Part shown: piece by piece, positions 1-64,000 of the stretch
Layout of the letters: every line of letters begins with the position of its first letter
Position numbering within the stretch: the stretch's first letter is position 1
From: Isoetes taiwanensis
Lineage: Eukaryota > Streptophyta > Lycopodiopsida > Isoetales > Isoetaceae
Length of the DNA: 64,000 bases
NCBI GenBank assembly: GCA_021234155.1
Contig: JAJEKV010000034.1
Location: 2,852,001-2,916,000 of the forward strand
Direction of reading: 5' to 3'
Translations under genes and position numbers: made by a program
The notes under the pieces: model-generated
The model's input: the letters and a program-made list of their open reading frames with translations, nothing else
What the model was told of the DNA's origin: nothing
Databases searched by the model: none

Positions 1-1836
1 CTCCCACTACCTCATGACATTGTGCAAGATCCTGGTCCAATCTGACCAGGGTATGGCCTCCAAAACGCAAACCCTGTGGGTTGCTAGGTTATTGTAGGGT
101 TTACGTTATGGAGGTCGAGTTTTATTCAGTTGCACTTGAGACATGGTCGAGAAGCTGCAGTTGAAAACCAGAAGCAATAGAAACTGACGAAATGGGGTTT
201 GGATTTACCGAGGCAGGCTTTCCTACCAGTGCTCCTCCGGGAGGGCAAATGCCAATGCCTCCCTTCCCGGAACCCGATTTCCCTATCCGACCGTTGAATT
301 CTCCATTCAAGTAACTTGCCTGGAGCAGGCTCAAAAAAATTCAAGATCTGTCCGGGAGAACATATAAAACCGCAAAGTGTCCTGCAGTCGACGGTGTAGA
401 AAACCAAGTGTTTTGTCGTTCGGGCAGTACAAAGGCCCCGGAATGGAGATTTGACTTCGCCATGTCGTCCGAAACAGCGAAATTACCCTAGGGACCAAGT
501 TACACGGTCATTTTTTGCAGCAAAAGAAACACGAACCCTCTACATGGCAGTATTCTGCACCCTCCGCTAAGGCCAATTCACTACGAACGTGTTGGACATG
601 AGCTACTTTGGCCCGCGGAGTTGTGGAGGGTGGTCTTACGCCTACCTAAACTTGGTCTCGTGGTAATGTCGATGTTTCGAGTCCGTTGGCGAGTCGGATC
701 ACGCCCGGGTGGGAGAGTTGCCCGCGGGGGCCAAGGACCTTCTAGAGAGGACCTTTGGGGACGAACTTCTTCTCGGAAGGTTTTAGGGCTCCATCTTTCA
801 AGCGCCAATGCCCTCCCACTACCTCATGACATTGTGCAAGATCCTGGTCCAATCGACCTGTGGGTGTGGCCTCAAAACGCAAAACCCCGTGGGTTGCTAG
901 GTTATTGTAGGGTTTACGTTATGGAGGTCGAGTTTTATTGATTGCACTTAAGACATGGTCGAGAAGTGCAGTTCAAAACCGAAGCAATAGAAACCCGGCG
1001 AAATGGGGTTTGGATTTATCGAGGCAGGCTTTCCTACCAGTGCTCCTCCGGGAGGGCAAATGCCAATGCCTCCCTTCCCGGAACCCGGTTTCCCTATCCA
1101 ACCGTTGAATTCTCCATTCAAGTAACTTGCTTCGAAAGTAGGCTCAAAAAATTCAAGATCCGTCCAGAGATTATATAAAACCGCAAAGTGTCCTGCGGTC
1201 GGCGGTGTAGAAAACCAAGTGTTTTGTCGTCGGGCAAGCATACAAAGGCCCCGGAATGGAGATTTGACTTCGCCATGTCGTCCGAAACAGCAAAATTACC
1301 TTAGGGACCAAGTTACGTGATCATTTTTTGCAGCAAAAGAAACACGAACCCTCTACATGGCAATAATTCGCACCCTCCGCTAAGGGCAATTCACTATGAA
1401 CGTGTTGGACATGAGCTACTTTTGGCTTAGGGAGGCGAGGATAGTCTTTCGCCCCGAAACTTGGTCTCCAGGGTAATGTCGACGTTTCGAGTCCGTTGGC
1501 AGAGTCAGATCACAGTTCCGGGGTGGGAGAGTTGCCCATCCGTGGCCAGGGACCCTCCATAGAGGACCTTTGGGTCAAACTTCTTCTGGAAGGTTTTAGG
1601 GCTCCGTCTTCTGGCGTCAACGCCCTCCCACTACCTCATGACATTGTGCAAGATCCTGGTCCAATCGACCGGGGTATGAGCCTCAAAGCGTAAACCCCGC
1701 GGCGTTGCTAGGTTATTGTAGGGTTTACGTTATGGAGGTCGAGTTTTATTCAGTTGCACTTGAGACATGGTCGAGAAGCTGCAGTTGAAAACCAGAAGCA
1801 ATAGAAACTGTCGAAATGGGGTTTGGATTTACCGAG
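1..1836 (+). repeat. 812-bp direct tandem repeat, about 2.3 copies
   Basis: A landmark reading CTCCCACTACCTCATGACAT begins at 1, 813 and 1625, so the period is 812 bp in both intervals. The copies differ by scattered substitutions and small indels, which points to an old array. The third copy stops at about 1836, inside the stretch reading GGTTTGGATTTACCGAG. Each unit holds a conserved minus-strand reading frame (122-334 in copy 1, 948-1241 in copy 2). I do not recognise the family. It could be a satellite or the remains of tandem long terminal repeats, but no transposase, reverse transcriptase or clear termini are visible. Confidence 0.85.
948..1241 (-). other. Conserved short reading frame inside the 812-bp repeat
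   Basis: This 97-codon frame contains the stretch GGIGICPPGGALVGKPAS. The same stretch appears in copy 1 (122-334, minus) and in the inverted copy (2443-2814, plus). Keeping one frame open across three diverged copies on both strands hints at former coding. The peptide is rich in Gly and Pro and matches no domain I know. No splice sites, promoter or neighbouring gene support a function. Chance openness in a GC-moderate repeat is a real alternative. Confidence 0.25.
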
Positions 1837-2011
1837 CTCCCAGTGTCGCAATTAAAAGTCAAGAACACATTTCGTAGTAGCAAATATTTTTGGAATGATT
1901 CGGGATCGCCAATAGATCCAAAGTCTGTTATTTCAGTTGCCATGGCTCCGCATGCATGTTCGAAAAAAGTATACCAGGTCCCAAGTGCAACTGACAACAT
2001 TTTGGCTGGCA
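1837..2011. other. 175-bp foreign spacer between opposed repeat arrays
   Basis: The sequence between the direct and inverted 812-bp arrays matches neither. On the plus strand it is open throughout (part of frame 1816-2112) and reads with ordinary amino-acid composition, including the stretch SSKYFWNDSGSPIDPKSV. This could be a captured exon or the loop left by an inversion event. I do not recognise the peptide and see no terminal repeats or target duplication around it. Confidence 0.5.
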
Positions 2012-3236
2012 AACGTAAACCCTACAATAACCTGGCAAGGCACAGGGTTTGCGTTTTGGAGGCCATACCCTGGTCAGATTGGACCAGGATCTTGCACAAT
2101 GTCATGAGGTAGTGGGAGGGTGTTGAAGCCAGATGACAGAGCCCTAAAACCTTCCAGAAGAAGTTCGACCCAAAGGTCCTCTCTGGAGGGTCCCTGGCCA
2201 CGGACGGGCAACTCTCCCACCCCGAAACTATGATCCTCGAAACATCGACATTACCCTGGAGACCAAGACTCATGGGCAGAAGACCACCCCTGCTCCCGGA
2301 CGCGCCAAAATACCTCATGTCCAACACGTTCGTAGTGAATTGGCCTTAGCGAAGGGTGCGTAAATCGCCATGTAGAGGGTTCGTGTTTCTTTTGCTACAA
2401 AAAATGACCGCGTAACTTGGTCCCTAAGGTAATTTCACTGTTTTGGACAACATGGCGAAGTCAAATCTCCATTCCGGGGGCCTTTGTACTGCCCGAACGA
2501 CAAAACACTTGGTTTTCTACACCGTCGACTGTGGAGGACACTTTTGCGGGTTTTATATGTTCTCGGGGCCAGATCTTGAATTTTTGAGCCCTTTCGAAGC
2601 AAGTTACTTGAATGGAGAATTCAACGGTCGGATAGGGAAACCGGGTTTCGGGAAGGGAGGCATTGGCATTTGCCCTCCTGGAGGAGCACTGGTGGGAAAG
2701 CCTGCCTCGGTAAATCCAAACCCCATTTCGTCAGTTTCTATTGCTTCACGTTTTCAAGCTGCAGGCTTTCGACTATGTCTCAAGTGCAAATGTAATAAAA
2801 CTCGACCTCCATAACGTAAACCCTACAATAACCTAGCAACCCACGTGGTTTTGCGTTTTTGAGGCCATACCAGTCAGATTGGACCAGGATCTTGCACAAT
2901 GTCATGAGTAGTGGGAAGGCGTTGACGCTTTAAGATTTGAGCCCTAAAACCTTCGAGGAAGAAGTTCGTCCCAAAGGTCCTCTCTGGAAGGTCCTTGGCC
3001 ACCGGACGGGCAACTCTCCCACCCCGAATCGTGATCGACTCGCCAGCGGTTCGAAACATCAACATTACCACGGAGACCAAGTTTAGGTGGGCAGAAGACC
3101 ACCCCGCTCCCGGGCGCCAAAGTAGCTCATGTCCAACATGTTAAGTAGTGAATTGGACTTAGCGAAGGGTGCGTATCATCGCCATGTAGAGGGTTCGTGT
3201 TTCTTTTCTTTGCAAAAATGACCGCGTAACTTGTCC
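2012..3236 (-). repeat. Inverted copies of the 812-bp repeat, about 1.5 copies
   Basis: From 2012 the sequence is the reverse complement of the array at 1-1836. The landmark recurs inverted with its end at about 2118 and again at about 2918. The array stops at about 3236, roughly two thirds of the way through a unit. With the 175-bp spacer this makes an imperfect inverted repeat of about 3.2 kb, able in principle to give a long hairpin transcript. Confidence 0.85.
2443..2814 (+). other. Conserved repeat reading frame, inverted copy
   Basis: This is the longest version (123 codons) of the reading frame shared by the 812-bp repeats. It carries the same Gly/Pro-rich core (GGIGICPPGGALVGKPAS) as the minus-strand frames at 122-334 and 948-1241. 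The N-terminal part reads through a region where the other copies are interrupted. The product is not recognised and no signal peptide or membrane segment is evident. Confidence 0.25.
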
Positions 3237-3539
3237 CTCATGACTTCGGAAGCAAGGTTTTCCCGAGCAAGGTTTTTCCGAAGTTTGTGTTTAGGTTTAA
3301 GGTGTTAGGCGTGGTATTTTGCTTGATGGCTCCAACAATTACATCTCTAATTCTTAATGCAAATCGTCTAAGTGCAATAAGTTATCTTGTTTTCAAAGAA
3401 CCATTGGATTCTTAGTGCAAATCGTTAGAAAGAACCATTGGATAAGATAAATTAGATACAATTAAAACCATTGGATGACGTGGATAACTATTGGATCGTC
3501 TATAGCGAACCTTAGTACCAACTAGATATAGGCATGGTT
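3237..3539. other. AT-rich spacer, no gene seen
   Basis: This segment lies between the inverted 812-bp array and the tandem repeats that follow. It contains short internal duplications such as CCATTGGAT near 3400-3490. I find no reading frame of note, no terminal repeats and no RNA gene. Confidence 0.6.
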
Positions 3540-3990
3540 TAATGGTGTTCCACTAATGATATCAAAAATGGGGGATAATGTTAGGATATTTGCGTAGTCT
3601 TGCCATTTTATAATGCTTGGGGATTTGTTGCAATGGTCCTATTCACCATAAACAATTACATCTCAAATTCTTAATGGTCTAAATTATACCAAGATGTAGG
3701 AACGGTTTAATGGTGTTCCACTAACGATATCAAAATGGGGGAATAATGTTAGGATATTGCATGGTCTTGCCATTTTAATGCTTGGGGATTTGTTGCAATG
3801 GTCCTTTCCTCCATAAAGAAATACATCTCACAATTCTTAATGGTTTGTTATGCAAAAATGTAGGCGTGGTTTAATGGTCTTTCTCTAACAATATCCAAAA
3901 TGTTAGGATATTGTTAGGATTTTGCGTGGTCCTATGACATTAATGCTTAGGGATTTGTTGCAAAGGTCCTGCACCCCTCAAGGAATACAA
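3540..3990. repeat. Tandem repeat, about 165-bp unit, three diverged copies
   Basis: A unit containing TGTTAGGATATT, followed by TGCTTGGGGATTTGTTGCAA, starts near 3540, 3709 and 3871. Spacing is 162-169 bp. The third copy is the most diverged. The sequence is AT-rich and non-coding in all frames. Confidence 0.75.
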
Positions 3991-4054
3991 ATCAAATTCT
4001 TGATGGTTTTGTTATGCAAAAATAGGCGTTAAGTAATTGAAGTAACTTGTCTTA

Positions 4055-4625
4055 CATGGAATACTAGTATAAGGACATGTGATCGTGCACGTGCATCACA
4101 TGTAGCAAATCAAGTACTCTGTCCTACCACTATAAAGACCCGTGATATGGAAGGATAGGACATGTAGAGAATCAAGTATTCTTTCCTACTTCTATAAAGA
4201 CATGTGACAATAGAAGTATTACACATGTCGTAATTCATGTATTCTTTCCTACAATGCCTTAGCAAATAAAGTACTCTGTCCTACTACTATAAAGAATAGA
4301 ATTGTTTTACATGTGACATGGAAGCATACGACATGTAGAGAATCAAGTATTCTTTCCTACTTCTATAAAGACATGTGACAATAGAAGTATTACACATGTT
4401 GTAATTCATGTATTCTTTCCTACAATGCTTTAGTAAATAAAGTACTCTGTCCTACTACTATAAAGACATGTCAATGGAAGCATAGGACATGTAGAGAATC
4501 AAATATTCTTTCCTACATCTATAAAGACATGTGACAACAGAATTATTAGACATGTACAAATTCAAGTATTCTTTCCTACGGTGGATTGTATTATAAAATG
4601 ACATGTCACAATAGAGGAAACTACA
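4055..4625. repeat. Tandem repeat, about 170-bp unit built on TATTCTTTCCTAC
   Basis: GAGAATCAAGTATTCTTTCC occurs near 4159 and 4331, with a one-base variant near 4494, so the period is about 165-172 bp. Each unit carries an inner half-repeat with TATAAAGACATGTGACA and ACATGT palindromes, giving a shorter sub-period. It is AT-rich and non-coding. Its unit length is close to that of the array at 3540-3990 but the sequence differs. A satellite-like origin is possible. Confidence 0.8.
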
Positions 4626-4733
4626 AAACAACAGTGGATGTTTTAGTCCACTGAAAAAATAACACCATTATTGAACAAAACCATACCTCCACAAATCCAC
4701 ATGTAGGATTCTTTGAAAACAGGACATGTAGAC

Positions 4734-5411
4734 CTACCAAAACTGATGTTTTCCACAGTGGACCAAAAACCGGGGTGAGTGTGATAAATCAAGCCTGCTG
4801 CACATATTAAGCACATGGTTGCCTTGGGGTGTAGGCCATCTTATTCTATCTGCAGTGGTTCTACTCCATCCTTCCTGGGACACTTCCTTATCATCAATCA
4901 TCTCAACCCATACGGGATCCCCTTCCATGCTAGCGATAGCTGCTTGTTTGGTAGCAATGCGCCCGTTGAAATCTCCTAACAAAAGAACATCACCAACTTG
5001 CAGCAATGAAAGCACATCCTGTTCTAAGCTAGAAAAGGGGTCATCCCGATCCAGGTGGTCTGAATTATAAACTGGTGATTCCCTTGGCGGAAAATAACAT
5101 CCTGCCACAAAAATCTTACCTTTCTGACCATGTAACTCCACCCAGATATGCTGCATTGATCCTCTTTCATTCACTATTTTCACCAGGTGTTTCATGCCTG
5201 ATCTTACATAGCAGGCAATCCCGCCATGTCCTTTTAGGCGCCAGCCTTTATTGTACCAAACAGAGTGCAACAGTGTAAACCCATGTATGTTTGGTAAGCA
5301 TTTTTCTTCATTTTCACAAGTTTCTAAGAAGAACAAAACATCTACATTTAAAAATAGATCATCTACTACATCTATTTTATACTGACTAATAGAATTTATG
5401 TTCCAGCACAT
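4734..5411 (-). pseudogene. LINE A endonuclease domain (ORF2 N-terminus), broken
   Basis: This frame encodes an exonuclease/endonuclease/phosphatase-type domain, which in LINEs nicks target DNA before reverse transcription. Visible landmarks are WNINS at the start, FLETCE with the catalytic Glu around residue 35, GGIACY around residue 65, and GDFNGRI around residue 145. After LNMCS the frame slips and the expected SDH(S/V)P motif is lost. Relatives in this window continue from here into a reverse transcriptase, which is missing. The neighbouring ORF1 at 5433-6260 belongs to the same element. Confidence 0.85.
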
Positions 5412-6359
5412 TGTCCTAGTGGTCTCAAATACCTATGCATTATCTAGATTTTCCACCACGACCTTCCCTCGTCGCCAGTACGCTTTTTTTCCTTCTTGCC
5501 TTGCTTCCTTGAGGATCTGCACCTGTTCCTTGTACTCCTGAAGTTGGTTTTTAGTAAGATCGTCATTGATCCAGATCTTTTGTTTGCCAATCCGAAATGC
5601 ATCTGTAATGCCCGAATCTATCACCGCCAGTTCATTTTCACAAAATGCCTAAACAATATCTTTGGTCCTTTCTCTGGCCTGTTCCGGTATGCCGATCAAA
5701 CGGATGTTCAATGCCTTTTCTTTCCTTTCTTGCTCTTCTATAAAAGCTGATAACTGTTTTTGGATTCCAAAGATCTCCTTTTCTTCCTGCTCTTCTGCAT
5801 CATCCTCACAGTCACTATCATCGCTCAAAACCTCCTGCTTGAAAGTTTCAAGTTCTGCTTTAATTCCCCGCTTAAACTGCTCCAATTCCATCATCATATT
5901 GTGTTGACATTTCTCCACTTCTGATTGCACATGAGCTAGCAAGAAAGATTTCAAATCACTCACCATGTTTTGGACAGAAGCCTCCATCGATGTCTTCATA
6001 GACAGAGTTGAGAACTCCATAGCTGCCCTCATCTGTCCTACGGCATCTAGCAGATCTTGTTTGGTTACTGTACCATCTGAGGCCGGGTCTGTTTTCTCTG
6101 AAGCCTCTGATTTTGTGGTAGAAAGACCCAGATTCCCTGTTTTCTTAACACTTCCAGCTTCCCACGATTCGGCACTGAAGTGCGAAGGCGACCCGGCATC
6201 CTCGGTTCCCTCTTTTTTGTTTACGCCGGTCCATCTGCAGATCGCTTCTTTTTGCCATCGTCCCCACGCGCTAATGTAGCAGCAACCGTGGTCAACCCAT
6301 CAGTAGCAGATCGAAAGCGGTTTGATAGAGCCCTCAGCGCCAAAACGAAGCCCTAATCC

Positions 6360-6361
<2 letters not shown>
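4735..6361 (-). mobile_element. LINE A: 5' end kept, 3' part missing
   Basis: Read on the minus strand, this begins with a leader of about 100 bp, then a broken ORF1 (about 6260 to 5433), then the endonuclease part of ORF2 (5411 to 4734). The reverse transcriptase, C-terminal knuckle and 3' end are absent. LINEs are normally shortened at the 5' end, so this copy must have lost its 3' part after insertion. Its 5' end (GGGGATTAGGGCTTCG on the minus strand) abuts the (AG)n tail of LINE B. Confidence 0.85.
5433..6260 (-). pseudogene. LINE A ORF1, L1-type, internally deleted
   Basis: Two frames (5649-6032 and 5433-5624) make up a broken L1-type ORF1 protein. The first has a long heptad-like charged region (coiled coil), then an acidic patch and the RRM-like entry ALNIRLIGIPE. 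A stop separates it from the second, which has DAFRIGK followed at once by QKIWINDDLTK. Relatives have about 35 residues between those motifs (RHILVKF and after), so this copy has an internal deletion. The likely original start is an ATG near 6255 reading MAK. ORF1 proteins of this type bind their own RNA. Confidence 0.75.

Positions 6362-6362
<1 letters not shown>

Positions 6363-6449
<87 letters not shown>
6363..6449. repeat. (AG)n microsatellite at the LINE A / LINE B junction
   Basis: Nearly perfect AG dinucleotide array of about 87 bp, followed by GAAGAAGAAGTGAAG. It sits between the 5' end of LINE A and the 3' hairpin of LINE B, that is, in the position of LINE B's 3' tail (TC on the sense strand). 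Confidence 0.95.
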
Positions 6450-6452
<3 letters not shown>

Positions 6453-6475
6453 AGAAGAAGTGAAGAAGAAGTAAG

Positions 6476-6509
6476 TGTCTTTGGGAGGCCTCAAAGGCCT
6501 AAAAAGACA
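6476..6509 (-). other. LINE B terminal two-tier hairpin
   Basis: Outer stem TGTCTTT/AAAGACA (7 bp) encloses inner stem AGGCCT/AGGCCT around CAA. It lies directly before the 3' tail of the element, where target-primed reverse transcription begins. It is homologous in position, but not in stem sequence, to hairpins at 10279, 14654, 15407, 30896, 31145, 38960 and 62273. Confidence 0.8.
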
Positions 6510-6609
6510 ACCAAACTTTTACACATCATCATAAAAGAGTAGATGAGTTTGGAATCCTCATCTAACTCGTCACTCTCACTCAACATATTATCATCCTCTA
6601 TAATGTTAT

Positions 6610-7248
6610 TCAATCTCTTGGACAATTCTCTCTACATCTCATCAATTCTAATATATATGCCCCAATCTTATCTCCTCCCAAGGTAAAGAAGGTACAAAGA
6701 TCTTGGGTATTAATCCCATGTTGTGCTCTTAATGCATGATAAGCACTACAATGAAGCAATGCATGTTCTTCATCTTCTATTTGTTCTCCCCATAAAATCT
6801 TACAATATCTCTCCATCCTAGGGATAACATGTCCCCATCTACCAGTTTCCACTCCCAAATGATGCGAGCTAAGGCGTATTCGTCCTATTGCATGCCTTTT
6901 CTTTATAGAGATATTCTCATGTAGGTACTTGGCTATTCCCAAACTAGGATTCATGTTTTGCCTGTATAGAATCATTTTTGTTTTAGGTTGAGACCACATC
7001 TTCTTGTATACCTTACCAAAAACCCATTGTCTCAAGTTATTGCCTACCAGAAGTGCCTCCTGCCAGTCAATATCCCACTTCCTTAGCCATCTTACAACAT
7101 CTTGAAACCATCCTTTATCCTTGCTAACCAAAAGGGCCTTGTGAGGGAGTCTTGTGCTGTCCATGGTATCCACGTTTTTCAGGTATCTAATGCATCTGAC
7201 TAATGCTTCTCCTTCTAAAGGCATAAGCCCACATTCAGTTAACATCAT
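6610..7248 (-). pseudogene. LINE B ORF2 C-terminal domain
   Basis: This 212-codon piece holds the region after the polymerase: LEGEALVRCIRYL near the start, the WLRKWDIDWQEALL block, RLSSHHLGVETGRWG, and then a Cys/His knuckle. The knuckle reads CKILWGEQIEDEEHALLHC. Compared with the relatives (CKVCGGDEVEDESHALLRC) the second Cys is lost, so the metal site is broken. The frame ends with an acidic tail near the element's 3' hairpin. Confidence 0.85.
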
Positions 7249-7299
7249 TTGATATGGAGTTCGAGCTTTTACCCCTATCTCAAGGCGTATGTATGAATT

Positions 7300-8640
7300 T
7301 CTTTAGAATTTGCTCTAAATCATCCCATAATCCCCGTGAGAGGCTAGGCCCCATATCTCCTTTGCCATATAATGCTACACACTGTACTAGTGACACAAAA
7401 GTTTACGCTTAAGTGACCAAGACCATAAATGTGCTTTCGGCATAGGCTCGCATAGCATAAAGAGCCTTATAACTTCCATCGATTCTGCTGTATGCACATG
7501 TTCCATCTATGGTTCTGTGGAAAATCAACCCCAAGTATTTATAGGAATCAGGGTATTCACCGAGCTCCCTTATATTGAAATAATTCGTTTTAAGTGCCCC
7601 TCTTGTCATGATATTTGTCTTATCCAAGTTCACTTGCATTCCAGTGGTATCCGCGAGGCGGGCCAGCCCATCTAAATGTTTACGCATGTGTTGCGGTGAT
7701 CGGCAAAAATAACTACGTCATCGGCATACATTAGTATCGTACCACATAGCCATAAATATCGTCCCCTCCGGGCAATTGTCATGTAACCAGCCCTCAAGAC
7801 TGTCAATGAACAATCCAAGCAGAGTGGGAGACATTGGGCAGCCCTGCTTGACCCCCATATTGCTATCAATATATTTCGGGTTTTTCTGAGAGAGAGGGAA
7901 AGGAAAGGCTGTATCAATACCTTTTCATATAATACTTGCACTTTGCTGCGTAATTGTTCGGCACCTCTAATTTCTCCAATCTCTCCCACAATTTAGGTCT
8001 AGGCACTCTATCAAAGGCCTTTCTAAAATCCACAAAGGCTACATATGCGGGCTTCTTAGTCCCCTTAAGCTGTGTCAAATATTGATTTGAGCACTAATAA
8101 ATGATCCATCGTAGATCTTCCAAAGACGAAACCCTTTGTGTTTCCGATCTTTTGTGATTGCTCTCCGCCCACATACTAATTCTCTTCTCCAAAATAGATG
8201 CCAGCAACAACCGTTAACAAGCCACTTACCGAATTATTATTGTTACGTAATTATTAATTTCCCCATTTGCACCACCTTTATGCTTTGGTACCACCCGATT
8301 AATCTCGCCATTGTTGAGGCATTCCTTGTGACCTTTGCTTTCGTTAACGGATCTGAAATAATAGGATGGATTTTGGGCCCGCCCATTTGATATGTTCAGC
8401 GCAAAGACCTTGAAGATCCTTATTTTTACCTGGTTTGCCAAGCGTGATATGCCATCCGCTACTTCTTACGGTGAAATCAATAAGTTTGATCGTTATAGTG
8501 GATAGAATCGAATTCCCTTCTGAATCATGATAGAGATTATATACATGTTTCCAAAGCACATCCGACGCAAAGGGAATTCTGTTTTTTCTTCTCTTAGCGG
8601 TGTGTTCCAAAACTTTTGGGTTCCAATAGGTAGGCTGTTG
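7300..8640 (-). pseudogene. LINE B reverse transcriptase, fragmented
   Basis: Frames 7409-7687, 7672-7989 and 8344-8610 carry pieces of one reverse transcriptase. YADDVVIFADH (the catalytic YxDD box) is in the second, MQVNLDKTNIMT and YKYLGLIFH are in the first, and a degraded thumb/finger part is in the third. Motif B (QGCPLSPTLFG in relatives) is visible only across frame changes near 7810-7860. At least four frameshifts separate the parts, so no active enzyme is possible. Confidence 0.8.
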
Positions 8641-8817
8641 CCACGGAGACTCTGTTTATGATAAGTAAACCGCCTTTTCTTTTCTTAGGAATTATCTTTC
8701 TATATTCTTTTCTATAATATTCTTTTACCATGCCATGGCTATTTCTCCATTGAGCTTTTGCTTCCTTACAAGCTTGGTCGGTACCATGCATTACACGGTA
8801 GCCCTTTCCGAGCACGC

Positions 8818-9660
8818 TTAGAGGTAAAAACCTCTTTTTGGTACATTCGAAAGCAGATCACATAATTGCTTGCTAGCCATTGACAAGTCTGCATCCCACT
8901 TAATGGATTCCAGATCTTGCTCCAGCTTAGCCCTGTAGCAATCTTTCAAACCAGGTCTAAGACAATATCCTTGCTGTATTATTTCCTTTATCTGACAATC
9001 TGGTGTATTGATATCCATTGTGAGCTTCAGCGGGCGTTGATCTCGATTCTATTTGTTCCTCCATAACCTGAATTTACGTGATATGATGTAATGTTTGATC
9101 TCGCCATTATAATATAGTCAACAATGCTCCTGGATCTACACGTAGTCCTCTCCGTCCCAGGGAATCTATCCAATCCATTACATATCATCATGTTAGCACT
9201 ACAGCAAAGGGTCAAAAGGAACCGACCAGTTCTGGTAATGGTGTGATCCTGTGATTGTCTATTCCACCCATTAGATATCAGTTCATCCTTGTCCATATAC
9301 TCTAACGAGGCCGGGTCATGTATGTACGTATAGATTGCTGCTTGTCTATCACCATCCCGCCATTAAAGTCTCGGCTAAAATTACTTCCCCTTTCTTTTTG
9401 AAAATACATTATGTCTGTTCAATTCCAAAAAAGGATCATCTGTGAGGCATCTGTTTCCTTGTATACTTTTTTGATGTCTTGGAGCAAAGTAACAAATGGC
9501 TAAATAGTATACGTTTTGTAAACCGTTTATCTTCAACCACATATATTGCCCATTTTTATCTGTTTAATACATCACCCGGTTAACGTGTATCTTTGTCTTA
9601 CATAACATGCCAGCCCACCGTTTAGTTTATCTGTTGTTCCAAATGTTACTTCTTCTTCTT
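8818..9660 (-). pseudogene. LINE B endonuclease, fragmented
   Basis: Frame 9027-9296 reads MMICNGLDRFPG and SIVDYIIMARSN, which match the middle of the endonuclease in LINEs C and E. Frame 8818-9018 matches the linker that follows it. The N-terminal catalytic part (about 9340-9660) is recognisable only in short scraps. The element's ORF1 lies just beyond. Confidence 0.7.
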
Positions 9661-9779
9661 GTACAAATTAACTCAAATCCACCGTATCATAGGTAGCGAT
9701 ATAACTCATGTTCTTTGGTCTCCATAAAGCATATCATATCCACATCTCGTCAATATATCACGCATCGTGACTACTTTTT

Positions 9780-10201
9780 CCATTGTCAATCTATTAATGT
9801 TCCATATGATTATCGCGAAGACCTCCGCATTTCCCTATTCGGTGATTACTACTTTCCCCTTTGCCCATTTAACTGTTTGATTCTTCGCTTTGCTTCTTTG
9901 AATTTCTGAATTTCTGTTTTTCTCATGCATCTGTTCCTTTGTCAAGTCCTCATTAACCCATATGAACTTCCCTTCGGATTATGCTTATTTTTTGAACTTG
10001 GAATCTTGTATCACGATTTGCAAACTTTATGAGAATATGGCGAGTACCCATCTCTTTCACGCCAATCCCGAATGCATCTACTATCTCTCTGTTTTTAGGC
10101 ACTAACATGTCATTGGTAAGAAAAATTCTCTACTAACTCTTTGGTATTTTCTTTCTCCTGTTCCGGCAATCCAACAATACGAAGATTCAAGCTCTGCTTC
10201 C

Positions 10202-10202
<1 letters not shown>
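9780..10202 (-). pseudogene. LINE B ORF1 C-terminal half, decayed
   Basis: On the minus strand the sequence just inside 10202 reads KQSLNLRIVGLPEQ, the RRM-like entry of the ORF1 protein. Traces of the later FIWVN and DLTKEQ blocks follow in shifting frames near 9930-9980. The N-terminal coiled coil is absent because the element is 5'-truncated here. Confidence 0.6.

Positions 10203-10272
<70 letters not shown>
10203..10272. repeat. (AG)n microsatellite at the LINE B / LINE C junction
   Basis: AG array of about 70 bp between the truncated 5' end of LINE B and the 3' hairpin of LINE C. Confidence 0.95.
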
Positions 10273-10278
<6 letters not shown>

Positions 10279-10279
<1 letters not shown>

Positions 10280-10311
10280 GTCTATGGGAGGCCTAAAAGA
10301 CCTATTAGACA
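10279..10311 (-). other. LINE C terminal two-tier hairpin
   Basis: Outer stem TGTCTA/TAGACA (6 bp). In the sense strand the inner stem is AGGTCT/AGGCCT, with one G-U wobble that would be an A-C mismatch on the other strand. It lies just before the element's 3' tail. Confidence 0.8.
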
Positions 10312-10319
10312 ATCCTCTT

Positions 10320-10920
10320 TTAAACATCTTCATAAAATAGTAGATGAGTTTCCGAGTCCTCATCTAGCTCATCACTCTCACTCCAAATAGCTGAGTTATC
10401 AATATTAACAACAGTTTGAGATTCCAAACAAGCATCTCTATGATGTAGAAGTTCTATCACATAACTTCCTAACATATCCCCCTCCAGTGTGAAAAGAGTT
10501 GGGAGATCTGCATGATTAATCCCATATTTACCTCTTAACGCAGCATAGGCTATACATCGAAGTAATACGTGGTCCTCATCTTCAACCTGGCTTGTGCTAC
10601 ATAGCTTACAGTATCTTTGGTCCCTCGGTAGAATATGCCCCCCCACCTCTATACCCAAGTGATGTGAACTGAGACGAATCCTGCAAATATTGTGCCTCTT
10701 TTGTATAGATGTTTTCCTGTAAATGCATAGCTGGTAACAAGTTCGGGTTTATATCCTGTTTGTATAGAATCATCTTTGTCTTAGGCTGCGACCATAGTCT
10801 TCTTTGCACCTTATCAGAAATCCATTGTCTTAGGTCCGAAACCAAAACTACCTCTTCCCATTGTATATCCCACTTTCTAAGCCAATTCGTCACAAGCTTT
10901 ATATACCAGGCGAGAGTCAT
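10320..10920 (-). pseudogene. LINE C ORF2 C-terminal domain, two frames
   Basis: Frames 10606-10920 and 10320-10658 together give the C-terminal part of ORF2. The first begins after a stop and a frame change at about 10925 and holds WLRKWDIQWEEVVLV and the KTKMILYKQ block. A frameshift inside the RLSSHHLGVEVG region leads to the second. That one has an intact Cys/His knuckle (CKLCSTSQVEDEDHVLLRC) and an acidic C-terminus just before the terminal hairpin. Confidence 0.85.
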
Positions 10921-10926
10921 CCAATG

Positions 10927-13221
10927 CTAATATTCTCTTAAGTATGTAACACACCTCAATATGGCTTCTCCCTCAAGAGGTAAAAGTCCACTTTCGGCCA
11001 GCATCATGGGATAAGGCGTGTGGGCTTTGACCCCTAACTCCAATCTCAAAAATTTCTTCAAGACCTGCTCCATATCATCCCATAAGCATTGTGGGAGACT
11101 TGCTCCCCATATCTCGCATCCATACAGGACCACACTCTGTACTAGTGACTGATAAAGCTTTACCTTAAGTTTCCATGACCAAAGATGAGACCTTCGACAC
11201 ATACTCTGTAATGCATACAATGCCCTATATCCTCCATCAATTCGCTTCGATATGCATGCATTCCATCTATGGTTCCTGCTGAAAATAATCCCCAAATATT
11301 TATAAGAATCACACATACTTACAGCATTTCCTTTATAGTTAAAAATGGGTTCCTGCCTGAGAGTGCCCACTGTCATAATGCTCGTCTTATCCAGGTTTAC
11401 TTGCATGCCCGTTTGGTCACAAAAGACCGCCAGATTATTCAGATGTTGCTGCATGTGTTCTTTTGAATGTGCAAATAGCACCACATCATCTGCATACATC
11501 AGTAATTGGAGAATATATCCATGAATCTCAGTGCCTCCCGGACAATTATCATGGAGCCATGCCTCTAAGCTATCTATGAACAAGCCAAATAGCGTTGGTG
11601 ATAAGGGACAACCCTGTTTCACCCCAATATTACTCTCCAATGAAAAAGGTTGGGATAATTGCACAAGTACCTTTTCGTAGAGAATCTTGACAGCATCTCT
11701 AAGCTCCAATGGCACAGTAAGCTCCTCAAGCCTTTCCCATAAATATACCCGGGGAACCTTATCAAAGGCTTTCCTGAAATCAATGAAAGCCATATACACT
11801 GGTTTCTTGGTCCCTTTGACATTGTTAAAGACCGTTTTCAATACCAACAAATGATCTAAAGTAGATCTGCCAGGTCTAAAGCCTGCCTGAGTTTCTGCCC
11901 TCTTATGGTTAAGTTCAGCCCATATGCTTATTTGCTTTTCTAAGATGGATGCAAATAACTTAGAAAACAAATTACTCACCAAAATCGTTCTGTAATTGTT
12001 TGTGTTATGACGTGACCCGCCTTTGAATATAGGCACCACCCTATTCTTGCACCAATCAGATGGGAAACCTTGCTTCATAGCGAGGTTAAGCATACGTGTA
12101 ATCAGAGGAACAATGCTCGGACCAGCCCATTTTATATGCTCTGCACTGAGGGAATTCAAGTCTGATGCTTTACCGTTAGCCAGGGATGAGATACCATCAG
12201 TTACATCTTCTTCCTTGATGATCAAATTCGAGATTATGCCACTTGTGCTGTCCATTCCTGCGCTATGATACAGACCCCTTACATGTTCCCATAAAGCTTT
12301 CGCTTCTAGCATAATTTCCGCCTGCCTGTTCCTCTTAAGCTCATTCCAGAATAGTTTAGGTTCTTCCAGATATCTCTGGCATAGGATTTGTTGCCTTTGG
12401 CTGATGTATTTTCTCTTCTTACCCCTTACTACTCGTTTATAATTCTGTTTATACTGCGCTTTAAGATGTAAATCACATTTTTTCCATTGGTCTTTAGCAT
12501 CCCGGCATTCCTTATCAAACCATGCCTTACATGGTAGTCCTTTGCGAGCTCTCTGGGAAGTAAATACTTCCTTTGCTGCATCTTCCAAAAGCTTAAGTAA
12601 CTGCTGATTCATGGAATGTAAATCTCCATTCCATTGCATCTGACTTATCTTGTCTTCCACATATGCACGGTATTGTGGCCGGAGATAAGGTTTCAAGTGA
12701 TACCGTGTTTGCATAAACCTGTCCTTCAGAACAGGTTGCTCAACATTTATGGTAACAAATAATGGGCTGTGGTCTGACTCAATCTCCTCATCGCCAACTA
12801 CAAAATCAGCCAGATCATGCAATGAATTTTCTGCTATGGCTACATAATCAACTGTGCTCCTTGTTCTACATGTATTTTTTATTGTCTGCGGAAACCTGTC
12901 CAAGCCATTACAAATGATCAGACCTGCGCTACTACACAAACAGAGGAACTGTCTACCACTCTTTGTGATAATCAAGTCTTTTGATCTTCTCTTTCTGCCT
13001 GTTAATTGCATGTCACAATCATCCATCTCTTCCAGCCAAAGCGGGTTCTTGTTGCATGTGAGCGTAGCAGCCTGCAGACTACCAATCCGGCCATTAAAAT
13101 CCCCTGCCAGAATTACTTTGCCTCGTTCCTGGAAGTACATAACATCCTGTTCAAGAGCAAAAAAACATGTCATCGTTAGATGCATCAATTTCTGAATATA
13201 TTTTGGTGTGCCTAGGCGCAA
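10927..13221 (-). pseudogene. LINE C ORF2: endonuclease end plus reverse transcriptase
   Basis: The 764-codon frame carries the second half of the endonuclease and the whole reverse transcriptase. Visible motifs are GDFNGRIG (residues 40-47), SDHSP (149-153), QAGFRPGRST (445-454), polymerase motif A FIDFRKAFD (479-487), motif B GVKQGCPLSP (533-542), and motif C YADD (576-579). The enzyme copies the element RNA at a nicked target. The first catalytic half lies in the next frame (13151-13477), separated by one extra T in a seven-T run. The printed start is not the real one; translation would begin upstream. Confidence 0.93.
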
Positions 13222-13477
13222 AGTAACAGATTGCCATATAAAAAGGAATATGTGATCCTCCTATTTCCAACCAAATATACTGGCCATTTTTACCTTTCCT
13301 AATACCAGTGATTACATCCTTATAGGCTGGTCTAATAAAGCATGCAATGCCACCATTGCCCATATCCGTATCTTTGAATCTTATATTTTGCACAGAGTAA
13401 ATCATTTCAAATCCGTCAATCTCTGGAAGTGCATATAAATCATTCTCCTTCGTTTCTACAAAGCAAATTACATCCAC
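13151..13477 (-). pseudogene. LINE C ORF2 N-terminal endonuclease part
   Basis: This frame has ICFVETKEN with the catalytic Glu near its start and GGIACFIRP later. Upstream, about 13530-13480, the same frame reads IWNIN. It joins the long ORF2 frame at about 13170, where a run of seven T (minus strand) puts the two out of phase. The relatives have FxLEQD at this point. Confidence 0.85.
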
Positions 13478-13567
13478 CTTCTCTAAAATCTTGTATATGC
13501 TAAGAGTCTTATCAATTGTCAGTCGATTGATATTCCAGATTGTGACCCTTAGCCCTCCCGCAAATAC

Positions 13568-14254
13568 CTATTCAACAATTGCTTTCCCTCTGTGCCATCT
13601 CACATTCCTGTTATTTTGCTTGGCTTCTTTAAACTTCGCCAGTTCTTGTTTCTTTTCTTGCAATTGCTCCTTCGTAAGGTCGGCATTGACCCAAATAAAC
13701 TTGCCTCTCAGAGTGTGTCGTTGCTTCAAAACCTGGAATCTTTCTTCTCTGGTTGCAAATTTTACTAGAATGTGCCTTGTGCCATGCTCCTTCTTACCAA
13801 CTCGAAATGCTTCAGTAATGCTGGCTGTCACCTGCATATCTTCTGCAAAGAATTTTAAGACTGCTTCCTTTGTATTCTCCTTTTCTTTCTCTGGCAGACC
13901 TACAATACGAATATTCAAGGCCCTCTGTTTCCTTTCCTGCATCTCCACATATTCATCAAATGCTTGCTTCAATTCAGATATGCCTGATTCTTCAGATCCC
14001 GATTCCTCCTCGCCCTGTGTCTCTTGCAGTTCGCTGACATCTAATTTAACCTTGTCAATCTCATTTCTCATTTCCTGTAAACTTGCCTTCATCGTTTCAT
14101 TCTCAGATCTGAGGTTGCGAATTTCGGCCATCAGTTTGTCTTCACGAGATGCTGCTTCCTGTCTAAACGCAATGAGTTCTTTCCAGACCATAGCCAAAGA
14201 GACTTCTGCCTGATCCGAGATATCCCCATCTGATTCCTCTTTCTTACCCTTCAA
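13568..14254 (-). CDS. LINE C ORF1: L1-type RNA-binding protein
   Basis: The open frame is 228 codons. Residues of about 15-105 form a charged heptad region (coiled coil, likely oligomerising). Then come an acidic linker (EEESGSEESG) and an RRM-like domain starting ALNIRIVGLPEKEKEN at about 133, followed by AFRVGKK, RHILVKF and FIWVNADLTKEQ. The C-terminus is basic. This order matches the L1 ORF1 protein, which coats element RNA. An in-frame ATG further upstream (about 14291, reading MAKK) may be the true start. A short duplication of TTGAAGGGT near 14250 now separates it from the frame. Confidence 0.8.
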   Translation of the reverse strand: MKGKKEESDGDISDQAEVSLAMVWKELIAFRQEAASREDKLMAEIRNLRSENETMKASLQEMRNEIDKVKLDVSELQETQGEEESGSEESGISELKQAFDEYVEMQERKQRALNIRIVGLPEKEKENTKEAVLKFFAEDMQVTASITEAFRVGKKEHGTRHILVKFATREERFQVLKQRHTLRGKFIWVNADLTKEQLQEKKQELAKFKEAKQNNRNVRWHRGKAIVE

Positions 14255-14301
14255 CCCTTCAACTGTTTCTTAAATGGTTTCTTAGCCATCGTTCTGGGGA
14301 G

Positions 14302-14548
<247 letters not shown>

Positions 14549-14631
<83 letters not shown>
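14549..14631. repeat. (AG)n microsatellite, tail of LINE D
   Basis: AG array of about 83 bp followed by GAAGAAGAAGAAAATG, which leads into the LINE D 3' hairpin. Confidence 0.95.
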
Positions 14632-14634
<3 letters not shown>

Positions 14635-14653
14635 AGAAGAAGAAAATGTTTAT

Positions 14654-14683
14654 TGTCCATGAGACCATCAGGTCTATAAGACA
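14654..14683 (-). other. LINE D terminal two-tier hairpin
   Basis: Outer stem TGTC/GACA, extended by a U-G wobble that exists only in the sense strand. Inner stem is AGACC/GGTCT. It lies directly upstream of the 3' tail. Confidence 0.75.
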
Positions 14684-14693
14684 TCAAAATTGC

Positions 14694-15245
14694 TTATACA
14701 TTGTCCATTTGATCCAATGTGCTCTCCATTAGAGCATCATTGTCCTCTCTCTCCTCATCTTCATATAACTCTAACAATTGCTTATAATTCTTAACAGCTA
14801 TCTCTCTCACTTTCCAGCTATCTATCAAATAATTACATATATTTTCCAGTGGTAGCCTGAAGAAAGCATGCAGTGAGACCCCCTGGGGTATATTATTCTT
14901 ATGCCTCAAGTTTTGATATGCAGGACACTTCAATACAAAATGTTCTTCATCCTCTATTTCATCCCCGCCACAAACCTTACAAGTGCGTCTGCTTCTAGGG
15001 AAATTACCCCATCTGCCCACCTCCACCCCCAGATGATGTGAACTCAATCGTAGTCTACATAATAATTGTCGCTTAAAATAAGTCATCTTGCTCCCCAAAT
15101 GTGGTGCAGCTTGGAGTTCAGGGTTAATAATGGTCCTGTAAAACTTTCCTTTTGTACCTACATCATGCCATAGAGTAGTGCATATTTTTCCTTCCATCCA
15201 TTCTCTCAACTGTTTATTATCATCAGGGATTTCATCTAAAGACAT
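14694..15245 (-). pseudogene. LINE D ORF2 C-terminal domain with intact knuckle
   Basis: The 183-codon frame has LRLSSHHLGVEVGRWGN and a complete Cys/His knuckle (CKVCGGDEIEDEEHFVLKC), then a helical region and an acidic tail (YEDEEREDND). It is uninterrupted, but it is only the end of ORF2, so it cannot act as a polymerase. Its sequence is closer to LINE E than to LINE C. Confidence 0.88.
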
Positions 15246-15288
15246 CCCCCATTTCCTGAGCCATTTGTCAATATCTGCACACCAACCC

Positions 15289-15292
<4 letters not shown>

Positions 15293-15381
<89 letters not shown>
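15293..15381. repeat. (AG)n microsatellite at the LINE D / LINE E junction
   Basis: AG array of about 89 bp. It is followed by two GAAAT units, the start of LINE E's 3' tail (ATTTC on the sense strand). Confidence 0.95.
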
Positions 15382-15385
<4 letters not shown>

Positions 15386-15406
15386 GAAATGAAATGTTGC
15401 ATTATT

Positions 15407-15439
15407 ACGTCTACTGAGACCATCAGGTCTATCAGACGT
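15407..15439 (-). other. LINE E terminal two-tier hairpin
   Basis: Outer stem ACGTCT/AGACGT (6 bp perfect), inner stem AGACC/GGTCT with loop ATCA. It stands just before the GAAAT/AG tail. Confidence 0.82.
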
Positions 15440-15452
15440 TCAGTATAAACTT

Positions 15453-17477
15453 TTAAACATCAAACCAACTTTCCGATATGCTTCCACAGATAGAAGCACA
15501 ATCGCTACATTCACCTAGCTCACTCTCTCTGTCATTACTTTGCAATAATGAATCTATGCTAGCTATATGCAGTCTTCTCATCTCAAGCATATCCAGGATA
15601 AAATTACCCAAGGTCGAAGGTGACATATGGAACAAAATATCTAGGGTATCCACCCATCCAATCCCATACCTCTTACGCAAACCCTCATACGCTGGACATC
15701 GTAAAAGCGCATGTGACTCATCTTCTACCTCGTCTCCCCCACAAACCTTGCATGTTCGATATGCCCTAGGAATTTTTTTCCATCTTCCCTCTTCTATGTG
15801 CAATCGATGAGAGCTTAATCTCAAGCGTGCTATTGCCCTGCGTTTGGCCAAAGACATATCACTATCCACATAATTGGCCTTTTGGAGTCTCGGATTCATG
15901 CCTGAACGATATTCTGCCATTTTTGTTTTTGGGTCTTTCCAGATTACCAATTGAAGTCCCTGTATTACCCATGCTCGGATTTCTGTTCTAGGACACTCCT
16001 CTAGTTTCATACCCCATTTCGTAAGCCATTCTGCTATATTTTTATACCAGCCTCTTTCTTTACTTTCAAGCATAGCCAAGTGGGGCAGCCTGTCTTCATC
16101 TAATTCCTGCGTCTTTTTCAAATAAATGAGGGTTTGAACGAGCGCTTCACCTTCTAGAGGGATCATTCCACACTCAGCAAGCATCATATGGTACGGGGTT
16201 TGAGTCTTCACACCTAGTTCCGTACACAAAAACCGTTTCTGTATCTTCTCTATTTGTTCCCATAGGCAATTAGGCAGACCTGGCCCCCATACTTCGCAGC
16301 CGTATAGAACAACTGATTGGACCAATACTTTATAGAGCATTCTCTTCATATTCAAATTTTGAACAAAGGCCTTCCCACAACTTCGTTGCATGGCATACAA
16401 TGCCTTCAAACCTCCATTTGTTCGCTGCTCAATACATTTGTTCCATCTAAAAGTCTTATCTATTATGAGCCCAAGATATTTATAGCTATCCGTGGATGCT
16501 ATTAACTCTCCCCTGTAAAAGAAGGCATCATTCCGCCGAGATCCAACTGTCATGATCTTGGTTTTGGACATATTCACCCTCATGCCTGTTGCATCACAAA
16601 AGTCTTCCAGCACTTTAAGGTGTCTCTGGATCCCTGCTTTTTCCTTTGAACAAAGTACAACATCATCTGCGTATAAAAGAAGAGCAAGGATATATCCAGC
16701 TATATTCACTCCTATGCCTCCATTGTCTAGAATACACCTCTCCAGTCCGTCTATAAAGAGACCGAACAACGTGGGGGATAGCGGACAGCCCTGCTTCACC
16801 CCTACATTACTCATAGCTTGAGTATTACATTCAGTATTAAGAGGAAAAGACAGCTCCACAATTACCTTCTCATATATCCTTTTTGTTGCATCACGATATT
16901 CAACTGGGATGTTTAGCTGTTTCATTCTTTCCCACAAGTGCTCCCTAGGCACCAAGTCAAAAGCTTTACTAAAATCTACAAAGATCAAGTATAAAGGTTT
17001 TTTCTTACCTTTGACTGCATCCATAATGGCTCTGAGTGTCACCAAATGATCTATTGTAGACCTCTTAGGTCTGAAACCAGCCTGTCCCTTAGCCCGCAAA
17101 TCCTTCTTCTCTGTCCATTCATTTATCTTGGATTCTAAGATAGATGCAAAAAGTTTAGAAAAAATACTACCAACCAGGATCGTCCTGTAATTGTTGATGT
17201 CTGTCTTGTCTCCTCCTTTGTGTATGGGGACAACCCGGTTTACTTGCCATGTTTCTGGAAAACCATCCCTTATTGCAGCATTTAACATCTGTGTGATAGG
17301 CGTTATGAACCCATCCCCTGCCCATTTCAACATTTCTGCCACCAAATCATTTGCATCTGCTGCTTTGCCATTAGAGAGTTTACTTAGTCCTTTTATCACA
17401 TCCTCCTCAGTGATGAACTGCATAAGTGTTGGCTGCTCCATTCGTATTGTTGCTTCTATATCGTCTCCCGCTGACAA
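15453..17477 (-). pseudogene. LINE E reverse transcriptase plus C-terminal knuckle
   Basis: This is the longest uninterrupted polymerase frame in the window (674 codons). Motif A is FVDFSKAFD (166-174), motif B is GVKQGCPLSP (226-235), and YADD is at 269-272. The RLRLSSHRLHIEEGRW block (551-566) is followed by the knuckle with C576, C579, H589 and C594. The frame is separated from the endonuclease frame by a frameshift and a stop near 17480, so the full ORF2 protein cannot be made. The listed start comes from a non-ATG codon and is not a real initiator. Confidence 0.93.
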
Positions 17478-18249
17478 ATTTTAAACAGACATGGCGGAAT
17501 AATTCCATTGCTCCAATCTCAAAGTTCTCTGGTGATTTCTTTTTCAACCTATTCCAAAATGCTTTGGGCTCCCTGATCAGATCCATAGCGTGCTGTTCTT
17601 GTCTACACCTGAGGAATTCCCTCTTTTTCCTTCTGATTAAGGCAACATAAGTTTTCTTTTCATGCTTCCTATTCTCCTCACATGCCATCAAATATTGCTT
17701 TCGTTTGTCCTTACATTCTTTGTCAAACCAACTATTACAGGGCATTCCTTTCGCTTTCCTCCCATGAGCAAAGACTTTCTTAGCTGAGTCTAATAAGATG
17801 TTCTGGATAAGACTATCTAGTTCTGATACATTCTGCACATCTCTCAATTCATCTAGTCTTGACTCGCAAATCTCCTTGTATTTACTTGATCTTTTGCGGT
17901 CTAATCTAATACTGTACTTGCGGTCTTGCTGATTTTTCCCTGGACATACATCCATAGTCAGATGAAATGACACGGGTACATGGTCAGATTCGGGTTGTTG
18001 ATCCCAAACATGCAAGGATTTTATTCTTCTAACTGTATCTTCTCCACAAATAACATAATCGACTACACTTTTACCCCTGCAAGTACATTTTCCTGATCCC
18101 GGGAACCTGTCCAGCCCATTCAGAATTCTCAGCTCTAAACCGCTGCACATGTCCAGCAAATATTTGCCCATTTGTGTTGTATAAGCTTTATCTTCTGAAT
18201 TTCTTGCCCATCCAGCAATCTTACTGTCTTCTTCGTCCATTTCATCCAT
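17407..18249 (-). pseudogene. LINE E endonuclease second half and linker
   Basis: The frame covers RILNGLDRFPG, the SVVDYVICGE block and ESDHVPVSFHL (the SDH motif of the endonuclease), then the linker with GMPCNSWFDKECKDKRKQ. It follows a single stop codon at 18250, in the place where LINE C has Trp in NPLWLEEMDD. Its end overlaps the polymerase frame with a shift. Confidence 0.88.
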
Positions 18250-18645
18250 TTAAAGTGGATCACCTTCTTGTTTTAAAACTGCCGCTTGCCTGTTAGATGT
18301 CCTGCCATTGAAATCTCCCATCACTATTACCTCTCCCTTTTCTGAAAATTGAAGGATGTCCTGTTCTAGTTGGAATAACGGATCTGTCCGGTCAGCATCT
18401 CTATGATCATATGCTTTTTTGTGAATCGGTGCATAATAGCAGCTGGCAATGTATACTGGTTTCTGGCCCCCAATCTCTATCCACAAGTACTGTTGGGAAT
18501 TCATTTTAATCTCTCTGATTCTGTGAGAGATCTCCTCTCTAGCATAACAGACTATTCCTCCATTGCCTCTATAGCTTGTATCTCCTATTGCATTCCAAAC
18601 TGATGATATTTTATGAAACCCAACTATATCGGGAGTATCATACTG
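18250..18645 (-). pseudogene. LINE E endonuclease first half, up to the MITE
   Basis: The frame contains GNGGIVCYAREE, the HRDADRTDPLFQLEQDIL block and VIVMGDFNGRTS. On its upstream side it reads YDTPDIVGF, directly next to the MITE boundary. The catalytic-Glu segment (MCFVETWEHEQ) lies on the far side of the MITE at about 18967-19010. The amino acids encoded between the MITE and the frame's ATG are MITE sequence, not protein of the LINE. Confidence 0.85.
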
Positions 18646-18966
18646 GGGTAAAAGCATGTTAGGGTGTACCACTTTTGGAACCTGCAAAAGTACATACACT
18701 AGGTACTTCAGAACTGGGTACTTTCTCATTTTTATTTTCATTAAAACTAGTACAAAAGTCCAAAATAAAAGTCAAGGACGCATTAATATTTAAAGTTAAG
18801 ATAAAGATAATGCTACCGGAGACCAAAATATGTATAAAAGTTCGAGAATGTACCTTTTATTGAGATATTAGACAGGTACCCAGTACCCAGTCCTGGGTAC
18901 CTTTTTAGATACTTTTTTGGTCACTAAATAATACTTTTTAAGGGACACCCTAACATGCTTTTACCC
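18646..18966. mobile_element. 321-bp MITE-like element with 22-bp TIRs and ACTG duplication
   Basis: The ends are perfect inverted repeats of about 22 bp (left end begins GGGTAAAAGCATGTTAGGGT). ACTG flanks both sides (18642-18645 and 18967-18970). Removing the element and one ACTG restores the LINE E endonuclease codons in frame, which fixes both boundaries. The inside is AT-rich with repeated GGTACC/GGGTAC motifs and no coding. A 4-bp duplication fits only a few DNA transposon superfamilies (Sola, for example); assignment is inference. Confidence 0.9.
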
Positions 18967-19054
18967 ACTGCTCATGCTCCCAAGTTTCTACAAAACACAT
19001 CAAATCTATTTGCTGAAGAACAACAGACATACTACGTATCTTGGTGTCTGTGAG

Positions 19055-19637
19055 TGTTAGAATCTGTGCCTCACAGTGCAGGGACTATTCATCATCTGAC
19101 GGACCAGGTCAAGCTCAAGGATCCTCGATCAACCACGGGTCGGACATCCAAGGCTCCATGAAGACCAAAGCGGCGGACCACGCAAATCAAAGCCTTTGGT
19201 CAATCAACAAGAGCGCTCGGACAAGTGACGGCCCGTCACCCAGCGTCGGCGTCGGCGTGATTCTAGGCACTTCAAGAGGCACCGCCAACATTCCACCGCA
19301 AATCGGGCCTCCTTCGAGTCGCACCATAGAGATCGGTCGAGTGTCTATATTGGGCCCAAGGCCATTGTACTATATATATGAGTAGAGTTAGCTCATAAGT
19401 TTTTAGATGAGTTTTGAGTCTTGTCTCTTTTGAGTTTTTCTCTCTATTAATGCGAGAGCTCATGTATTTTCATCATTGATATCAAAGGAAGCTTATCATC
19501 TTTCTCTCATTTGTTCTGTTCTCTTCTTTTTCTTCTCTTTCAACAAATCCGTGACATAGTCCCGGACTCTCTCTGTTAGATCCACGGGTCCTCCACGGAG
19601 GGCTGTCTTCGGGGAGTTCGAACCCAGACCCCAAACA
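19055..19637 (+). repeat. 5' LTR
   Basis: Starts TGTTAG and ends CCCCAAACA, matching the 3' LTR at 29515-30089. It contains a TATATATAT box at about 19371-19379, which fits a promoter for the genomic RNA. Near its end GAGTTCGAACCC resembles a tRNA B box. Confidence 0.92.
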
Positions 19638-20340
19638 CACATGCATGCTTGCCCTGATTACGATTTTCTCCTACTTTTTCTTGCCGCCATATGCGTCAAG
19701 TAATTTCAGAAGAACTCCTTTCTCGGGCGGCATCTGGCGGGCCATCGTCGGGAAGCGTTCGCGACATGTATGGATCTGCTTATGACATAGAGGGAGGCCA
19801 TCTTCGGTCTAGGGCTCGATCCAGGTGCCACCCACCCTCGTGTCGGTCTCGTCCCGGTTCCCGCCCCAAAGCGTGCAAACATTGCTCACAACCTCGGTCC
19901 CCTCATCACTGCTCGGGGGCCTTATCCGGCTCAACCTTCTCAACCGTACTTTCATACCCCTGAACATGCCTACATCCATCATTCTTCAGGCCATACGCCT
20001 CTTCAGCCATAACCATCATCTCCCCCAGGGTGGGCTGCGGCTATCCACATGTCTCCTTTAGCCTACCGGGGAATATCCTTTCCCTCACGTTTCCCAATTG
20101 CTCTTCTGTTTTTACAACCTTACGGATCTCAAAACCAATGCTCCAGCTACTTGATTATCTCAACCGCGATCACCCTTCATCGAGGTGGTGGGGCACAATG
20201 CCACATCCACCTCAACCTCAATATCCTCACTGCACCGTTCTGTCTAGCCCGGCACTTTCACATCTACCTTTGGACTCTACGGCCCGGCTTATCCCACCTT
20301 TGGCAACGAAAGGCAAACCGTTAGACCAAAGTGCTCCAGC
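19638..20340 (+). other. Leader / gag 5' region, no recognisable domain
   Basis: Downstream of the 5' LTR several overlapping frames are open for 60-170 codons (for instance 19691-19963 and 20030-20530). None shows a known domain. The text is Pro- and Ser-rich in one frame and looks like a decayed gag N-terminus. No clear tRNA primer-binding site could be matched just after the LTR. Confidence 0.5.
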
Positions 20341-21080
20341 CCACATGGAAGAATTTGAGGCTCTAGCTGTCCTAAATGGTCAGCGCAACCTCAACCCCGA
20401 AATTCCACATCTTTTCCACCACAACTGCGTGGCTCTCCTCATCAATGGCTCATGTCCAACAAAGCCATTGGAAACAAGATCGGTCCGAAATGCGCCTTTG
20501 CTTTTTCTCTCATTACGGGACCACGGATGATGATCAACTTCATCTCAAGCAACTCAATGAACTTCAACAAGAGCCCACGAGTCTGCCGGGATTTTGCGGA
20601 TCGACTTCACATTACGCTAAGTAAGCTCAAGGAGTACCCTACCGCGAGCCAGATTTTGGTGCGGTTTCTCCAAGGACTTCCTCCCGCTATTCGACTCATG
20701 GTGAATACTGCGTCCAAAACCTTGGAGCAGGCTATCGACCTTGTCAATCACTCGTCAATGTTTCCTCCCGAGGCGTGGCTCTTCAAGAGCTCCGTTCATT
20801 CCACTGTCATGGTTCCACAATAAACGTTTTCAGCCTCAACACGCTAATCCACAGTGATCAAATCTGGTGCCATATTTGCAAATATCAAGGCCATTTGGCC
20901 AATGAGTGCAACTCCACCAATGGCCGCCTCATTGCAAGCGATGCAACATGTGCAATCATGCCACGGAAGAGTGCACTCGCACTCATCCACACCGTTCGCA
21001 ACAAAATGGTTTATCAAGTGCAAACCACACCTCGGCAACAATCGCGACTATCAAGAGCCACCTCTTGGTGCAGCCCATAA
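20341..21080 (+). pseudogene. gag remnant with zinc knuckle
   Basis: Frame 20452-20823 carries a capsid-like stretch (DFADRLHITLSKLKEYPTAS, then FLQGLPPAIRLM), which resembles the capsid C-terminal part of plant Ty3 elements. Frame 20775-21080 has a complete CX2CX4HX4C knuckle (CHICKYQGHLANEC), a nucleic-acid-binding motif. A second, shortened knuckle (CNMCNHATEEC) follows in another frame. Frameshifts separate all three. Confidence 0.75.
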
Positions 21081-21959
21081 CTCTATCGACCTTGGGACCA
21101 ACCACGGGGATCCACCCAAGCGTCCTCCTTTTGATCCTTCTAAAGCTCGGTGTTATCTTTGTCCAAGAATGGGGTCATACCACCCGCGGCGTGTCCTCAA
21201 CTTCCACAAGTTCAGTACAGCTTCACGGCACAAATCGGACCACATCGGTCCGCCTCACGGCTTACCAACTCGGCTCGCTAATGGCAAACAAGGCCGCGAC
21301 CAGTTCTTAGAAAGCCACCAAGAGCGCCTCGGCAATCGCGCTATCAACCAGCTCCAGCAAAATCAACCTCGAATTTGGATCAACAAGCCCAAGAGGAAAT
21401 TTTCCGGGCACTTAATCCTCCGATCCGGTAGTCAAATTGGGTTGGTTTAGTTTCACGCCAGACCAAGGCATCACGTCCCTTGACTATTATTGAGAAAGGG
21501 CCGCGAACACGCCTTTGCAGGTTGACACCATTCCTCATGGGGACGAAAAAAAGGTTCACTTTGCACCGACTTGGAAAAGCTCATGCCACATGTCATGCCC
21601 AAAGTTAAGCCAAAGCATTTTGAACCTCATGCAGCCTCTTTGAAGGCCGTCAGACACCGGCAAATGTTCATGCCACCACTAGAGCTCAACAAAGACAAGA
21701 TACACCGCCAACATCTCAACCTCCACGCCTCGGACATATCCCAATATTGCAGCCGAGGTTGACTTACTCAAAAGAAGTTGCCGCTTCCCGCCACGCCCCG
21801 CACTGTGGAACCAAAGAGATCCTTTTTCTCATGTACCTCTCGAACTCCAAGAGGAGCTCGCCAAGATCAAAATTCCTTTAAGCTTGGCAACCATTTTAAA
21901 ACTCTGTATGTCCTGCTCTCAAGGACCAGTTACCACTCCCAACTGTTTTAGTTGGGGCT
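21081..21959 (+). pseudogene. gag-pol linker, fragmentary
   Basis: Several frames of 60-200 codons are open here (20854-21450 runs in from the left), rich in His, Pro and Arg. No motif is recognised. The position between the zinc knuckle and the protease fits the gag-pol connector. Confidence 0.45.
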
Positions 21960-22310
21960 GTGGCTACCTCTACACCCACGGTCCATGCCACGGTGGGAAA
22001 TCAGCAAGTCAACCATGTTCAAATCGATGGAGGTAGTGCAGTCAATCTCATCACGGATAAACTCCGCAAACAAATGGGCATCACCCAACTCTTTCGTGCC
22101 CCATATGACATCAAATTGGCTAATGGCCACATCACGAGACCTCAAGGCGTCACACCTATTCTTCACATCAACATAGGTGATCTCCGCTTTCCCATGGAAT
22201 TTGGAGTGTGGAAAGCTGGCGAAGATCCAGGTGACTATGAAATGCTGGTAGGCAGACCTTTTCTCCGCTTGGGCAAAGAGTATCCATTCTTGGGCCACGG
22301 ACCCGGTTAG
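21960..22310 (+). pseudogene. Aspartic protease domain
   Basis: This 116-codon frame has the active-site triad region VQIDGGSAVNLI, where Asp is followed by Gly-Gly-Ser. This is a known variant of the usual DSG/DTG. Further on are LANGHITRPQGV and a conserved YEMLVGRPFLRLG near the end. The layout fits retropepsin-like proteases of plant Ty3 elements, which cut the Gag-Pol polyprotein. It ends at a frameshift, and the polymerase follows after about 600 bp of decayed sequence. Confidence 0.82.
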
Positions 22311-22930
22311 TCATCAACGATGGTCATCTCAATGCCACCATGGACTTGCAAACAGCGGGGATCATTTCATTGACAATGCGGAACCTTCTCTCGGACATCG
22401 ATTTCGAAGAAGCTCGAATATTTATCAAGTTCGGGCTCCACTGCGAGTGCGCCCTCTGTCATCCTACCCGAATATGTCGATCCTTGGGGAGAAATGACTC
22501 TTGATCAAGGACCAGGTGTGGCTGCCTTACTTGACCCCTATCCGGCTCCTTGCAATCAATCCAACACGTTGATCACTTTTCGATTCGACACTCCCGCAAC
22601 TCCCGTTGATGTACATTTGTCATGAAGCAACCAAGCGCTAGATGACACCGAAAGCAACCTCTCTCTTTTCACCCACGAAAAGTGCCACGATCCGGTTATG
22701 CTCCAACCTCCGCACACATTGTCCGGAACATGAAGTCATACCCCATATTCGGACTCGAAGTCGAGATTGTGGACGTTGGCAACAATCAACTTTGTCGCAT
22801 TCGCAAACCTTCGGCTCCTTATCGTATCAGGCCGTCAATACTGTTCAAAAAATTCAAACACATTTTCGCCTGGAGTTACAAAGATCTTAGGGGAATCAAC
22901 AAAAGCTTGGGGAACTCACCATTCCTACCA
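22311..22930 (+). pseudogene. Protease to polymerase linker, decayed
   Basis: Frames 22642-22890 and 22682-22951 overlap in different phases. The second includes ILFKKFKHIFAWSYKDLRGI, the usual segment just before the polymerase domain in plant Ty3 elements. Nothing else can be assigned. Confidence 0.55.
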
Positions 22931-23620
22931 AATCGATGCACGACCCGGTAGCAACGCGAGCATGTGCTCAACCCTAATTACCGTGATCGCGTCAAGGCGG
23001 AAATTGACAAACTCCTTGCTGCGGGTTTGATCTATGAGGTCAAACATTACGAATGGGTGAGCCCCATTGTCATTGCCCTTAAGCACAATGGTAAGATCGG
23101 CGTTACGTGTAGACTATCGGAAACTCAATCGAGGCCACGGGGCGTGATCATTTTCCACTTCCCTTCGCAGGACCAAGTTCGGAAGAAGTGGTGGACATGA
23201 GATGTACTCCTTTATGGATGGTTTTTCGGCTACAATCGGATCTCCATCAAAGAATCTGATCAACTCAAGACCACTTTCACCACCCGGGGGCACTTTTGCC
23301 TACAAGGTGGTTCCTTTTGGATTATCCAACTCTCCTTCAACATTTCAACGCATCATGCTCTCGGTTTTTTCATGATTTCATGAAGGACAATCCCTTCTTG
23401 CAAATTTTTCAAGATGACTTCTGCGCCTCTGAGTTCCATGGCTGACCATTTGGATAAATTGGAACTCGTCTTCGTAAATGTGATGAGTCAGGCATTAGTC
23501 TCAATCACGAAATGCACCTTTGCGTCACTTACGGTGTTCTGTTAGGCCATGTTGTCGACAAAGCGAGGAATCACCCCGATCCGCCAAAATCGATTGTGTG
23601 CTCAAGGCTCAAGCACCGCC
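22931..23620 (+). pseudogene. Ty3 reverse transcriptase, fragmented
   Basis: Frame 22964-23200 starts LNPNYRDRVKAEIDKLLAAG and includes WVSPIVIALK, the polymerase finger region. Around 23205-23230 YSFMDGF (motif A region) is readable, then VVPFGLSN (motif B region) around 23310, and QDDF in place of the YxDD box around 23410. Each block is in a different frame, so the enzyme is dead. Confidence 0.8.
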
Positions 23621-23733
23621 AATATCAAAGAGACACGCTCTTTCAGGAAAGGTCAATTATTACTCCACCTTCATACGGATGGCAACCATTGCAGATCCCA
23701 TTCATAAACTCACGGTGACGAATCCACACGGGC

Positions 23734-24171
23734 TTGAATTCCTGTGAAGTTGCTTCCAACAGCAATTTGAAGCTTTTGCTTACTCGGGCACGGTTCTTGT
23801 TCCTCCTCAATGGGACAAGCCCTTTCACGCGTTCATGTCGATGTCTGGCGTTTGCTATTGGAGCTGTTCTTTCTCAAGAATATGATGCGACACCGATAAA
23901 CCACATCGCTTCGCCCGGCCGAAAACTCAACCCCTGGCGGCGCAACTATTACGCCACCGGGCGTGAAGCTTTGGGTCTCATTTTACGTGTCCAACGCTTC
24001 CGTCATTACCTTTTGGGCAGTCAAATCAAGTTCTTTGTGGACCACCAAGCACTCCTCTATTTGATCAACAAGTCCACGCCCACGGGCTGCATTTGCTCGT
24101 TGGGTCCTTCTTCTCAAGAATTTGCTCCTTTTGAAATCGTTCATAAAGGTGGCAAATCTCATGTTGTTTAG
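23734..24171 (+). pseudogene. RNase H domain
   Basis: The 145-codon frame holds AIGAVLSQEYDATPINHIAS, NYYATGREALGLI, FRHYLLGSQIKFFVDHQALL and the end HKGGKSHVV. These are the standard blocks of the Ty3 RNase H, which removes RNA from the RNA-DNA hybrid. The frame is open but isolated by frameshifts on both sides. Confidence 0.85.
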
Positions 24172-25250
24172 GATTATCTTTCACGCATCCACACGGATGA
24201 TCCCGGGCGAGGGGTCTCGAGGCGCCTTCCACGATGCTCAACTCTTTTTAGTCACGGCCACTCCACATTGGTTCCATGATTTTCAGCAGTACCTCCTCAC
24301 GGGTGCTCTTCCACGTAAGGCGAGGCGGCTCTCTCACGCCCGGCGACAATCCCGTCGCCATCAATTTTCTCAGGAGGTCCGTGACTACACCATGGTTGCC
24401 GGACATCTCTACAAAAGGGTAAGGACACCATCCTGCGTGAGCGTGTTCTACCTCATGAAGTTCCGGACATTGTTCGAGAAGCTCATCAAGGGCTCGGTGG
24501 TGGTCATTTTCATGGTGACACCACGCACGCAAAAATCCTTCTTCGCGGGTATTATTGGCCCACGCTCTTCAAAGATGCTCACGCCCGCCGCCAAGACGTG
24601 TGACGCTTACCCGCGGGTGGGACACCCACGCCCGTGGCGCTCTTCCCTTGACGCCGGGTCGCCACGCCTACTTCCCTTCAAAGAAATGGGGAATGGACTT
24701 TGTGGGGACCTATAGATCCTCCTGCGAGGCACACTCGCGTCCCGATACATTTAAGTTCTCCGACCTCGCCGCAAATGTATGGAAGCTTGTGCACTTCAGA
24801 CAACCTTTGCTGCAAAGTACGGCTAGAGTCCTCTATCAACAAATCATCACGCGATTCGCTGCCCTAACGGAGCTGGTCAAGGACCGTGGTGTTCATTTCA
24901 TCAATCATACTATCAAAGAGCCGTTTGATTATCTCCGATACATCATCACAAGAGCACACCTTACTATCCTCAAGGCAATGGGTTGGGCGAAAGCACCAAC
25001 AAAACTACGGTCACCATTCTCAAGAAAATTTGTGGCGCTTCCCGCACATTGGCGGACAAAACTTCCCATTGTTCTTTTGGGCCTACAATACTTGTTTCAA
25101 GATTGCTACGGGTCACACTCCTTTTAAATTGGTTTATGGTCGGGGAAGCTCTCATGCCATTTGAATACATCCTTCCAACACTCCGTTTTTCAAGCTCACG
25201 CTCATAATCCACCGGTACCGCTCTCTCAAAGAACGGGTCTATCAATTAGA
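24172..25250 (+). pseudogene. Integrase, HHCC and catalytic core, fragmented
   Basis: Scraps of the integrase are spread over frames 24122-24715, 24555-25127 and 24886-25164. The KWGMDFVG block marks the start of the catalytic core and is in frame 24555-25127. ELVKDRGVHFIN (the core region with the second Asp) and WRTKLPIVLLGLQY follow. The HHCC zinc domain is recognisable only loosely around 24480-24600. Integrase joins element DNA to the target. Confidence 0.72.
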
Positions 25251-25254
25251 GCAG

Positions 25255-25590
25255 TTGGATGAACTTGAAGGGATGCTTATATTCGTGTTCTTCATGGACA
25301 ATGATTTGCAAAAATCTTTACATGACAAACGTTTGAAGACAAAAACATTCAAAGAAGGAGATTTGGTTCTTCTTTATGATTCAGTACAAAATTTTCCGGG
25401 TAAACTCAAGTTTCGTTGGCTTGGCCCTTATCAAATTGTTCAAGTGGTTAGACCCCAGATTTTTCCAACTTCATTTGAGTTAGATGGCACTCCATTACCT
25501 ACATTGGTTAATGGTTTTCGTCTCAAAGCATTTCATCATACGAAAGTGAACATCAAACACGAGAGACAGTTCAAGAAGCAAACACCATGA
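25255..25590 (+). pseudogene. Integrase C-terminal GPY domain
   Basis: This 111-codon frame is the best-preserved part of the integrase. It has HDKRLKTKTFKEGDLVLLYD and KFRWLGPYQIVQVV, the GPY/F signature of Ty3 integrases. It ends at 25590 with no chromodomain, which argues against the chromovirus branch. A non-coding stretch follows before the extra 3' frames. Confidence 0.88.
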
Positions 25591-26437
25591 GAAAGTGACT
25601 AGAAAGGTGGTAGATTATATTATAGTGGAGATTTTTTACAAAATGTGGGCGCAGCCCGGCTATTTCTCGCTATGGGCTTTGCCCTATATACAAAAGCGGG
25701 CTCGAGAGCCCTATTTACTCGATCCCTACGAGGAAAAACCCTCTACTCGGGCCCGGGCGAGAGGTGATGCGGAGGAGATGGTAGAGGTTCTGCTTTCGGA
25801 TCCCAGCGAATGCGAGAACCACCTCCATCCCGTTGGTCTTGGTCGGGATGTTCACCATCCCGGCACACCGCCCGTCCATGCGAATGCCACGGTTGTGGCG
25901 GCGCCGAGAGATCGAACAATTCATCTTACAAGTGATCCACTCACGGCGGTTAGTGGGCATTGTGCAATCTTCGTTCAAGCCCGGCCGACCATCTTGGCGC
26001 CATCGGATGCCTTCGTTTCTCGGTTCGTCTTATATAGCCAACCGAGGAACTCCTTGTCGGCGTGGACCAATCACACACATCGCCAACATGTTTGCAATGC
26101 AAGGCTGTTTCTAAAAGAGAATCTGTTCTCCCCGCCGCATATCTAGCCATGGTACCTTCCGACACATTCCTTTTAATGATATCCCACGCCGAAGTTGCCC
26201 GGCATTGAATGCCATTCCTTCTTTCCACGCCCGTCGAACATTAATGGGTGTCCTTTGCCATCTGTCACATCCGATCTTTCTTTCACGTCTCATCCTCACC
26301 GTTCATTGCTTCTCCCTTACGTTTTTTGGGACTTAGCCAAATTTTTGCCTCTCAATACCCTTCTTCGCATCTTTTGACACCTGGCACCATCAACGGTTCC
26401 AGTTTCGCACTCTTCATACCTCTTAAGCCTCCGGTTT

Positions 26438-26974
26438 ATGCGCCCTAAAAACACACCTTTTCGTTCCTCTGCGCCTTTGTCCTCCGTGCTCGACTTTCGT
26501 CTTCCGCCTTTGGCATCCCTCTTCGTTCCGCACATCATTCCCATGGCTGCCCCAAGATTTTCTACACTTCAAGCTACTGCTCCCAAGGATCCGGCCCTTT
26601 TTGCATCTGTATCCTTCTTGACGCCCACTTTCCGTGAAGCCCTTGTTGGCCCCAATAAAGAAGTCGCTGAACGACACCAGCTTTACGAATTCTCTCAAAT
26701 GGAGCTTCCGGCTCCAAATCCTGACCAGTTGCAGCAGTTCATCGCCAATATCGTTAACAGCCCGCAAGGTTACACCACTGTGGTCGATGGCACCACTATT
26801 TCATTGACTCAACATTTGATTTCTGAGGTATTTCATATTCCCTTGCACACCCCTTGTGTATCATGGTTGCGCTTTATCAGGATATCGATGTCCACGAGTT
26901 TGGTGCACCCCGCTTATCATGCCAATGTCCATCGCCCCGACCAATATCGACAAGCCTCACGAGACCTTTGTTAA
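26438..26974 (+). pseudogene. Extra 3' frame 1, plant-transposon-protein-like
   Basis: The 178-codon frame lies about 850 bp after the integrase. A second ATG at about 26543 (MAAPRFSTLQ) may be the real start. The peptide has FREALVGPNKEVAERHQLYE and TISLTQHLISEVFHIP. These are reminiscent of the putative plant transposon protein domains found downstream of pol in Tat/Athila-type elements (inference from pattern). The frame continues with shifts into 26856-27638, which reads ATHSKHHIDWPQMMFYRLL. Confidence 0.55.
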
Positions 26975-28131
26975 ATTTCTGTGGCGAAAATTCCTTGGGT
27001 ATTCTATCAAGAACACCCATATCAATAAGCCTTTCTATAACCTGGTCCTCACTGCTACACACTCCAAACACCACATAGATTGGCCCCAAATGATGTTCTA
27101 TCGTCTTCTCCAAGAAATGGACCGCCTTCGGGGTACCACTTCCATTTCTGAAGTTTCTGTGGGAGGGCACTTTCAAGCCCTCATCCGTCATTACTTCCCT
27201 CCCACACCACCAAATTCTCATAATTCCACTCAGCGCTCCCTTCCAATCACTCACCAAGTTGGCACATCACGCCCGTCTTCCCCTGGTCATGACCACAGTC
27301 ACACTCATGTCACTGTCTCCTCCTCCGCTACACCATCCACTTCACACCATTTTTCCCAGACCTCCCAAACCAGGCACCACAACACCCTCGTCAGTTGTTG
27401 TATCAGTATCAGCGAGGATGCTCAAGCTGCTTTGCTCTTAAGTTACAAGAATCCCAAGGCGGCTCTTATGAGCGGGGTTCAACGGGCTTTTCGAGGCCTC
27501 CGATGCGGTACACCAAGACCTCCAAGCCGCAAGCTGCCCAAGTTGCAACTTTGGAGGCCAAACTTCAAGACAAGCATGAAGCTCTCTTACGGGCTCATGC
27601 GGATCTCAAAAGTACACAAGCTCAAGTCAGCCAACTAGCGGTCCAAAGAGGCTCAGCTCAATCAGAAATTCAGACTTTTATTGGAGCACAACAAGTCCAA
27701 AGCAGCTCGACGAGTACCAAGGACTTGGATATTGCTAAACTCAATGCCTTGTACTTTCGAACCGTGTGAAAATTTCAGCTCAAGTTCAAAATCTTTCAGC
27801 CCGGGGACGCTCAAGTCAGCCTCCTCATCGGCTTTCGGCTTTCTACACGCGGACCTCTCCGACTCACCTCTCTTCAAGATCAAAACGGAGGTGCGTAAAA
27901 GCGAGAAAATACTAGATGGACGGAGATTGCCGTGTTTCGTCTCAATACCGGGAAATCTTCCTCCTGGTCAATCCTTCTCGAACGGGTCCGTGACCCGATC
28001 CACACCTGCTACTCGAAAGGGACAATCGGATCCGCGGATCTCGAACAACGGCTGCGGCAAGCTATTGAGTCTGGCGATGAGGCTCAAGCAAAACTTGACG
28101 CCGTGACCGCAATTCTTCACGAGAATGCCGG
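26975..28131 (+). pseudogene. Extra 3' region, linker and coiled coil
   Basis: Overlapping frames (26856-27638, 27395-27769, 27932-28135) are open here. One reads AQVATLEAKLQDKHEALL and HADLKSTQAQVSQLAV, a regular heptad pattern of a coiled coil. A Pro/Ser/Thr/His-rich linker precedes it. No catalytic motif is visible. It seems to belong with the frames on either side as one large decayed protein. Confidence 0.5.
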
Positions 28132-28869
28132 TTGACTTCGGCTCCCTCCGCTATCATGATTATGTGGTTGCTCGGCGCCACCTCTTCCTTTCAAAGTGGC
28201 ACGCGGCCGATGGCCCAATGGATATCCCGGCGGGCTGATTTTCTTCGGATTTGGCCAGAACTCTCCATTGAAGACAAAGGGTTGTGCTGTGCCCTTGTTG
28301 TCTTTGATCTCATACACTGTGCCGATCCAGACTTTCTCACCTTCCGAGTGGTTCAGCCCATGGCTTATATCTTTCATGATTTCTATCTGGGTGATACACA
28401 GGAAAACTTTGGAAATGGGCCACGCCAGCTTTTCCAGGGTGACCCAACTGTGCAATGGGTGCTTCAGGATAACAATCCATATCTTGCGGATCCTGCTCAG
28501 ACCCAAACTCTTCATCAGGAGTACATGCCTGAGCTTGCCAATCATTTATCTCTCTGGCAAGCGGAAGCGCTGCAACAAATTAGGAAGTATCTAGGACATC
28601 CCGAAGATCTTCCCTATGCACAAATTTATATGCAGCACCTCGCTGGTTACAATCAGTTACAAGCTCTGTTGGATAGCAAGACGGTCCCCACGGGATGGGA
28701 TAGCCCTCCTGTCAACTCTCAGCTCTCTGCTTCTCTTTGGGATCGTTGGTGTCAGGCACTTGATCCCATCTTGTCGATCGATTCGGGAGATCGCTTTCGG
28801 AACCCACGCCGGGCATGGTTCCTTCTCCCTATGCTTCCCTGGGCGTACCTCCACGCCCCAGGTTCCTGA
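28132..28869 (+). CDS. Extra 3' frame 2, unknown protein of 245 aa
   Basis: This is an uninterrupted frame of 245 codons on the sense strand of the LTR element. It is Trp-rich and helical in look (RADFLRIWPELSIEDKGL, HLSLWQAEALQQIRKYLGH) with no signal peptide or clear membrane segment. After a frame change the same protein seems to go on at 28815-29096 (TTNWIYIANGVVGNRLMDAL). I do not recognise the fold. Its position between integrase and 3' LTR matches the third coding region of large plant Ty3 elements. A captured host sequence is another possibility. Confidence 0.5.
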   Translation: MTSAPSAIMIMWLLGATSSFQSGTRPMAQWISRRADFLRIWPELSIEDKGLCCALVVFDLIHCADPDFLTFRVVQPMAYIFHDFYLGDTQENFGNGPRQLFQGDPTVQWVLQDNNPYLADPAQTQTLHQEYMPELANHLSLWQAEALQQIRKYLGHPEDLPYAQIYMQHLAGYNQLQALLDSKTVPTGWDSPPVNSQLSASLWDRWCQALDPILSIDSGDRFRNPRRAWFLLPMLPWAYLHAPGS

Positions 28870-29096
28870 CTTCTGATTGGCGCCTTCCTTTTTGGACCAA
28901 GGTCATGGATGGTCATGCAGGCTGGACACCACCTCAGATCTCGACGGATCTCCGGTGGGATCCACGTTTTGTTCGCCGCTCACATTGGGCGGAAGGTGCC
29001 ACTGACAACACCACCAATTGGATCTACATTGCTAATGGCGTGGTTGGCAACAGGCTCATGGATGCGCTTCATGGTCTCAACACCTTCTTGCGGTAA
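28815..29096 (+). pseudogene. Continuation of extra 3' frame 2 after a frameshift
   Basis: 93 codons with WTPPQISTDLRWDPRFVRRS and NTTNWIYIANGVVGNRLMDA. It overlaps the end of the previous frame, and both keep ordinary amino-acid usage, so a single frameshift near 28865 is the simplest reading. Past 29096 the frames become short up to the purine tract. Confidence 0.45.
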
Positions 29097-29503
29097 TGCC
29101 TCCACCTCACCTCGGGATCCTTACATCCATCTTCAAGCGGGATTTTGCGCTTGCCCTCAAATGCATTTTGCTAAGCTCCTTAAATCGGCGTCCCCATTTT
29201 TCAATGCAATCCAAATGCCCGTCGGTGCCTTTGGCCTTCGGAACTGTCTCCTCATGGAATGTCGGGTACATTTCTTCAGGCGTGACGCTTGCCCTTGAAG
29301 ACATGGTCCGCTCTCGCTTTCTTATAGATGCCGATCCACGCCCTTGGCCAAAACACTCCTCAAGCTCTTCAATCACGCCGGGGATCTCATAAGCCGATTA
29401 CCATAATGGTGCCCGGCCCTCACTCCCCGTGAGGATCACTTTCAGTAGATGGCTTCCCGCCCTCAAACGCTTCCTCCTTTTCTTCACTCACTCAGTGTCA
29501 TTT
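29097..29503 (+). other. 3' untranslated part of the LTR element
   Basis: Short overlapping frames only (such as 28909-29298 and 29096-29392). No domain seen. The sequence runs into the purine-rich tract and the 3' LTR. Confidence 0.5.
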
Positions 29504-29514
29504 GGTGGGGGGAG
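29504..29514 (+). promoter_or_regulatory. Polypurine tract
   Basis: GGTGGGGGGAG lies directly before the 3' LTR (TGTTAG at 29515). This is the expected primer for plus-strand DNA synthesis in an LTR retrotransposon. Confidence 0.85.
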
Positions 29515-30089
29515 TGTTAGTCCTGTGCCTCCTGTGTACAGGACTATTCATGCATCTGACTGACCAGGTGTCAAGCTCAAGGATCCTCGATCAACCACGG
29601 GTCCGGACATCCAAGGCTCCATGAAGACCAAGCAGCAGACCACGCATCAAAAGCCTTTGGTCACAACAAGAGGCGCCCGCTCGGACAAGTGATTGACATC
29701 CACCGCGCTGGCGTCAAGTGATTCTAGGCACTTCAAGAGGCACCGCCAACATTCCTCGCAGAAGGGCCTCCTTCGAGGAGTCGCAGAGATCGAATGAGTG
29801 TCTATATTGGGCCCAAGGCCATTGTACTATATATATGAGTAGAGTTAGCTCATAAGTTTTTAGATGAGTTTTGAGTCTTGTCTCTTTTCAGTTTTCTCTC
29901 TATTGCGAGAGCTCATGTATTTTCATCATTGATATCAAGGAAGCTTATCATCTTTCTCTCATTTGTTCTGTTCTCTTCTTTTTCTTCTCTTTTCAAGAAA
30001 AATCCGTGACATAGTCCCCAGGACTCTCTGTTAGATCCACGGGTCCTCCACAGAGGGTCTTCGAGGAGTTCGAACCCGGACCCCAAACA
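29515..30089 (+). repeat. 3' LTR
   Basis: 575 bp, starting TGTTAG and ending CCCCAAACA, homologous along its length to the 5' LTR with many small indels. It carries the same TATATATA box and CTCATGTATTTTCATCATTG block. Confidence 0.92.
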
Positions 30090-30526
30090 AGGAGCATGTT
30101 GATGTTCCGCATGCGAAATCTGATGGTCTCTTCCTCCTATTCATTTACAACAGCTCGCCCTCGTCTCCAAAAGACTTGTTTGTTCTGACTTTTTGCTTCC
30201 TTAAACTTCTTCAGTTCTTCTTTCTTGGTCATATACTGTTCTTTCGTCAAGTCTTCATTTATCCAAACACTCTGGCCTTTCAGAATAGATCGTTTTCTGA
30301 GCACATTCAATCTATTTTCCTTCTCTCGAAACTTTATGACTATGTGGCGGTTCCAATCTGCCTTTTTGCCTACTCGAAAGGCCTCTGTTATTCCAGCAGA
30401 AGCAATCTGCATTCTTGATTCCAGAAAATTTTCTACAACCTGTTTTGTTTGCTCATTATTTTCTTCTGGTAACCCAATTAACCTGAGATTTAATGCTCTA
30501 TTCCTCCTGTCCTGCTCTTCTATGAA
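30090..30526 (-). mobile_element. LINE E, 5' part beyond the LTR insertion
   Basis: This holds the ORF1 end and the first codons of ORF2 of LINE E. On the minus strand the reading RFRMRNINML runs up to the LTR boundary at 30090 and continues as TDTKIRSM on the far side (about 19050). This aligns with IWNINRLTIDKTLS in LINE C. The element is 5'-truncated at about 30526 inside ORF1 (FIEEQ), where it meets the truncated 5' end of LINE F head to head. Confidence 0.85.
30137..30526 (-). pseudogene. LINE E ORF1 C-terminal domain
   Basis: The uninterrupted part reads FIEEQDRRNRALNLRLIGLP, then AFRVGKKADWNRHIVIKF, then SVWINEDLTKEQ and a basic end. This is the RRM-like and C-terminal part of an L1-type ORF1 protein. 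The coiled coil is missing through truncation. The first ~45 residues of the open frame (30527-30664) are antisense LINE F sequence, not ORF1. Confidence 0.85.
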
Positions 30527-30895
30527 GTGCCATCCCATCGGCTTGGGGTGGAGATTGGTCGATGGAATGATATCCCTCATGAAGTTAGATGCTGTAAAAT
30601 GTGTGATTTGCAGGTGGTTGAAGATGAACATCATGTGCTTATAGGTTGTCCATCTTACAGACATATACGAGGTAAGTATGGCATTAATGTATCCACTTTA
30701 GTAGATTTTTTTGATCTACCTGGGCGTGATACAGGCAAATTTATAAGGGAGATTCTGGATAGAAGAGAACATGTTTTAAATATTTTAAATAAAACTAATA
30801 CTACTATGAGGGAAGAAGAGGATGGAGAGTCCACTGCATTCATGTCTGAGGATGCATTGGATGAATTTTTTTATAATTTTGAATGTAGCCATTGA
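30527..30895 (+). pseudogene. LINE F ORF2 C-terminus with knuckle
   Basis: The 122-codon frame reads HRLGVEIGRWNDIPHEV, then the knuckle CKMCDLQVVEDEHHVLIGC with C, C, H and C all present, then a helical region and a stop at the end of FECSH. It is intact from the truncation point to the stop codon, which sits one base upstream of the terminal hairpin. Confidence 0.85.
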
Positions 30896-30926
30896 ACGTC
30901 TCATAGACCTGGTGGTCTGCAGACAT
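30896..30926 (+). other. LINE F terminal two-tier hairpin
   Basis: Outer stem GTCT/AGAC within ACGTCT/AGACAT (one base change from the LINE G copy), inner stem AGACC/GGTCT with loop TGGT. Confidence 0.78.
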
Positions 30927-30952
30927 GACTAATAAACATTTCATTTCATTTC

Positions 30953-30954
<2 letters not shown>

Positions 30955-31019
<65 letters not shown>

Positions 31020-31035
31020 TCTCTCTTCTCTCTCT

Positions 31036-31115
<80 letters not shown>
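30955..31115. repeat. Palindromic (CT)n(AG)n microsatellite joining LINE F and LINE G tails
   Basis: About 55 bp of CT, a short mixed TCTCTCTTCTC stretch, then about 75 bp of AG. Because the flanking LINE tails are also inverted copies, the two strands read almost the same across the junction. Confidence 0.95.
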
Positions 31116-31118
<3 letters not shown>

Positions 31119-31144
31119 GAAATGAAATGAAATGTTTATTAGTC

Positions 31145-31175
31145 ACGTCTGCAGACCACCAGGTCTATGAGACGT
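31145..31175 (-). other. LINE G terminal two-tier hairpin
   Basis: Outer stem ACGTCT/AGACGT (6 bp), inner stem AGACC/GGTCT. It differs from the LINE F copy by one base in the outer stem. Confidence 0.8.
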
Positions 31176-32137
31176 TCAATGGCTACATTCAAAATTATAA
31201 AAAAATTCATCCAATGCATCCTCAGACATGAATGCAGTGGACTCTCCATCCTCTTCTTCCCTCATAGTAGTATTAGTTTTATTTAAAATATTTAAAACAT
31301 GTTCTCTTCTATCCTAATCTCCTTTATAAATTTGCTCAGCATGCGCTGTGTAGATCAAAAAAATCTACTAAAGTGGATACATTAATGCCATACTTACCTC
31401 AGATATGTCTCAGAAGATGGACAACCTATAAGCACATGATGTTCATCTTCAACCGAAATCACACATTTTACAAAGATCTAACTTCATGAGGGATATCATT
31501 CCATCGACCAATCTCCACCCCAAGCCGATGGGAGCTAAGCCGCGATTACGCTGGTTCCATGTCTAAGCTTGAGCGATACCCTTCCGGTGTGTACTTACCC
31601 TCTTGCATGTTAGGGTTAATATATTGCATATAAAATGCCTTTTTTTTGCTTCGAACCCTCCTTTTTGCTTACTAATAACATGCTCATATACCCATGTTCT
31701 AATGTCGGAATGATTCTCACTTTCGGATCTTGTATGTTTAACCCCCACTTTCCCATCCATGCTTCAATGTCAGATACCAGCCTTTATCTTTTTGTTTCTT
31801 CTAGGGCTAACCATGGAAAGCTATCATTAGCCATTTCAAACCGCACCTTATGAAGATATCGTAAGCACTCCCATAAAGCCAGCCTCTAAAGGCATCAATC
31901 CACATTCCACAAGCATCATGTCATCGGCGTTTGTGCTTTAACCCCCAATTCAAATCTTAGAAACTTTTTTTTTGAACTTTTTTCTATTTTCTTCCATGTG
32001 TCACCTTTAGCCGGGCCCCATACTTCACATCCATACAATAGTACCGTTTGAACAAGCACTTTATAGAGCATTCTCTTTATGTCAAATTTCCATATCTCGC
32101 TTTTATTACTGCGTTGCATACTATACAAGGCTTTCAA
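31176..32137 (-). pseudogene. LINE G ORF2 C-terminal part, broken
   Basis: Frames 31563-31760 and 31916-32137 carry MKALYSMQRSNKSEIWKF and VLLYGCEVWGPAKG, matching LINE E residues of about 357-400. The knuckle region near 31430-31500 is out of frame. The end is almost identical to LINE F. Confidence 0.8.
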
Positions 32138-32187
32138 TGCCGTGATTCACCCTATGTTCTGTAGCATCATTCCAAGCGGGGCTCTTA

Positions 32188-33135
32188 TCAACCTCCACTC
32201 CCGGATACTTTATATGTATTCACAATTTCTATTTGTTTCTCTTCATAATAAAAATTGAGATGATCCACTTTATTAGCACCAAAAACAATCATCTTAGTCT
32301 TATTTAAATTCACCTGCATCCCCTTCTCAGCACAGAATTGTGATAAAGCGTTCAAATGACGCTGCATTCCTATAATTGAACGCGATAAGATAACCACATC
32401 ATCTGCATATAATAGTAACATTATCACATGCCCATACAAGGAAGTTCCATCCCCACCATGATTTTCTATCCAATCCTCTAACTGGTCAATAAACAATCCA
32501 AATAATGTAGGCGACAATGGACATCCCTGCTTGACTCCCAAGTTGCTTTCCACTACTTCTTTACAAGTCTCCAAGTATGGGAAAGACAATTGTATCAGAA
32601 CCTTCTCATATAGTATCTTAACAGTGTGTCTGATTTCTTCTGGCACTCCAATCATATCCATTCTACACCACAGATTATTTCTATTGACTGTATCAAAGGC
32701 TTTAGCAAAATCCACAAAAAGCGCATATAATGGTTTTCTTTTACCTGTGACTGAATCTACCATGGCACGCAAAGTAACCAAATGATCTATTGTAGATCTT
32801 TTGGGTCTAAATCCAGCTTGCCCTATGGCTCTAACATTATGTCCTTCTGCCCACATACTAAGCTTATTGTTTAACATGGTGGCAAACAATTTAGCAAAGA
32901 GGCTACTAACCAAAATCATCCTATAATTACCTAGATCATTAGCATCTCCTGCTTTATAGAGGGGAATAACCCTGTTCATTTGCCATGTTCGAGGGAATCC
33001 TTCATGTACTGCCATATTAAATAGCTGCAATAGAGCATGATGTACTTGATTCACCGCCACTTGAGCATCTCTGCTACCAAGCCTAATATGTCCCGCTGAC
33101 CTTCCCATTTGATAGTTTGCTAAGACCATGCTCAA
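32188..33135 (-). pseudogene. LINE G reverse transcriptase
   Basis: The 315-codon frame shows QAGFRPKRSTIDHLV, motif A LFVDFAKAFDTVNR, motif B NLGVKQGCPLSPTLFGLF and motif C LLLYADDVVILS, then MQVNLNKTKMIV. Only the start (truncated) and the end (frameshift at INTYKV) are lost, so the palm domain is well preserved. It is closest to LINEs E and H. Confidence 0.9.
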
Positions 33136-33268
33136 GATCTTCTTTAGTGAACATAATTTTATCTCGCGGTGTAGGTACTCAACCTCCGCCGTGCCAATAA
33201 CATTTTTTAAAATACAATTTTATGCACTTGGCATAATAATGCCACAGATCCATCGAGAGAGCAATCTT

Positions 33269-33381
<113 letters not shown>

Positions 33382-33534
33382 GAAATGAAATCAAATTATT
33401 CCGCCTCGAGACCACCGTGTCCATGAGACGCTTACAAGTTACATTCAAAATTATAAAACAAGTCATCTAGTGCGCCTTCCGGGAGAGTAACACACCGGGC
33501 TCCTCTATCTCAATCTCTCGTACCTTCCGATTTT

Positions 33535-33810
33535 TCAAACAAGCATCTCTATGTTTAAGAATGTCAACAATATATCCCCCAATGGATGCCCCTGGGTACC
33601 CAAAGAACTCCTCAAGGGATCCCATGTATGACTCTTAAGTCCTGAATAAGCACGGCAACAAAGTAAGATATGAGCCTCATCCTCCACCACACCGTCACTA
33701 CACAAGTTACAATGTCTAAGATCATGAGCGATGTCTGCCCATCTCCCTACCTCCACACCAAGATGGTGCGAGCTTAACCGGATCCTCGCAATTGATTGCC
33801 TATGCTTCAT
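33535..33810 (-). pseudogene. LINE H ORF2 C-terminal knuckle region
   Basis: The frame reads RIRLSSHHLGVEVGRWADIA, then CNLCSDGVVEDEAHILLCC, with all knuckle residues present, then a short end. It is out of frame with the polymerase pieces upstream. Confidence 0.82.
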
Positions 33811-33857
33811 AGATATGGGTTCACTAAGATATCAAGGCAATGCCTTCAATGTGGGAT

Positions 33858-35290
33858 TCATATCGAGTCCGATAGTACTCTTTCTTCACATTTGGCGTAT
33901 CCATGTCTTAGTGAGAACACTCTTCCAACCCATCCCTCAATATCTTCACATGATTCATCCGCAATTCGTGAATATCCATCCCCCCATTTCACCAGCCATC
34001 TACTAATATCCAAGATACCAACCTTTGTCACTACTCTCTGCTGCAGCAATTCTTGGCAAGCTATTCCTAGGCATATCATATAAAACCTTATGCAGATAAC
34101 GTAAGGTTTTGCAAAGAGCTTCAGCTTCAAGGGCGTTTGCATTTTAGTGCCCAGTTCCGTGTGAAAAAATTTCTTTTGTATTTTTTCCACCTTTTTCCAC
34201 CCGGCCCCCAGGCTTCACAACCATACAGTATAACCGTTTGTACCAATACTTTAAAGAGCATGCGTTTCATTTCAAAGTTCCAAATGTCAGCATTCACACA
34301 CCTTCTCTGCATTGCATATAGTGCCTTTAAGCCCAAGACTCACTCTATGTTCGATCGCCTGATTCCAATTCGGACTTTTGTCTACAAATCATACCAGATA
34401 CTTATAGCTTTCTTAACGACCTCAACTTGCTTACCCTTGTAAAGTAGCCGCACATGATCTTTTTTTTATTCGCTCCAAAAACAACAGCCTTAGTCTTTTC
34501 CAGATTCACCTGCATACTTTTAGCATCACAAAAACCGGCAAGCACATCCAAATGTCTTTGCATCCCTTGTATGCTCCGAGATAGCAACACAATATCATCA
34601 GCATATAGCAAGAGCATAAGTACATACCCATTCAAGGATGTACCATCCCTCCATGTGCTCTTATCCACCCCTCCACTTGATCTATGAACAATCCAAACAA
34701 GGTAGGCGACAAAAGGACACACGTGTTTAACTCCCATATTACTCTCTACTACATCATCACACATTCCAACAAAAGGGAAAGAGAGTTGCACGAGTACTTT
34801 TTATAAAGAACACTTACCACATGCCTAAGCCCCATCGGGATGCCCAAATCTACCATCCTATGCCACAGATTTTGCCTATTCACCATGTCAAAGGCCTTTT
34901 GAAATCCACAAATACAGAAATACAAAGGTTTTCCTTTTTCCCACCATCAATTCTAAAGCCCGCTTTGGCCTATTGTTCTAGCATTGTGACCCTCTGCCTT
35001 GCTTATCTTGCCCTGCAGAGAGGCATACAGGCATGTAAAGGCTGCCAACCATAATGGTAATGCGGAAGTTACCGGATCGATGCATCTCCCGACTTGTGCA
35101 ATGGCACAACCCTATTAACCTGCCAGCCCCTAGGAAACCCATCTCAAAGCCATATTGAACATGTCAACCAGCCTATTCAGAATCCGCTTCTCCAGCCCAA
35201 TTTAAGCATTTCGCCTTAAGGCCACAAGCATCTGCCGCTTTGCCATTAGCAAGTCTCTTGAGTCCCACCAACATCCGTGAGTAAAGGTAA
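33858..35290 (-). pseudogene. LINE H reverse transcriptase, fragmented
   Basis: Frame 34402-34791 carries LLLYADDIVLLSRS and MQVNLEKTKAVVFGAN. Frame 34127-34336 carries LKALYAMQRRCVNADIWNF and VILYGCEAWGPGG. Motif A and the finger region are readable only in scraps between 34800 and 35290. Confidence 0.8.
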
Positions 35291-35308
35291 GCATATCATC
35301 CATCTCGA

Positions 35309-35310
<2 letters not shown>

Positions 35311-35372
<62 letters not shown>
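35311..35372. repeat. (AG)n microsatellite
   Basis: AG array of about 62 bp next to the truncated end of LINE H. Confidence 0.95.
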
Positions 35373-35376
<4 letters not shown>

Positions 35377-35416
35377 TAGTTTTAACGCCACAATTAGGGC
35401 AAAGATCCAACCGGAC

Positions 35417-35418
<2 letters not shown>
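35373..35418 (-). mobile_element. SINE 3' tail fragment, decayed copy
   Basis: On the minus strand it reads TCCGGTTGGATC, then TTTGCCC, then GTGGCGTTAAAACTACTATC. It is homologous to 14302-14353 and to the end of the SINE at 61881-62145. It lies between two AG arrays. Confidence 0.6.

Positions 35419-35511
<93 letters not shown>
35419..35511. repeat. (AG)n microsatellite
   Basis: AG array of about 93 bp, followed by the ATGGTTGTTGGAGGCAAAC scrap also seen at 14513. Confidence 0.95.
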
Positions 35512-35515
<4 letters not shown>

Positions 35516-35796
35516 TTGTTGGAGGCAAACCGGTGAAGAGGAAGATGTGATGTCGTTATAGATGAGCACGGAACGTGAGAGAGGAGAAGAAGAGGAGCGC
35601 CAAATGACCGTGGAGCGCACAGCAAAGATGTGGAACCCCCCAAGAACTCCCAATGTATGCGATGAAAAAGGGAGGAGATTGAGGTAGAAGTGGCAGGTAT
35701 GTCAGCACAAATCAAGAAGAAGTCAAGAAGGGAAGTGTAGGTCTGATGCAAGTTAGCAGCGTAGACATGGGTGTTGATAAGAAAAAGAATACCACA

Positions 35797-36264
35797 TGCC
35801 TAAAGCCATGACAGGAAGAGGTTGTAGACATGTTAACACAAATAAGAGCAAGGTTAAGAGGAAAAATTAAGATTAAGGTTAATGTGAATCAACATAATCG
35901 AGCAAAATGAGGGTGAAGTAGTCAAAGGTGAGATTATGGCCAATGAAAGGCAGAAGATGGTGGTCAAAAATGCCAAGGGCAAGATGGAGTGCAAGGAGGT
36001 AAGCTAGATAGTAGAAAAGGATAAATGAAAATACAATGACTAGGTAAAGTGACAGATTATAAATAAAGCTAGGGCCATATGTAGGGTCTGAAATACTAAA
36101 GCAAAAAACAGTAGTGGACATGATAAATGAACCAAAAACACAAGGACTATCGGAAGGGACATGTTAGAAAAATAAGAACGCCTGTTGAAATGTAAAAAAG
36201 AACGCCTAATGAGAGGGCCGAATGAATGTGCATGACGGTGAAGCGGCAAGCTGCACAACAACAG
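35797..36264 (-). repeat. Inner repeat of the T-rich family, copy a
   Basis: About 450 bp with close homology to 36630-37100 (direct, 832 bp apart) and, over about 270-330 bp, to 55905-56230 in inverted orientation. Confidence 0.85.
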
Positions 36265-36393
36265 GCACTCAAAAGCGTACAACGTACAAATGCAGCCCCG
36301 AGCGATGCAATCCTCCAAGGAGTACGGAATGATGAAGAGCCCGATACATAGACAGTCAAATGACACTCGGAAGTTCTCATATGAATGCAGATC

Positions 36394-36409
36394 ACAGACT
36401 TATGTCCGT
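36394..36409 (-). other. Hairpin ACGGAC-ATAA-GTCTGT
   Basis: Six-pair stem with an ATAA loop in the sense (minus) strand. It is homologous to the plus-strand hairpin at 57997-58012. The single base difference makes a G-U wobble in the sense strand. Confidence 0.6.
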
Positions 36410-36629
36410 GGAGATTTTTCTCATTTGAATACAGATTGATCGAGTTAGCAAGGCAAAAAAATGGAGAAAACTCCCCATACTGAAAAATCAAGGAAAGAAG
36501 ATACAATATGAAAATACTACATGAACTCTAAAACAACGAAGGCTTCAAAGGATAAATATGTTGCAAAGGAGCTCTCAAATGCAAAACAGGACAAAGTGCA
36601 AAAAACATGGCAAAGAGAAGAATGTCAAA

Positions 36630-37100
36630 CTAAAGCCATGACAGGAAGAGGTTGTAGACATGTTAGCACGAACAAGAGCAAGGTTAAGAGGAAGAATCGA
36701 GATTAAGGTTAACGTGAATCAACATAAATCGAGCAAAATGAGGTTGAAGTAGCCAAAGGTGAGGTTATGGCCAATGAAAAGGAGAAGATGGGGTCAAAAA
36801 TTCCAAGGTCAGGATGGAGTGCAAGGATGTAAGCCAGATAGTAGAAAAGGATAAATGAAAATACAATGACTAGGTAAAGTGACGGATTAAAAATAAAGCT
36901 AGGGCCATATGTAGGGTCTGAAATACTAAAGCAAAAAACAGTAGTGGACATGATAAATGAACCAAAAATACAAGGACTATCGGAAGGGACATGTTAGAAA
37001 AATAAGAACGCCTGTTGAAAGGTAAAATATAAAAGACGCCGAATGATAGGGCCGAATGAATGTGCATGACGGTGAAGCGGCAAGCTGCACAACAACTCAA
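36630..37100 (-). repeat. Inner repeat of the T-rich family, copy b
   Basis: Direct copy of 35797-36264. The alignment begins at AAAGCCATGACAGGAAGAGG in both and ends near GCAAGCTGCACAACAAC. Confidence 0.85.
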
Positions 37101-37556
37101 ATCGATGTGAGCGATTAGTAAGGAGGAAAATCAACAATACATGAAAAAAAGAAGATAGCATCACCCCAAATGTCTTGGATTGGTGAGGTTGAGGATACAA
37201 ACCCACAAGCTATAGAAAAATAAAGATATGCTTTAAATATAAAAAGATCACAATAAATCCAGAAGAACGAAATGGATGCATTAATTTAATGGGTTGAGAC
37301 ATATGGTGTCAAATAGAGGATCAAGATTAGAGAAGCAAGAGAGACGTAGATAATAAGGGTCAAATAAATATCTGTAAATGAGCATACAGATAATAGAATA
37401 GAAAAAGCTTGTTCAAATATGAGAGGATCAAAAAATATATGTTGGCAAGAGGAGCCCAGTTAAAGCTATCTATGACGAGAGGATAACAACATAAGTAGAC
37501 GAGATGAGGCCCGGGAAAGCGAAGTCTGTACGATGACTACAAGAGAAGAAACATAC

Positions 37557-37652
37557 GTTAGCGGGAATATTAAACTCAACCAACTAAAGCTAAAAACAAA
37601 ATGGGTTAGCGGGAATATTAAACTTAACCAACTAAAGCAAAATCCAAAATGG
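37557..37652. repeat. 48-bp tandem duplication
   Basis: TTAGCGGGAATATTAAAC begins at about 37557 and again at about 37605, each time followed by an AACCAACTAAAGC block. Confidence 0.8.
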
Positions 37653-37659
37653 ATTGACA

Positions 37660-37720
37660 GTACCAGGGCTCGAACCCCCATCCATAAGATGACAAACCTA
37701 CACCCTAACACGTCAACCAT
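37660..37720 (-). other. tRNA-like segment (B box and T arm)
   Basis: On the minus strand GGTTCGAGCCC matches the internal B box of RNA polymerase III genes. It is framed by a 5-pair stem TGGGG/CCCTG (one wobble), as in a tRNA T arm. The D arm and acceptor stem are not convincing. It may be the head of a decayed SINE inside the T-rich copy. Confidence 0.4.
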
Positions 37721-38464
37721 CTGTTATCTGTGCAAAATCGAAAAAGCAATCGAAGGATTCCATTCGAAAAAACAACCTGGACCAGAGATGCATGCGAGAA
37801 ACGTTACGCCTGCAATTGACATGCATAAATCAGCCAGCATGCACGAGGCAATTGTGCTAAGGAAGACTGAATCACGCCTGTAAAATGCATAGAAACTGGC
37901 AAAGCAAGATGAAGACTTCTCAGATGCCGGAGCTGCCCAAATCTCTATGAATGGATTCGATGCTGACGAATCCGCCCTGCATGCAACAAAATACTGCAAA
38001 GAAAGATACCAGGGCCGCCTTCAAATCATTGATGTCCCTGTGAGGAAATAACCCGTCTACTATCTGTGCAAAAAACAAAAACAATCGATGAGCTCCATCC
38101 GAAAAAAAACAATCTGGACTAGATGCATGCAACAAAAACGACTCCTTTGCACAAATCAGCCAGCATTCACGAAGAAATTGCGTGAAGAAAGAAGAAATCA
38201 CGCCTCAGATTGTGAATCCTCTGCATAGCATGCAAAGCAAAGAAATTCCTTTCAAGAAACCATGAGAAAAAGCAACGCAAAAGGGAAGGAAAGAGAAAGA
38301 GCAATCTAAAAGAGAAGAAAAGAGGAAGAGCAATCTAACAAGGAAAAAGAGAAAGAGCAAATCTCCAAAGAGGAGAAAAGAGGATGGAGAGAGCCAAGGG
38401 AAGCAACGAGAATAGAAGAAGAGTTGCTGTGAGAAGACGCCGACAACCGGTCCGAAAGAGAAAA

Positions 38465-38526
38465 TGGCCTTATATAGTAGCTCGTCCCTTCCCAGAATGG
38501 CGATCCGATCGCTCGGATCGATGCTA
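38465..38526 (-). promoter_or_regulatory. TATA-like box with half dyad, start of the T-rich copy
   Basis: In sense orientation: CGATCCGA..TCGGATCG dyad, then ATTCTGGGAAGGGAC, then TATATAAGGCC. The 5' arm (GTCCCTTCCCAGAAT) of the larger dyad seen at 58905 is missing here. Confidence 0.55.
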
Positions 38527-38934
38527 TTATTTGGCTACAAGTATGGGTCCCCTCCTCTCATGCTAACATAGTATTGTTTGGCTGCAAGTACGGATCCCCT
38601 CCGCTCTTTGTGATTCCTTTGTTCTGTTTATGCTGGTATTTGGCTAGAAGTGGATACGGAGCACTCAAGAATTTTTGCAAAACGACTCATCACGACTATT
38701 CTTCCCTCTGCCTGATAGGAAGTTGTTCTTCCTTTTGTATGGTAAAGTTGTTATCACTTGTGGCCTTTAAGTCCATGTACTTGCTCTGCTTTAACTTAAG
38801 TGAAAAGAAGTTGAGGAGTAGTCTAAATGAGCAGGGGCATATAGTAAGCATGATTTTTTGTACTTTGGATTGGCTTATCCATATATTAAGATTTATTCAT
38901 GTTATTCTAAAGCATCTAGGCTGATAAATGAGAA
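38527..38934. other. Spacer, no gene seen
   Basis: Frame 38574-38924 is open for 116 codons but is T-rich and hydrophobic with no domain. A short direct repeat (GGCTACAAGTATGGGTCCCC and GGCTGCAAGTACGGATCCCC) is present near 38532 and 38580. Nothing else is seen before the LINE I tail. Confidence 0.5.
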
Positions 38935-38959
38935 TGAGAATGAGAATGATTTTTTTATC

Positions 38960-38988
38960 GTCCACTGAGGCCAATCGGCCTATGGGAC
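38960..38988 (-). other. LINE I terminal two-tier hairpin
   Basis: Outer stem GTCC/GGAC, inner stem AGGCC/GGCCT with loop GATT. It lies directly before the ATTCTC tail. Confidence 0.8.
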
Positions 38989-39007
38989 CTACAAGGAGCG
39001 CAGCAAA

Positions 39008-39078
39008 CTTATTACTGTCCGGGTTAAAAAACCCCCGCCCCGAAGGGTTTTCGAGGGAAAAACCGTGGCAGTAATAAG
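39008..39078 (-). ncRNA. Structured three-hairpin RNA module in the LINE I 3' UTR
   Basis: In sense orientation a perfect 10-bp outer stem (CTTATTACTG/CAGTAATAAG) encloses a GGTTTTT..GAAAACC element, a CCC-TTCG-GGG hairpin and a CGGG..CCCG hairpin. The same core with different outer stems lies at 59592-59669 and 60394-60474. There the tetraloop is GAAA instead of TTCG. Function is unknown; a 3' recognition or processing signal is a reasonable guess. Confidence 0.65.
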
Positions 39079-39123
39079 AATGTTGTCAAACTGTACAAGT
39101 ATATATCAATGTATATATACATG

Positions 39124-39405
39124 TCAAGTGTGTGCCCGAGGACACATCTGATCTCGCATGTCCATAACCTCCTGAAGGTATGATCCCAGCACCCGTACGG
39201 ATGCTGTGCTCAATGTCACATGTAATGGCTGGCCAGGCCTGACCAACTCAGCATAGCGCGTCCGAATTTGATCATATGCTGGGCAACTTTGAAGGGTATG
39301 AGATTCATCCTCAATGACTCCCATTTGGCAGCATTGACAGCCCCTGTGCGACTGGAGGCAATGAGTCTGCGCCTTTTCATGGGCAAGTGGGTACGCAGGT
39401 AGCAT
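39124..39405 (-). pseudogene. LINE I ORF2 C-terminal knuckle region
   Basis: The frame reads HCLQSHRGCQCCQMGVIEDE followed by SHTLQSC. It keeps a CX2CX9-10HX4C arrangement like the other LINEs here but with a divergent sequence around it. The end is acidic-poor, unlike the AG-tailed family. Confidence 0.75.
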
Positions 39406-39525
39406 TGCGGGCCTCGTTCCAATGTGGGATTTATGTGGCGCTGATAGTGTGTTGTCTTGACATGTTCAAGGGCATTGGCATCCCAAAGCTTGCTGAGGAA
39501 GCAAGCGTCAAGATATTGCCTCAAG

Positions 39526-41157
39526 CTATGGCGATCGCCTCTGTTTGCATATGTACGCACTGTGTTCTCGCACATTCCATCTAGCCAACCATTGAGCTCT
39601 CTTTTCCCTCCAACAGCCTTGAGGGGCGCCGCGCCCCATTACCATGACATAAGCTAGTTTAGGGAGACAAGCATCGTCCATATTGACCACCTTCGAAAAA
39701 TAGACAATGTGGCTTATCAAGGGGCTCCTCCGAAGAGGCAAGAAACTCGCCTCCCAAAGAGAATTTGATATGGAACTGTGGACTTCACCCCTAGTGCTCG
39801 TACTAAGAAGGCTTTCCTGGACCTGCTCCAAGTCATTCCAAGTAGCAAGTGATACCACTGGACCCCATACTTCCACCCTTCAGATAAAAGGACGGGCTCT
39901 ACTAAGACCTTGAGCAGGTGTGATTGATGGGCCCAATCATACAACTCCACTTTATGACTCTTGTTTTGCATTGCATATAGTGCCTTCCACCGCCATCACC
40001 GTAGCCATATGGATGTGTCCCAAAGGCATAGTAGAAGGAAACTCCACTCCCAAATACTTGTATGTGGATGCAACTTTCACATTCGCCTTGGTAACTGAAG
40101 GAGGGACCCTCGGTGACGGAAGATGATATGAAAACCACCTTAGTCTTGGCCGGGACGCCGCATATTAGTCGCCATGCGAGAATCGTGTCCGGGCATCGAG
40201 ATGTCGTTGCATGTCCGCTGGTGTGTAAGCTAGGAGGTCCACATCATCAAAGATATATTAACTGTCTGATGATGTGATAGAGAAGGTGAGCTCCATCGCC
40301 CCCATTATCAGCAAGCCAGCTCTCCAATTGATCAATGTAAAGCCCAAATAATGTTGGGGAGAGAGGGCATCCCCGACGAACCCCGGATACTACTATCAAA
40401 TGGTTGGCTTGTCTGCTGCAACCAATTCGAGCATCTTTCATATAGCTCGTATTAATCGTGATTCTCGCAAAATCTACAGAACCCCAAATTGTAGCCTTTG
40501 CCCATAGTTTTTCCCCGAGGCACGGTGTCAAACGCCTTCACAAAATCCACAAAACAACAATATAGATCCCGATGGCGGTTCCCGCCGTCTTCAATCGAGT
40601 TCGCAACGTGAAGATGTGGTTAATGGTTGAGTGCCGGTCCAATCCCGCCCGGGTGAGGGCCCGTGACTTCTTGCCCTCCCCGCCCGTCGGCCAACTGCTT
40701 TCGAGAATCCCAATAGCGCTTTTGCAAACACCGAACCGACCATGATTGTTCGGTAATTACCGGGCAAAGGTGTGGGTCACCGCCTTATAGATGGGAACAA
40801 CTCGCTATTGGTCCACTGCCGTGGGAAGCCTTCCCGTAATGCCTTGTTGAACAAGGCTACAAGATCTGGTATTATGGACGGCCCCGCCCCACTTAAGCAA
40901 TTCTCGCCGCATACCATCCAAGTCCGGGGCTTTTTCCATTGGCAAGACGTTGTAAGCCTTTGTTCCACGTCCGATCTCGGATTTCCAAAGACCGGGCCTT
41001 CTTGCAAGGGTAATGCTGCATGTGCACCCTGAGGGTCATATAGCTGTTGCAAGTATTGCCTCCACTGCTCGGGAGTGATATTCCCTGTGGGCTGTATTGG
41101 CTTTCTAAGAGCCCTTCTCCAGAAGGTCCTGGGGTGACGTTCCAGGAGGTAAAACAT
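39526..41157 (-). pseudogene. LINE I reverse transcriptase region, fragmented
   Basis: Frame 40247-40531 has RRGCPLSPTLFGLYIDQLES (motif B). Frame 40777-41157 has FWRRALRKPIQPTGNITPEQ and RQWTNSELFPSI (the part before the polymerase). Frames 39717-39971 and 39526-39876 cover VLVEPVLLSEGWKYG and what follows. The YADD box near 40230 is not readable. Multiple frameshifts. Confidence 0.78.
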
Positions 41158-41545
41158 TTCCCTTTGAAACAGACTACAACATATGTATTAAGACTAGTTC
41201 TTTTGCTTGATTAATACAAGTGGTAAATTTGACTAGTGGCTTAATACTACAATAGCTTCTAAAGGTCATTAATACAAGGGATATCTGAAGTTGTTATGAT
41301 GTAAGACATAGATGTCTGGTTGCTTGGTAACCAATTTAAGACAGTGTGTACTGGCTACAGTTTGAAATTTGATTTTTCTCGTAGTTGCTTGATTACAAAG
41401 TTACCTTTGTCTCAAATATTATATAGGATAACAGACTAAAGGAACACAAGTACCAAGTTTGAATGCGTTCAAATTTTTGGATTGATAATACAGTGGATGG
41501 ATTGACTGAAACTGATGCTGCTCTAGAATACTACGTTAGGCCCCC

Positions 41546-41577
<32 letters not shown>

Positions 41578-43872
41578 GTTGTTGGGACGCATACTTTAGG
41601 CATTGGCATGCTATTATGTAAGTCCACCAATTTCAGGGGAGGTTATCACCTTCAAACAATTTTTTTAGGTTCTTTTGCCCTATTGTGCATTTCATAAGCA
41701 TTTCCATTTGCCTTCCTCTGATACATAAGGCATAGTCCAGATACTACCCTTTGTTTCTACGTGTGCGCCTCTAATATACAAATCCGGCCAAGGCCTCTGA
41801 TGCCAACTACCTCCAGGCTTTTCTTGCTGATAAATAGAATAGAATAGTTTACCACTAATATGCGGTTGCAGATCCATACATTGTGTCCAATTCGGATTAT
41901 CTCAGGCAGATGCGATGAAGTAACTTCATGGTGCTATTATAAAAGCAGAAAAAACATGGAGGCTAATTGGATAGATTGCAATGCAAGCTATTGCACAAAT
42001 ATATCAGCCCAAAGGCTTCATTCCAGGTCATTTATAGATTGCTTGAATATTGGCATGATGAGGACACAAATAATGTCTTGAGCATACGAAAACAAGGTGT
42101 GTTACACATATAACATGACAGGAAATGCATGGCATCCAGCAGTTCTAGTAGTTTATGGTTGATGCCAAATAGCACAAGTTATTATAGCTTGGTTTCTTTA
42201 TTGGATTAACCTCTTCTATTTATTTAATCTATTCTACTATTTTATATCAGACCAGTTGAGTTCCTTGTAATATGGATGCATTTGAATAATCTAGATGAGA
42301 CATTATTGTTGTGATTTGCTGCTACAAATGTTGTTGCAAATTCAAACATTAAAAAGCTAATATTTAATGGTTTTTGTAGTGTTGACATGAGAAATGTCAT
42401 TGTTCAGATTCTACTGCTGTATATATTCAAAATTGATGAACTAATATAATGATTAGCCGTTCAAATTGAATTGTTTCGCGCATTGGCTTTGAGACATATA
42501 TTTTTAACAAAACACGGTGAAGGGTTATACGCCGTGGTGTTCCATAGCTTACTTGTTAGTCCTTTCATTGTTACCTTGCTCAGGCTAACATTTGTCTGAT
42601 TGATTGCAGGTAACCGGGACTCCACCTCCTTGTTTCTGTTCATTTAGGATGATGTTACAAGTTATACATGATGTGATGATTATTTGAAAAATCCAGATAA
42701 GTAGTCTGAAATAAGTAGAATAGCAAGAATGAATTTGCTCCAAGATATTATGTCTTAATGCGTATATTATATCTTAATGCACAGGACAACATTTACTTGA
42801 CTCAACATGGCTATGCATTTGACAAGCAAGGAAAAATGATAAGAGATGTATTATGAAGGTTTCTTACAAGATCTCTTATAAGCTAGTTTGTTGGATCAAG
42901 TCTTATATTCATTGAAGCTTGTAGCCCACAATGATAAACGAAGAACAACGAATATGAGATGTTTCTGTTTTACACTATCTTATAGAAGGTACAAAAATGG
43001 AATGAAATATGTTTATATGAGGACAGGTACTTTGTTCTATCCATCTACATGAATTTAGATAATAGCATATCATAGGGATTTTTTTGATTATTTTGTAATG
43101 TCTTTGACATTATTATTATTTTACTTCAACATTTCAACATGTTGTAGTCCATGACGAGATAATCTTAGTGCAGTTTGCTGGTTATGTTTATCTATCCTAT
43201 TTTTGAATTCACTATAATTTGAACTTAAATTTGACTTGTACATAACACATGTTTATGGATACAGGCTTTGTGAACTTGAACTTGACTTGTACATAGCTCA
43301 TATTTCTGGACATGGGTTTCTTGAGATAAAAAGTCTCTTTGATTATATATAAAGATAAAAAATTGTCTTGGTGGCTAGTTCAAGTTGAAAAATCAATATC
43401 CAAGTCTTGGCCTAAAGAAAGTTGCACCTGTTCTCTTTAGGGCTGCTTATTGAACTCTAAGTCCTCAATCTGCAGATTAGATGGTAAGGTTAAAGTCTTG
43501 AAGAAAGATTTAAGGTTTTTTTTTTTTTGAAGGACGAAAAAAAAGGTTTACTAATCAAGAATAAAATCATCTGTGTAAGCACAAGAAGATGCATCTGGAA
43601 CATGAACCTGAAGCAATGTGTACTTACTTCAACAGAGGAAACTAGTTGTAAACATTCATATGCTATATCTTATACCTTATTCGACTTTATATACTTGGGT
43701 TAAGTAAAATTTATAGAGACAACCATAGCTAACGCTATTTTTCTTTAGTATCTAAGTCTTGACTCGCCTCACTTCCAAGAGAACGGATCTCTCTTAGCCC
43801 AACCAACTAGGGACTGCCATGCAGCACCCCTCTAGACCATGGGTTTGGATTTTTTTTAACCACTCCTCCAGA
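41158..43872. other. AT-rich intergenic DNA, no gene seen
   Basis: No frame longer than about 75 codons and no domain. Frame 41692-41877 (minus, 61 codons, with GGSWHQRPWPDLYIRGAH) has exon-like composition but is not recognised. A C6T26 homopolymer run lies at about 41541-41572. No terminal repeats found. Confidence 0.55.
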
Positions 43873-44558
43873 TCACGGTACATATTCTATGAGACATACT
43901 GACTGCTTGTATTGAAACCCCCACAACAATGTCAACACTTTACTTAGACTACCTAGAGCATAAACTTCCGTTGTTTCCTTGTATAAAACTCCAGTGCCTA
44001 TATGGCCGTGATTATATGCCAGCACCACATGCCTACCAAACTGACGGGGGCCAACCATGTTTTGGGAGTTGTTCTATCGTAACAGTAAGGTATTGAACCC
44101 AAATATGGTCTTTCACGTCTGATTCCATAGAGGAACATCTATAAGCCATTAATATCTTATTCTGGACTACAACAATGACAGCATGAGCAGATGAATAAAT
44201 GCCATGGAAAATGTGGTGGCTCTTAGATTGACCACAGGATCCAACCAAAGTCAAGGTGAAATTCCTTTTGCTTAGCTGGGGGGGCCATCAGTAAGGTAGG
44301 ACGCCAAGAGGACACATTGGCAATCCAGTGCACTGTTAAATAAAGAAATCCAAAAGTGAGGCTTGCTAAGATGTTGGAGGTCCCCCTCTTTTTCAATGCA
44401 AAGTCCGTCTGTTCCGTCTGGGGCAAGAAAAAGCATAGTGAATTTGGATTCAAGTCATTATGTGGCCAGTTGGCCTGAGCAAGATTAGTTGCAGAATCAG
44501 CCAAGCTTGTGGTGATGTCTGTCGGATGTAAAAAATCGGCCTGAGGGAAAAAAAACAA
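43873..44558 (-). pseudogene. Possible decayed gene fragment, not recognised
   Basis: Three adjacent minus-strand frames (44223-44558, 44033-44254, 43873-44058) have non-repetitive, protein-like composition. Examples are ADSATNLAQANWPHNDLNPN, HIFHGIYSSAHAVIVVVQNK and FGRHVVLAYNHGHIGTGVLY. They could be one protein broken by two frameshifts. I cannot name the family. No transposon motif is present. Confidence 0.35.
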
Positions 44559-44826
44559 CCCCCAGTGCTATGACTGGGATTTGTATTAATCGTTGATGAT
44601 CGTGCTTAATCAGGGATGAATCAGAGGTCAGAAGCAGGTCCGTTAGGTCCTCAAGGATTCGCGCCCAGTGAGGCAGACAAGGCGGTGGGTTCTCAGGCAG
44701 GCGGTGGGTTTCCTAAATTATAATATTACAATGTATACTTAATTATCATTATAGAAAGACAAATTCAATTGTCAAAACCAGATAAGGGGGAGAGAGAAGA
44801 TAAGACAAACTGAAAGGACAGCCACA
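44559..44826. other. Spacer next to the hAT-type element, nothing seen
   Basis: A short GGCGGTGGGTT duplication occurs near 44683 and 44702. No frame or RNA gene. Confidence 0.5.
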
Positions 44827-44834
44827 TCTGGGAA

Positions 44835-45975
44835 CATGGTTACCGGAAGGAACAGGAACCGGAACGGCACCCCAAATACCGGAACCGGAACCTGAACACT
44901 TCGGAACGGGAACATCCAAATTTGGAAAAAATAAATTTTGAAAATGGATTTGGTGTTCCCACGAGCTAATTAATCTATTGAACTAGTTTTCAAGTTTAAA
45001 ATGTCAAAGGGTGATGTATAATAATGGCCAAATGAAAATAAGACTCTACCGTGTTATATATTCTTATAAATAAACATAAAAACACCAGATAGTTTAACTT
45101 TTATGACAAATATATCTTAAGCCATCATTATAAAAAAGAAATCTTACTATTATAGGAAATGTTTATATGGCATGATAGCCTCAAAACATATTCATAATAA
45201 AGTAGCTAAAACAATAGTTTTCCTAAAACCAGTTGTAGGTGGAACACCAACAAGATCCACTTCATCCCACCATTTAGATGCATCACGCTTGGCTCTCTTT
45301 GGCATGGGAGCTCTGTGCTCTGCTTCTTCTTCCATCTAACTAAAGAGCAATAAACAAAACAAATGCGCGAAAATCAATCAAATGCTAGTTTTGCTTCAGC
45401 TCTATGAGTATGAATGAAATAAATAAATGCAGAAGAACATACCTTAAGAATGATTCAATCAGTATACTGTTATGTGGCAAGCAAATGGAACTTCAGTTCT
45501 CCTGGCTGGCTGGCTGGTTTTCAACAATGATACAGACATCTACTACCTATTCTAATGAAGGAGAAGAAAAGAAGGGGTGTTTTGCTTGCTCTCTACCTAG
45601 TCTCTGGAGTCTGGCTGGAACTGGAAGGGCTGCGTTGCTGCTTGCTTCTCCTCCTCTGCTGACCGAATCGAGCTGTCTCTATCTGTGTATGGCGGTCACT
45701 CAGGCGGAAACAAAAAGAGAGGAGAAGGTCTTTCTGCTCTGTTACGAAGTAATATCAGAGGACCCAACCTATCAAAATCAAGTAAAAGTGAAAGATAAAA
45801 AACAAAAAGGTGAAGAAAATGGTCAAAACAAATTTTATAGTTGTCGAAACAAATTTTATGGCGTTCCGGGTAACATGCACATTTGGAACGGGAACAGAAG
45901 TTCCCGGAACGTGGCATGCCCTGGAACGCGTTCGAAACCGGAACGGTGTTCGGAACGCCATTCCCGGTAACCATG
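44835..45975. mobile_element. hAT-type non-autonomous DNA transposon, 1141 bp
   Basis: The ends are inverted (CATGGTTACCGG at the left, CCGGTAACCATG at the right) and flanked by a perfect 8-bp duplication TCTGGGAA (44827-44834 and 45976-45983). An 8-bp duplication is typical of the hAT superfamily. The subterminal regions are dense in GGAAC/GTTCC motifs on both sides, as expected for transposase binding sites. No transposase is encoded; the inside has only short frames. Confidence 0.92.
45189..45335 (-). other. 48-codon frame inside the hAT-type element
   Basis: Starts MEEEAEHRAPMPKRAKRD and continues ASKWWDEVDLVGVPPTTG, with a basic KRAKR stretch that could be a nuclear signal. It may be a leftover first exon of the lost transposase or a captured host exon. 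The sequence is not recognised. Confidence 0.4.
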
Positions 45976-45983
45976 TCTGGGAA

Positions 45984-46884
45984 TCCCCACTAAACCAATA
46001 ACTAGAATACAATGTTGAAGAACAGAGGCAGCAGTTCTATAGACTAGCAATGGAGGAGAATGAAGCCATGCGGCAAGGGCAAAAGTGGCCAAAAAGATCC
46101 ATTCACGCTTGATGGGTTTAGTGTGAAGCTTGGGTAAAAAGTCTATGCGAGTCACTACTGACTAAATAAAATCTCTCCCTAGGAAAATAGCTTTTATTAC
46201 TCACGAAAGCCACTAAAACAATATGCATCTCATGACACTCCGAAGGGAAAACTAAAGGAAGCAAATTTTAAAAGTTCGACTATAAACAAAAGAATATGTT
46301 ATTTCCATTATAACCATAAGGGTGGACAAGTCTTAAGCATATATCCGACGAAGTCGACCAAAGGAATGCTGTCCATATCCAATAGTGGTGAAAAAATGGA
46401 TCGAAAAGCAATAGAAGAAATATTGGTATTGACGTAGGCAATGGATTGGAATGGCAAAAATGTTCTGAGAAGGGCCAACATCAAGTACGATCAACAAGTA
46501 GGCTAATATTGTCCAATTTAGTGAGGCCAATCCTACCGTGAATAAGTATGCTAATAACTAGTGACGCCCAAACTATCGGACAAGCTCCTCTTCAACTTGA
46601 GATAATCCAATGTCACCATCTGAGGCAATACAGAGATCAGGGCGATTTAAAATATCTGAACCAAACTACCTGCCAACAACATGAAACACATATAATAAGT
46701 ATTTGAAACTCACAAGAACATGAGAAAAAACAATTAATATCAGACAGAGGCAATATGATCCAAGGGGGTACAAGATGTTTAGCAAGAGGAGTTAGAAGAG
46801 AGAGACTTATTAGATCCAAGATGGTAGTCTGAAAACTAAATCCCTACAATATTCACATAACTTCCACAAAGACGACATCTTGTA
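45984..46884. other. AT-rich spacer, no gene seen
   Basis: No frame above 65 codons of interest. A block near 46735-46800 (GAGGCAATATGATCC and on) has a weak counterpart at about 60895-60950, outside the other end of the T-rich region. Confidence 0.5.
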
Positions 46885-46941
46885 TCCCATCGATCCGAGC
46901 CATCGGATCGTCATTCTGGGAAGGGACGAGCGCCTATATTA
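46885..46941 (+). promoter_or_regulatory. Half dyad and TATA-like box
   Basis: CGATCCGA-GCCA-TCGGATCG hairpin, ATTCTGGGAAGGGAC, GAGCGCC and TATATTA in the same spacing as at 58920-58975. The outer 5' arm is absent. Confidence 0.55.
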
Positions 46942-47911
46942 GGCCATTTCCGTTTTCAGCCCGGTTATCGGCGTCTTCTCACAGCAGCTCTTCTTCTCCT
47001 CTCGTGGCTTCCCATTGCTTCTTCATACTCTCGGTTGTCCCTTGCTTTCCTGCCTGTCGTTGATACTTCGGCGTCATTTCACCCCATCTGACCTATCTTC
47101 CTCCCCTCCTGCTTTCTTCCTATCCACATCCGTTTTCTTATTTTTTCATTCATGTCAAATGAGCTACTCATGTTATGATGTTTTTTCTTCAGATCCAGGT
47201 TCTAGATGCTCTCGGTCTGTCGAATTTGTTTTGTAAATTTTGATTCGTTTTCTTTCTAATGATGCATGCCAATTCATGTGCACGAACTACTTTCTTGCAT
47301 GCTCACATATTTCTCGAGCTGACTTTTCCTACCGTGTTTTCTGAGGATCCTTTTCTGGTTTGCTTGTGTTTTTTTGTGGTTTAATTTCCTTGGGGGCTCT
47401 GCTCATGCATAGATGGAGGTTTCGATTATGGGTATGGGTTTTCTCTGTTTTGCTCTTGATACATGCAGTTGGCTATGGAGCAACACAAATCTTGGGCATC
47501 GGCGGAATCTTATCTTTCCATGGAAGATGGCAGATTATACGGTTGGTTTTGCAGCACAAGGTTTTGCATTGCCGCTCTGCATTCGGCTGTGTTAAATAAC
47601 TTCGTTTCCTTCTTTTTCCTATCCTCTCCTCTGTACTTGTCGAGATCTGGCATAGCCAAGGCGGTTCCGGCCATTTGATTGTCGACCTATGTCCGTGGTT
47701 TTTCTCGCATACTCTTCTTCTTCGCCCATTGTCCCGCTTTACAATTTGGAAATCTGCCTTGATCAAGAACCGAACTGGAGTGGATGTGGTCATTTGGAGC
47801 ATTCGACGGATCTCGATCTTGAATCGTTCTTTGGTCGTCCGGGTGTTGTAGCATCGATTGTGGGCAAATAGATGGCGCTTTTTCCTAATGTCTTTTTCCC
47901 GCCTTCACTCC

Positions 47912-47930
47912 CTAAGCCGATCCGGCTTAG
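47912..47930 (+). other. Perfect 8-bp hairpin
   Basis: CTAAGCCG-ATC-CGGCTTAG. The flanking CCCTAA and TTAGGG could extend it as a second stem. Confidence 0.5.
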
Positions 47931-48077
47931 CTATTTAGGGTTCTTGATGCCGCTAATTCTCGGCCATTTCGACCAATCTCTTTTTTCTTGCCATAGTCTG
48001 TAGATGGCTCGCCCTTTTCTCTACAGCCCTGCTTCTTCGCTAGATTTGTTTTTTCTTCCTCCAAATCGTTATGCGAA

Positions 48078-48097
48078 AGTGACATCTTTATGTCACT
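48078..48097 (+). other. Perfect 8-bp hairpin with CTTT loop
   Basis: AGTGACAT-CTTT-ATGTCACT. A tRNA-B-box-like GGTTCGAACTC follows at about 48151, but no tRNA fold was found. Confidence 0.45.
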
Positions 48098-48194
48098 CAT
48101 TGATGGATAGCTCCTTGGGCAGGCCGTTGCCCGTCTTATTTGAAGATGCTGGTTCGAACTCTGGGTATGCCCGCATTATCATTTTAATGTTACA

Positions 48195-48223
48195 CTAGTA
48201 ACGGGTGCCCGGCGTTGCCGGGC
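48195..48223 (-). mobile_element. Helitron 3' terminus
   Basis: On the minus strand: a 7-bp GC hairpin (GCCCGGC-AAC-GCCGGGC), then 12 bases ending in CTAG, then a T of the flanking DNA. Hairpin, CTRR end and insertion between A and T are the standard Helitron 3' signature. The element would extend to higher coordinates. Its 5' TC end could not be placed with confidence, but the return of T-rich family sequence around 54000 gives a rough limit. Confidence 0.8.
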
Positions 48224-51200
48224 ATAGATACATTCTATAACACCTTGCAAAGTTTGAAAGATGGCGAATAGAGAAATCCAAGAAGGCAGATGATGTCAAA
48301 TTGATTTGGCAAAAGTGGTATTAATATTAATAATAGATGTTGCAACTTTTGAAAGTTGTATAGAATATGAAATTGTATAGAAAAGAGTGGTTAATCATGA
48401 TCATTGACATCATTATCACAACCTTAGGCAAAGTGGTGTTGAAGAAGGCATTTACTAAACGAAGTGTCAAGTTAAAGTAGGTATGTGATGCAATAGAAAT
48501 ATACAATCTTCATCATCATAATTATCAGAAAATGTATTATAACCTATCATACATTGATCTTTTAAGATACAACAAAAACTAAAATAAGAAACTTATTTGC
48601 AAACATGGACTTTAGCCATCCTTGGTGATCTTGGAGCATGTGGGAAGTGCAAATGAGATCAATTTTTAATTCATTTTTTCATTTAGAATGGTTTATGCTA
48701 ATCTTGCTTCTTGTTGAAGTCTTTAGACATATCAATGTACCATATCTAGTTCAATATTCAAGGAAGCAAAATGGGGAGGGGATAAATAAAGAGGCATATA
48801 TTCATATTATAGTAAGGAATCTTAAGTCTTATTGTTGAGAACATGGACAATGTCGAGGAAATATTTACTAAAGGCGTCTATTGTCCAAAGACTTTCAAAA
48901 CATCAAGAGCATTCTTGGGGCAATAGGAGGTATTTGCATTTCTTGTTAATTTAGATTTATGCTGGTACAAAATATGCTATCGATACAAACCTAATTATAC
49001 ATGACTTGACTGGCGAATATTATACATGACTGGACTGGCGAATGGAGTGTAGGTCTTAATCTTCTAGAATAGGCAAACCTAAAATATAAAACTTAACAAT
49101 GCAAATTAATCTCTTTAGTGAGGAACCATGCAATACATTTCTAGCCATTCAAAGATTCCATCATATCTTTATATGTAATAAAAAAATAAATGTCTAATAG
49201 GTCAGGTATTACATGTTTCATCTTACCTACGTAAACACTCACATTAGGATAACATTCTGCAAGCTGCACAATAAAACAATGATTTTGGTCAACATTTCTG
49301 ACCAAGTTTAAATGCCCCCTTGCAATGGAAGAATATTGTAAGGAGATCAATGTGGGTGGAAGATTGTCGAGAGATGATAATGAACTGTAGTTCGTTGCAT
49401 AACGAACATGAAAACATGGGTGGACTTGCTATGGAAAAATCCAGCACAACAATTTGATAGTTGATTCCACCAAATGAGGTACCAATAGCTTATGTAGATT
49501 GGACACAATTGAAATTCTAGAAATCCATATCTTTCTTAAAGCTTAGGAGATAACAGAAATGCTGAAATGCTGACTTGGGCCTACATGCCTCTTTGCCATG
49601 GAAGAAACTTCAGATCCTCATATTGCGTACAAACATTGTGCAAGGGGCACACTAAAATAATAATGTCAGGCATCTTTGATCAAATGCACCTTCAATATTG
49701 TAAGAAGACTAACACAATGCAAGCTTGCTGGGAGATATGATGGATAAGGAGCTCTGTACAACCAAGTCTTATGGGCCCAAATATGTTACTACATAGGAAG
49801 CTGCTGTAAAAAAATTCTGAACTCAGCTTTCATGCTAGAAACTGGGCCATATTATATCAGTTCTTCTGTGTCACCAATGTGTTGCATCACCTGGGCAGAG
49901 AGTTGATTCTCGGAAAGAGCGCTTAGGAAGTCCATAGTGAAGCTAATTATAATTATGGGACTGGCAAAGTCAACAAAATTCAAAATTGTAAACATGCACG
50001 AAATCCATGTCTTAGAAAAAATCTGAAGTCTCTAGCAAAAATGGAGTAAGAACATTTTTGAAGCAATGAAGCAGCATCTGTTTAATGTTCCTGAGTTTGC
50101 AGAAAATGAAGCAATGAAGCAGCATCTGTTTACTGTTCCTGAGTTTGCAGCCATTGACCTTTTCTGGTGTGGTCATGAAGTGCATGAATTCCGTCGTGGA
50201 TTTCTCTAAGTGCTTGGTGGTCAAATACAAATTCATATAATAGAGAATTTAATCATTGATGTAATGGATAAGGAGCAATGGTGAAGATAACGAAATTGAT
50301 AATTGTAGACATGAACTTGAAAAGACGGTCTTGGAAAGGGACTCACCTGTGGAAGTTATGAGTAGCCACATCTCTTGCACCATATTCCAACCCTTCCGCA
50401 TATGGAAAAAGAGATATTCCTAGATTGGAAACTATAGGATTGTAATGAAGAAAAATATCTACTTACATAATGTTGTGAACGTTATGTAGATATCAGTGGA
50501 AGCATTTATTTCGTGTTTTTGTTGGTAGGAGGTGAGGTAGGGGAGGTGGACATTTGTGCTAACAATTACTAAGGGCATAAAATTGTGAGCATAAAATCGA
50601 GTTGTGGACTTATAAGCATATAAATCACAATATATTATAGTGAAGTATGTGGAGTTGAAAATGAGATTTGTGAGAGATCTTAATAACTTTTCCATTCATA
50701 ACATGAAAAATGCAATGATGTAGTGTCTAAAAAGCATTTTTATTGTATTGAGTTTTCCTAATGGCCTAAGATGTATATCTACAAAGTGCAATCCTCCAAT
50801 TGATCATAGCATTGGACTCTAATCCTCAAGGCAACTTGCAATAGGCAACTCATGATCAATGTTATTGTATAAGTGTACTTGAAGTGGAGGAGCGTGGCCC
50901 CCTACAGTCGGCGTTAGTTGAGAGCCGCTTGTCATATGTCCACATGTGTAAATGTAAGACCCCATTATACTACATTTTTTATTGTTTATGGTTTGTGTTC
51001 ATCTAGATATTATAATTGTTAAACTCAATTTTCATTTAAATGAAGCTATCTGTTTTAGTGTAAGGTCTACCATAGAAGTATTAAGTTGTATTTAAGTTGT
51101 AATTATGGGGCAACCACACCAAAATAGTACACGGGCAAGACATGATGAAATTGCAAAGTTCGTTATTTGTCTTTCTCATCATCACTTTTAAAAGGTGTGG

Positions 51201-51849
51201 CAGTGTGTTACATGTCAGGCTGAAAGATGAAGTTGTGCAAGGTGGCTGATTGAACCTAGCATTTAATTGCAAGCTTATGTACCACATAGAGCTTTTACCT
51301 TCATGCAACTATGACGCCATCCTTGTTTCTTCATTTCCAACAACCACTCTTGAATTCTATCAAAGTGTTGGGGTTGGCGCCAGCAATTGAATGGCCTAGA
51401 TTGAGAATTCTGATCATATGCTGCAAAAGTTAGCTCATAACATGAGAAGCAAAAATTGAGACAAATAGTACAACATTATGAAACTTCAACATCCAGTTTG
51501 ATCTCTGGTGTAATTCATTTTCTCATCCTGCAAAAAAGGGATATAATGAAATGGATGAATTCGTAAAAAGAATTTGCAAGCCTGAAAGATTATCTAATAA
51601 AAATGAATGGAATTAGGCCCTTGCCAACTGCTGGAGCACATTCTACTCCCAGCATCATAGTCCCAAAGGCAAGGCCTTCCATAGATTTTTATAAGCCCCA
51701 TTAGGGTACTTATTCCGATCCACGAAACGAACGGTCAAATTACTCGAGTTCACAGTTTGAAGCTTGCTGCATTGGTATCCTGCATGCATGGAGGAGCCAA
51801 TTTTAAGTGCTTGATAAACAACATTCGATTCCATATATAGAACTACAAT
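48224..51849. other. Presumed Helitron interior, AT-rich, no helicase seen
   Basis: No frame above about 78 codons and no Rep/helicase motif, so a non-autonomous Helitron is likely. A segment at about 49780-49945 is repeated at 52795-52960, and one at 50175-50280 at 52690-52780, which means an internal duplication. Another short tandem copy (CATCTGTTTAATGTTCCTGAG and variant) is at 50077-50148. Confidence 0.5.
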
Positions 51850-52014
51850 AAGTAATCAAAATCCACAGAGTTTGTCCGGACCAATGCTGGCAATCTAGAA
51901 TCCTTATTATTTGGGGATGTCTTTTTCTCAGTAGAAGAGTTACTTGGAGCAGACGACGCTTCACCTTGTGATGGAGCAAAAGCTCTCCCATATAACGACA
52001 TACTTATATGTATT
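51850..52014 (-). pseudogene. Captured exon following the C2 exon
   Basis: On the minus strand an acceptor TTTATCAG is followed by EIHISMSLYGRAFAPSQGEA and a Ser/Thr-rich tail ending near SVDFDYLL. The phase fits the donor of the exon at 52275-52460, with the split Gly codon restored. The end is unclear: either a stop or a GT donor lies near 51850. It belongs to the same captured gene fragment. Confidence 0.6.
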
Positions 52015-52274
52015 TCACCTGATAAACAACAAATGGATCGTCATATGATGACATAGGTATGTGCAGCATAATGATATTACTTATTTGTTTCTGTAAAGGA
52101 GCGGTGGTTCTATAAAATAAATTAAACCTTTACTAACTTGCTTATTCTGAGTGCATATAAGATCCTTGCATCCAATTCAAAGATGAATAATTCCACAGTG
52201 GGAGACTGCTATTAAAAATATGAAATGCTACTGCAATGGAGTTCTTTACTGACAAATAGAAAGATCTCTTTACC

Positions 52275-52460
52275 AGTAATAGTGGATTTTGACTTGCTAC
52301 TCCGTTTCTGAAGTGCATACCAGGCAGGCAGCAACGTTTGATTTTCTGCATCAAGAATCTCAGACACTGGAACCTTCACCTGACCAAGAAAATCATTCGT
52401 GAAGCAATCCTTATCCCTTTGGTGAACATAAAATAGAAGGGATCGCTTCACATTGCTGAG
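52275..52460 (-). pseudogene. Captured C2-domain exon (C2-GRAM-type protein)
   Basis: On the minus strand the exon reads KRSLLFYVHQRDKDCFTNDF, then LGQVKVPVSEILDAEN, then WYALQKRSSKSKSTITG, and ends at a GTAAAG donor. The pattern of a (N/T)DDF-type motif, GQVKVPVS and WY.LQ is typical of the C2 domain in plant C2 and GRAM domain proteins (family memory, not searched). C2 domains bind membranes in a calcium-dependent way. Only two exons are visible. No start codon, GRAM domain or further exons are seen, so this is a fragment, probably carried by the Helitron. Confidence 0.7.
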
Positions 52461-54020
52461 GTGGCTTAAAGATGAGTAATATCAATTTGAGTTTATTGTG
52501 CCTACTCATCTTCCAGATTCATTAGAAGCAACAGACAGAAATTTAAACAATAGATAACCTGCCCATACTCATATGTTGCATATATTTATAGCTATAAAAT
52601 GTAGAATATGCTGAGCAACAATGAAATTAACTATATGTGACTGCCAGGAACAAACCTAGCTGGCTACACATGGTAAGCACAACCACTGTCATGAATTTCT
52701 CTAAGTTCTTGAAGGCCAAATACAAATTCATGTAATAGAGAACTTAATCATTAATCTGATGGATAAAGAGCTGTATACAACCAATCCCAAATGTGCTGCC
52801 ACATAGGAAGGCATTGTAAGAGAGAAAATGTTGAACCCAGCTTTTATGTTACAAACTGGGGCCATATTATATTAGCTCTTCTGTGCCAGCAATGTGTTGC
52901 ATTACCTGGGCAGAGGGTTTATTCTCAGAAAGAGTGCTTAGGAAGTTCATAGTGAAGCTTGGCCAAAACTTGCAAGAAAATATTCTTCATGGCCTGGCCT
53001 GCATGCCGAGAATTGGGGCAAAATCCACCTGCATAAACTTGTCCAATATCTCATTTCGAAATGATAGAGGAACCCAGTGTTCGGCTTTTTGGAGAACCCT
53101 CAACTTTTACTGGGGACAATGAGAGATTGATAGACAATAAGCAAAACCTGAATTCAAGGGGAATGCACCATCCTAGATATTCAAGATCTAATTATTCAAA
53201 ACCTGAATGTGGGAAAAGCATTAGAGAAGATACATGCTTACTTGCACGCTGAATATAAAGGGAACAAAGAAAATGGAAGTGCTTCTGCTGCTCTATGCTC
53301 AGCTCAGTAGAAAGAAGCACCAAGGAATGAATGAAGTATCTGCAAGCAAAACCTATTCCATCTGCTCCACATGTACCTACATTGAGATGATGACTTCTAA
53401 TCATGAACTCCAAATGGAATATAGATGTTTAGCATACCTTGGCCTCGCAATATTAGAGCAGCCATGTGCAGTGCCATTCAAAATTTAAAAGCTTCAGAAT
53501 GGGCATCTGCTGGATAAGGAGAAGACAATAAGCATAAAGCCTGAGGTGAAGATATAGAATTGCTGCATAGAACCCTGGATATGCAGAGCCCATCTGCCGT
53601 CAAACGCTCAAACACACCCTCAGAAACCCCGGAGCTAGCTGTAAGCCAAGGTACTGGTCGAAATTGCAACCTAAAGGCCGATTCATCCCTCCAAATTGAA
53701 AAATGCCATCTATTGCACATAAATTTACAAAGCACCTGATGAACAAAGCATGCCAATCCAATTGGCGAACATGCATGGAGCGACAGCTGCAAGAAGGGAT
53801 ATGGGCATCTGCTAAAGTCTCGGAATCGATAAGGCAAGGCAACTCAAAAACCTAGAATTTGGTAATCAAAGGCAAAGCCACAAACTCGATTTTTGGAATA
53901 CCTGAAAAGTTTTCCGGCAGCTAAAAGCCTCTAGACCTTAGAAACCTAACCTGAAAAAAAAATCTAAAAAGTTTTCGGCATGTCGGAAAAACCAAATTTA
54001 AACAATAGATTCTCGGTTTG
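52461..54020. other. AT-rich region right of the C2 exons, no gene assigned
   Basis: Frames of up to 119 codons (53478-53837, minus) are open but not recognised. The block 52690-52960 repeats sequence from 49780-50280. The right end of the Helitron should lie in or near this stretch. Confidence 0.45.
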
Positions 54021-54026
54021 CACTGT

Positions 54027-54320
54027 TGTTTAATTTCAACTTCCATCTCTTTCCTAGGTTATTGTCAACCACCACGTTTTTCTTTTCAAAATCGACTCTT
54101 TTCCGTTAATTATGGCTTTACACCTTTCTAGTGTGTTAGTTCCCTTATAAGTTGCTACACGTCACTTTTGTTGTTATACACGTTCACCACTTAATTTCAA
54201 CTTCTTCCTAGGTTATTGTCAACCCCCACATTTTTATTTTCACAATCGACTCTTTTCAGTTTATTATGGCTTTACACCTTTATCGTGTGTTAGTTCCCTT
54301 GTGAGTTGCTACACGTCACT
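54027..54320. repeat. Tandem repeat, about 160-bp unit, two copies
   Basis: TTTAATTTCAACTTC.. CCTAGGTTATTGTCAACC recurs after about 160 bp, and GTGTGTTAGTTCCCTT and TTGCTACACGTCACTT occur in both copies. Confidence 0.8.
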
Positions 54321-55904
54321 TCTCTAGCCTCCTTTGCCATCCCAATCTCCGGCATGTGCCTTCTCCATGTCCCTGATCCGGCTCGCTTGTCCTTTCTCCT
54401 TTTGTTCATTTACATTAGAGCTTACATTCATCGCATATTCCTCTTTACTTATGGGGATTTGTATTGGTATTTACTTACGTGCTTGGCATCGCATCCTTCA
54501 ACTTTTTGCTTATCGGAATTCCTCTATTCTACTATATGCATACCCATATTCATTTGGTCCGTTTAGTCCATCTTGTTTCTTTCATATTTGATCTTCTATT
54601 TACACCCTACATTTCTTAACCCATTGCACTATTGCATCGCGTTTGTTACTCTGGCCTTTTTGTGGTCTTTTGCTCTTTGGAGCACATCTTTATTTTTATT
54701 TTTCCTTTTTCTCGTGTCTAGCTTATGTTGCCTTTTTGTCAACCTCACCATGCGTCAGCATCTGGGATTTGCCAATGTTAAATTTCTAATCTTGTGGTGC
54801 TCTTTTATTCTCTTCGGTTCATTCTCATTTGTGCTTTTGAGGTTGAACACATTACTACGCAACAATCATGGTAACTTCTCTTGGCGGGTTTCTAGCTTGG
54901 CACATACGGATAGACCTTGGGATTTTCATTGTGCAAATGTGGTTTTCGCATGTTTCCTATTTGCTGCATTTGCTCCCATGTGCATTTCATTTCGTACTCC
55001 TTAGCGTAATATTTTGGGGTCATTTGTTAAGATTCCTCTTGTTACATAATCAATTTTGTCTAGATAATTCCCGTTGGTTTGGAATTTCTTTAGGATAATG
55101 GGAGAGCTTTGGCCTTTTGAACTTATGGGTGCATTTGCATGGGTTTAACTTGATAATTAATGTGTTTTTCCATGAGGTGTGTTTTTGCACGTGTATATTG
55201 CTTTTTGAATATGGGGCGATTCTGGTCCTTATGGCATATTATTCTACATCTATTGTCCTTTTCATCTCTGGCACCTTATGTTTTCGTCAGTCTTGTTGTT
55301 TCCCTTGCTATTATCCCTATGTTGCATTCACGTGATCTATTTTGATAGCGGTCTTCTCATTTTTAGGGAAGGTCATCTTCACTGTTGAGTTGTTTTTGTG
55401 GGCAATATTCGGAATCTTCTGCCAACTTTAGCGTATTGTTAGTTAAAAGTTTTACTTCTCACCTATGCCTCTGGGGTATGCAATAAGGGTACCTAATCTT
55501 GGGATGTTCTGGCTTCTATCCGACGATCTATCTTCGTTTATTTACATATTGAATTTCATGTTCATTTCATACATTTTTTTGGTCATAGCTCCCGACCAAG
55601 TTGTTTCTAGACCACATTCCCTATTTGTCTTGCGTTACCCATGTTTACATCTAGACATAAGATTGGATTTGTCTTGTTTGGTTTGAGTTTGTATACGTGG
55701 TGTTATCGATAGATATCGCATTTTAGTGTTTACATGACTTTGGAATAAGTTGGCTCAATTTTGGTGGTTGTTCCCTATTTTTTGTGGGTGGTGTTGTTTC
55801 TTTCCACCCTGATGGGGACACAAATTTCTATTTATCATGGTTTTTTCTTCCACCCGCTGGGTGCCGCTTTTTCTCCACCCTCCGGGTGATGCTATCTTCT
55901 CTTT

Positions 55905-56230
55905 TTCATGTATTGATGATTTTCCTCATTACTAATGGCTCACATCGGTTTGAGTTGTTGTGCAGCTTGCCGCTTCGCCGTCATGCACATTCATTCGGCC
56001 CTATCATTAGGCGTTCTTTTATATTTTACATTTCAACAGGCGTTCTTATTTTTCTATCATGTCCCTTCCGATAGTCATTGTGTTTTTGGTTCATTTATCA
56101 TGTCCACTATTGTTTTTTGCTTTAGTATTTCAGACCCTACATATGGCCCTAGCTTTATTTTTAATCCTTTATAGTCATTCTATTTCATTTATCCTTTTTT
56201 ACTATCTGGCTTACATCCTTGCACTCCATC
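55905..56230 (+). repeat. Inner repeat of the T-rich family, plus-strand copy
   Basis: Close reverse-complement match to 35900-36260 and 36740-37100, over CGTCATGCACATTCATTCGG, CATGTCCCTTCCGATAG and CCTACATATGGCCCTAGC. Confidence 0.85.
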
Positions 56231-56539
56231 CTGACCTCTCTTCCTGTCTTGGTCTGGTAGTGCTCCTTCAATATTTTTCTGCAGGTATCTCTGGCTGGAT
56301 GCACAGGAGGGGTTAGCGCACTTCTCCTCATTCTAGACTTGGCGTTCTATCTTGCGCTTGGGATTTCGATTTGACTTTGATTCACCTTCTTTGCCGTCTT
56401 CGCTCTTTCCACTCTTCCTTCCACACAACTTTTCCTCCGCCCATAACCATCTCTACTCTTTTGTCAACTTGGCCCACTTTGATCCTTTTCGGGCTCGGCT
56501 ATAGCGATTTGACTTCCTCTTTCGGGTTTGCCTCCAAAA

Positions 56540-56540
56540 C

Positions 56541-56629
<89 letters not shown>
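56540..56629. repeat. (CT)n microsatellite
   Basis: CT array of about 90 bp. Upstream is GGGTTTGCCTCCAAAACG, homologous in sense to the scraps at 14513 and 35512. Confidence 0.95.
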
Positions 56630-56631
<2 letters not shown>

Positions 56632-57926
56632 TTTGTCGTTCCATTTAAATTTTTTGAGTCCTTTTCTGTCCCATTACAGTTTTTTGCGACATGTTTTCCA
56701 CCTCTTGTCCTTTGTGGTTAAATTTCTTATATGTATATTATGTATTTGGTTTCGAGCTATACTTGGATTCGAATATTTGGGGTTGCGTTTAAGATTTTTT
56801 CTTCTTTTTTGGCATGATCATCCGGGAGCTTTAGTGTTTGTTGGTTCCTTTTTTCACTTTATTAGCGCAATTATTTTGTTACTTCACGAAGTTGCATTCT
56901 CTGTTCTTGAGCATGGGTGATGGGTTTATTGTTGTTCTCATGTACAAGGCAATTAAGGGATTTGTCATCCGGTGCTTCATTTGGTTATGAATCTCTTTTC
57001 CTATGTTTCTTTTTACATTTTTTGTTTGAGTTGCCCATGTGGTTTCTTAATATATAGCACGATCTTATAATTGTTTTCCCATGGTGGGTTCGTATTCTTT
57101 TCTCCTTTGCAATTGTGTTTTCTATGGGATTTCGATGCTTCGCACTATTCTATTGTTGCTGCGCTATTCAGATTACTGTGTTATATCTCTTTTATCTTTT
57201 CTGGATCCTAAATAAGGTGATTCTATTTCTTTTTTCTCTGCGGGGTTTTCTATTTGGATGTTGCCATTGTTTCGTATTTTATATGCTACCTCATCATGGT
57301 TTTATTTCCTTTTATTGCATATATCATGTTTATGATTCTGCTACCTATCTCGTTTTGTGATTTATTGGCATCATATATTGGGTTCCACTTTGTCTTTTTT
57401 ACGTCTATCCATTTTTGCACATTACCATGGGTACGTTTTTCCTCTTTCTCTTATTTCCGCAGTTATTTGTCATTTTTCCTCATTATTCATCATTCTTGTT
57501 GATCACTTGGGGGCTTGCATGCACGTGGGCTTCCTTTTATTCACTACCTGCGTTAACTCGGTTGTTTTTCCGCACCTTCCAGCGTTGGGTTTCCTTGTTT
57601 TTTGGCATAGGGGTCATTCCCAGGGTCTCATTTTTCCTGTTGTTATTGTCTATGATGTGTTTTTTTGTCTGCCACATGCACGATTGCACTTTGTTTTTGA
57701 CAACATATGTTGGGTTGCACTTTGTCTTCTTTATGTCTATGCATTTTTACATTCCCATGGGTAAGTTTTTTCCTCTTTGCCTTATTATCTCAGTTATTTG
57801 TTATTCTTCCTTATTATTTATCGTTATTGTTTATTCTTTTTGGGGATCCATGATGCAGGGTTCCTTTGTTGATTTATCACCGTCTAGATATTGGCCACAT
57901 GTTCGGAAGGAATAATAGCCACATTC

Positions 57927-58012
57927 ACGGACTTCAGTTCGTAGCCACATTCACGGACTTCGGTCCGTAATCTGTATTCAAATAAGAAAACTCTCTACGG
58001 ACATAAGTCCGT
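57927..58012 (+). ncRNA. Three successive hairpins on an ACGGAC stem
   Basis: ACGGAC-TTCA-GTTCGT (57927), ACGGAC-TTCG-GTCCGT (57953) and ACGGAC-ATAA-GTCCGT (57997). The stem is kept, the loops vary (one a UUCG tetraloop), and the first has a G-U wobble in this orientation. A homologue of the third is at 36394. Confidence 0.55.
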
Positions 58013-58904
58013 GATCTGCATATGTGTATTTATGCGCGTGCGTGGTTTGTTTTTCATCGCCTTGTTGCCGTTCTCGTTGGCATGCCGGGGCGCCTCCTTA
58101 GATTCGTCATCGTGGCGGCGTGCTTTTCTTTTCATTGTTCTCTAATGTTCTTCCTTTTTTCAGGTCATTGAAGCCCGATGCAGTCATACCGTGCACTTAG
58201 GCTCTTCTCCTTGACTTCACTTTCTTCCCCCGGCTGCTCCATATTGGCTGGTGCTTTCGTCGTCAACGCGAAGCTTCCCTCTCGATTGAACCCGACTCTT
58301 TAGTCTGCCTCTCGTCGGGCTCGCCCCCCTCGTACCTTTCTTCCTCTCCTGCCTCAGCATGTACGCTCTATTGTTCTCCATTTCGCGCATCTCGCGGCTT
58401 TTTCTTTTCCCTCTCTGGCATGTTGATGTTCTTATCCGCCACTCCAAACGAGACCAACTTGCCCGTGGTCATCGTTTTCTTTAGCTTCGCTTGCCTTCGT
58501 TAGCTTTGCCCGTCACTATCCTTCGGTAGCCTAATTTCTACCGGTTCTTTTCATCTCCTCGATCCTCCGTCCGACGGCCCTCTTTTTCGCTCCTCTCCTT
58601 CCTCTCTGCGTCCTTTATCCTATCCGACTGCCCGGGGGTGGTGGCGGGAGTGTCTTCTTGCTATCGGCTTAAATCCATCCTAGTATGGTACGCATTACGC
58701 TTTCGTGTGGCCGGGACCTCGGCGGGCTGCCGCTCGGGGGTTCCACATGATCTTTGCTTGGCAGCTCCGCGATTCGTGGGCTCCTCTTCTTCTCACTTCC
58801 GCTATGTGCTTCGCGACCCAACTCAACACCTGGAGGTTTCGCGACGACTGGGCTTATAGTTGAGGAAGTCCTTTGGTAGTCGGCCGGTTTTGTGTCTCTC
58901 GCGA

Positions 58905-58961
58905 GTCCCTTCCCAGAATCCCATCGATCCGAGCCATCGGATCGTCATTCTGGGAAGGGAC
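58905..58961 (+). promoter_or_regulatory. 57-bp dyad upstream of a TATA-like box, copy 1
   Basis: Outer arms GTCCCTTCCCAGAAT and ATTCTGGGAAGGGAC pair over 15 bp. The inner arms CGATCCGA and TCGGATCG pair around GCCA. TATATTA follows at 58969, 8 bp from the dyad. The arrangement suggests a promoter with a dyad binding site or an RNA/DNA hairpin at an element junction. Confidence 0.65.
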
Positions 58962-59591
58962 GAGCGCCTATATTAGGCCATTTTCGTTTTCAGCCCGGTT
59001 ATCGGCGTCTTCTCACAGCAACTCTTCTTCTCCTCTCGTGGCTTCCCTCCCTTCCCGCCCTGCTGCGTGGGTGCATGAGTCTTTTTTCATTTGTATTTTT
59101 TTGTTGTTCATGCACTCTTTGTTGTTCTCCACCTGTGGGTGTTGCTATTCTCTTGTTTATGTTTCCTCAGCATCCTGCTGCATTATTCTCCACCTACGGG
59201 TGATGCTGTTTATTTCCACCTCGAGGGTGATGCAGATTTTTACGTAATGGTTTTCCACCCGCTGGGTGATGCTATCTTTTTCTGTTATGTTCTTTTTTCA
59301 CCTATTTTCCTTCTTGGTGCAGCTTGTTTTTCATGGCTATGCTTGTTTGTTTTCTCTAACCATTTACGGGTGTTTTTTGGGGAGTTTTTTTGGTATTGCT
59401 TGCGGGGATTCCGCCAGATCTTCCGCCCCGTCTTTGGGGTCTCTTTGTATTTGTTCGCCATCACCCATCTCCTTCGGTTCTCCATGGACACATTCGGGGG
59501 TTCTTTTGCCGTTTTCTGGGGTCGTGCTCTATTTTGCATTCGCCATCGACCCGTTTCTCTCCGTTCTCCGGGCAACACATTTAAGGTTGTT
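58962..59591 (+). other. T-rich unit 1 body, no gene
   Basis: About 630 bp between the TATA-like box and the structured module. It includes a triplicated CCACC..GGGTGATGCT-type phrase at about 59190-59275. Open frames such as 59091-59780 follow from T-richness. Confidence 0.45.
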
Positions 59592-59669
59592 GGTGACTAT
59601 TTCTCATTAGGGTTTTCCTCGAAAACCCGAAAGGGCGGGGTTTTTTATCCCGATGAGAAGTTGTCGCCA
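59592..59669 (+). ncRNA. Structured three-hairpin module, copy in unit 1
   Basis: Outer stem GGTGAC/GTCGCC (one U-G wobble) plus TTCTCAT/ATGAGAA, separated by a 3x3 internal loop. Inside are GGGTTTT-TCCTCGAAAACCC-type pairing, CCC-GAAA-GGG and CGGG..CCCG. The core is nearly identical to 60411-60457 and to the LINE I module at 39008-39078, while the outer stems are unrelated. Confidence 0.7.
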
Positions 59670-59706
59670 TTACCCTTCTATATTGCCTCGGCACATTTCT
59701 TTTTAT

Positions 59707-59743
59707 GGGGTAGTCCGATATTGTTCCTATGGTCGGCTACCCC
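59707..59743 (+). other. Hairpin GGGGTAG/CTACCCC
   Basis: Seven-pair outer stem with a CCGA/TCGG inner stem. Unit 2 has GTGGGTAG/CTATCCAC with CGCA/TGCG in the same place (60553-60583). In both, a TGATG/GATGAATGA-type stretch follows. Confidence 0.5.
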
Positions 59744-60006
59744 TCTCTATTCTTCCAAACATTGTATACTGCTGATGTGATGAATGACAAGCCTAGGCGC
59801 TTCCTCTTCTCTCTCAGCAGTACCTTATTCTCTTTGAATTGTTTCCCAGGCAGGGGAGGGGCTTCTCCCTGCTTGGTTTGGCCAATTTGGCGTTTCTTTC
59901 TTGCTGTCCTTTTTCGGCCTTTAGCCTTCGTCCTGTGACCTTTGTCCTCGATCCTAGTTTGTAAGGAAGTCCTTTGGTATTCGGGCGGTTTGTTGGTTTC
60001 ATGCGA
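59744..60006 (+). other. End of T-rich unit 1
   Basis: Spacer between hairpin and next dyad. It includes GAAGTCCTTTGGTA, which also stands before the dyad at 58905. No gene. Confidence 0.45.
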
Positions 60007-60063
60007 GTCCCATTCTAGAATTCCATCGATCCGAGACATCGGATCGCCATTCTAGAATGGGAC
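60007..60063 (+). promoter_or_regulatory. 57-bp dyad upstream of a TATA-like box, copy 2
   Basis: Outer arms GTCCCATTCTAGAAT and ATTCTAGAATGGGAC pair over 15 bp. The inner arms CGATCCGA/TCGGATCG are as in copy 1. Five positions of each outer arm differ from copy 1 with pairing kept. A GCATGCATG/CATGCATGC hairpin (60067-60090) and TATTTTAGGC follow. Confidence 0.65.
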
Positions 60064-60393
60064 GAGCATGCATGTTTTGCATGCATGCGGGCGGCGCATG
60101 CCCATTCGGTTGGGAGTTCGCTATTTTAGGCGATTACGCATCAACATCTCATCGGCTTCCTCTTCTCTCCAAGAAGATACCTTATTCTCTTTGAACCCAC
60201 CCTCCCCCTCCCTTCTTTGTTTTGTATTTTTTATCGCGTGGCACGCGTAATCACCCCCTCCACGGGAGGTTCGTTTTGTCTTGTTGTTTTGTTGGTGATG
60301 TGCAGGTACAGGTTAGCGAGCGGCATCTGTTTCAACTTTTCCATTCGTGGGTTTTGGGAGCGATTTTTATGCCTTGCGTTTGTCCAAGCCCCT
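60064..60393 (+). other. T-rich unit 2 body, no gene
   Basis: About 330 bp from dyad to structured module, shorter than in unit 1. Contains ACTCTTCTC-type leader-like text but no coding. Confidence 0.45.
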
Positions 60394-60474
60394 TGCCGAA
60401 GGCTTATCGCTAGGGTTTTTCCTCGAAAACCCGAAAGGGCGGGGTTTTTTAATCCCGATGATAAGCTTTCGGCA
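60394..60474 (+). ncRNA. Structured three-hairpin module, copy in unit 2
   Basis: Outer stem TGCCGAAGGCTTATC/GATAAGCTTTCGGCA (15 bp with one G-U). Core: GGGTTTTT..GAAAACCC, CCC-GAAA-GGG, CGGGG..TCCCG. The core matches unit 1 almost base for base while the outer stem is entirely different and longer. Confidence 0.72.
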
Positions 60475-60552
60475 GGTACACTAGCCCAATCTCTATTAGC
60501 ATTGTATTTTGTTGGGGTCCAAATGATATAATTGGATATTCCCTTTATTTTT

Positions 60553-60583
60553 GTGGGTAGTTCGCATGTGTGCGGCTATCCAC
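60553..60583 (+). other. Hairpin GTGGGTAG/CTATCCAC
   Basis: Eight-pair outer stem with one G-U wobble, inner CGCA/TGCG with loop TGTG. Counterpart of 59707-59743 with different stem bases. Confidence 0.5.
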
Positions 60584-60650
60584 TATCCACCATTGTAGAA
60601 ATCTGCTGAGATGAATGAGAAGCAAGTGGCCGGTTTTGTGTCTCTCGCGA

Positions 60651-60665
60651 GTCCCTTTCCAGAAT
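60651..60665 (+). repeat. Single dyad arm closing the T-rich block
   Basis: GTCCCTTTCCAGAAT after GGCCGGTTTTGTGTCTCTCG, the same text that precedes the dyad at 58905. The second arm is absent and AT-rich DNA begins at once. Confidence 0.6.
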
Positions 60666-61880
60666 ATATAGACTAGAAACTCAATTAAGTATTATCCCAC
60701 AAATCTCAAATTATAATATGAACTTATGGATATCCAACAATGTTGAAAATGCAAAAGAAGAAATAGTGGCGATAGCAGTCACTATGGTTCGAGTTCACTA
60801 GTTCTGGACCCATAATTGTTAATATTCTTGCTCGAAACAACGTCAAAAATTAAAATTAAAATTGAACCCACAAGCAAGATGAGAGAAACAGATAGATAGA
60901 GGCAAAATGATCTATGGTAGCAAGAGGGGACACGATATTTAATAGACGGGTCAAGTATTTGCTACCAATTAGGCATACCATTGTCTAGCCATAGACTTTA
61001 AAACAAAAGGGAAAAGGTAAAAAATATAAGCAATCACATATTGCTAACATACCTACAATTTCTCTAGAATAAAGTGGACAAAATCAGACGTAGTGATGCT
61101 TGTGACATATAGTCTAATTGTTCTAGATGGATCAAGATATACCCATTCATCATGAGGTTTTGCAATTAGCCATGGATCCTGGATATCCACTACTCATTCC
61201 CATCAAGGCCATTATTTCCACAACGTTATGTTTTTCCCAAAAAGTTCCATGAATCGCCGTGTTAGCATAATGATCAACAAGTGGATAAACAAAGCATGGG
61301 AAAGGCAAGGAAATTTGTTCACATAGATAAAAGAAAATCATCTTGAAGGAACGAATATAAATAAACAACAAATGTAGCCACCCCTACAAACATTATAAGT
61401 TAGAGAATAAGGCACTAACAAAGGTTCCTAATTGACCAACTCCTTTTACCACCCTTAGAAATATAGATCTTACGCCTATATCAACTGATTAATGAGTTCG
61501 AGTATATCGAAGAATGGGCACATTAAGATACTAAGATAAATTGTTCATTCAAAGGGATCTAGATAATCAAGAACACAAAGGAGAAAGGACATTAAACCAA
61601 GATAAATTGCCAAAATACTGGGCAAAGAGGAAAACAAGAAAAAGTGCACATAAGTTGATCAAGATTGTTTTGCTCAGATTATCAAGGCAATGTAGATGCC
61701 AATGTTAGGAGAACTAAAATGACTTGGTTTAATTTAAGTCATAGCACCCAACAAGATCTTCCTTAGAGCTTAATCACTCGGTCTTTGTCGCACCATTCAA
61801 AGCCACTATTATTAAACACATACCAATATCAAATGAAACTCAAGCTCAAGTAGTGAAGTCAAATTATAACAAAGAGCATG
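60666..61880. other. AT-rich spacer, no gene seen
   Basis: No frame longer than 73 codons, no repeats of note, no RNA gene recognised. Confidence 0.55.
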
Positions 61881-62108
61881 CGTCTGGGCATTTAGTCTAG
61901 TGGTAACACACTAGATCTAGCAACTATAGGTCTCGAAGTTGAGCGCCCAATCAACTTTAGTCTGAAACTTTTGGGTGTCAAAAGTGGTACACGCTAAATG
62001 TAAAGTGGTTGGGCCAAGTGGTTGGGGGCAGGGCCCAACCAAGCAATGTAGTGTGGTGTGTGGTCACATGTCCAGTTGGATGCTGCCTAGTGGCGTGACG
62101 TTAAAATA

Positions 62109-62145
<37 letters not shown>
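61881..62145 (+). mobile_element. tRNA-headed SINE with (TATC)n tail
   Basis: The head has an A box match (TAGTCTAGTGG, 61893-61903) and, about 25 bases further on, a B-box-like GGTCTCGAAGTTGAG (61929-61943). The flanking TGGGC/GCCCA can pair like an acceptor stem. A body of about 150 bp follows, then GCCTAGTGGC, GTGACGTTAAAA and (TATC)n. Transcription would be by RNA polymerase III from the internal boxes. Its 3' blocks recur at 14302-14353 and 35373-35418. Confidence 0.75.
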
Positions 62146-62230
62146 CTAGTGGTTTCTTGGAGGCTATCAGTTTTATTCTTGAAGCGATCCTAGTGGTTTC
62201 TTGGAGGCTATCAGTTTTATTCTTGAAGCG
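62143..62230. repeat. 44-bp tandem duplication
   Basis: Two identical 44-bp copies beginning ATCCTAGTGGTTTCTTGG, at 62143 and 62187. They fill exactly the space between the SINE tail and the next element's tail. Confidence 0.9.
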
Positions 62231-62440
62231 ATAAGATAAGATAAGATAAGATAAGATAAGATAAGATTTTAACGTCCACTGGAAGCTCTACGAGCTTATG
62301 GGACGGAACAGTACAAAGGGCACAAGCCCAAACTAGAACTCAAACCCCAACCCAAGAGCAAACAAAGGGCATAAGCCCGGACAAAAGAAGACACGGGGAT
62401 GGTTGAAGGGCACTGAGGATGGTGCCTAGGGTTTCAACCT
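62231..62440 (-). mobile_element. LINE or SINE 3' end J with (TTATC)n tail
   Basis: On the minus strand about 200 bp end in a two-tier hairpin (62273-62305), GTTAAAATC and about seven TTATC units. The GTTAAAA before the tail is shared with the SINE at 61881. No coding is left; the 5' limit near 62440 is a guess. Confidence 0.65.
62273..62305 (-). other. Terminal two-tier hairpin of element J
   Basis: Outer stem CGTCC/GGACG, inner stem AAGCTC/GAGCTT with a 3-base loop. Stem bases differ from all other copies. Confidence 0.8.
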
Positions 62441-63326
62441 TGTTCATTTGCACATAACTTTTGATTCCCATGTCAAATATGAGTGTTTTTGGGCTCATTG
62501 GAAAGCGTTGTTACTTGACCTTTCCATTGATATATGGTTTCTATAATCATTAGGCTGTTTTGGCAGAGAAACATCGCCTGATATCTCCAGCCCTTTATTG
62601 GCAATGTTAGGGTTTGGCTTTATAACTCCTGCGTTTGGTGGCAGTGTTAGGCTTATTTGAGTTCATTAGAAAGCTCGTGTAGTGCGCTTTTCAGAGATGC
62701 TTAGATTTATCAGAAGTTACTTTTCTTGTGGGGGACTATTGAGCTCTAAAATCTCGGCCCTTTTTAGTGGAGATGGCAAAAGCATCTCATAGTCCTTCCA
62801 AGCGCTCCTCTGGTAATCCTAATGGGATGCATGGCACTGGTGGAAGGAATACGCTCTAGATTCTCCAAAAATTAGTGTTCGAGATGCACAGAAACGCCTG
62901 AGAAGGCGCTCCTTCTTGTCCTAAGAGTTTGGTATCATCAGTGGCGGTTGATCTGAGGGGCAGAAGAGGCAGGCTTATTTGCATCTCAATCCACTGGCAT
63001 TGCTTCATGCTCCTGTTTCTTCCAGTGGCATATGTATACTTAGCTCAATTGAGGCAGCAATATTAGATCTCTCCTCTTCTCAGCTTGTTGTTCCAGCTTC
63101 TGCCCCTATGTCTCATGATACTAGAGGTAGTGTTGGATAGGTGACTCTAGAAAGCTCTTCCGCACAGTTGGTACTTTCAAAGGCACCTCCAACACATGTT
63201 GGAAGTTCTTCAGAACAAATGAGATTAGTAGCTCTAGCTCAGAAGAATGTGACATAGGCTACACCCCCAACACATGATGGGACTCTCACACATGAAGGAG
63301 GCCCTTCTGGACAAACAGAACATCCA
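62441..63326. other. Decayed sequence, no gene assigned
   Basis: From about 62774 the plus strand reads MAKASHSPSKRSSGNP and then stops. Later phrases (CCAACACATGTTGGAAGTTC and relatives near 63190-63350) form a loose repeat. A lost ORF is possible but not supported. Confidence 0.4.
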
Positions 63327-63515
63327 ATGCATGTTGGAGGTTCCTCAAGGCAGGAGGAGTTCCCCCCTCTTCCCTCGAGGAAGGCTGGGATAGCTTCTTC
63401 TTCAACTACGCCGCATGCCTCGACCTCTACACCTTGGAGGTCTTCTAATACTGTGGCAAGGGTTACAATTTTCTGTTTTTTTTTGAGTGGATATGCAAAG
63501 GTGTGTCATCTCTAG
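63327..63515 (+). pseudogene. Possible retroelement ORF1-like remnant
   Basis: 62 codons containing SSRQEEFPPLPSRKAG and a Ser/Thr-rich stretch. A (D/E)FPPL phrase is common in plant LINE ORF1-type proteins, but nothing around it confirms this. The frame is cut by stops on both sides. Confidence 0.3.
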
Positions 63516-64000
63516 CCACATCACTTCATGTCTCTGAGGTCGTTGCCACCATGGTGGAAAATAATAAGAAAGCATTTGTAGGCCAAGTAGGACTCCATGG
63601 ATATCTTGTTACCACCAGCTGAAAATTTTATGAGGTCCAGGAGTGCAGGTCAACCTTTGAGCGCTTTGGGGCCCCTATGCTGTAGATTAGTCATGAGGCC
63701 CACTAGCATCATGTGAAGCAACTAGTTGCAAGTTCTGTTGTTTGTTACTTCATTGGCCCATTCTTAGATCTGAAGCGGGTGGGAACTTGATTATTGGGCA
63801 TCTACACAAATTATGGCTTCCCGTATATCAATCTATCAAGCTCATGGCCAAAGATCAATGTTGTTTTCTCCTGATGTTTGAGTCTCCTCAACTCATAAAA
63901 TGAGGTGTTGATCCTCTCTGGAAACATTTCTTGTTGTATCAACAGTATGTTCCTAGCTCTTTTCCATGTAAGCCAGATGCAACCATCATTCATTTATTTG
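63516..64000. other. Window end, no gene seen
   Basis: A 60-codon minus-strand frame (63811-63993) has no recognised domain. No repeat or RNA gene. Confidence 0.5.

Follow-up and report, generated by a model that had tools for sequence, protein, structure and literature searches.

The window analysed here, a stretch of 64,000 nt from a contig of Isoetes taiwanensis, contains a decayed LINE on the minus strand and, on the plus strand, elements of two non-coding families, Y and X1, each with one copy of a conserved RNA module (Table 1). As the original prediction had it, the core of the module is kept at three places: with up to three mismatches, only these three matches were found in the window and none in 100 shuffles. 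The swap of tetraloops was likewise confirmed, with UUCG in copy 1 and GAAA in copies 2 and 3, and the arms of the outer stem pair in all three copies (fold z-scores of -4.6, -5.2 and -5.9 for copies 1, 2 and 3). The module is, however, one long stem-loop and not the three hairpins that had been proposed, two of which are mutually exclusive because GGGUUUU/AAAACCC and CCC-NNNN-GGG need the same CCC. From the base upwards it consists of an outer stem, a GG/CC clamp, facing tracts of U4-5 and U6, an upper stem CC(C)UCG/CGGGG(G), a bulged AAAA and a CCC-tetraloop-GGG cap. The 5' tract of copy 2, earlier given as U5, is a U4. The outer stems had also been described as sharing no sequence, but copies 2 and 3 are homologous and in the same register. 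The Monte Carlo comparison of these two copies took 15 of the 18 tabulated pairs, the outermost ones; four of them are changed on both sides, and they form in 15/15 cases in copy 3 and 14/15 in copy 2. Three pairs nearer the clamp, outside this count, form 3/3 in copy 2 and 2/3 in copy 3.

Table 1. Positions in the window of the three module copies and of the elements that carry them
Feature	Position	Strand	Basis or remark
Decayed LINE coding region upstream of copy 1	39216..41187	-	frame fragments with GCPLSPTLFGLYIDQLESWLADNGGDGAHLLY
Putative ENE copy 1 (LINE subfamily A)	39008..39078	-	sequence, patterns, folds
Copy 1, core	39027-39056	-	pattern search
Copy 1, outer stem CTTATTACTG/CAGTAATAAG, then GG/CC clamp	within 39008..39078	-
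Copy 1, U5	39058-39062	-
Copy 1, U6	39026-39031	-
Copy 1, upper stem CCCUCG with CGGGGG	39052-39057 with 39032-39037	-
Copy 1, AAAA bulge	39048-39051	-
Copy 1, cap CCC-UUCG-GGG	39038-39047	-
LINE 3'-terminal hairpin GGTCCCATAGGCCGATTGGCCTCAGTGGAC	38960..38989	-	z -3.0 (fold of 38955-38992)
Encoded A7 run, candidate third strand of triple helix	38950..38956	-
TCATTC short-repeat tail (LINE end)	38927..38949	-
Family Y element with copy 2, probable extent	46885..59795	+	start 46885 presumed
Putative ENE copy 2 (family Y)	59592..59669	+	sequence, patterns, folds
Copy 2, core	59617-59646	+	pattern search
Copy 2, U4; U6	59613-59616; 59641-59646	+
Copy 2, upper stem	59617-59621 with 59636-59640	+
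Copy 2, AAAA; cap CCC-GAAA-GGG	59622-59625; 59626-59635	+
Second hairpin downstream of copy 2	59707..59743	+	z -4.0
Non-coding family X1 element	59796..60668	+	homology limits against genome copies
Putative ENE copy 3 (family X1)	60394..60474	+	sequence, patterns, folds
Copy 3, core	60421-60450	+	pattern search
Copy 3, U5; U6	60416-60420; 60445-60450	+
Copy 3, upper stem	60421-60425 with 60440-60444	+
Copy 3, AAAA; cap CCC-GAAA-GGG	60426-60429; 60430-60439	+
Second hairpin downstream of copy 3	60553..60583	+	z -4.1

Copy 1 lies downstream of the coding region of the decayed LINE, which agrees with the earlier placement of one copy in a LINE 3' end. The GCPLSPTLFGLYIDQLESWLADNGGDGAHLLY words of this LINE recur in the genome copy L181, which matches RVT_1 at 2e-15. 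The two longest fragments in the window had no Pfam match, and a protein search with one of them, of 140 aa, found no homologue. The best named matches of the reverse transcriptase of a neighbouring window LINE were from liverworts (Calypogeia, Riccia), yew and a fern, at 39-41% identity; for the reverse transcriptase part of genome copy L175 the best match reached 47%, and the only named one was a Chlorella protein.

The X1 element of the window is shorter on its 5' side than other copies and has module copy 3 about 190 nt upstream of its end, near which there is no A-run of five or more. No Pfam match was obtained for its open frame 60130-60531 or for six open frames of at least 120 aa in the family Y element. 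Homology of the latter to other copies ends at 59795, and a promoter-like piece at 46884-47013 recurs at 58918-59047 (98.5%). The hairpins that follow copies 2 and 3 differ in sequence and both pair; the family X loci that were aligned with the window copy retain the one after copy 3, apart from L185, which has lost part of it to a deletion. Target-site duplications of family X were looked for in seven copies. The flank repeats found were of 94 bp (90%) in L182, of 13 bp in L201, with a motif that recurs nearby, and of 74 bp in L186, not abutting the element start and also recurring; no target-site duplication was found in L190, L197, L203 and L206.

The module had been said not to be a recognised ribozyme, and the window indeed gave no match to any Rfam release 15 family, ribozymes among them, at the gathering cut-off. 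The weaker matches (E up to 10) included PsrR1 over copy 2 (20.9 bits, cut-off 42) and, at 11.7 bits against a cut-off of 75, OxyS over copy 1. No tRNA genes were found in the window at cut-off, and a search of viral contigs with the core pattern returned one phage match, without the U runs. A mechanical ENE descriptor gave four matches in the window, copies 2 and 3 among them, compared with 0-4 in 20 shuffles; we do not count this loose descriptor as evidence, because the shuffles gave up to as many and copy 1 was missed.

Three disjoint core patterns matched 2,765 (the pattern given for copy 1), 2,954 and 2,137 places in the 1.66 Gb genome of the host, and with the reversed patterns there was no match. 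In LINEs (four subfamilies) the sampled matches sit immediately ahead of the 3' end, and in non-coding elements they fall within the 3' part. At the fifth position of the upper stem none of the 2,137 places has a C; among the 100 matches listed the base there was always U, facing A in 97 and G (a wobble) in 3, with no mismatches. The third pair of the cap is C-G or U-A, and one LINE subfamily has double changes from C-G to U-A in the upper stem and the cap. A loose pattern with a purine after CC gave 65 matches, of which half may be chance (32 in the controls), and eight of the 65 had a variant stem and cap, leading to subfamily D.

Pairing of the outer stem was evaluated in two alignments. 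The first (A3) holds 14 rows, both window copies 2 and 3 and 12 of 30 loci that were picked by eye for distinct arms, omitting L198 (3' arm lost) and the LINE- or W-type loci L188, L199 and L208. In this alignment 96.6% of the cells were paired, 9 of 29 pairs were changed on both sides, and the covariation score was 0.279 compared with 0.112 (sd 0.015) after shuffling, a score reached in none of 500 shuffles; on a one-column slide, pairing dropped to 54% or 51%. A test of 28 out of 32 rows (the same four loci omitted) comprised 19 distinct arm pairs, with 324/342 cells paired and at most 303 in 2,000 shuffles. The LINE alignment (A2) holds the window copy and 42 of 48 LINE loci, without L139, L140, L143 and L154 (damaged flank or arm) and the near duplicates L161 and L162. 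It was 95.1% paired and scored 0.108 against 0.083 shuffled (0/500), but only 3 of 26 pairs were changed on both sides, which 190 of 500 shuffles also reached, and at one outer pair 21 of the 40 distinct rows do not pair. Because the loci were chosen by core patterns, the conservation of the core is circular in A2 and A3 and in most of A4, an alignment of 12 hand-picked representatives. The outer stem is free in sequence yet held to pairing, and the apical part is nearly fixed. Many copies with outer stems that do not covary had been named as the outcome speaking against selection on RNA folding; the opposite was found, many genomic copies with covarying outer stems, and such selection is strongly supported.

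Outside the search pattern, a U.G wobble of fixed orientation is kept in 14/14 rows of A3 (columns 46/93) and in 18 of the 19 arm pairs. This is not favoured in a DNA-level palindrome or transposon end that has no RNA role, an explanation to which the multi-copy, transposon-borne nature of the module and further inverted repeats nearby (58900-58972 and 59999-60071) might otherwise point. The module is, moreover, internal to the elements rather than at their ends, and we regard this explanation as scarcely credible.

In an ENE (element for nuclear expression), a poly(A) tail or an A-rich tract is taken up into a U.A-U triple helix. Contrary to the earlier view of the motif as unrecognised, an architecture of this type is recognisable in the module. 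A tract of U4-5 faces one of U5-6 in all 12 family representatives, and in 12/12 the tracts sit between G-C pairs, GG/CC below and CC/GG above (A3 pairs 50/90 and 56/79), the upper of which belonged to the search patterns. Pair 34/78 of A2, which flanks the U tracts, is G-C in 37 rows and unpaired in three, and the clamp is broken in the single copies L150, L151, L198, L208 and L223. For the ENE of Evade, U tracts between G-C pairs were shown by mutation to be essential, as section 5 of PMC12501189 describes. We conclude that the module is very probably an ENE-type RNA stability element, as yet putative, in the 3' part of retrotransposon RNAs. Most likely, its two facing U runs would grip the run of A that ends these RNAs and so protect them from decay. 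The A run would enter the U-rich internal loop and pair with the 3' U6 by Watson-Crick and with the 5' U tract by Hoogsteen bonds, giving a helix of about 4-5 U.A-U triples. The RNA 3' end would thereby be hidden from deadenylases and exonucleases, and more full-length RNA would survive for reverse transcription. In families X, Y and Z the A strand would be a poly(A) tail; for LINEs a candidate is the encoded stretch of about 5-8 A that follows the terminal hairpin.

The predicted minimum free energy fold of copies 2 and 3 is the GGGUUUU/AAAACCC hairpin, better than the ENE stem by 0.3 and 1.9 kcal, respectively, and the same hairpin is the best fold in 6/8 subfamily D copies. With both U tracts and AAAA held open, the best fold is favoured over the ENE form by 3.3, 1.3 and 2.3 kcal in copies 1, 2 and 3. 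The working form could in principle be this hairpin, or the module could alternate between the hairpin and the ENE form, with a regulatory or terminator-like role. The third pair of the hairpin, G-C in X/Y/Z and A-U in D, is replaced by a mismatch in the LINE subfamilies A, B and C and in W. The hairpin also requires neither the double change in the upper stem (97/100 among the matches listed) nor the additional C and G that pair in LINE A-C, which makes such a role quite improbable. The module is not a simple terminator, because the family X sequence runs on roughly 155-240 nt beyond the core. A pairing of AAAACCC with GGGUUUU, possible in all three window copies, would underlie a self-contained triplex with the bulged AAAA as third strand on U6 and the 5' U tract in the groove. 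The fetched copies do have AAAA, but it was part of the fetching patterns and is missing from some loose-pattern matches. As this duplex costs 3.3 to 4.3 kcal relative to the best fold, any gain from the triplex left aside, and sacrifices the covarying upper stem, we consider the triplex highly improbable.

In LINEs an encoded run of 4-8 A follows the module in 45 of 48 sampled copies of subfamilies A-C (A5-A8 in 42), and a run of A6-A8 in 7/8 subfamily D copies; hairpins like the terminal one of the window LINE occur in genome LINE copies. Three LINE ends in the window that have no ENE show no run of four or more A. Since the A-run occurs with the ENE and is absent from the ENE-less ends, the module of the LINEs, as in MALAT1, may be self-contained. 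The module precedes the A-run by 62-82 nt, counted from the core, in 44 parsed LINE copies, and the core is common to thousands of non-LINE-type places, as a SINE shares a LINE tail; both would also suit a docking structure for the LINE reverse transcriptase at the RNA 3' end, with the non-coding families as parasites of the enzyme. We find this unlikely. LINEs own a separate terminal hairpin adjoining their end, a like hairpin is kept alone in the ENE-less window LINEs, family X is without such a hairpin and tail, and neither is seen within 95 nt downstream of the core in families Y and Z; nor does docking give a reason for two U tracts between G-C pairs. Returning to the ENE, we tentatively suggest, at somewhat less than even chances for the two parts jointly, that a LINE lineage, with DNA copies that end in short repeats and not in poly(A), may protect its RNA with a built-in MALAT1-like triplex formed by an ENE and an encoded run of about 5-8 A, and that unrelated non-coding elements may have taken up the ENE cassette with its fixed apical domain, which would have turned it into a structured RNA module present many thousands of times in this genome.

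Tycowski et al. reportedly described ENEs of plant and fungal transposons in 2016. The double-domain ENE of TWIFB1 has two U-rich domains, whereas the module has one U-rich loop; a second one is absent, and the second interruption of the stem is the AAAA bulge. TWIFB1 is a rice hAT transposon, likewise a transposon-borne case, and its double-domain ENE binds poly(A), according to PMC10855403, PMC11625349 and PMC10078130. The ENE of the Arabidopsis retrotransposon Evade/Copia93 shares with the module a U-rich internal loop between G-C pairs in the 3' UTR of a retrotransposon RNA; Evade is an LTR element, and its ENE is placed between the ORF and the LTR (PMC12501189). The module differs from it in being found in LINEs and non-coding elements, at thousands of places, and in its fixed apical domain of AAAA bulge and tetraloop cap. 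The layout of the LINE version resembles MALAT1 and MEN-beta, RNAs without poly(A) in which a U-rich loop is combined with an encoded A-rich tract; the triple helix of MALAT1 is made of nine U.A-U triples and one C+.G-C triple, with a 15-nt linker (PMC11411715 and PMC12846552), whereas the module has room for about five triples and the LINE spacing of 62-82 nt includes a hairpin.

Triple-helix stability elements occur in viral RNAs and in mammalian lncRNAs such as MALAT1, and section 3 of PMC12501189 counts around 200 ENE motifs, mostly from plants and fungi and strongly tied to LTR retrotransposons. Elements of this kind are already known from plant and fungal transposons, and what is distinctive here is that one conserved subclass, putatively ENE, occupies thousands of places in a single genome, within LINEs as well as other elements. 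Thousands of near-identical copies amount to a natural alignment of sufficient depth to show which positions are important. They also allow two questions to be tested: whether a self-made triple helix completes the RNAs of retrotransposons that lack poly(A) ends, and whether the cassette is traded between elements.

The cores of all three modules in the window (copy 1 in a LINE of subfamily A, copies 2 and 3 in the non-coding families Y and X1) were found, on rechecking of sequence and coordinates, where the original prediction had placed them. A 30-base core pattern with up to 3 mismatches matched the 64 kb window at exactly these three places, and gave 0 matches in 100 dinucleotide-preserving shuffles of it. 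All three copies folded far better than shuffled sequences (z of -4.6, -5.2 and -5.9). From the outside inward, the module consists of an outer stem, a GG(G)/CC(C) clamp, facing U tracts (5' U5, or U4 in copy 2, opposite U6 and then one or two A), an upper stem, an AAAA bulge on the 5' side and a CCC-tetraloop-GGG cap. The upper stem is CCUCG/CGGGG in copies 2 and 3 and CCCUCG/CGGGGG in copy 1, which has an extra C and an extra G on opposite strands. The proposed parse into three hairpins had to be abandoned, since GGGUUUU/AAAACCC and CCC-NNNN-GGG use the same CCC and are therefore mutually exclusive.

The module is very probably an element for nuclear expression (ENE), a U-rich stem-loop and candidate holder of an A run in a U.A-U triple helix. 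In the Arabidopsis LTR retrotransposon Evade the triplex needed U tracts and adjoining G-C pairs alike, and deletion of the ENE made transcripts less stable and lowered both extrachromosomal DNA and new insertions (PMC12501189). U tracts and flanking G-C pairs are also present in the Isoetes module, in the expected place, and by analogy we infer that it may have a role in its carrier elements. Folding predictions give the ENE upper stem and cap as the best structure of copy 1, although two U per side are then pulled into the lower stem. In copies 2 and 3 the rival hairpin GGGUUUU/AAAACCC is predicted to be the best fold, with the ENE stem 0.3 and 1.9 kcal above it. Forcing both U tracts and the A4 open was calculated to cost copies 1, 2 and 3, respectively, 3.3, 1.3 and 2.3 kcal relative to their best folds. 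Among the passages listed by searches of a literature collection to which the 2016 survey of transposon ENEs did not belong, there was neither an ENE in LINEs nor one with such an apical domain.

The outer stems of copies 2 and 3 share the same pairing register. Over their 15 outermost pairs the 5' arms differ at 7 bases and the 3' arms at 4, with double-sided changes in 4 pairs, and 15/15 positions are paired in copy 3 and 14/15 in copy 2; random placement of an equal number of changes was never as good (0/200,000). Across 19 distinct arm pairs of families X, Y and Z, 324 of 342 cells were paired (mean 281, maximum 303 in 2,000 shuffles). In the 14-row alignment of these families 96.6% of cells were paired, 9 of 29 pairs had changed on both sides (reached by 1/500 shuffles) and the covariation score was 0.279 versus 0.112 in shuffles (sd 0.015; 0/500); the number of pair types was reached by 81/500. 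A one-column shift of the 3' arm lowered pairing to 54% or 51%. The LINE alignment (window copy and 42 loci) was 95.1% paired, and none of 500 shuffles reached its score of 0.108 (0.083 in shuffles). Double-sided changes were limited to 3 of its 26 pairs, a number attained by 190/500 shuffles, and columns 20/91 failed to pair in 21 of the 40 distinct rows.

Neither alignment varies in the upper stem or the cap, because the loci were picked by exact core. A test freer of this selection bias is the search with pattern TTTTCCNTDGAAAACCNNNNNNGGCNGGGG, in which position 5 of the upper stem is any base except C and its partner is unconstrained. Among the 100 matches listed of 2,137, position 5 was U in all 100, opposite A in 97 and G in 3, and in the 97 the third cap pair was U-A too; these double changes represent few events, not 97, because all belong to one subfamily. 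In 12 hand-picked representatives (9 distinct), 2 inner-helix pairs had changed on both sides (score reached by 2/500 shuffles, double-change count by 83/500), and this covariation on its own is modest.

In the 1.658-Gb assembly, exact matches were found at 1,408 + 1,357 places for pattern TTTTTCCNTCGAAAACCCNNNNGGGCGGGG, 1,438 + 1,516 for TTTTCCTCGAAAACCCNNNNGGGCGGGG and 1,055 + 1,082 for TTTTCCNTDGAAAACCNNNNNNGGCNGGGG, and the reversed control patterns had 0 matches each. Since the patterns are mutually exclusive, the sum is 7,856 places, and these exact-core counts are lower bounds for family sizes. The matches listed, which are the first ones of each search, have tetraloops such as UUCG, UUCA, UUUG, GAAA, AAAA and UUUC. 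A further core variant between U tracts, CCACCAAATAACCCTTCGGGGCGGGGAGGGGG with near relatives, occurs at G000 C523, C1031 and C1042 and is possibly a further ENE family.

All 48 inspected places of pattern TTTTTCCNTCGAAAACCCNNNNGGGCGGGG (8 + 40 loci, out of 2,765) were LINEs. Sorting by eye gave subfamilies A-C, between which some loci (L159, L163, L167, L169) are intermediate. The usual order was ENE, terminal hairpin, A-run and short repeats (e.g. TCATTC, CTATT, CTTC). A parser located the A-run 62-82 nt past the core in 44/48 copies; of the four missed, L167 has an A-run, L148 has lost it, and L139 and L151 are without the LINE end. The run was A5-A8 in 42/48 copies and A4 in L137, L142 and L150. 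Subfamily D, which makes up most of the TTTTCCNTDGAAAACCNNNNNNGGCNGGGG matches, had the same order in 7/8 fetched loci, with a run of A6-A8. Upstream of the module, L181 encodes a reverse transcriptase (Pfam RVT_1, 2e-15), the match in L175 was under the Pfam cut-off (8e-5, 22.9 of 29.6 bits), and one tested frame of L170 gave no match. Similarity of the reverse transcriptase of a neighbouring LINE suggests that the host is a land plant. LINE-like frames of at least 150 aa lay near the core in 5 of 12 copies of 8.4-8.7 kb and were absent from the other 7. Three ENE-less LINE ends in the window run on after hairpin-like sequence as GTAATAATG, CAATAAAC and CATAAATAC, where A never occurs four or more times in succession. 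Presence of the A-run in 45/48 (subfamilies A-C) and 7/8 (subfamily D) LINEs with the ENE, versus 0/3 without it in a small comparison set from other LINE lineages, suggests from sequence that the two occur jointly. The length of the run, 5-8 A, fits that of the U5 and U6 tracts, and the co-occurrence leads us to propose a candidate self-contained triple helix in the LINE RNA. Long (CT)n/(AG)n microsatellites start no more than a few dozen bases past the 3' ends of minus-strand LINEs and look as if grown out of LINE tail repeats.

Features of the window
Feature	Position	Strand	Detail
Module copy 1	39008-39078	-	LINE subfamily A
Module copy 2	59592-59669	+	family Y
Module copy 3	60394-60474	+	family X1
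Promoter-like piece with TATA-like box	46884-47013, 58918-59047, 38397-38523 (-)		98.5% and 90% identity between places
Long inverted repeats	58900-58972, 59999-60071		z -6.6, -9.5
ENE-less LINE 3' ends	~15,410, ~14,650, ~10,260	-	
(CT)n/(AG)n microsatellites	10203-10272, 15292-15382, 14418-14631		
Mini-hairpin repeats	59130-59280		non-coding element

Families X, Y and Z had no recognised coding capacity, and seven open frames of the window stretch were without a Pfam match. Family X elements are about 1 kb long; the seven aligned at the 5' side begin with C(C/G)CATCGAT and repeat a promoter-like piece, the second time before the ENE, which in the window copy lies about 190 nt before the end. 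The promoter-like piece of the table starts sharply at or near CCCATCGATCC. Repeats flanked family X copies at L182 (94 bp), L186 (74 bp) and L201 (13 bp), and none were found in four other copies checked. The two family W loci L188 and L213 were 97.3% identical across the 628 bp of L213 that were covered, and among the matches listed W matched other loci in the ENE and inner outer stem, with the exception of one 81-bp match to L172. The inverted repeats of family X form at the junction between the end of one unit and the promoter-like start of the next, and the two in the window carry compensating changes in their outer arms around a fixed inner CGATCCGA/TCGGATCG. The mini-hairpins repeated in a non-coding element have the form CACC-Nn-GGGTG(A)TGC, with variable loops.
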